From a virus, in IMG/VR virus record IMGVR_UViG_3300021962_000824, positions 1 to 20,376 of that record: a stretch of 20,376 nt of DNA; one strand, 5' to 3'. The notes under the pieces are model-generated. The model worked only from the letters and a program-made list of their open reading frames with translations. It made no database searches and was not told the DNA's origin. A program made the position numbers and the translations under genes. How positions within the stretch are numbered: position 1 is the first letter of the stretch; the number at the start of each line of letters is the position of its first letter. Shown piece by piece: positions 1 to 20,376 of the stretch.

Positions 1-1
1 T

Positions 2-616
2 AATGTGTATGCAAACTATATGAAACAAGTTTATGAGTATGAAACATTTTTAGGTAATAAGAATGTGCATATCTATGAGGACCAAGATCATTTTACAATT
101 AATGCAAATAAAAAAGTTACCATATATAGATGTGGTGCAGAAAATTTACCTTGGGAAGATATAAAAGATATTGATTGTGCATTTACAAGTCCACCATATT
201 TTTCTACTGAAGAATATAACAAAGGTGGCAAACACGAAGAAGATCAATCTTGGTTTAAATTTAATGAATATGAAAGTTGGAGAGATAATTTCTTTTTACC
301 TGTATCTCAAAAAAGTTTTGAAAGTTTATCTCCTACAGGACATTTGTTTGTTAACATTATGGATCCAACAGTTAAAGGTAAACGATATAAAAGTTGTGAT
401 GAATTAGTGGACAGTTTACAGACTTATTTTCAAGGACAGATTGGTATGAGAATTATGCAAAGACCAAAGTCTGATAAGTTATTTGAGAATGATGAGGCCA
501 AACAAGAATTTATGAATCGTATTTTTATAGAAAACATTTGGTGTTTCTGTAAAAAAGTTAATACACAAAGACTAGATTATTTTAGACACGCTAGAAAGGC
601 AACACTACCAATTTAA
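2..616 (+). CDS. DNA methyltransferase, C-terminal part (5' end outside window)
   Basis: C-terminal part of a probable DNA amino-methyltransferase (N6-adenine or N4-cytosine class) that would methylate phage or host DNA using S-adenosylmethionine. The reading frame is open to the left edge, so the GTG at 5 is probably internal rather than the true start. The visible signature is TSPPYF at residues 61-66 counted from that GTG. This is motif IV, the catalytic (D/N/S)PPY loop, and it follows a hydrophobic strand (IDCAF) as expected. The SAM-binding motif I (FxGxG) is not seen and would have to lie upstream of the window. About 140 residues follow the motif and end at TAA 614-616. In phages such enzymes usually protect DNA from restriction or act as orphan methylases. 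The class is fairly secure; the target base is unknown. Confidence 0.75.
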   Translation, partial: NVYANYMKQVYEYETFLGNKNVHIYEDQDHFTINANKKVTIYRCGAENLPWEDIKDIDCAFTSPPYFSTEEYNKGGKHEEDQSWFKFNEYESWRDNFFLPVSQKSFESLSPTGHLFVNIMDPTVKGKRYKSCDELVDSLQTYFQGQIGMRIMQRPKSDKLFENDEAKQEFMNRIFIENIWCFCKKVNTQRLDYFRHARKATLPI

Positions 617-626
617 ATAAATAATT

Positions 627-974
627 ATGTCAATGGCTATTTCAGAACATTCATATAACGATTTAAAAGAGTATTGGGACTTTCAACGCAAGTTGGAGTA
701 CAATAGAGAAATATTAAAAAGAAATATACAAGAATTTTCACCTATGAAAATAAATCCAGAGATGAGTCATTTCAATGAAGATCAAATATTTGATTTTATG
801 TGGGCAAGATTAGACCAAGATGATTATGAAGATCCACCTACTGAATGGACACCAAAGAATGAAGAATATAGATTATGGAACGAGTCTGATCCTTTAAAAC
901 AATTACAATTACCAAAACCTAAAGGCAGACCAGTGATTTTGAGGGCAAAAAAGAGTGCAAATAATAATTCATAA
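627..974 (+). CDS. Hypothetical phage protein, 115 aa
   Basis: I do not recognise this gene. It encodes a soluble, charged protein with a helical N-terminal half (a YWDFQRKLEYNREILKRN-type stretch), an acidic middle rich in D, E and P, and a basic tail ([14 protein letters not shown]) that could touch nucleic acid. It starts 10 nt after the methyltransferase stop. ATGs lie at 627 and 633 and neither has a clear Shine-Dalgarno, so either could be used. An AATAAATA sequence at 616-623 resembles a T4 late octamer and would place transcription start between the two ATGs. The 3' end overlaps a possible mini-ORF that starts at GTG 955. It carries no signal peptide, membrane segment or known motif. 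Confidence 0.65.
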   Translation: MSMAISEHSYNDLKEYWDFQRKLEYNREILKRNIQEFSPMKINPEMSHFNEDQIFDFMWARLDQDDYEDPPTEWTPKNEEYRLWNESDPLKQLQLPKPKGRPVILRAKKSANNNS

Positions 975-1092
975 AGGCAAAGAATATTTTACATATAATT
1001 TTCCAGAGTCAATGCTTGACGAAATAAGAAAAATATGTTATAATTTAGGTATTAAATATTATTGCATAAACTATAATAGGAGTGAACAATGA
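955..1092 (+). CDS. Possible 45-codon mini-ORF overlapping uvsX start
   Basis: This small open frame runs from GTG 955 to TGA 1090-1092. It overlaps the preceding gene by 20 nt and the uvsX ATG in an ATGA junction, an arrangement typical of translationally coupled phage genes. The predicted peptide has a plausible composition, with a short strand ([14 protein letters not shown]), a helix ([16 protein letters not shown]) and a final strand (IKYYCINY). GAGGG at about 941-945 is a weak ribosome-binding site. Against it: the start is GTG, and the uvsX promoter (-35 at 1016, -10 at 1039) lies inside the frame, so uvsX-directed transcripts would not carry the whole ORF. I do not recognise the product. 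Confidence 0.4.
1016..1044 (+). promoter_or_regulatory. Sigma-70 type promoter with extended -10, for uvsX
   Basis: The -35 TTGACG (1016-1021) and -10 TATAAT (1039-1044) are separated by exactly 17 nt. The -10 is preceded by TGT (1036-1038), which gives an extended TGnTATAAT. Transcription should start near 1051, leaving a leader of about 38 nt with AGGAG (1078-1082) before the uvsX ATG at 1089. ATTTTAC (986-992) begins 30 nt before the -35, the same position as in the promoter at 5372-5400. Such a strong host-type promoter fits early expression by unmodified host RNA polymerase. Confidence 0.8.
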
Positions 1093-2108
1093 GTGATTTT
1101 TTAAAAGATATAATAAAAGAAACAGGTAATGAATATGCTGGTATCGTAAGTGATGGACTTGAAACAGGTGATGTAGATAGTTTTATAGATACAGGTTCAT
1201 ATTCGTTAAATGCCTTACTATCAGGTTCTATCTTTGGTGGTTTACCAGCAAATAAAATAACAGCAATCGCAGGTGAGGCCGCAACAGGTAAGACGTTCTT
1301 TGCTCTAGGTATTGTAAAATACTTTTTAGATAAAAACAAAGACGCAGGCGTAATCTATTTCGAATCAGAAAGTGCAATTACAAAAGATTTAGTTGAAAAT
1401 CGTGGTATTGATTCTAAACGAATGGTCGTAGTACCAGTTGCCACAGTACAAGAATTTAGACATCAATCTATTAAAGTGGTTGACAAATACTTAGAACAAC
1501 CAGAAGATAAAAGAAAACCTTTGTTGTTTGTATTAGACAGTTTAGGTATGTTATCTACTACAAAAGAAATGGAAGATACTGCCGAAGGTAAAGAAACAAG
1601 AGATATGACAAGATCACAAATTGTCAAAGGTGCATTTAGAGTATTAACATTGAAACTAGGTAAAGCAGGAATACCAATGATTATGACCAATCATACATAT
1701 GACGTAATTGGCTCTATGTATCCACAAAAAGAAATGGGTGGTGGTTCTGGTTTAAAGTATGCCGCAAGTAATATCGTGTATCTATCTAAAAGAAAAGAAA
1801 AAGATGGTACGGAAGTAATTGGCAACATTATTCATTGTAAAAACTATAAATCTAGGTTGACTAAAGAAAATGCTCAAATAGATGTACGACTAACTTATAA
1901 ACACGGATTAGACAGATACTATGGTCTAATTGACTTAGCACTTAAACATAATATATTTAAAAATGTTTCAACAAGAATAGAACTACCAGACGGAACAAAA
2001 CAGTATGCAAAAACTATCAATTCTGAACCTGATAAATTCTTTACTAAAGATATTCTCAATCAAATTGACGAAGCTGCCAAAAAAGAATTCCTTTATGGAC
2101 AAGAATAA
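1089..2108 (+). CDS. uvsX: UvsX-like RecA-family recombinase
   Basis: Phage recombinase of the RecA/UvsX family. It forms ATP-dependent filaments on single-stranded DNA and drives strand invasion for recombination-dependent replication and repair. Walker A GEAATGKT is at residues 62-69, an acidic FESES segment at 91-95 (catalytic glutamate region), Walker B LLFVLDS at 145-151, and the glycine-rich [10 protein letters not shown] at 217-226 matches the DNA-binding L2 loop. At 339 residues it is somewhat shorter than T4 UvsX (about 390). A good ribosome-binding site, AGGAG, lies about 6 nt before the ATG. The next gene starts inside its 3' end. Its position directly before a helicase region repeats the T4 order uvsX-40-41. 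The family is very secure. Confidence 0.95.
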
Positions 2109-2394
2109 CTATGTATTTGTCCAAAAAGATACAGATGATTTTTCCTGTATCAAAATTATCGAAGGTGAATATAAAGATATTATTTACACCTACGGTCAAG
2201 TTAAATTTGCAAGTGAAGAAAACGAACAAGGAAGATTACCATTAAAATTTACTTATGACATACAACGCAATCCTAACAATAAAGATACTGAAAGTATTGA
2301 GTTTAGAAATATGATTGGTGATATTTTAATAGAAGTAATGGAAAAACAACTTGAACAAGGCAAATTTAACATCAATGAACAACGACAGATTTGA
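2095..2394 (+). CDS. Small hypothetical protein in the T4 gene 40 position
   Basis: A protein of about 99 residues lying between uvsX and the gp41-like helicase, where T4 has gene 40. I chose the ATG at 2095 ([10 protein letters not shown]): it overlaps uvsX by 14 nt, and residues upstream of it in this frame look like a shadow of the uvsX coding sequence. The product reads as alternating strands ([28 protein letters not shown]) followed by an amphipathic helix ([20 protein letters not shown]). This could be a small beta-barrel or barrel-helix fold. I see no convincing residue match to T4 gp40, so the relation is positional only. It overlaps the helicase start by 20 nt, which suggests translational coupling. 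Function unknown. Confidence 0.75.
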
Positions 2395-3778
2395 AAATAC
2401 CATATTAAGTAATCTTATTCATAATGAAGATTATACACGAAAAGTCTTACCTTTTTTAAAAGAAGAATATTTTAAAATACGAGAAGAAGTTATTATCTTT
2501 AATGTGATAAATGACTTTGTAATTAAATATAATAATCTTCCATCTAAAGAAGCCATTATCATTGAGTTGTCAAACAAAAAAGGTTTGACCGAAGATGAAT
2601 TTAAAATATCTAAAACATTATTAAACAATTTAAACAAAAGTGATGTTGAGTATCAATGGTTGTTAGATACAACTGAAAAATTTTGCAAAGATCGTGCAGT
2701 ACATAATGCTGTGTTATCTGGTATTCAAATCCTAGATGGTAAAGATAAGAAACATACAGCAGAAGCCATACCAGGCATTTTATCTGAAGCTCTTGCAGTT
2801 TCATTTGATACAAATATCGGACACGATTATTTAAATCAAACCGATGAACGATTTGATTATTACCATAGAACCGAAGAACGATTAAAGTTTGATTTATCTT
2901 ATTTTAATCGTATAACTAAAGGCGGTCTACCTCCTAAAACTTTAAATGTAGCACTTGCTGGTACTGGTGTTGGTAAATCTTTGTTTATGTGCCACGTAGC
3001 TGCGTCTATGATAAGTCAAGGTAAGAATGTATTGTATATCACTTTAGAAATGGCCGAAGAACGAATTGCTGAACGTATAGACGCAAATCTTTTAGATGTA
3101 ACCATAGATCAACTCTATACAATGCCAAAAGATATTTATGAAAATAAAATTAAACGATTACAAAGTAAAGTAAATGGCCAACTTATTATTAAAGAATATC
3201 CTACTGCTTCTGCTCACACAGGACACTTTAAAGGTTTATTAGATGAACTTTCTTTAAAGAAATCATTTAAACCAGATATAATGTTTATAGACTATTTAAA
3301 TATTTGTTCAAGTAGTCGTTTTAAAGGTGGCAATATATCATCTTATTTCTATATCAAAGCCATCGCTGAAGAACTACGAGGTCTTGCAGTACAATATGAT
3401 TTACCAATTATATCTGCTACACAAACAACTAGAAGTGGATTTATGTCCAGTGATATTGGTTTAGAAGATACTTCAGAATCATTTGGTCTTCCAGCAACTG
3501 CTGACTTTATGTTTGCCATTATTTCTAATGATGAGTTAGAACAACTTGGTCAATTAAAAATTAAACAGTTAAAAAATAGGTATAATGATCCTGCAGTTAA
3601 TCGTGCCTTTATCGTAGGTGTAGATAGAAGTAAAATGAGATTATTTGATGTAGAACAATCGGCACAACAAATTGTAGATAGTAACCAAGAAAGTCCTGAA
3701 TTAGTAGAACAAGAGTCAGGCCCTCAAGCACCTGCACCTGAGGACGCATATAACAAATTTTCTGATTTTAAAATATAA
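2375..3778 (+). CDS. 41: gp41-like replicative DNA helicase (DnaB family)
   Basis: Hexameric DnaB-family helicase that would unwind the phage replication fork and work with a primase. From the ATG at 2375 (MNNDRFENT) it is 467 residues, close to T4 gp41 (475). The frame also permits a TTG at 2351, but that lacks a ribosome-binding site, and a DnaB-type helicase would be expected to begin at the ATG. The N-terminal 140 residues resemble the DnaB helical domain. The RecA-like core has Walker A AGTGVGKS at 195-202, catalytic glutamate in ITLEM near 225, Walker B IMFIDYL at 302-308, and an ISATQTTRSG segment near 346-355 (motif H3-like). A C-terminal tail rich in Q, E and P could be a partner-binding segment. 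The stop overlaps the next ATG (TAATG). Confidence 0.92.
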   Translation: MNNDRFENTILSNLIHNEDYTRKVLPFLKEEYFKIREEVIIFNVINDFVIKYNNLPSKEAIIIELSNKKGLTEDEFKISKTLLNNLNKSDVEYQWLLDTTEKFCKDRAVHNAVLSGIQILDGKDKKHTAEAIPGILSEALAVSFDTNIGHDYLNQTDERFDYYHRTEERLKFDLSYFNRITKGGLPPKTLNVALAGTGVGKSLFMCHVAASMISQGKNVLYITLEMAEERIAERIDANLLDVTIDQLYTMPKDIYENKIKRLQSKVNGQLIIKEYPTASAHTGHFKGLLDELSLKKSFKPDIMFIDYLNICSSSRFKGGNISSYFYIKAIAEELRGLAVQYDLPIISATQTTRSGFMSSDIGLEDTSESFGLPATADFMFAIISNDELEQLGQLKIKQLKNRYNDPAVNRAFIVGVDRSKMRLFDVEQSAQQIVDSNQESPELVEQESGPQAPAPEDAYNKFSDFKI

Positions 3779-4086
3779 TGAATAGAAAAAAAGAAAAACG
3801 ATACGGTCAATCTAAACTGGCACGAATGGCAAACAAAAAAGTTGATCCTAGAACTATGCCTAAAATTTATTATAAAACAGAAATGATAATGAATGATGGA
3901 CAGTTAGTTTGGAGAGCAGTAGAACGCCCAAGTGGTATAGTCATTTATGAGTCTTTCTTTGAAGAAGATGTTAAGAAAGTCGTTAAGTTTCAAAATAAAC
4001 ATAAGACATTTGGTATCTTTGGTTTCCCTAATTGGTTTGATTGTAGAACGGAATCAGAAATCAGACAGGCAAATAAGTCAAAATAA
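3778..4086 (+). CDS. Hypothetical protein, 102 aa, helicase operon
   Basis: A small basic protein coupled to the helicase gene by a TAATG overlap, so it is very likely co-expressed with replication genes. The N-terminus is strongly cationic (MNRKKEKRYGQSKLARMANKK). It is followed by what looks like a strand-rich core (MIMNDGQLVWRAVERPSG, IVIYESFFEEDVKKVVKF) and a short aromatic segment (FGIFGFPNWFDC). Basic N-terminus plus small beta core suggests a nucleic-acid-binding accessory protein, but I cannot assign a family. It is the last gene before a 18-nt gap carrying a late-promoter-like octamer, so it probably ends the replication operon. Confidence 0.75.
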   Translation: MNRKKEKRYGQSKLARMANKKVDPRTMPKIYYKTEMIMNDGQLVWRAVERPSGIVIYESFFEEDVKKVVKFQNKHKTFGIFGFPNWFDCRTESEIRQANKSK

Positions 4087-4091
4087 TCATA

Positions 4092-4099
4092 CATAAATA
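4092..4099 (+). promoter_or_regulatory. Possible T4-type late promoter octamer (CATAAATA)
   Basis: CATAAATA matches the T4 late -10 consensus TATAAATA at 7 of 8 positions and lies in the short gap before the ATG at 4105. T4 late transcription starts about 6 nt after the octamer, so the first transcribed base would be at or next to the start codon. No Shine-Dalgarno is visible, which would fit a leaderless late mRNA. The octamer is short and AT-rich, so a chance match is possible. Confidence 0.45.
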
Positions 4100-4104
4100 T
4101 ATGT

Positions 4105-5316
4105 ATGGCAGATAAAACAGCATTACAAGAATCATCTCAAGCATTATTTTCATCTATAGCAGACTTTATAGGTGCGGCTGATGTTGATAAAAAATTTGAT
4201 TTAAAAAAATATCCAACATTTGCAGATTTTAAAAGAGATTATAAAAAAGTTATAGAAGAAGCTCATACTAGAGTGGATACACCAGGTGTATCGTTAAATG
4301 ATGTAATAAAATTTTTAGATACTAATAATGATTGGTATGTTTCATCTAATATAATTGCTGTTCAACTTATTAAACAAATTACAAGTATAGATCCAGACTA
4401 CAAAATTAAAAGTAAAGGTTATCAAAATTTATTTTATTTAAGAGGTGATAATGCTGTAATGGGAACTATTCAAAAATTGTTTACTATTGCTAACAAAGCA
4501 CCTATTACAGTTAAAAATCAAGCTGCATTTGGTAATATTAATAAATGGAATCCTGCAGATATTTACCTTGCAAGTAAAAAGGCAAAAGATGTTTTAGCTG
4601 CAACTTTAAAGAACGCAAAACCTAAATCATATACTTTTTCAGATTTAAACATAGTAACAAGTGATTTAATAGATAGTGGAGATTTATTACCTCTATCTTT
4701 AAAGAAAACAACTAAAAGTGCTGTACTTCAAAAAGTTAATTTCAATAGAAAAACAGAAATAGAATATTTAAAAAAGATTTCTTTTAAAAAGACAACTGAT
4801 TGGCAACCATATAAAAGAGTTGCATTTGGTAAAAAAACAGAAACAAGAGATATGAGAATTATGTTAAACACTGGAGGTGATATAAAGTTAAGACACGATC
4901 CTAGTGCTAAAAGATTTGTTGCAGAATTTATAGGAGGCGGTGCAGAAGCAAGAGGAGGTTCTATTGGTTCAATGAAAGTATTTACTGAACTTCTAGCTTT
5001 TGTAGATAAACAAACAGCACAAAAAGTTTTAAAAGAATATATTGACGGAGAAAAACAATACTTTAAAGAAATAGAACCTTATATTAAACAAAGAGATAAA
5101 ATGAATAAACAAAATCCTAATCTATTTGATTTTAAAAGAGGAGAAGTAAGTGCTATTAATATTATCAATAGAATAATGCCTATTTTAAAAAAATGGTTTG
5201 ATAGAAAAGACAAAAAAAGTCAACAAGAAATTAATAATTTTATCCATATTATGTTTGAATATGTTACTTCTCGTACCCCACTTTCAGGTAAATTTGTTAT
5301 TGCAAAAGGTAATTAA
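4105..5316 (+). CDS. Large phage protein of unknown function, 403 aa
   Basis: I cannot assign a family. The product is soluble, lysine-rich and without signal peptide or membrane segments. An N-terminal helical part (about 1-60) is followed by a mixed central region, with a strand-rich section near 240-290 (FGKKTETRDMRIMLNTGGD, LRHDPSAKRFVAEFIGGGAEARGGS) that contains glycine-rich turns. The C-terminal 110 residues are helical and end in YVTSRTPLSGKFVIAKGN. There is no capsid-targeting-like motif at its start, unlike the genes downstream. The ATG at 4105 is the first usable start; the next in-frame Met is about 118 codons in. It sits between the replication operon and the structural cluster and has its own late-like octamer, so a late role (virion or DNA-packaging accessory) is a guess from position. 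Confidence 0.8.
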   Translation: MADKTALQESSQALFSSIADFIGAADVDKKFDLKKYPTFADFKRDYKKVIEEAHTRVDTPGVSLNDVIKFLDTNNDWYVSSNIIAVQLIKQITSIDPDYKIKSKGYQNLFYLRGDNAVMGTIQKLFTIANKAPITVKNQAAFGNINKWNPADIYLASKKAKDVLAATLKNAKPKSYTFSDLNIVTSDLIDSGDLLPLSLKKTTKSAVLQKVNFNRKTEIEYLKKISFKKTTDWQPYKRVAFGKKTETRDMRIMLNTGGDIKLRHDPSAKRFVAEFIGGGAEARGGSIGSMKVFTELLAFVDKQTAQKVLKEYIDGEKQYFKEIEPYIKQRDKMNKQNPNLFDFKRGEVSAINIINRIMPILKKWFDRKDKKSQQEINNFIHIMFEYVTSRTPLSGKFVIAKGN

Positions 5317-5317
5317 T

Positions 5318-5325
5318 TATAAATA
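5318..5325 (+). promoter_or_regulatory. T4-type late promoter (TATAAATA)
   Basis: An exact TATAAATA octamer starts 1 nt after the preceding stop codon and about 94 nt before the next ATG at 5419. In T4 this sequence alone, read by gp55 with the gp33/gp45 coactivators, defines a late promoter. The late-type genes that follow support the call. A strong sigma-70 promoter lies downstream in the same gap, so this gene cluster may be transcribed in two phases. Confidence 0.65.
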
Positions 5326-5340
5326 GTATCGTAAGTTGTT

Positions 5341-5373
5341 GATTTTACTTATGGATTTGAGTGGATTTTACTT
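5341..5373 (+). repeat. 10-bp direct repeat GATTTTACTT upstream of a promoter
   Basis: GATTTTACTT occurs at 5341-5350 and again at 5364-5373, 23 bp start to start, a little over two helical turns. The second copy runs into the TTGACA -35 box (5372-5377). The layout is that of a tandem operator or activator site. A related ATTTTAC element sits at the same distance from the -35 of the uvsX promoter. Confidence 0.5.
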
Positions 5374-5400
5374 GACAATGTGTGCGATATATGATATAAT
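5372..5400 (+). promoter_or_regulatory. Consensus sigma-70 promoter with extended -10
   Basis: TTGACA (5372-5377), a 17-nt spacer and TATAAT (5395-5400), with TGA directly before the -10, make a full-consensus extended -10 promoter. The start should fall near 5407, about 12 nt before the ATG at 5419, with GGGAG at 5410-5414 as ribosome-binding site on a very short leader. It would drive the following cluster with host polymerase early in infection, alongside the late octamer at 5318. Confidence 0.85.
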
Positions 5401-5418
5401 GGATATAGTGGGAGATAA

Positions 5419-6642
5419 ATGTATAGTTTTAAACAGTTTTTTATTGAAGCTAGGAATACACACCTAGAACATTTAGAGGACGAAATCATTAATAACGGTT
5501 ACGAAGGTGGCCTAAACGCAGTAGAATTTCTTAAATCATTAAGAAATATGCTGTCTGGCTCATCACGTTCTAAAGTTAATGTTTCTGTCAAATGGGATGG
5601 TGCACCAGCAGTAATCTGTGGTATTAATCCTGAGAACGGCAAATTTTTTGTTGGTTCTAAATCCGTATTTAACGTAACTCCCAAAATCAATTACACACAA
5701 TCAGATATAAGACGTAACCACGATGGTGGTCTTGCGGATAAACTATCCGTATGTCTAAAAGAATTACCAAAACTTAATATACAAGGTATTGTACAAGGCG
5801 ACTTGTTATTTACTCCAGGTGATATTAAGTCGGTAACTATACGAGGTGAAAATGCTATTGCATTTACTCCTAATACAATAACTTACGCAGTCCCAGAAAA
5901 TACTGAACTTGCAAAAAGAATACAACGAGCAAAATTAGGCATTATCTTCCACACAACTTACACAGGTAAAAAAATGTCTGATCTTAAAGCAAGTTTTGGC
6001 GTCAATGTAAATCGTTTTACAAAGACGCCATCAGTATTTTTTGATGACGCAAGTTACAAAGACGCTTCAGGAGTAGCAACGTTTTCATCAGCAGAAAGTG
6101 ACCAATATGATTCATTATTAAGAATGGCATTAGGATCTATATCTAAAGGTAAAAGAATTTTAAATTTACTACAAAGACAAACTAATTTATTATCCGTAGG
6201 TGCAAGATTAAAAATATTCTTTAATGATTATATTAGAAAAGGCCAAGAGATATCTAATGTTAACAAATTATTAAATGATTTTAAAAAGTATTATGCTTCA
6301 GTTTTAGATGATGAAATGTCTAGTAAAAAAACTGATAGTGCAAAAAGAAAATACGAACAAATAAGAAACGAAGGATTAAGATTTATAGATTCTTATTCAG
6401 ATGAAATATATTTTGCAATTGCAAGTTATGTTACATTACAAAGAGTTAAAAACTTTTTAGTAAACAAAATGAATCAAATTAAATCAATAGGAACTTTTTT
6501 ACAAAAAGATAATGGATTTGAAGTAACAAATCCAGAAGGTTATGTTGCTGTAGATAGAATGGGCAACGCAGTTAAATTAGTAGATAGATTAGAGTTTAGT
6601 ACCGCAAACTTTACTTTAGCAAAAAATTGGATTAAAGGATAA
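5419..6642 (+). CDS. Ligase/nucleotidyltransferase-fold-like protein with capsid-targeting-like N-terminus
   Basis: A 407-residue protein with signs of the covalent nucleotidyltransferase (DNA/RNA ligase and capping enzyme) superfamily. KWDG at 58-61 resembles motif I (KxDG, with K58 as the nucleotide-accepting lysine). GDLLF at 127-131 resembles motif III, EGYVAV at 373-378 resembles motif IV, and VKLVDR at 385-390 resembles motif V. The gap between the third and fourth matches is long (about 240 residues) and helical, so if the fold is right it carries a large insertion. The N-terminus MYSFKQFFIE-A matches the pattern of T4 internal-protein targeting sequences, with cleavage expected after E10. 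The ATG at 5419 has GGGAG just upstream. An inactive ligase-like virion protein is equally possible, because motif matches are partial. Confidence 0.6.
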   Translation: MYSFKQFFIEARNTHLEHLEDEIINNGYEGGLNAVEFLKSLRNMLSGSSRSKVNVSVKWDGAPAVICGINPENGKFFVGSKSVFNVTPKINYTQSDIRRNHDGGLADKLSVCLKELPKLNIQGIVQGDLLFTPGDIKSVTIRGENAIAFTPNTITYAVPENTELAKRIQRAKLGIIFHTTYTGKKMSDLKASFGVNVNRFTKTPSVFFDDASYKDASGVATFSSAESDQYDSLLRMALGSISKGKRILNLLQRQTNLLSVGARLKIFFNDYIRKGQEISNVNKLLNDFKKYYASVLDDEMSSKKTDSAKRKYEQIRNEGLRFIDSYSDEIYFAIASYVTLQRVKNFLVNKMNQIKSIGTFLQKDNGFEVTNPEGYVAVDRMGNAVKLVDRLEFSTANFTLAKNWIKG

Positions 6643-7943
6643 TGGCACAATTTAGAACAGATAGAAACATATTAAGACCACAGGACGTTACAAATTATGA
6701 AGTCCAAATGTTGGGAGAAAGACTTACTCCTTCTGGTACTTTAACGGATGCCTTTGGACGATTAAGAATTTCTGAACCATTTACTTTATTTGATAGTGTC
6801 CATAGGTATGAAGAAAATGATAAGTGGTCAACTTCAACAACAGGTACAGCTTCATCTACACATTTACCAAACGAAAGTTGTATGAGAATGGACGTTGGCG
6901 ATCAAGCAAATGATGAAATTGTAAGAGAAACAAAAAGAGTATTTACTTATCAGCCAGGTAAATCATTATTAATAATGAATACTTTTGTTTTTGCTACACC
7001 AGTTGCTGGATTAAGACAAAGAATTGGTTACTTTGGTGCTCAAAATGGAATATTTTTAGAACAAGATGGTACTACATTATATCTGGTTAAAAGAAGTTAT
7101 GTAACAGGTTCAGTTGTAGATACAAGAGTAGCACAAGCAAATTGGAATTTTGACAAATTTGATGGAACAGGTTACGCTCATTCAGTAGATGGTCCAGAAC
7201 ACGCAGAAGGACTTGATGTAACAAAATCAAATATCTTTTGGATAGATGTAGAATGGTTAGGTGTAGGTGATGTAAGATGTGGATTTGTAGTAGATGGTAA
7301 AATGTATATTGCTCATATTTTTCACCACGATAATATAAACACAGGTCCTTATATGACTACGGCTACATTACCAATTAGAGCAGAATTAAAAGTAACTTCT
7401 TCTATAAATGATAGTACAACTCACTCAATGAAACAAATTTGTAGTACGGTTATAAGTGAAGGTGGATATCAACAAGTACAAAAAGAATTATTTGCTCGTA
7501 GAACTTCAGCACTAGGAAGTATCGGAACAACATTTTTACCTTTAGTTTCTATGAGATTAAAGTCAAGTAGATTGGACGCTGTAGTTATACCAAGTAGGAT
7601 AAATGCTTTAGGTATTGCTGCTACAGGTACAAGTAACTATGAGTTTGCTTTAATTAAAAATGGTACATTAGGTGGTTCGCCAAGTTGGGCTTCTAATTCT
7701 GATAGTATTGAAATAGATACAGCCGCTTCATCAATTACAGGTGGAACAATTATTAATAGTTTCTTTTCAGTATCTACCAATCAATCAGGACAAAATATTT
7801 CTGAAGCACAACAATACAATTTAGATTTACAATTAGGTAGAACTTTAGCAGGTGTAAGTGATATTTACACTCTTTGTGCTAGAACCTTATCTGGAACTAA
7901 TAGTGCCATTGGTAGTATTGGTTATTATGAGATAAGAGGATAA
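6642..7943 (+). CDS. Virion structural protein, probably appendage or fibre type
   Basis: A 433-residue protein, strand-rich and full of G, S, T and N, with almost no long helices; this composition is typical of phage fibre, baseplate-decoration or head-decoration proteins. The stretch after residue 35 (DAFGRLRISEPFTLFDSVHRY) is of a type I associate with structural proteins of marine T4-like phages. The C-terminal third (SITGGTIINSFFSVSTNQSG onward) reads as repetitive beta structure. It starts directly at the upstream stop (TAATG overlap) and ends 1 nt before the adenylate kinase gene, so it is translated from the same message. It has no capsid-targeting-like motif, which suggests an exterior location. 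The exact role is not readable from sequence. Confidence 0.65.
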   Translation: MAQFRTDRNILRPQDVTNYEVQMLGERLTPSGTLTDAFGRLRISEPFTLFDSVHRYEENDKWSTSTTGTASSTHLPNESCMRMDVGDQANDEIVRETKRVFTYQPGKSLLIMNTFVFATPVAGLRQRIGYFGAQNGIFLEQDGTTLYLVKRSYVTGSVVDTRVAQANWNFDKFDGTGYAHSVDGPEHAEGLDVTKSNIFWIDVEWLGVGDVRCGFVVDGKMYIAHIFHHDNINTGPYMTTATLPIRAELKVTSSINDSTTHSMKQICSTVISEGGYQQVQKELFARRTSALGSIGTTFLPLVSMRLKSSRLDAVVIPSRINALGIAATGTSNYEFALIKNGTLGGSPSWASNSDSIEIDTAASSITGGTIINSFFSVSTNQSGQNISEAQQYNLDLQLGRTLAGVSDIYTLCARTLSGTNSAIGSIGYYEIRG

Positions 7944-7944
7944 T

Positions 7945-8529
7945 ATGAAAACATTTTTAAATTTTTTAAAAGAAGCTGAAACAAAAAGAATTATAATGAT
8001 AGGTGGACCTGGTTCGGGTAAATCAACCTATTCAGAAATTATAACTAAGAAGTTAGGTATACCTCATATCTACACAGGTGATATGATGAGGAAATTAGCA
8101 CAACAAGATACACCAGACGGTCGTAAAGTAAAAGAGTTATTATCTAAAGGTGAGTTTGCACCACTAGACATTGTGATTAAAGCTGTGAAAGATAGAGTTT
8201 CACAATCAGACGCAAAAAATGGATATGTGTTTGATGGTTTTCCTCGTAATGTTATTCAAGCAAATAAAATGAAAGAAGAAGGTATTGGTTATGATTATGT
8301 AATTAATTTACAAGTATCGGAAGAAGAAGTAATACGAAGATTATCAGCAAGAGGAAGAGCAGATGATAAACCAGAGATTATTAAAAATAGAATTAAAGTA
8401 TATCATAGAGAAACTGCTCCATTATTAGATTACTTTAAGAATGAAATTATTAACATAAAAGCAGAAGGTGGAACACCTGAAAGTATTGCAAACGAAATTA
8501 TTAAAAAGGTAGAAAATGAAAGTAAATAG
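7945..8529 (+). CDS. Adenylate kinase-like enzyme with capsid-targeting-like N-terminus
   Basis: Nucleoside monophosphate kinase of the adenylate kinase family (ATP + AMP to 2 ADP). P-loop GGPGSGKST is at 20-28, TGDMMR at 44-49 (NMP-binding helix), the hallmark FDGFPRN at 96-102, and the arginine-rich LSARGRADDKPE at 133-144. Only a few residues lie where long adenylate kinases have a LID domain, so this is the short type. The first ten residues, MKTFLNFLKE, followed by A11 closely match the capsid-targeting sequences of T4 internal proteins and contain a prohead-protease-type site (L8-x-E10|A11). The enzyme core would begin right after that cut. Its 3' end overlaps the next gene by 14 nt. 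A head-packaged adenylate kinase is the inference; plain cytoplasmic nucleotide metabolism is the alternative. Confidence 0.88.
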   Translation: MKTFLNFLKEAETKRIIMIGGPGSGKSTYSEIITKKLGIPHIYTGDMMRKLAQQDTPDGRKVKELLSKGEFAPLDIVIKAVKDRVSQSDAKNGYVFDGFPRNVIQANKMKEEGIGYDYVINLQVSEEEVIRRLSARGRADDKPEIIKNRIKVYHRETAPLLDYFKNEIINIKAEGGTPESIANEIIKKVENESK

Positions 8530-9202
8530 TTTTCAACAACACTTAGCAGAAGGTTTATACGATCCAGGTATATTCAAAGCATTCTTTTTAGCAGGTGGGC
8601 CAGGTTCTGGTAAATCGTTTGTAGCACAATCTGTATTTGCAGGTTCAGGATTAAAAGTAGTAAACTCCGATAGTGCTTTTGAACGAGGATTAAAAAAGGC
8701 AAATTTATCTTTATCTATGCCAGATGAAGAAGAATACTTTAGAGATATTATAAGAAAACGTGCTAAAGCAACCGCCATTACACAATTAAATAATTACGTT
8801 GATGGTAGATTAGGATTAGTGTTAGACGCAACGGGAAGAGATTACGATATTATACAAAGACAACATAATATGCTACAACAATTAGGATATGATTGTTATA
8901 TGATCTTTGTAAACACAAGTTTAGATGTAGCACTTGAAAGACAAAAACGTAGAGAAAGACAAGTGCCAGAATATATTACTAAAAAAAGTTGGGAAACAGT
9001 ACAAAGTAATATTGGAATGTTTCAACGATTGTTTGGTATGGAAAACTTTATTGTAGTAGATAATAATAAGTCAGATGTAGAGTTAGTTACATTGACTATG
9101 GCTAAAATAAATAAAATAGTAAGAAAACTTATAAACTTTCCTGTGAAAAGTTATATTGCAAAAAGATGGATGGTTAAGGAAAGACAGGCAAAACAAAGAT
9201 GA
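8516..9202 (+). CDS. P-loop kinase (zeta-toxin/polynucleotide-kinase-like) with capsid-targeting-like N-terminus
   Basis: A 228-residue P-loop phosphotransferase. Walker A GGPGSGKS is at 27-34, a VVNSD segment at 48-52, a strand ending in LVLDATG at 101-107 (Walker B-like or substrate aspartate) and IFVNTSLDVALERQKRRERQ at 130-149, which resembles the lid helix of zeta-toxin and polynucleotide-kinase-type enzymes. The substrate cannot be told from sequence: a nucleotide, a polynucleotide end or a sugar are all possible. The N-terminus (SFQQHLAE then G13) carries the same targeting-like motif as the preceding kinase, with L10-x-E12|G13 as the protease-type site. The C-terminal 40 residues are basic. 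It overlaps its neighbours at both ends (14 nt and 4 nt), indicating coupled translation with the adenylate kinase and the large nucleotidyltransferase. Confidence 0.78.
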   Translation: MKVNSFQQHLAEGLYDPGIFKAFFLAGGPGSGKSFVAQSVFAGSGLKVVNSDSAFERGLKKANLSLSMPDEEEYFRDIIRKRAKATAITQLNNYVDGRLGLVLDATGRDYDIIQRQHNMLQQLGYDCYMIFVNTSLDVALERQKRRERQVPEYITKKSWETVQSNIGMFQRLFGMENFIVVDNNKSDVELVTLTMAKINKIVRKLINFPVKSYIAKRWMVKERQAKQR

Positions 9203-12153
9203 GATTTAAAGAGTTTTTAAAAGAGTCTATTATAGACGTACCTAGAAAAAATTACGCAGTAATTTTCGACAATGCTGATACTGATAGTCCTAAACTAAAA
9301 GAAAAAGTTAGACAGCAAGTATTAGATGGTATTAAACAATTTGAAAAATTTGGAAAAATAGTTAAGTATGGAATGATTGGTTCTATATTAACTAAACAAT
9401 ATAGAAAAGACGCAGACCTTGACATTAATATTTTATTTGATCTTCCAGGTTCTAAAGAAGAACAAGAAGTATTACATAAAAAAATTAGAGAGTTTCAAGG
9501 TACAGTTAATGGTGAAAAGATACCAGGAACTGAACACGTTATCAACTATTTTTCTATCATAGATCCTGCTACATATAGTAAGGCAAACGAAATGGCAGAT
9601 GGTGTTTTTGATTTGAATAAAAATACATTTATCAAAAAACCAAAACCATTAAAGTTTGAACCAGAAACATACGTAGCGGATTTTCAGCGTAAAGTTGCTG
9701 AAATAGATGTTGTTAAAGGTGAACTTGTAAGAGATATGATTGATTATGAGGAACTAAAAGAATTAAATCCAAAAGATATTGAGGGTTTAAATAAATTAGT
9801 TTCAGATAAGTTAGATGAAATTAAATCTGCTATTAACACTCTAATTGATATTGGTGACAAAACTACACAAGAACGTAAAGACGCTTTTGTAAAAGATATG
9901 TCGCCAGACGAAATCAGAAAGTTTGGTGTTAAAAATAAATTGCCAAAAAATGTAATTTATAAAATGTTAGAAAAGTATCATTATCTCACCTTTTTTAAAC
10001 ATTTGAAAGACATTATGGCAGATGGTAAAATAACACCAGCCGAACTGAAATCATTATCAAAAATAAAAGAAGCCAAAGGTAGACATATAGCGTTTACCTT
10101 TGGCCGATTTAATCCACCAACTATTGGCCACGAAAAATTATTAGACCGATTATCGTCTGTACGAGCAGATGAGTATTATGTATTTTTAAGTAGATCGGAA
10201 GACTCAGATAAGAATCCTCTATCATATAGAAACAAAGTTGCTATAATGAAAAAGATGTTTCCTAGATATGCTAGAAACATTGTAGTCAGTCCTTCTAATA
10301 GAGTGTTTGACATTGTAGTTGATTTGTACAATAAAGGTGCAAGTGAAGTAACGATGGTAGTTGGTTCAGATAGAGTAAGAGAATTTGATACATTATTAAA
10401 ACAATACAATGATATAAAATCCAGACACGGATATTATAACTTTGATAACATTAATATTGTATCTGCTGGCGAAAGAGATCCAGACGCTGAAGGTGCAGCT
10501 GGAATGTCAGCAAGTAAAATGCGAGCTGCGGCAGCAAAAGATGACTTTGCAACTTTCATTAAAGGATTACCAGGACGATTTGCTAAATCAAAAGACGCTG
10601 AAGATTTATTTAAATACGTAAGACAAGGTATGAGATTAGTGGCAGATGTAAATGTGGATGCTGGTGCAGGTGCATTACGCTTTAAACCTTTCATCACAGC
10701 TTCTACAAAAGAAGAATTAGATAAGATGACTTTAAGGGACAAATATATTTCAGAACACCTATATGAAGTCGGAGATATTGTAGATGATGTGGACAATGGA
10801 ATAACAGGAGTGATTATAAGACGAGGAACAAACTATGTTACTTTAGAAGATGTTAATATGAAGTTTCATAGAGCGTGGTTATATAACATTATGGAAACAC
10901 CTGTATATCCAATTGAATTAGAAGAACGAGCAAGACAGCTCAAATATGACAAAGAAACGGATCAACCTAAAAAATACGTTGCTGGATTATCTGATAAAGA
11001 GAAAAAGGCACACGATAGACATTTAGAAAAACAAGGCAAAAAGTCAGATAGTGATCCTAGTGCTTATACACAATCACCTGCTGACAAAGTTGCACAAACT
11101 AAACCAAGTAAGTATACCAAGAGATTTAAACAAATGTATGGCGAATTAAATGTAAATAAAGAAGCCGTAGATATAGGCCACGATTGGGCTATGCAAAATG
11201 CAAAAATGACCCCAGGCGAACCTCAATATGATCCGAAGTATCAAGGAACTACTTACAAACCAAGTAAATCTGAAGATAATTTAAAACAGGTTTCTGGAAA
11301 GATGATAACAAGTATGATTAAACCAGTTGAATTAAAAGATATAGAGGAATGGGTAACTAGCAATATTACCATAGATAAATATAAGGGAAGATATGGTAAT
11401 GAATGGGAAAGTAAGTTACAAGAAACTTACGAAAAAATGGTCAATAAAGTTATTGACACAAATGATAATATAATTGAAAGTAGATTTAAAGAGTTTGCTA
11501 GAGATTTTAAAACATTAAACAATGAACAATTTGAAAGTAAACATAACAAATCTAAAGAAGAAATTAGAAAAGAGATTGGAGAACATATGCAAGTGAAATC
11601 ATTTAAATCATTTTGCATTAATCAATCTTTAACTGAAGAAGTTACTAAAGCAATTAACTATCATTTAGAAAAGAAAGTTCCTATTTCAGAAAATATTTTT
11701 AGAGTACACTCACAAGCTTTTTATGAGTTCTATAATGTATTAAGAGAAAAAGTACAAAAAGAAAACATAGAGTTAAATGAGGAAGATAAAAGAATTTTAG
11801 AAACAGATATTGGATTATTTGGAGAATATCTAGGAGATCCAGTACCGTTAGACTGCCCAATGGTAGATGAGGAAGATGAAAAAGATCCTCCGATTGGTAA
11901 ACCAAAAAGAGGCGGTCCTAAAAAGTTTTATGTGTATGTGAAAAAACCAGATGGTGGAATTAAAAAAGTCACTTGGGGTGATACTACAGGATTATCAGTT
12001 AAGTTAAATGATCCTGAAGCAAGAAAATCTTTTGCTGCTAGACACAAATGTGATCAGCAGAAAGATAGAACAAGTGCTGCATATTGGGCGTGTAATACTC
12101 CAAGATATGCAAAAGCATTAGGATTATCTGGCGGAGGTAATTTTTTCTGGTAA
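9199..12153 (+). CDS. 984-aa multidomain nucleotidyltransferase polyprotein with capsid-targeting-like N-terminus
   Basis: A large mosaic protein. Residues 1-10 (MRFKEFLKE then S10) look like a T4-type capsid-targeting sequence. Residues about 15-140 resemble a polymerase-beta-type nucleotidyltransferase (GS at 61-62, metal-binding DxD at 73 and 75). Residues about 295-475 are a HIGH-type nucleotidylyltransferase: FGRFNPPTIGH at 301-311 (TxGH signature), VVGSDR at 387-392, and MSASKMR at 436-442 in place of ISSTxxR. NMN adenylyltransferase or cytidylyltransferase activity is the likely class. Residues 590-650 are a lysine/serine-rich linker. Residues 797-890 contain a targeting-like KSFKSF followed by a helical domain. 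Residues 900-984 form a small GGPKKFYVYVK and ARKSFAARHKCD domain ending in NFFW. Protease-type sites also occur at IKE|A (289-292) and IIE|S (758-761). Domain limits are approximate. Confidence 0.8.
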   Translation: MRFKEFLKESIIDVPRKNYAVIFDNADTDSPKLKEKVRQQVLDGIKQFEKFGKIVKYGMIGSILTKQYRKDADLDINILFDLPGSKEEQEVLHKKIREFQGTVNGEKIPGTEHVINYFSIIDPATYSKANEMADGVFDLNKNTFIKKPKPLKFEPETYVADFQRKVAEIDVVKGELVRDMIDYEELKELNPKDIEGLNKLVSDKLDEIKSAINTLIDIGDKTTQERKDAFVKDMSPDEIRKFGVKNKLPKNVIYKMLEKYHYLTFFKHLKDIMADGKITPAELKSLSKIKEAKGRHIAFTFGRFNPPTIGHEKLLDRLSSVRADEYYVFLSRSEDSDKNPLSYRNKVAIMKKMFPRYARNIVVSPSNRVFDIVVDLYNKGASEVTMVVGSDRVREFDTLLKQYNDIKSRHGYYNFDNINIVSAGERDPDAEGAAGMSASKMRAAAAKDDFATFIKGLPGRFAKSKDAEDLFKYVRQGMRLVADVNVDAGAGALRFKPFITASTKEELDKMTLRDKYISEHLYEVGDIVDDVDNGITGVIIRRGTNYVTLEDVNMKFHRAWLYNIMETPVYPIELEERARQLKYDKETDQPKKYVAGLSDKEKKAHDRHLEKQGKKSDSDPSAYTQSPADKVAQTKPSKYTKRFKQMYGELNVNKEAVDIGHDWAMQNAKMTPGEPQYDPKYQGTTYKPSKSEDNLKQVSGKMITSMIKPVELKDIEEWVTSNITIDKYKGRYGNEWESKLQETYEKMVNKVIDTNDNIIESRFKEFARDFKTLNNEQFESKHNKSKEEIRKEIGEHMQVKSFKSFCINQSLTEEVTKAINYHLEKKVPISENIFRVHSQAFYEFYNVLREKVQKENIELNEEDKRILETDIGLFGEYLGDPVPLDCPMVDEEDEKDPPIGKPKRGGPKKFYVYVKKPDGGIKKVTWGDTTGLSVKLNDPEARKSFAARHKCDQQKDRTSAAYWACNTPRYAKALGLSGGGNFFW

Positions 12154-12422
12154 TGAACCCATATAAAGATACACAACAAGACGGCTACTTTATAAGAGAG
12201 TTTAATGAAAGTAGTGCAGATGAAGAATTTGTTTGGCATAGAGATCGTGCAAATAGAACGATAGTTGCCAAAGAAGGTGAAGAATGGTTTATACAAATGG
12301 ATAATAAAATGCCAGAAGTAATTGAAATAGATAAACCTTTTACAATTAAAGAGGGAGTATTCCATAGAATACTAAAAGGCAAAGGAACTTTAAAATTGGA
12401 GATAAAAGAAACAAATGAGTAA
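12153..12422 (+). CDS. Small cupin-like protein, 89 aa
   Basis: A compact, strand-rich protein whose pattern fits a single cupin barrel: FVWHRDRANRTIVAKEGEEW, then WFIQMDNKMPEVIEIDKPFTI, then the return strand EGVFHRILKGKGTLKLEI. The histidines in WHRD (H29) and FHR (H71) are the likely metal ligands, though the classical cupin motif 1 (HxH with E) is not complete. Such small cupins occur in marine phages without known substrate. A weak targeting-like FIREFNE-S is at residues 13-20. It starts in a TAATG overlap with the polyprotein stop and overlaps the next start by 8 nt (ATGAGTAA), so expression is coupled both ways. Binding or isomerase roles are possible; nothing in the sequence decides. 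Confidence 0.65.
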   Translation: MNPYKDTQQDGYFIREFNESSADEEFVWHRDRANRTIVAKEGEEWFIQMDNKMPEVIEIDKPFTIKEGVFHRILKGKGTLKLEIKETNE

Positions 12423-12426
12423 ATAT
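12408..12426 (+). repeat. 19-bp repeat around start codon, copy 1
   Basis: GAAACAAATGAGTAAATAT spans the ATG (12415) of the coiled-coil gene and recurs exactly at 13738-13756 around the next gene's ATG. Both copies encode MSKY. It may be a duplicated translation-initiation region. It also contains TAAATA, part of the late-promoter octamer. Confidence 0.7.
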
Positions 12427-13734
12427 AGAACAAGTTGGTCAGAAATTTTAAAACAGGTCAATGAGGCACAATCTCATACTGTTAGATATACAGATCCATT
12501 AAACAAAAAAAGATTTGCAGTACCATTTAAAACTCACGCTGATGCTGAAAAGAAAATGGCACAATTAAAAAAAGATGGTGTTAAAGATATAGAAATTACA
12601 ATGGACACTTTAAAACCTGGTGTTAATTTTAAAGAAGCATATGAAAAAGACCACGAAGTTTCAATGGCAAGAACAGATTTACAATCTATTGCTGATAAGG
12701 CATTAGTTATTGACCAACATTTAAAAGAACATCATACTGAAGAAACAGGTATTGAAGGTTGGATTGCAAGTAAGATTACAAAAGCTTCAGATTACATTAA
12801 TGCTGTACACGACCATATGATTTATAGTCCAGAAATGAATGAACAATCTAAAGAACCATACGGTTGGACATTAGTTTCAAAAGCAAAAGACCTTGCTAAA
12901 AAGTTTGCAGGCAATATGACAAAAGCATATGATGAAATAGAAAAACTAGCAAAAGATTTAAGTAAGAATGACGAAGTGCAAAAAGCACTACGACAATATA
13001 ATGAAGAATTAAAAGAAGAAATCAGTCCTGTTCAAATTAAAAAATTAAAAGATACTTGGGCAGATTTAAAAACTATACCATTTGATAAAGTAAAACCATT
13101 AAGAAACTTTTTAGACAAATATTCTACTGATAGTCTAATGCAACTTGCACAAGCAAATATTAATTTTGTATCTAATATGGCACGAAGTGTTATGAATAAA
13201 AGAAAATTCAATGATCCAAAACACGCAGGTTCTATGAAAGAAGGTGCTGCTGAAGATATGGAAAGAATTTCTAAATTAAGAACAAGACAAATGATGTTAC
13301 AAACTCAATTAAATAAAATGGACAAAGCAGATCCTAAAAATAAAACGAAGGCTGCAATTGTTAAAAGTGATATAGAGAATATTCAATTACGAATGGATGA
13401 TATTAAACAACGTCAAAAATATAAAGTAGAACAATTATTAAATAAAATTAAAACTGAAGATACCGAACCTGCAAGGCCAGGACCTTCAAATCCTAATCCA
13501 AATAGTATCAATGAAAAAATTCAAGGATTAGAAAACAAATCTGAAAAATCAGGTATACCTTATGGTATTCTGAAACAAGTTTACGATAGAGGAATGGCTG
13601 CGTGGAAAGGTGGTCATAGACCAGGTACTACTCCACAACAATGGGCATTTGCTAGAGTAAATTCATTTATAACAAAAGGTAAAACATATAGTACGGCTGA
13701 CGCTGATTTAGCGAAACAAGCTCGTAAAAACTAA
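12415..13734 (+). CDS. Coiled-coil phage protein with C-terminal small conserved domain, 439 aa
   Basis: A mostly helical, highly charged protein of unknown function, probably a head-internal or virion component. A targeting-like start (SWSEILKQVNE-A, residues 7-18) precedes a short strand region (HTVRYTDPLNKKRFAVPF). Residues 84-142 look like a helical hairpin (IEGWIASKITKASDYINAVHD). Residues 150-265 and 278-345 are long amphipathic helices of coiled-coil type; the second begins at MKE|GA (274-278), a protease-like site. After a Pro/Asn linker, the last 65 residues (SGIPYGILKQVYDRGMAAWK, then GHRPGTTPQQWAFARVNSFI) form a compact domain I recall from other phage proteins (DUF5824-like, from memory). 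The region around its ATG is repeated exactly at the start of the next gene. Confidence 0.75.
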   Translation: MSKYRTSWSEILKQVNEAQSHTVRYTDPLNKKRFAVPFKTHADAEKKMAQLKKDGVKDIEITMDTLKPGVNFKEAYEKDHEVSMARTDLQSIADKALVIDQHLKEHHTEETGIEGWIASKITKASDYINAVHDHMIYSPEMNEQSKEPYGWTLVSKAKDLAKKFAGNMTKAYDEIEKLAKDLSKNDEVQKALRQYNEELKEEISPVQIKKLKDTWADLKTIPFDKVKPLRNFLDKYSTDSLMQLAQANINFVSNMARSVMNKRKFNDPKHAGSMKEGAAEDMERISKLRTRQMMLQTQLNKMDKADPKNKTKAAIVKSDIENIQLRMDDIKQRQKYKVEQLLNKIKTEDTEPARPGPSNPNPNSINEKIQGLENKSEKSGIPYGILKQVYDRGMAAWKGGHRPGTTPQQWAFARVNSFITKGKTYSTADADLAKQARKN

Positions 13735-13737
13735 GGA

Positions 13738-13756
13738 GAAACAAATGAGTAAATAT
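13738..13756 (+). repeat. 19-bp repeat around start codon, copy 2
   Basis: Exact second copy of the 19-bp sequence at 12408-12426, around the ATG at 13745. Upstream it adds a better ribosome-binding site (AAGGAG at 13733-13738) than copy 1 has. The shared start suggests that the two adjacent genes arose by partial duplication or exchange of their 5' ends. Confidence 0.7.
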
Positions 13757-14683
13757 TTGGAAACAAAAAAAGGCAGCTTGGAAGAAAAGATTACTCGTAT
13801 CGCTACTGAGCAAGCCACAATTAAAAGAAAAGAACCAAAAATTCAATTAAAAGCAAAATCTTATTTTGATGTCAAAGAAGGATCACTAGCACAAATTGCT
13901 GCCAAAGTTGTTAGTGAACAAACTGACTATCAAGCTAAGTTTAAAGCAGAATTAGAAAAAACTGGTAAATCTATCAATCAAATGTCAGACGCAGAAAAGA
14001 AAGCGTTTTTTGATAAAATAGATAGAGAGTACAAAGCAAAAAATGAACAAGCAACTGCTAAAGAAGTAGATAAATTTCATACATCTTTAGATAAACTTGT
14101 ACACAAATCTTTTGGTAAAAGTTCAGATGAAAAAAATGAAACACATACTTTTACAACTGATGTAACTAATCAAAAACAAAAAGATACAAAAGGTGAAAAA
14201 GATATTATCAATCCTATTAAAGAAGGAAAGATGAAAGATATTGCTACAGATAAAGCAGAATTAAAAAGATTGTCTGTAAGACTTTCACAATTAAGAGATA
14301 GAAAAGCTGCTGATACAGGTGATACATCTAAATTAGAAAGAGAAATTTTACAAACTCAAAGATCAATTAAAGATGTACAATTAAAATTAAAAGATGTACC
14401 AAAAGAAGTTAAAGGTGAAGCAGTTAATCCTTATGCAGTAGGTATGGCCGCTGCTATGAAACAAACTGGAGATAAACCACCTTTAGAAAAATCTACTATT
14501 ACCAAAGCACACGATATTGCTAAGTCGATAGAAAAAAGTCAAAAAGAGGAAGAAGATCCTAAACAAAAAACTTATTATGAATTGAGAAAAAATATTAGAG
14601 CTCAAGTTGAAAAAGGAAAACTTACAATGACAGGTCAAAAACCTGCCGTTGTGGATGTTGCACCAAGAAAAGAAATAATATAG
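13745..14683 (+). CDS. Lysine-rich coiled-coil phage protein with internal repeats, 312 aa
   Basis: A helical, very lysine- and glutamate-rich protein, probably virion or core associated. An approximate repeat begins it: YLETKKGSLEEKI (4-16) and YFDVKEGSLAQIA (40-52), a pattern I recall from marine phage structural proteins, usually several times per protein. A disordered middle section (about 95-155) is followed by a coiled-coil hairpin (about 165-220) that starts just after an IKE|G prohead-protease-type site (158-161). A segment AVGMAAAMKQTGDKPPLEKS (231-250) and the following helix look like another reused phage module. The preceding gene has the same plan, a K-E-G site then a coiled coil, and the same start. 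The function is unknown; a scaffold-core or internal-head role fits the composition. Confidence 0.75.
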   Translation: MSKYLETKKGSLEEKITRIATEQATIKRKEPKIQLKAKSYFDVKEGSLAQIAAKVVSEQTDYQAKFKAELEKTGKSINQMSDAEKKAFFDKIDREYKAKNEQATAKEVDKFHTSLDKLVHKSFGKSSDEKNETHTFTTDVTNQKQKDTKGEKDIINPIKEGKMKDIATDKAELKRLSVRLSQLRDRKAADTGDTSKLEREILQTQRSIKDVQLKLKDVPKEVKGEAVNPYAVGMAAAMKQTGDKPPLEKSTITKAHDIAKSIEKSQKEEEDPKQKTYYELRKNIRAQVEKGKLTMTGQKPAVVDVAPRKEII

Positions 14684-14701
14684 TCTAGGAGGACGTACAC
14701 T

Positions 14702-15190
14702 ATGTTGCCTAGAATATATTGTGATATGGATGGCGTCCTTTGTGATTTTAAATCCGCAGCAGAAAAAGTAACAGGTCAAAAAATAGATAGGTGGATGTTT
14801 TCTGATAAAAAAGAAAAATGGGAACCTATCAAAGAAACACCTAGATTTTGGCATACTCTACCTTGGCAACCAGGTGGAAAACAGTTGTGGAATTTCATAG
14901 AAAAATATAAACCTCATATACTATCAGCTTACGTAGAAGAAAGTTTTGATCCTAATTGTATACCTGGTAAATCATATTGGGCAAGAACGAATTTAGGTAT
15001 AGGTAATAACAGAATTAATCTTGTTAAAAGAGTTCAAAAACAAAACTTTGCAAAAGTAGCAGGTAATCCTGCAATTCTTATAGACGATTACGAGAAGAAT
15101 ATAAGACAATTCCAAGAACGTGGCGGTATAGGAATACATCACACCTCAACACCTAGAACAATCGCAGAATTGAAAAAACTAGGTTTCTAA
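14702..15190 (+). CDS. HAD-family 5'(3')-deoxyribonucleotidase-like phosphatase
   Basis: A 162-residue haloacid-dehalogenase-fold phosphatase, most like the 5'(3')-deoxyribonucleotidase (NT5C) group. Motif I DMDGV is at 8-12, with D8 as nucleophile and D10 as acid/base. Motif II is the serine in HILSAY (S75), K118 is a candidate motif III lysine, and motif IV is ILIDDYEKN with D128 and D129 binding magnesium. The short cap inserted after motif I, rich in W and P (PRFWHTLPWQPGG), is typical of the nucleotidase type. It probably dephosphorylates nucleoside monophosphates from host DNA breakdown or balances phage dNTP pools. It has a strong TAGGAGG ribosome-binding site about 10 nt before the ATG and lacks the capsid-targeting-like start, so it should act in the cytoplasm. 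Confidence 0.85.
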   Translation: MLPRIYCDMDGVLCDFKSAAEKVTGQKIDRWMFSDKKEKWEPIKETPRFWHTLPWQPGGKQLWNFIEKYKPHILSAYVEESFDPNCIPGKSYWARTNLGIGNNRINLVKRVQKQNFAKVAGNPAILIDDYEKNIRQFQERGGIGIHHTSTPRTIAELKKLGF

Positions 15191-15201
15191 TCACTATTTC
15201 T

Positions 15202-15209
15202 TATAAATA
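15202..15209 (+). promoter_or_regulatory. T4-type late promoter (TATAAATA)
   Basis: An exact TATAAATA octamer in the 74-nt gap before the ATG at 15265. Transcription should begin near 15215, giving a leader of about 50 nt with a strong AAGGGAGAG ribosome-binding site. The downstream gene looks like a small virion protein, which suits a strong late promoter. The gap contains no other recognisable element. Confidence 0.75.
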
Positions 15210-15264
15210 TTATCATTACATAAAGAATTGAGTACCTAATACAATTAAGAAGGGAGAGAATACT

Positions 15265-15579
15265 ATGTCAAGTCATAAAGCAACAGACGCTTATGATAGC
15301 GCACCTTTATGGGCACTATTACAAGTTAAAAAGGCACCAACATTAGCAAATATGGGGCCAATTGATTCAGCAGCGGTTACATTATTATATGAAAACGCAG
15401 AAGCTGACGATTTTATTACTAACGCAACTGTAGGATTATTTAACTATAAAGACTCAGAAACGCAAAGTGGTAAGATTGCACATACAGGATGGGTTTTAAA
15501 GACTACTGGCAAATCTAGCTCAGGTAGAGATGGAAGAGTACAGTACGAAACATTAGTTTGCTTAACTAGCAATCTATAA
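15265..15579 (+). CDS. Small virion structural protein, 104 aa
   Basis: A short beta-rich protein of a type I associate with virion proteins of T4-like marine phages: an N-terminal KATDAYDSAPLWALLQVKK-type opening, then small-residue strands (VTLLYENAEADDFITNATVGLF) and the HTGWVLKTTG and DGRVQYETLVCLTS endings. It stands alone behind an exact late promoter, with a strong ribosome-binding site and a stable hairpin directly after its stop. That is the arrangement expected for an abundantly made capsid or decoration protein. Its residues favour codons with slightly higher GC than the AT-rich neighbours, also consistent with high expression; I judged this by eye only. The position in the particle is not known. 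Confidence 0.7.
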   Translation: MSSHKATDAYDSAPLWALLQVKKAPTLANMGPIDSAAVTLLYENAEADDFITNATVGLFNYKDSETQSGKIAHTGWVLKTTGKSSSGRDGRVQYETLVCLTSNL

Positions 15580-15587
15580 TGATTATA

Positions 15588-15607
15588 GGGGTGCCTTCGG
15601 GCACCCT
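15588..15607 (+). terminator. C(TTCG)G hairpin, mRNA 3'-end stabiliser or terminator
   Basis: GGGTGCC (15589-15595), TTCG loop (15596-15599) and GGCACCC (15600-15606) form a perfect 7-bp GC-rich stem closed by a C-G pair, extendable by one G-T pair. C(UUCG)G loops are exceptionally stable and were first noticed as recurring intergenic hairpins in T4 mRNAs. It begins 8 nt after the stop codon. No run of T follows, so it may protect the 3' end of the mRNA rather than terminate transcription. Confidence 0.85.
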
Positions 15608-15615
15608 ACTAAATA
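15608..15615 (+). promoter_or_regulatory. Possible late promoter (ACTAAATA)
   Basis: ACTAAATA directly follows the TTCG hairpin and contains CTAAATA, a form of the T4 late octamer I recall from T4-like cyanophages. Transcription would begin near 15621 and produce a leader of about 60 nt containing two more inverted repeats before the ATG at 15684. Confidence 0.5.
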
Positions 15616-15629
15616 TATTAACAAAGTGA

Positions 15630-15667
15630 TCTAGGAATATACCTAGAGTAGCATTCCCCATAAGGGG
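15630..15667 (+). promoter_or_regulatory. Two small hairpins in the leader of the 153-aa structural gene
   Basis: TCTAGG (15630-15635) and CCTAGA (15642-15647) form a perfect 6-bp inverted repeat with a 6-nt loop. CCCC (15656-15659) and GGGG (15664-15667) form a 4-bp stem with an ATAA loop, followed by TTTATAGGAG that carries the ribosome-binding site. Together they could structure the 5' leader, protect it from nucleases or tune translation. Confidence 0.5.
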
Positions 15668-15683
15668 TTTATAGGAGAAAAAA

Positions 15684-16145
15684 ATGGCAGATAAAAAAAT
15701 AACTGCGTTAACTGATTTAGGTAACGCACTCGCCGCTGGCGATTTATTTCACGTAGTTGACGATCCGTCAGGTACACCAATCAATAAAAAAGTAACAGCA
15801 GAGGATGTGTTTAATAACATACCTTCTTGGTTAGGATTAGCACAAACATCACAATCTTTAACTTCAGATGGTTCTACTACTTTAGTAGCAAACGTAACTT
15901 CAGCGATTACTGAAATTGTGGGTACTGCTGGTACAGCAACTATCACTTTAGCAGACGGTTCAGATGGACAAGTTAAAACATTTATCAATGTGGCTACATC
16001 TGGAACATACGCACAAACTATTACACCTTCAAATTTAAGAGGTTATACAAGTGTGATATTAAATGCTCAAGGTGAAACAGTAACTTTATTATTTAAAAAT
16101 TCAAAATGGAATATTATTGCAGGTCAAGGTTACACTACCGCATAA
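15684..16145 (+). CDS. Virion structural protein, 153 aa (fibre-like N-terminus)
   Basis: The N-terminal 50 residues (ITALTDLGNALAAGDLFHVV, DDPSGTPINKKVTAEDVFNNI) are of a type I recall at the start of fibre, appendage or decoration proteins in marine T4-like phages, where it probably docks to the particle. The remaining 100 residues are rich in S, T, G and A and read as beta strands (TSDGSTTLVANVTSAITEIV, ATITLADGSDGQVKTFINVA), ending in TLLFKNSKWNIIAGQGYTT. This closing pattern fits a small beta-sandwich or trimeric head domain. It has its own possible late promoter, a structured leader and a GGAG ribosome-binding site, so it is probably abundant. Whether it is head or tail associated cannot be read from sequence. 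Confidence 0.7.
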   Translation: MADKKITALTDLGNALAAGDLFHVVDDPSGTPINKKVTAEDVFNNIPSWLGLAQTSQSLTSDGSTTLVANVTSAITEIVGTAGTATITLADGSDGQVKTFINVATSGTYAQTITPSNLRGYTSVILNAQGETVTLLFKNSKWNIIAGQGYTTA

Positions 16146-16160
16146 TATTAAGGAGATATA

Positions 16161-16418
16161 ATGACTATAACGATTGAAACTTTGAAAGAAGAACGTGAAG
16201 TATTAAAAAAAGATTTTGACACATTGAGTGCCAGAATTGCTCAAGTAGAAAAAGATTTGGGCACAATGAAAAGTAATTTGAATGCTGTATTTGGTGCAAT
16301 TCAACAAGTAGATAGATTGATGACCAAAGCAGATCCAAAAGACGAAAAACAATTATTATTAGAAAAACAAAAGATGTCTGCTGAAAAACAACAGGCATTA
16401 AATTTGGCAACAAGTTAA
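16161..16418 (+). CDS. Coiled-coil protein, 85 aa
   Basis: A short, almost wholly helical protein with clear heptad character (IETLKEEREVLKKDFDTLSA, RIAQVEKDLGTMKSNLNAVF) followed by a second helix rich in K, E and Q. This suggests a two-helix coiled coil that oligomerises, perhaps as a small virion or assembly component. The start ATG at 16161 has a strong AAGGAGATATA ribosome-binding site just upstream. It follows the 153-aa structural gene by 15 nt, so it is probably on the same late message. No family assignment is possible. Confidence 0.75.
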   Translation: MTITIETLKEEREVLKKDFDTLSARIAQVEKDLGTMKSNLNAVFGAIQQVDRLMTKADPKDEKQLLLEKQKMSAEKQQALNLATS

Positions 16419-16419
16419 T

Positions 16420-16596
16420 ATGGCTGAAGATAAAGAAATGCAAAAGTTCATAGAGGCGTTAAAGAACAATACGCCTAACTCTGGGCAATTTGATAAAGTA
16501 AAGACTAACGAAGTAAAAGACTTTGAAGAAGATTTATTCGGAGGCAAGTCTTTTAAAGAAGTAAGAAAAACTTTAAAAAAGGAGAATACAAAATGA
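16420..16596 (+). CDS. Small charged protein, 58 aa
   Basis: A 58-codon frame from ATG 16420 to TGA 16594-16596. It starts 1 nt after the preceding stop and shares an ATGA overlap with the next gene. The peptide is acidic in the middle (EVKDFEEDLF) and contains KSFKEVRKTLKKE at the C-terminus, which resembles the K-S-F-K-E part of the targeting-like motif but lacks the cleavage site. It is probably helical at both ends. The tight packing between two other coupled genes supports it as real. Function unknown. Confidence 0.7.
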   Translation: MAEDKEMQKFIEALKNNTPNSGQFDKVKTNEVKDFEEDLFGGKSFKEVRKTLKKENTK

Positions 16597-16718
16597 GTTG
16601 CAAATCTTGTGAACACGATTGCCATTGTGAAAACGATTGTTCCAATGGTATTTGTGAATGTAATGATTGTAAATGCGATAACGCAGAAATAAAAGAGGAG
16701 AAAAATGAAAACGTTTAG
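16593..16718 (+). CDS. Metallothionein-like cysteine-rich mini-protein, 41 aa
   Basis: Nine cysteines (positions 3, 6, 10, 12, 16, 21, 23, 26 and 28) and two histidines (8 and 11) crowd the first 28 of 41 residues, arranged as CxxC, CxC, CxC, CxxC and CxC. This density and the CxC/CxxC spacing are those of metal-thiolate cluster proteins (metallothioneins) binding zinc, copper or cadmium. The tail is lysine/glutamate-rich. The frame runs ATG 16593 to TAG 16716-16718, with GGAG (16581-16584) upstream and an ATGA overlap with the previous gene. It overlaps the next start by 14 nt, which itself uses the GAGGAG inside this gene. A zinc-ribbon or redox peptide is the alternative. It shows no homology I can name. 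Confidence 0.7.
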   Translation: MSCKSCEHDCHCENDCSNGICECNDCKCDNAEIKEEKNENV

Positions 16719-17142
16719 ACAACATTTAAAAGAGGGGAAGTATATGGGTGGTCAAGTAGGCTCTCCAACCGCAGATTCTGTGGAAGATAGCTCTATTGGT
16801 ATTCACAATATACATATTCCTGCTGTGTTGGAAAGACTTAATGCGTTTGTTGGTTCCATAGGCGACCAAGAATACATTAGACCTCAACACGCAATAGATT
16901 CTTTAAAAGAAAAATTAGGCAGAATCGGAATCACTTTCAAAAACGAACCAGTAATTGAAGGTAAATCAGGAACTGCTGAAACTGGATTGACGCAATTCGG
17001 TGGCCGTTTTGGTAAAGACATTGATGGCTCTGATATTAATGATGATGGTATTACTCATAGATTAGGTAAAGAGTTAAAAATTAAATTTCAATACGAAACA
17101 TTAAAAAACGGTGCTGCCAGAGTTTACGCTCAGCTCGTTTAG
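16705..17142 (+). CDS. Phage protein with capsid-targeting-like N-terminus, 145 aa
   Basis: Begins MKTFRQHLKE then G11, one of the best matches in the window to the T4 internal-protein targeting sequence, with an L8-x-E10|G11 prohead-protease site. After a flexible glycine/serine part, a helical segment (AVLERLNAFVGSIGDQEYI, then RPQHAIDSLKEKLGRIGI) is followed by strands near the C-terminus (LKIKFQYETL, ARVYAQLV). DGSDINDDGI near 109-118 is rich in Asp and Asn and could be a metal-binding turn. I recall similar proteins in marine T4-like phages but no function. The ATG at 16705 lies inside the preceding mini-gene and uses its GAGGAG as ribosome-binding site. Confidence 0.75.
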   Translation: MKTFRQHLKEGKYMGGQVGSPTADSVEDSSIGIHNIHIPAVLERLNAFVGSIGDQEYIRPQHAIDSLKEKLGRIGITFKNEPVIEGKSGTAETGLTQFGGRFGKDIDGSDINDDGITHRLGKELKIKFQYETLKNGAARVYAQLV

Positions 17143-17144
17143 TA

Positions 17145-17507
17145 ATGTTTAGAAAAATAACACGTGATAATTGGCAGATGTATGCCATCAAAAATTATGA
17201 TGTTCCTAATTTAGATTCTGAACAAGAATTTTATGAGGACATAAAACGCTTTAAGTATTTAAAACGTTTGTTTAGAAAATACAAAGCGACAGGTGAATTA
17301 AAAACTAGATTGATTGTAAATCATATTATAGTTTTACAGAATGTTTTTGGTGTAGAAGCTGCTTGTACGTTGTTGTTTTTTAGAATTGAAAAAGAATTTT
17401 GGTCTATACTAAAGACTTTTTTAGTATATCTAAAATATGTAGAAGAACACGAAATAGTTGATGTAAAAATTGATACACAACTACTTAACAATTTGGAAAA
17501 AATATAA
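17145..17507 (+). CDS. Conserved-looking hypothetical protein, 120 aa
   Basis: A helical protein with a basic aromatic N-terminal half (WQMYAIKNYDVPNLDSEQEF, then FKYLKRLFRKYK) and a hydrophobic helix pair (LIVNHIIVLQNVFGVEAACT and FWSILKTFLVYLKYVEEH) that is more likely a buried core than a membrane anchor. It starts 2 nt after the upstream stop and shares a TAATG overlap with the next gene. This pair occurs, as I recall, next to each other in T4-like marine phages, with the partner described as virion-associated. No catalytic motif is seen and no function can be assigned. Confidence 0.7.
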   Translation: MFRKITRDNWQMYAIKNYDVPNLDSEQEFYEDIKRFKYLKRLFRKYKATGELKTRLIVNHIIVLQNVFGVEAACTLLFFRIEKEFWSILKTFLVYLKYVEEHEIVDVKIDTQLLNNLEKI

Positions 17508-18097
17508 TGGGAAGAGCAATAGATTTATTAATTACATATAGAGTTATCAAAATGCTGATAACACCTTTTGAGCAACAAGACGCTTACAAGTATGGCATTA
17601 TTGATAAAGATGGTAAAGTATTAAGAAAAGCAAAAGATTTAAAAACTGCTGAAGAAAAAGATTCTTATACTCTATTACATAGATTTGTTTTTAATTTGAA
17701 AAGATTAATAAACATCATACCAGGAGGTAAATCAAAATTAGGCACATATGCGGCCGCATTAGGTTTACTTTTAAAAGAACAAAGACATTTGAACGCAATA
17801 GAGATTGAAAGAGTTTTATATAAACATCTTGTAGATAATAATTTAATTGCATTTAATAGTGAGATTAAAGAGTCAGCAAAATTTAATTATTTACCTAAAG
17901 GTAGATATACAATATTAGAAGATTTGAGAGATTTAGAAAATAATCCTAGTGCTGAAACAGGAGATATTGTAACTGTTCCAGTGGATACAAAACCTTTTGA
18001 TAACTATTTTGGTGTTAATCTTTATAATGTAATGAATGAAGATACACAAAAACAAATTATAGTATCGGAAGACAATATAGAAAGAATTAGATTTTAA
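17507..18097 (+). CDS. Putative virion-associated phage protein, 196 aa
   Basis: A mixed helical protein with the distinctive segments AYKYGIIDKDGKVLRKAKDL and SYTLLHRFVFNLKRLINIIP, followed by GGKSKLGTYAAALGLLLKEQ, of a type I recall in virion-associated proteins of marine T4-like phages. There is no membrane segment, and no targeting-like motif at the start (MGRAIDLLITYRVIKMLITP is an amphipathic helix). The C-terminal third is acidic. It is coupled on both sides by TAATG overlaps with genes of similar type. Head-tail connector or neck accessory roles are possible given the position, but this is a guess. Confidence 0.7.
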   Translation: MGRAIDLLITYRVIKMLITPFEQQDAYKYGIIDKDGKVLRKAKDLKTAEEKDSYTLLHRFVFNLKRLINIIPGGKSKLGTYAAALGLLLKEQRHLNAIEIERVLYKHLVDNNLIAFNSEIKESAKFNYLPKGRYTILEDLRDLENNPSAETGDIVTVPVDTKPFDNYFGVNLYNVMNEDTQKQIIVSEDNIERIRF

Positions 18098-18621
18098 TGA
18101 AATCTTTTAAAAGTTTTAGAGAAGCTTGTTGGCAAGGATATCAACAAGTAGGATTTAAAATTAAAAGTGGTAAAAGAGTTCCTAATTGTGTGCCTGAAGA
18201 AGGTACATTAGAAGTACAAAAAGAAGAAACTCCTACAAATACTGCTGGAGGAGGACAAATTGCAGGTATAGGAGTTGGGCCTGCTGGTGAGCCTGGGGTT
18301 ACTAAATCAGCTGCAGACAAATATAAGAAAAAAAATAAAGAAGATATAATAGGCAGAATGACAAAATTTTTGTCAAAAGAACAATACAATAAATTAGAAG
18401 TTGAAAATATCATAAACAAGATTAATAATAATAAAGAAGTTTATGAAAATCAAATAGAACCTATTGTGAAATTTTTAAAAAGAAAACAAGAAAAACAAAC
18501 TTATAATGAAGAAATAGGTATTAAATCTTTTAGATATGTGGTAGATCAACAAATGAAAAATATTGTTTCAGAGGAATTTAGAAACGAAATAGCAAATCAA
18601 CTATTAAAAAAATACCTATGA
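18097..18621 (+). CDS. Modular phage protein with targeting-like start and ACWxGY motif, 174 aa
   Basis: Starts MKSFKSFREA, a capsid-targeting-like N-terminus (cut expected after E9, though F replaces L/I at the third position). It is followed by ACWQGYQQVGFKIKSGKRVP and NCVPEE, a two-cysteine module I recall at the start or middle of many marine phage proteins. A glycine-rich linker (about 50-70) leads to a helical C-terminal part rich in K, E and N, where KSFRYVVDQQMKNIVSEEF is at 142-160. This modular build is shared with the next gene. Function unknown; virion-internal or virion-associated is the most likely location. It overlaps the next gene in ATGA. Confidence 0.7.
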   Translation: MKSFKSFREACWQGYQQVGFKIKSGKRVPNCVPEEGTLEVQKEETPTNTAGGGQIAGIGVGPAGEPGVTKSAADKYKKKNKEDIIGRMTKFLSKEQYNKLEVENIINKINNNKEVYENQIEPIVKFLKRKQEKQTYNEEIGIKSFRYVVDQQMKNIVSEEFRNEIANQLLKKYL

Positions 18622-19262
18622 AAGAACAATGGACAGACAAATATAAGAGATCAATAGATTGTGATAATCCAAAAGGTTTTTCACAAAGAGCTCATTGTCA
18701 AGGTAAAAAGAAATCATTTAAAGAGTTCAAAGAAAGTATTGCCAACTATTCAATTGGTCCAATAGACATCTACAAACCAATGTCATCTATGAATACAAAA
18801 ACTTTAAACAATACAGCATTAGGCCCAGGACTAGGAACATATAGTCCCGCTGATTCTATGGTAACTAAAAAAGAAAATCTTACTCCATTTAAAAAGAAAG
18901 TTATACAGAAATTAAAACAACCAGTTTCAGATTATTTAAAAAAGAAACAAACAAACGAAGATATTACTAAAGATGATATTAAAAATTTTGTGGATAAAAC
19001 AAAAATAAAAGCAACTAGATGGTTTAAAGATGTTGTTGATAAAATAAAAAGAATTGCTACTACTTCAAAACGATATGAATATGCTGCTAAAGTATTACAA
19101 GATGTTATTGATAGAAAAGAAATAGAAAGAGCAAGAATGGGATTACCATTAAGACACGATATAGGTTATTATGCCGCTGTTGTTGCAGATACTTTCCACG
19201 ACATTGATCCAAAAAAATTAGTTAAGATGGTGCACGAAAGTATTAATCAGAAAGGAAAATAA
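18618..19262 (+). CDS. Modular phage protein with GFSQRAHC motif, 214 aa
   Basis: The N-terminus holds a short two-cysteine motif, SIDCDNPKGFSQRAHCQG (12-29), which I recall as a recurring module in marine phage proteins. A targeting-like KSFKEFKE then S40 follows at 32-40, so a prohead-protease-type cut there would release the N-terminal module. The rest is helical, with basic stretches (KVIQKLKQPVSDYLKKKQ, then TRWFKDVVDKIKRIA) and a C-terminal block ending in RHDIGYYAAVVADTFHDIDP (178-197). That block has His and Asp residues in a helical context but no recognisable active site. It is coupled to its upstream neighbour by ATGA, and the next gene starts directly after its stop. Confidence 0.7.
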   Translation: MKEQWTDKYKRSIDCDNPKGFSQRAHCQGKKKSFKEFKESIANYSIGPIDIYKPMSSMNTKTLNNTALGPGLGTYSPADSMVTKKENLTPFKKKVIQKLKQPVSDYLKKKQTNEDITKDDIKNFVDKTKIKATRWFKDVVDKIKRIATTSKRYEYAAKVLQDVIDRKEIERARMGLPLRHDIGYYAAVVADTFHDIDPKKLVKMVHESINQKGK

Positions 19263-19850
19263 ATGGAATATTTAAAAATTATATTAGATTTAGCGTTGCA
19301 ATTTTGGATGTTTACACTTGTTGCAATTTTAATTTTATTAGGATATGTTTATGACAAATTTTATACAAGAACTGTACTTACAGGATTTTCTTGTGAAAAA
19401 ATGCCTGTAATGAAACCTTTAAGAATACCGACAAAAGGTACAAGTTTTTTTTATGCTATATGGTTATGGATTATGACAGTACGAAATTGGGAAATAGAAG
19501 AAGATTTCCATTACAAATTATACGGCCAAGATATGGTCATACCTAAAGGATTTCAATTTGACGGTGCAAGTGTACCTAAATTTTTAGGTGCGTGGTTATC
19601 ACCAGTCGGTGTATTATTACTAGGTGGTTTAGTACACGATTATGGTTATAAGTATGCAACGTTATTAAAGAAAGACGGAACTACCATAGGTCCTAAAACA
19701 CAACAATGGATGGACAAGACATTCCGTGATATAAATATTGATGTGAATGGATTTAAGTGGTTAAATTATCTTGCTTGGTATGCTTTAAGAGCAGGTGGTT
19801 TTGTTGCTTGGAATGGTCACAGAAAAAGAAATGCAAAAATTGGAGAATAA
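19263..19850 (+). CDS. Membrane-anchored DUF1353 family protein, 195 aa
   Basis: An N-terminal hydrophobic helix (about 8-28) is followed by a soluble domain with the DUF1353 hallmarks: IPKGFQFDGASVPK (93-106), an LSPVG turn and LVHDYGYKY (123-131), with His125 and Asp126 invariant-looking. A second hydrophobic stretch at 60-73 (SFFYAIWLWIMTV) could be a second membrane or membrane-associated helix. DUF1353 proteins are common in phages near lysis or tail genes; their biochemical role is not known to me. Placement directly before two further membrane-anchored small proteins suggests a host-envelope function late in infection. The assignment to the family is fairly secure; the function is not. 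Confidence 0.8.
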   Translation: MEYLKIILDLALQFWMFTLVAILILLGYVYDKFYTRTVLTGFSCEKMPVMKPLRIPTKGTSFFYAIWLWIMTVRNWEIEEDFHYKLYGQDMVIPKGFQFDGASVPKFLGAWLSPVGVLLLGGLVHDYGYKYATLLKKDGTTIGPKTQQWMDKTFRDINIDVNGFKWLNYLAWYALRAGGFVAWNGHRKRNAKIGE

Positions 19851-19853
19851 AAT

Positions 19854-19955
19854 ATGTTTACAATTGGTTTAATTATTGGTTTTGTTGCAGGTTGGTTTGT
19901 CAATGATAAATTTGACCTAATCGTAGATAAGATCAAATCATTTAGAAATAAGTAG
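19854..19955 (+). CDS. Tiny single-span membrane protein, 33 aa
   Basis: A 33-codon frame (ATG 19854, TAG 19953-19955). It consists of a hydrophobic, glycine-containing membrane helix (FTIGLIIGFVAGWF, about 2-15) and a charged cytoplasmic-type tail (DKFDLIVDKIKSFRNK). It starts 3 nt after the DUF1353 stop and precedes an Rz-like gene, the usual place for holin-like or other small lysis membrane proteins in marine phages. Holin or antiholin is a guess; a packing helix for a membrane complex is as likely. A GGAG lies at 19842-19845. Confidence 0.6.
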   Translation: MFTIGLIIGFVAGWFVNDKFDLIVDKIKSFRNK

Positions 19956-19961
19956 TTTATT

Positions 19962-20376
19962 ATGTTTGGCGGAATTAAATTATTTTTTATAGGGATAGTT
20001 GTAACTGCTTTATTAGGGGCAGGTGCTTATGTTTTAAAATTGAGAAGTGATAATGCTATATTACAAGCAAATCAAATCAAATTAGAAGAAGCAGTATCTT
20101 CGCAAAAAGCTCTCATAGAAAATCAAAAGAAAGACTTTAATGAAATATTAGAGGCTAATAAAAAGATTAATCAATTAGTAACTAATCTCAAAAAAGACTT
20201 AGATGAATTAGATAAACGTTTTAATAAGAACGATAGAGATATTGGTAAGTTGGCAAAAGAAAAACCAGCAGTTGTTGAACGTGTAATTAACAAAGGTAGT
20301 GACAATGCGGCTAGATGTTTAGAACTAGCAAGTGGCGCTGCTTTAACAAAAGAAGAATTAAATGCTACAAAGAAAT
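19962..20376 (+). CDS. Rz-like inner-membrane spanin (3' end outside window)
   Basis: The frame starts at ATG 19962 and is still open at the window edge after 138 complete codons. A signal-anchor helix (FFIGIVVTALLGAGAYVL, 8-25) is followed by about 65 residues of strong coiled coil (28-92, K/E/N/Q rich) and a KPAVVERVINKGSDNAARCL segment (101-120). This is the layout of phage inner-membrane spanins (Rz) and matches, from memory, a protein common in T4-like marine phages. Spanins fuse inner and outer membranes in the last step of Gram-negative host lysis, so a Gram-negative host is implied. An outer-membrane lipoprotein partner is not visible and could lie downstream. Confidence 0.6.
   Translation, partial: MFGGIKLFFIGIVVTALLGAGAYVLKLRSDNAILQANQIKLEEAVSSQKALIENQKKDFNEILEANKKINQLVTNLKKDLDELDKRFNKNDRDIGKLAKEKPAVVERVINKGSDNAARCLELASGAALTKEELNATKK

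Follow-up and report, generated by a model that had tools for sequence, protein, structure and literature searches.

Several genes of the 20,376-nucleotide viral stretch analysed here (IMG/VR record IMGVR_UViG_3300021962_000824, hereafter the window) begin with much the same short peptide, which raises the question of whether their products share a removable address for the phage head. We searched the first 35 residues of the 26 window proteins for a strict pattern, F..[FHY][LIMF].E, and found it in five, encoded by the plus-strand genes starting at 5419, 7945, 8516, 9199 and 16705; no match was seen away from the N-termini over 5,304 positions scanned. Shuffled N-termini gave a mean of 0.06 strict matches and none of 5,000 shuffles reached five, which bears out the enrichment anticipated by an earlier sequence-only reading of this DNA. 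That reading had quoted eight N-termini, all of which we confirmed at their coordinates, and had read the motif, in a closer or a looser form, in all eight genes; the five above stand, 12415 is plausible, and 18097 and 18618 were rejected. Only the strict form was used because, in S-SZBM1 and HTVC008M, a looser pattern (B) gave numerous false matches at internal starts. The F and the E are set by the search pattern itself, and both are conserved independently in the adenylate kinase and 16705 families. All five genes fall under the definition of a capsid-targeting sequence (CTS) that we applied, i.e., N-terminal, 10-19 residues, F/Y at position 4 and F at position 7. Taken together with the evidence below, the five products very probably carry a T4-type capsid-targeting propeptide cut by a gp21-type protease, and would mostly be enzymes packed in the head.

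The tags on the five genes are 9-12 residues long and front proteins that are mutually distinct by Pfam and PHROG. At 5419..6642 lies a DUF6267 protein of 407 residues (PF19782, E=3e-129) with ligase/nucleotidyltransferase-like motifs, and its strict-motif tag MYSFKQFFIE (5419..5448) has a predicted cut before Ala. An adenylate kinase of 194 residues (7945..8529; PF00406, E=3e-43) opens with the strict motif MKTFLNFLKE↓A (tag at 7945..7974; the arrow marks the predicted cut). It has 13 extra N-terminal residues compared with E. coli Adk (phmmer places query residue 15 on 1ake residue 2), and the tag is present in 42 of 47 distinct relatives; the adenylate kinase row of our junction analysis was conditioned on E and was left out as evidence. 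The P-loop kinase (8516..9202; AAA_33/zeta/polynucleotide-kinase-like, PF13671, E=5e-14; phrog_2071, phrog_505) bears MKVNSFQQHLAE↓G (8516..8551), and the 984-residue protein at 9199..12153, with NTP_transf_2 and cytidylyltransferase/NMNAT-like domains (PF01909, PF01467, phrog_395, E=2e-68), bears MRFKEFLKE↓S (9199..9225). In both, the strict motif is joined by a family-wide junction: E at -1 with L/I at -3 occurs in 70/70 distinct relatives of the kinase, behind leaders of 6-14 residues, and E at -1 with I/F/L/V at -3 in 49/49 distinct relatives of the 9199 protein. The small 16705 protein (145 residues, 16705..17142) begins with the strict motif MKTFRQHLKE↓G (tag at 16705..16734); it had no Pfam match and its structure model (pLDDT 59) was too poor for use, and it belongs to a widespread tagged family in which 28 of 29 distinct relatives carry the tag and M1 and E10 are invariant across 26 homologues.

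The DUF6267 orthologue starts with MYSFKQYLNE↓A in at least 20 relatives, and tagless homologues begin right at the junction (MA↓KNTHLEHLED, M↓KNTHLEHLED); residues 1-14 are disordered in the AF2 model. A large clade starts with MFSFKGFxTKx (MFSFKGFITKG...), keeping the FSFKGF half and having lost the L-x-E cut site, so DUF6267 proteins of this clade may be uncut or unpackaged. The KxDG, QGD, EG and K-V residues of the family are invariant, and these ligase-like motifs suggest that DUF6267 may be a ligase; we keep this identity as a suggestion because sequence and fold searches of the PDB gave no significant match, the DNA/RNA-ligase and capping-enzyme hits by fold being weak.

Among the looser candidates, 12415 (EILKQVNE↓A) may have a second type of leader, tentatively MSKYRTSWSEILKQVNE (12415..12465, plus strand), with [LVM]-x-E retained ahead of the conserved body in many relatives. 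As a tagged gene it is graded only plausible because the leader of its relatives differs (MSRYRxTMxE...). The tag of 18097 was found in 0/31 distinct relatives (MFGEMKKDLQDACW...), and the SFKEFKES of 18618 lies at residues 33-40, i.e., internally and away from the N-terminus. One relative of the 18618 protein begins MKTFKEFIEE↓SWSQKYKKSIDC.

The five tags resemble the CTS of T4 IPI, IPII, IPIII and Alt: the 10-residue MKTYQEFIAE↓A of IPIII, whose record annotates a precursor (-10 to -1) and a mature protein, compares with MKTFLNFLKE↓A in the window. According to PMC9026906, residues 4 and 7 of the T4 CTS are required for targeting and residues 8 and 10 for processing, and these are the residues conserved in the marine tag. 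The L/I-x-E rule and a phage-encoded gp21-type protease, seen here in relatives, are further points of likeness. In contrast to T4, marine leaders vary from 6 to 14 residues and some loci are tagged without a cut site, and whereas T4 IPI-III inhibit Type IV restriction enzymes (PMC12373910), the window cargo is mostly enzymes.

PF03420 is absent from the window, a 20-kb fragment too short to contain gp21. The gp21-type protease that the sequence-only reading expected elsewhere in the genome was found in relatives, namely HTVC008M, S-CREM2 and three of the four long metagenomic relatives tested (G001, G002, G004). Among long contigs, gp21-type Peptidase_S77 occurs in 9/12 that bear the tag versus 0/5 with a spurious or control match. 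In a 165,693-bp relative contig (DUF6267 86% identical), 463 ORFs yield five strict motifs, one on each orthologue of the five window genes and none elsewhere; the same contig encodes a T4-type prohead protease. The junction stays at L/I-x-E, the gp21 cleavage rule, while leader length changes, and the major capsid proteins of tag-bearing phages have cut-like FLSE↓A, ILTE↓A and LLTE↓A near the end of the propeptide.

Across viral contigs, MKTFxxF[L/F]xE is found in 108 start-like ORFs, which fall into 52 clusters that share no homology, with A, S or G next in 70 ORFs, versus 29 matches, mostly away from gene starts, for a permuted-codon control pattern. Together with the distinct families of the window, these clusters uphold the claim that one motif fronts unrelated proteins, enzymes included. 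The gene order (UvsX, DnaB-like helicase, DUF6267, kinase, cytidylyltransferase) matches that of HTVC008M, the closest isolate, and places the window among Kyanoviridae-type T4-like marine phages. It counts against the targeting reading that HTVC008M is without the strict tag, though some homologues retain L/I-x-E (MIPFILKE↓G, MYNDLLVE↓D).

The description of the cluster as late agrees with a T4-type late-promoter octamer, TATAAATA (5318..5325, plus strand), upstream of the first tagged gene: 58/59 relatives have the octamer no more than 150 nt ahead of DUF6267, where about 3 would be expected. Across the whole window it is not enriched (5 found versus 8 expected), so that its meaning is confined to the conserved site ahead of 5419. 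A sigma-70 promoter, TTGACA-N17-TATAAT (5372..5400, plus strand), is also present by sequence and recurs in 32/59 relatives, with 0.02 expected.

Virion proteomics in related phages bears on packaging. Mass spectrometry of CsCl-purified S-CREM2 virions detected proteins that include several enzymes (PMC10665884), and six of the virion proteins (gp6, gp12, gp13, gp14, gp136 and gp154), among them a SAM lyase, a cytidylyltransferase and a kinase, carry the tag. Tagged proteins make up 5/28 of the non-structural virion proteins versus 1/167 of the non-virion proteins (p=2e-4), and with a tag profile trained without S-CREM2 the top five of 219 S-CREM2 proteins were all virion proteins. The S-CRM01 virion kinase begins MISFDQFLSE↓K, and the cytidylyltransferase family of 9199 is present in virions of S-CREM2, S-SZBM1 and S-SM1. 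On the other side, S-SZBM1 has three tagged proteins and only one of them, the cytidylyltransferase, was detected in virions, and DUF6267, tagless in that phage, went undetected.

These observations fit a scheme in which at least five cluster products start with a propeptide, some 9-12 residues long, that corresponds to the one on the T4 internal proteins. Its basic/aromatic half, K-x-F-x-x-F/H, would bind the prohead core, and its L/I-x-E↓A/G/S half would be cut by the phage's gp21-type prohead protease. The putative cargo (adenylate kinase, P-loop kinase, nucleotidyl/cytidylyltransferase, the ligase-like DUF6267 protein and one unknown) would be expressed late, recruited into the prohead core, released by the protease at head maturation and kept in the head beside the DNA. 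It would then probably be ejected with the genome, so that functions in nucleotide/NAD metabolism or nucleic-acid repair would be at hand as soon as infection begins. The proposal of a portable T4-like CTS that places enzymes in the head thus survived for the five strict genes, which passed every test available, including the cut rule, the protease and the S-CREM2 virions. Packaging of the window's own products is probable and well supported by homology; we infer that the tags are cleaved in this phage, and the proteins would probably enter the host, where they may benefit the phage.

Could the peptide instead be a helix that docks onto the tail or neck, onto the baseplate hub or onto some phage complex in the cytoplasm, rather than a cleaved core-targeting peptide? 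The DUF6267 clade that has lost the cut site but kept the aromatic half is in line with this, and tag binding and cleavage are themselves predictions; but the invariant part is L/I-x-E at a fixed junction behind a leader of variable length, which a helix would not need, major capsid proteins bear the same cut motif and the gp21 family goes with the tag in long contigs, so we consider docking improbable. Still less credence is due to the view that the tagged virion proteins are abundant cytoplasmic contaminants, alike at their N-termini through shared ancestry or chance. The S-CREM2 authors (PMC10665884), like those of S-SCSM1, themselves raised contamination for non-structural virion proteins, but the S-CREM2 virion list is without DNA polymerase, primase and recombinase, the expected contaminants, and tagged proteins are over-represented on it. 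The tagged proteins are moreover unrelated in sequence, forming the 52 clusters, and chance likeness is ruled out by the shuffles and control patterns. Since the tag is almost always at the start codon, it might also be an mRNA or translation-initiation element; however, tag codons vary synonymously at every fixed position, therefore pointing to selection on the peptide, leader length is variable, and in the S-CREM2 gp12 family the tag lies about 15-25 residues inside the protein, which leaves this explanation with hardly any likelihood.

A cleaved head-targeting tag would also connect with other systems. Cyanomyovirus virion NMNAT/cytidylyltransferases and kinases (S-CREM2, S-SZBM1, S-SCSM1, S-CRM01; PMC10665884, PMC9146016, PMC9602691) share families or the genomic cluster with the window, and those of S-CREM2, S-SZBM1 and S-CRM01 are tagged where checked; these studies proposed no targeting mechanism and left contamination possible, whereas the tag provides a mechanism. 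Ejection proteins of phiKZ-like giant phages are likewise packed in the head and have propeptides cut after E by a related gp21-like protease, but at S/A-x-E, and the passages of PMC9026906 consulted describe no small enzymes with a portable short tag at the N-terminus. The S-adenosylmethionine lyase family PF23780 includes S-CREM2 gp6 as well as metagenomic ORFs that bear the tag, the S-CREM2 member differing in being fused to a capsid tag and present in the virion; no member is encoded in the window. The freely accessible literature that was searched held no description of a CTS in marine T4-like phages, and although the label is known from T4, its wide use on ocean-phage enzymes appears to be undescribed.

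Whether marine T4-like phages generally carry a modular payload, i.e., one removable tag and a changeable enzyme set in the capsid, delivered with the genome before transcription as a counter-defence and take-over kit, seems to us evenly balanced. Such a payload might, with equal chances for and against, comprise protein kinases and enzymes that act in nucleotide and NAD metabolism, repair nucleic-acid ends or destroy SAM. The tag offers a mechanistic answer to a puzzle met repeatedly, the cyanophage virion enzymes so far called possible passengers or contaminants, and a sequence rule to predict injected proteins in thousands of uncultured phages; it may double as a cargo-loading signal in phages beyond T4. 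If this is true, head-packed SAM lyases, kinases, nucleotidyltransferases and adenylate kinase would be delivered before transcription, which would bear on restriction and other early-acting defences in the ocean.

The window constitutes its entire record (20,376 bp) and is a partial genome of a marine T4-like phage, with the gene order of Pelagibacter phage HTVC008M (Kyanoviridae): UvsX-like recombinase, DnaB-like helicase, DUF6267 protein (53% identical between the two), kinase, cytidylyltransferase and small late genes. The sequence-only reading had assigned T4-like capsid-targeting tags to eight genes, named here by start coordinate. A strict motif, F..[FHY][LIMF].E, is present near the start of 5 of the 26 window genes, confirming the tags on 5419 (DUF6267 protein), 7945 (adenylate kinase), 8516 (P-loop kinase), 9199 (cytidylyltransferase) and 16705 (145 aa), and has no match inside the window proteins (0 over 5,304 positions). 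Shuffled N-termini gave a mean of 0.06 strict motifs, with none of 5,000 shuffles reaching five. When the 165,693-bp contig of a near relative was examined piecewise, exactly 5 of 463 ORFs started with the motif, namely the orthologues of the window's five (149-160 kb). The tag proposed for 18097 is unsupported, being absent from all 31 distinct relatives, and in 18618 the motif sits internally; a tag on 12415 is plausible, outside the five strict-motif genes. That gene (12415-13734) encodes another leader, MSRYRxTMxE...[LVM]xE (HTVC008M gp132 counterpart MTRYTKTMAEAYREVNE/D; slashes mark predicted cuts), a possible second type of targeting peptide. Amid the tagged genes, 14702-15190 encodes a tagless HAD-like 5'-nucleotidase-type protein (IYCDMDGVLCDF).

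In T4, gp21 cleaves after L/I-x-E (as stated in PMC9026906), and the IPIII annotation splits that protein into the precursor segment MKTYQEFIAE/ and the mature protein; the window tags are similar in both leader and cut rule. A removable propeptide predicts a constant protease site after a leader of variable length, and the 8516 family fits this pattern: its leaders are 6-14 residues long (MKVNSFIQHLAE/G, MKTFEQIRYLQE/G, MKSFEQILSE/G, MKNLKEIREFIKE/G), and in 70 of 70 distinct leaders position -1 is E and position -3 is L or I, with variable residues at -2 and -4 to -8. In the 9199 family (49/49), position -1 is again E and position -3 is I, F, L or V, and the same phages' major capsid proteins carry a similar site near the propeptide end (FLSE/AAPT, ILTE/AAPT, LLTE/APT). 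Counting against packaging and cleavage, one DUF6267 clade lacks the cut site (MFSFKGFITKG) and HTVC008M has only degenerate tags.

The tag behaves as a module. Tagless DUF6267 homologues start right at the junction (S-SZBM1_141, MA/KNTHLEHLED; contig L245, M/KNTHLEHLED), where tagged ones read MKTFAEFLTE/DKNTHLEHLED or MYSFKQFFIE/ARNTHLEHLED. Compared with E. coli Adk, the window adenylate kinase is extended by 13 residues, its residue 15 aligning with Adk residue 2, and the DUF6267 AlphaFold model (pLDDT 85) is good save at both ends, with residues 1-14 below 50. The DUF6267 protein itself (5419-6642) has invariant KxDG, QGD, PEG and K-x-V, like polynucleotide ligase motifs I, III, IV and V; in a fold search, DNA/RNA ligases and capping enzymes were the commonest sensible matches, none significant.

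A DNA pattern encoding MKTFxxF[L/F]xE was found in at least 120 stretches from viral contigs. Among the matches listed, 108 of 124 were gene-start-like, forming 52 clusters without detectable mutual homology, and the residue after the tag was A, S or G in 70 of the 108. A control pattern with the same codons reordered gave 29 stretches in total, 10 start-like and mostly one repeated ORF. Pfam assigned some tagged clusters to S-adenosylmethionine lyase, cytidylyltransferase, AAA_33/zeta-type kinase, DUF6267, GNAT, methyltransferase and zinc protease, bearing out the claim that one motif fronts unrelated proteins, enzymes included. Tag codons vary synonymously, indicating selection on the peptide and not on the nucleotide sequence. 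The tagged S-adenosylmethionine lyase family (MKTFKEFLDE/SSLSR...) is widespread in marine contigs (L201:2672-3181 and 11 more loci), and its S-CREM2 homologue, gp6, is a virion protein; these are possible injected anti-restriction proteins.

A gp21-like prohead protease was also looked for. Peptidase_S77 (PF03420), the gp21 family, was found in HTVC008M, in S-CREM2 and in three of the four long metagenomic relatives searched; of long contigs bearing the tag, 9 of 12 encode it, versus 0 of 5 with a spurious or control match. Packaging requires late expression. The T4 late promoter octamer [CT]ATAAATA (5318-5325) lies upstream of the DUF6267 gene, in tandem with a consensus sigma-70 promoter, TTGACA-N17-TATAAT (5372-5400), upstream of the tagged cluster. 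Of 59 relatives, which are not independent samples, 58 have the octamer no more than 150 nt upstream of the DUF6267 gene, at nearly constant spacing (~3 expected), whereas about half (32) have the sigma-70 promoter; the latter sequence suggests early synthesis of the cluster in addition to late.

The S-CREM2 virion proteome comprises 52 proteins (PMC10665884), and six of those listed are tagged: gp6 (SAM lyase, MKDFDSFLEE), gp12 ('Cas9-like', ...FASFMAE/A), gp13 (MKDLHSFLTE), gp14 (kinase, VKRFDAFLTE), gp136 (MQTFSMFFSE) and gp154 (cytidylyltransferase, MKNFSSFLTE/A). The strict pattern marks 5 of 28 non-structural virion proteins versus 1 of 167 non-virion proteins (p=2.4e-4), but it was composed with the S-CREM2 N-termini already seen, so that a profile trained on metagenomic relatives only is the fairer test. 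With this profile, the top five of 219 S-CREM2 proteins were all virion proteins, the capsid protein among them, and the AUC for non-structural virion proteins was 0.64 (p=0.007). The virion protein gp12 (L004:7704-10313, on the S-CREM2 genome), annotated as Cas9-like, matches phrog_3561 and had no match in Pfam; its tag follows a conserved MSxSRWxRW leader shared with S-N03, MA01, S-H34, S-B68 and S-CRM01. The S-CRM01 kinase, reported from virions (cited in PMC10665884), begins MISFDQFLSE/K. The sole enzyme in the S-SZBM1 virion list is a cytidylyltransferase beginning MRFRQFIIE/A; two further small tagged proteins were not detected in that list. The authors of the virion-proteome papers, including PMC10665884, did not decide between passengers and contaminants in explaining such enzymes.

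By every feature tested, the tag is a T4-type capsid-targeting sequence. The tag itself is known: T-even internal-protein genes have been located through this signal (cited in PMC12373910), and reviewers have suggested that it could serve for loading cargo in general (PMC9026906). In the literature outside subscription journals, we found no description of its use on enzymes across dozens of protein families in marine T4-like phages, and this use appears to be new. The window's own tagged products would be packaged into the head and cut, and may then be injected into the host, where they could aid early infection through nucleotide/NAD supply, nucleic-acid repair or defence evasion.
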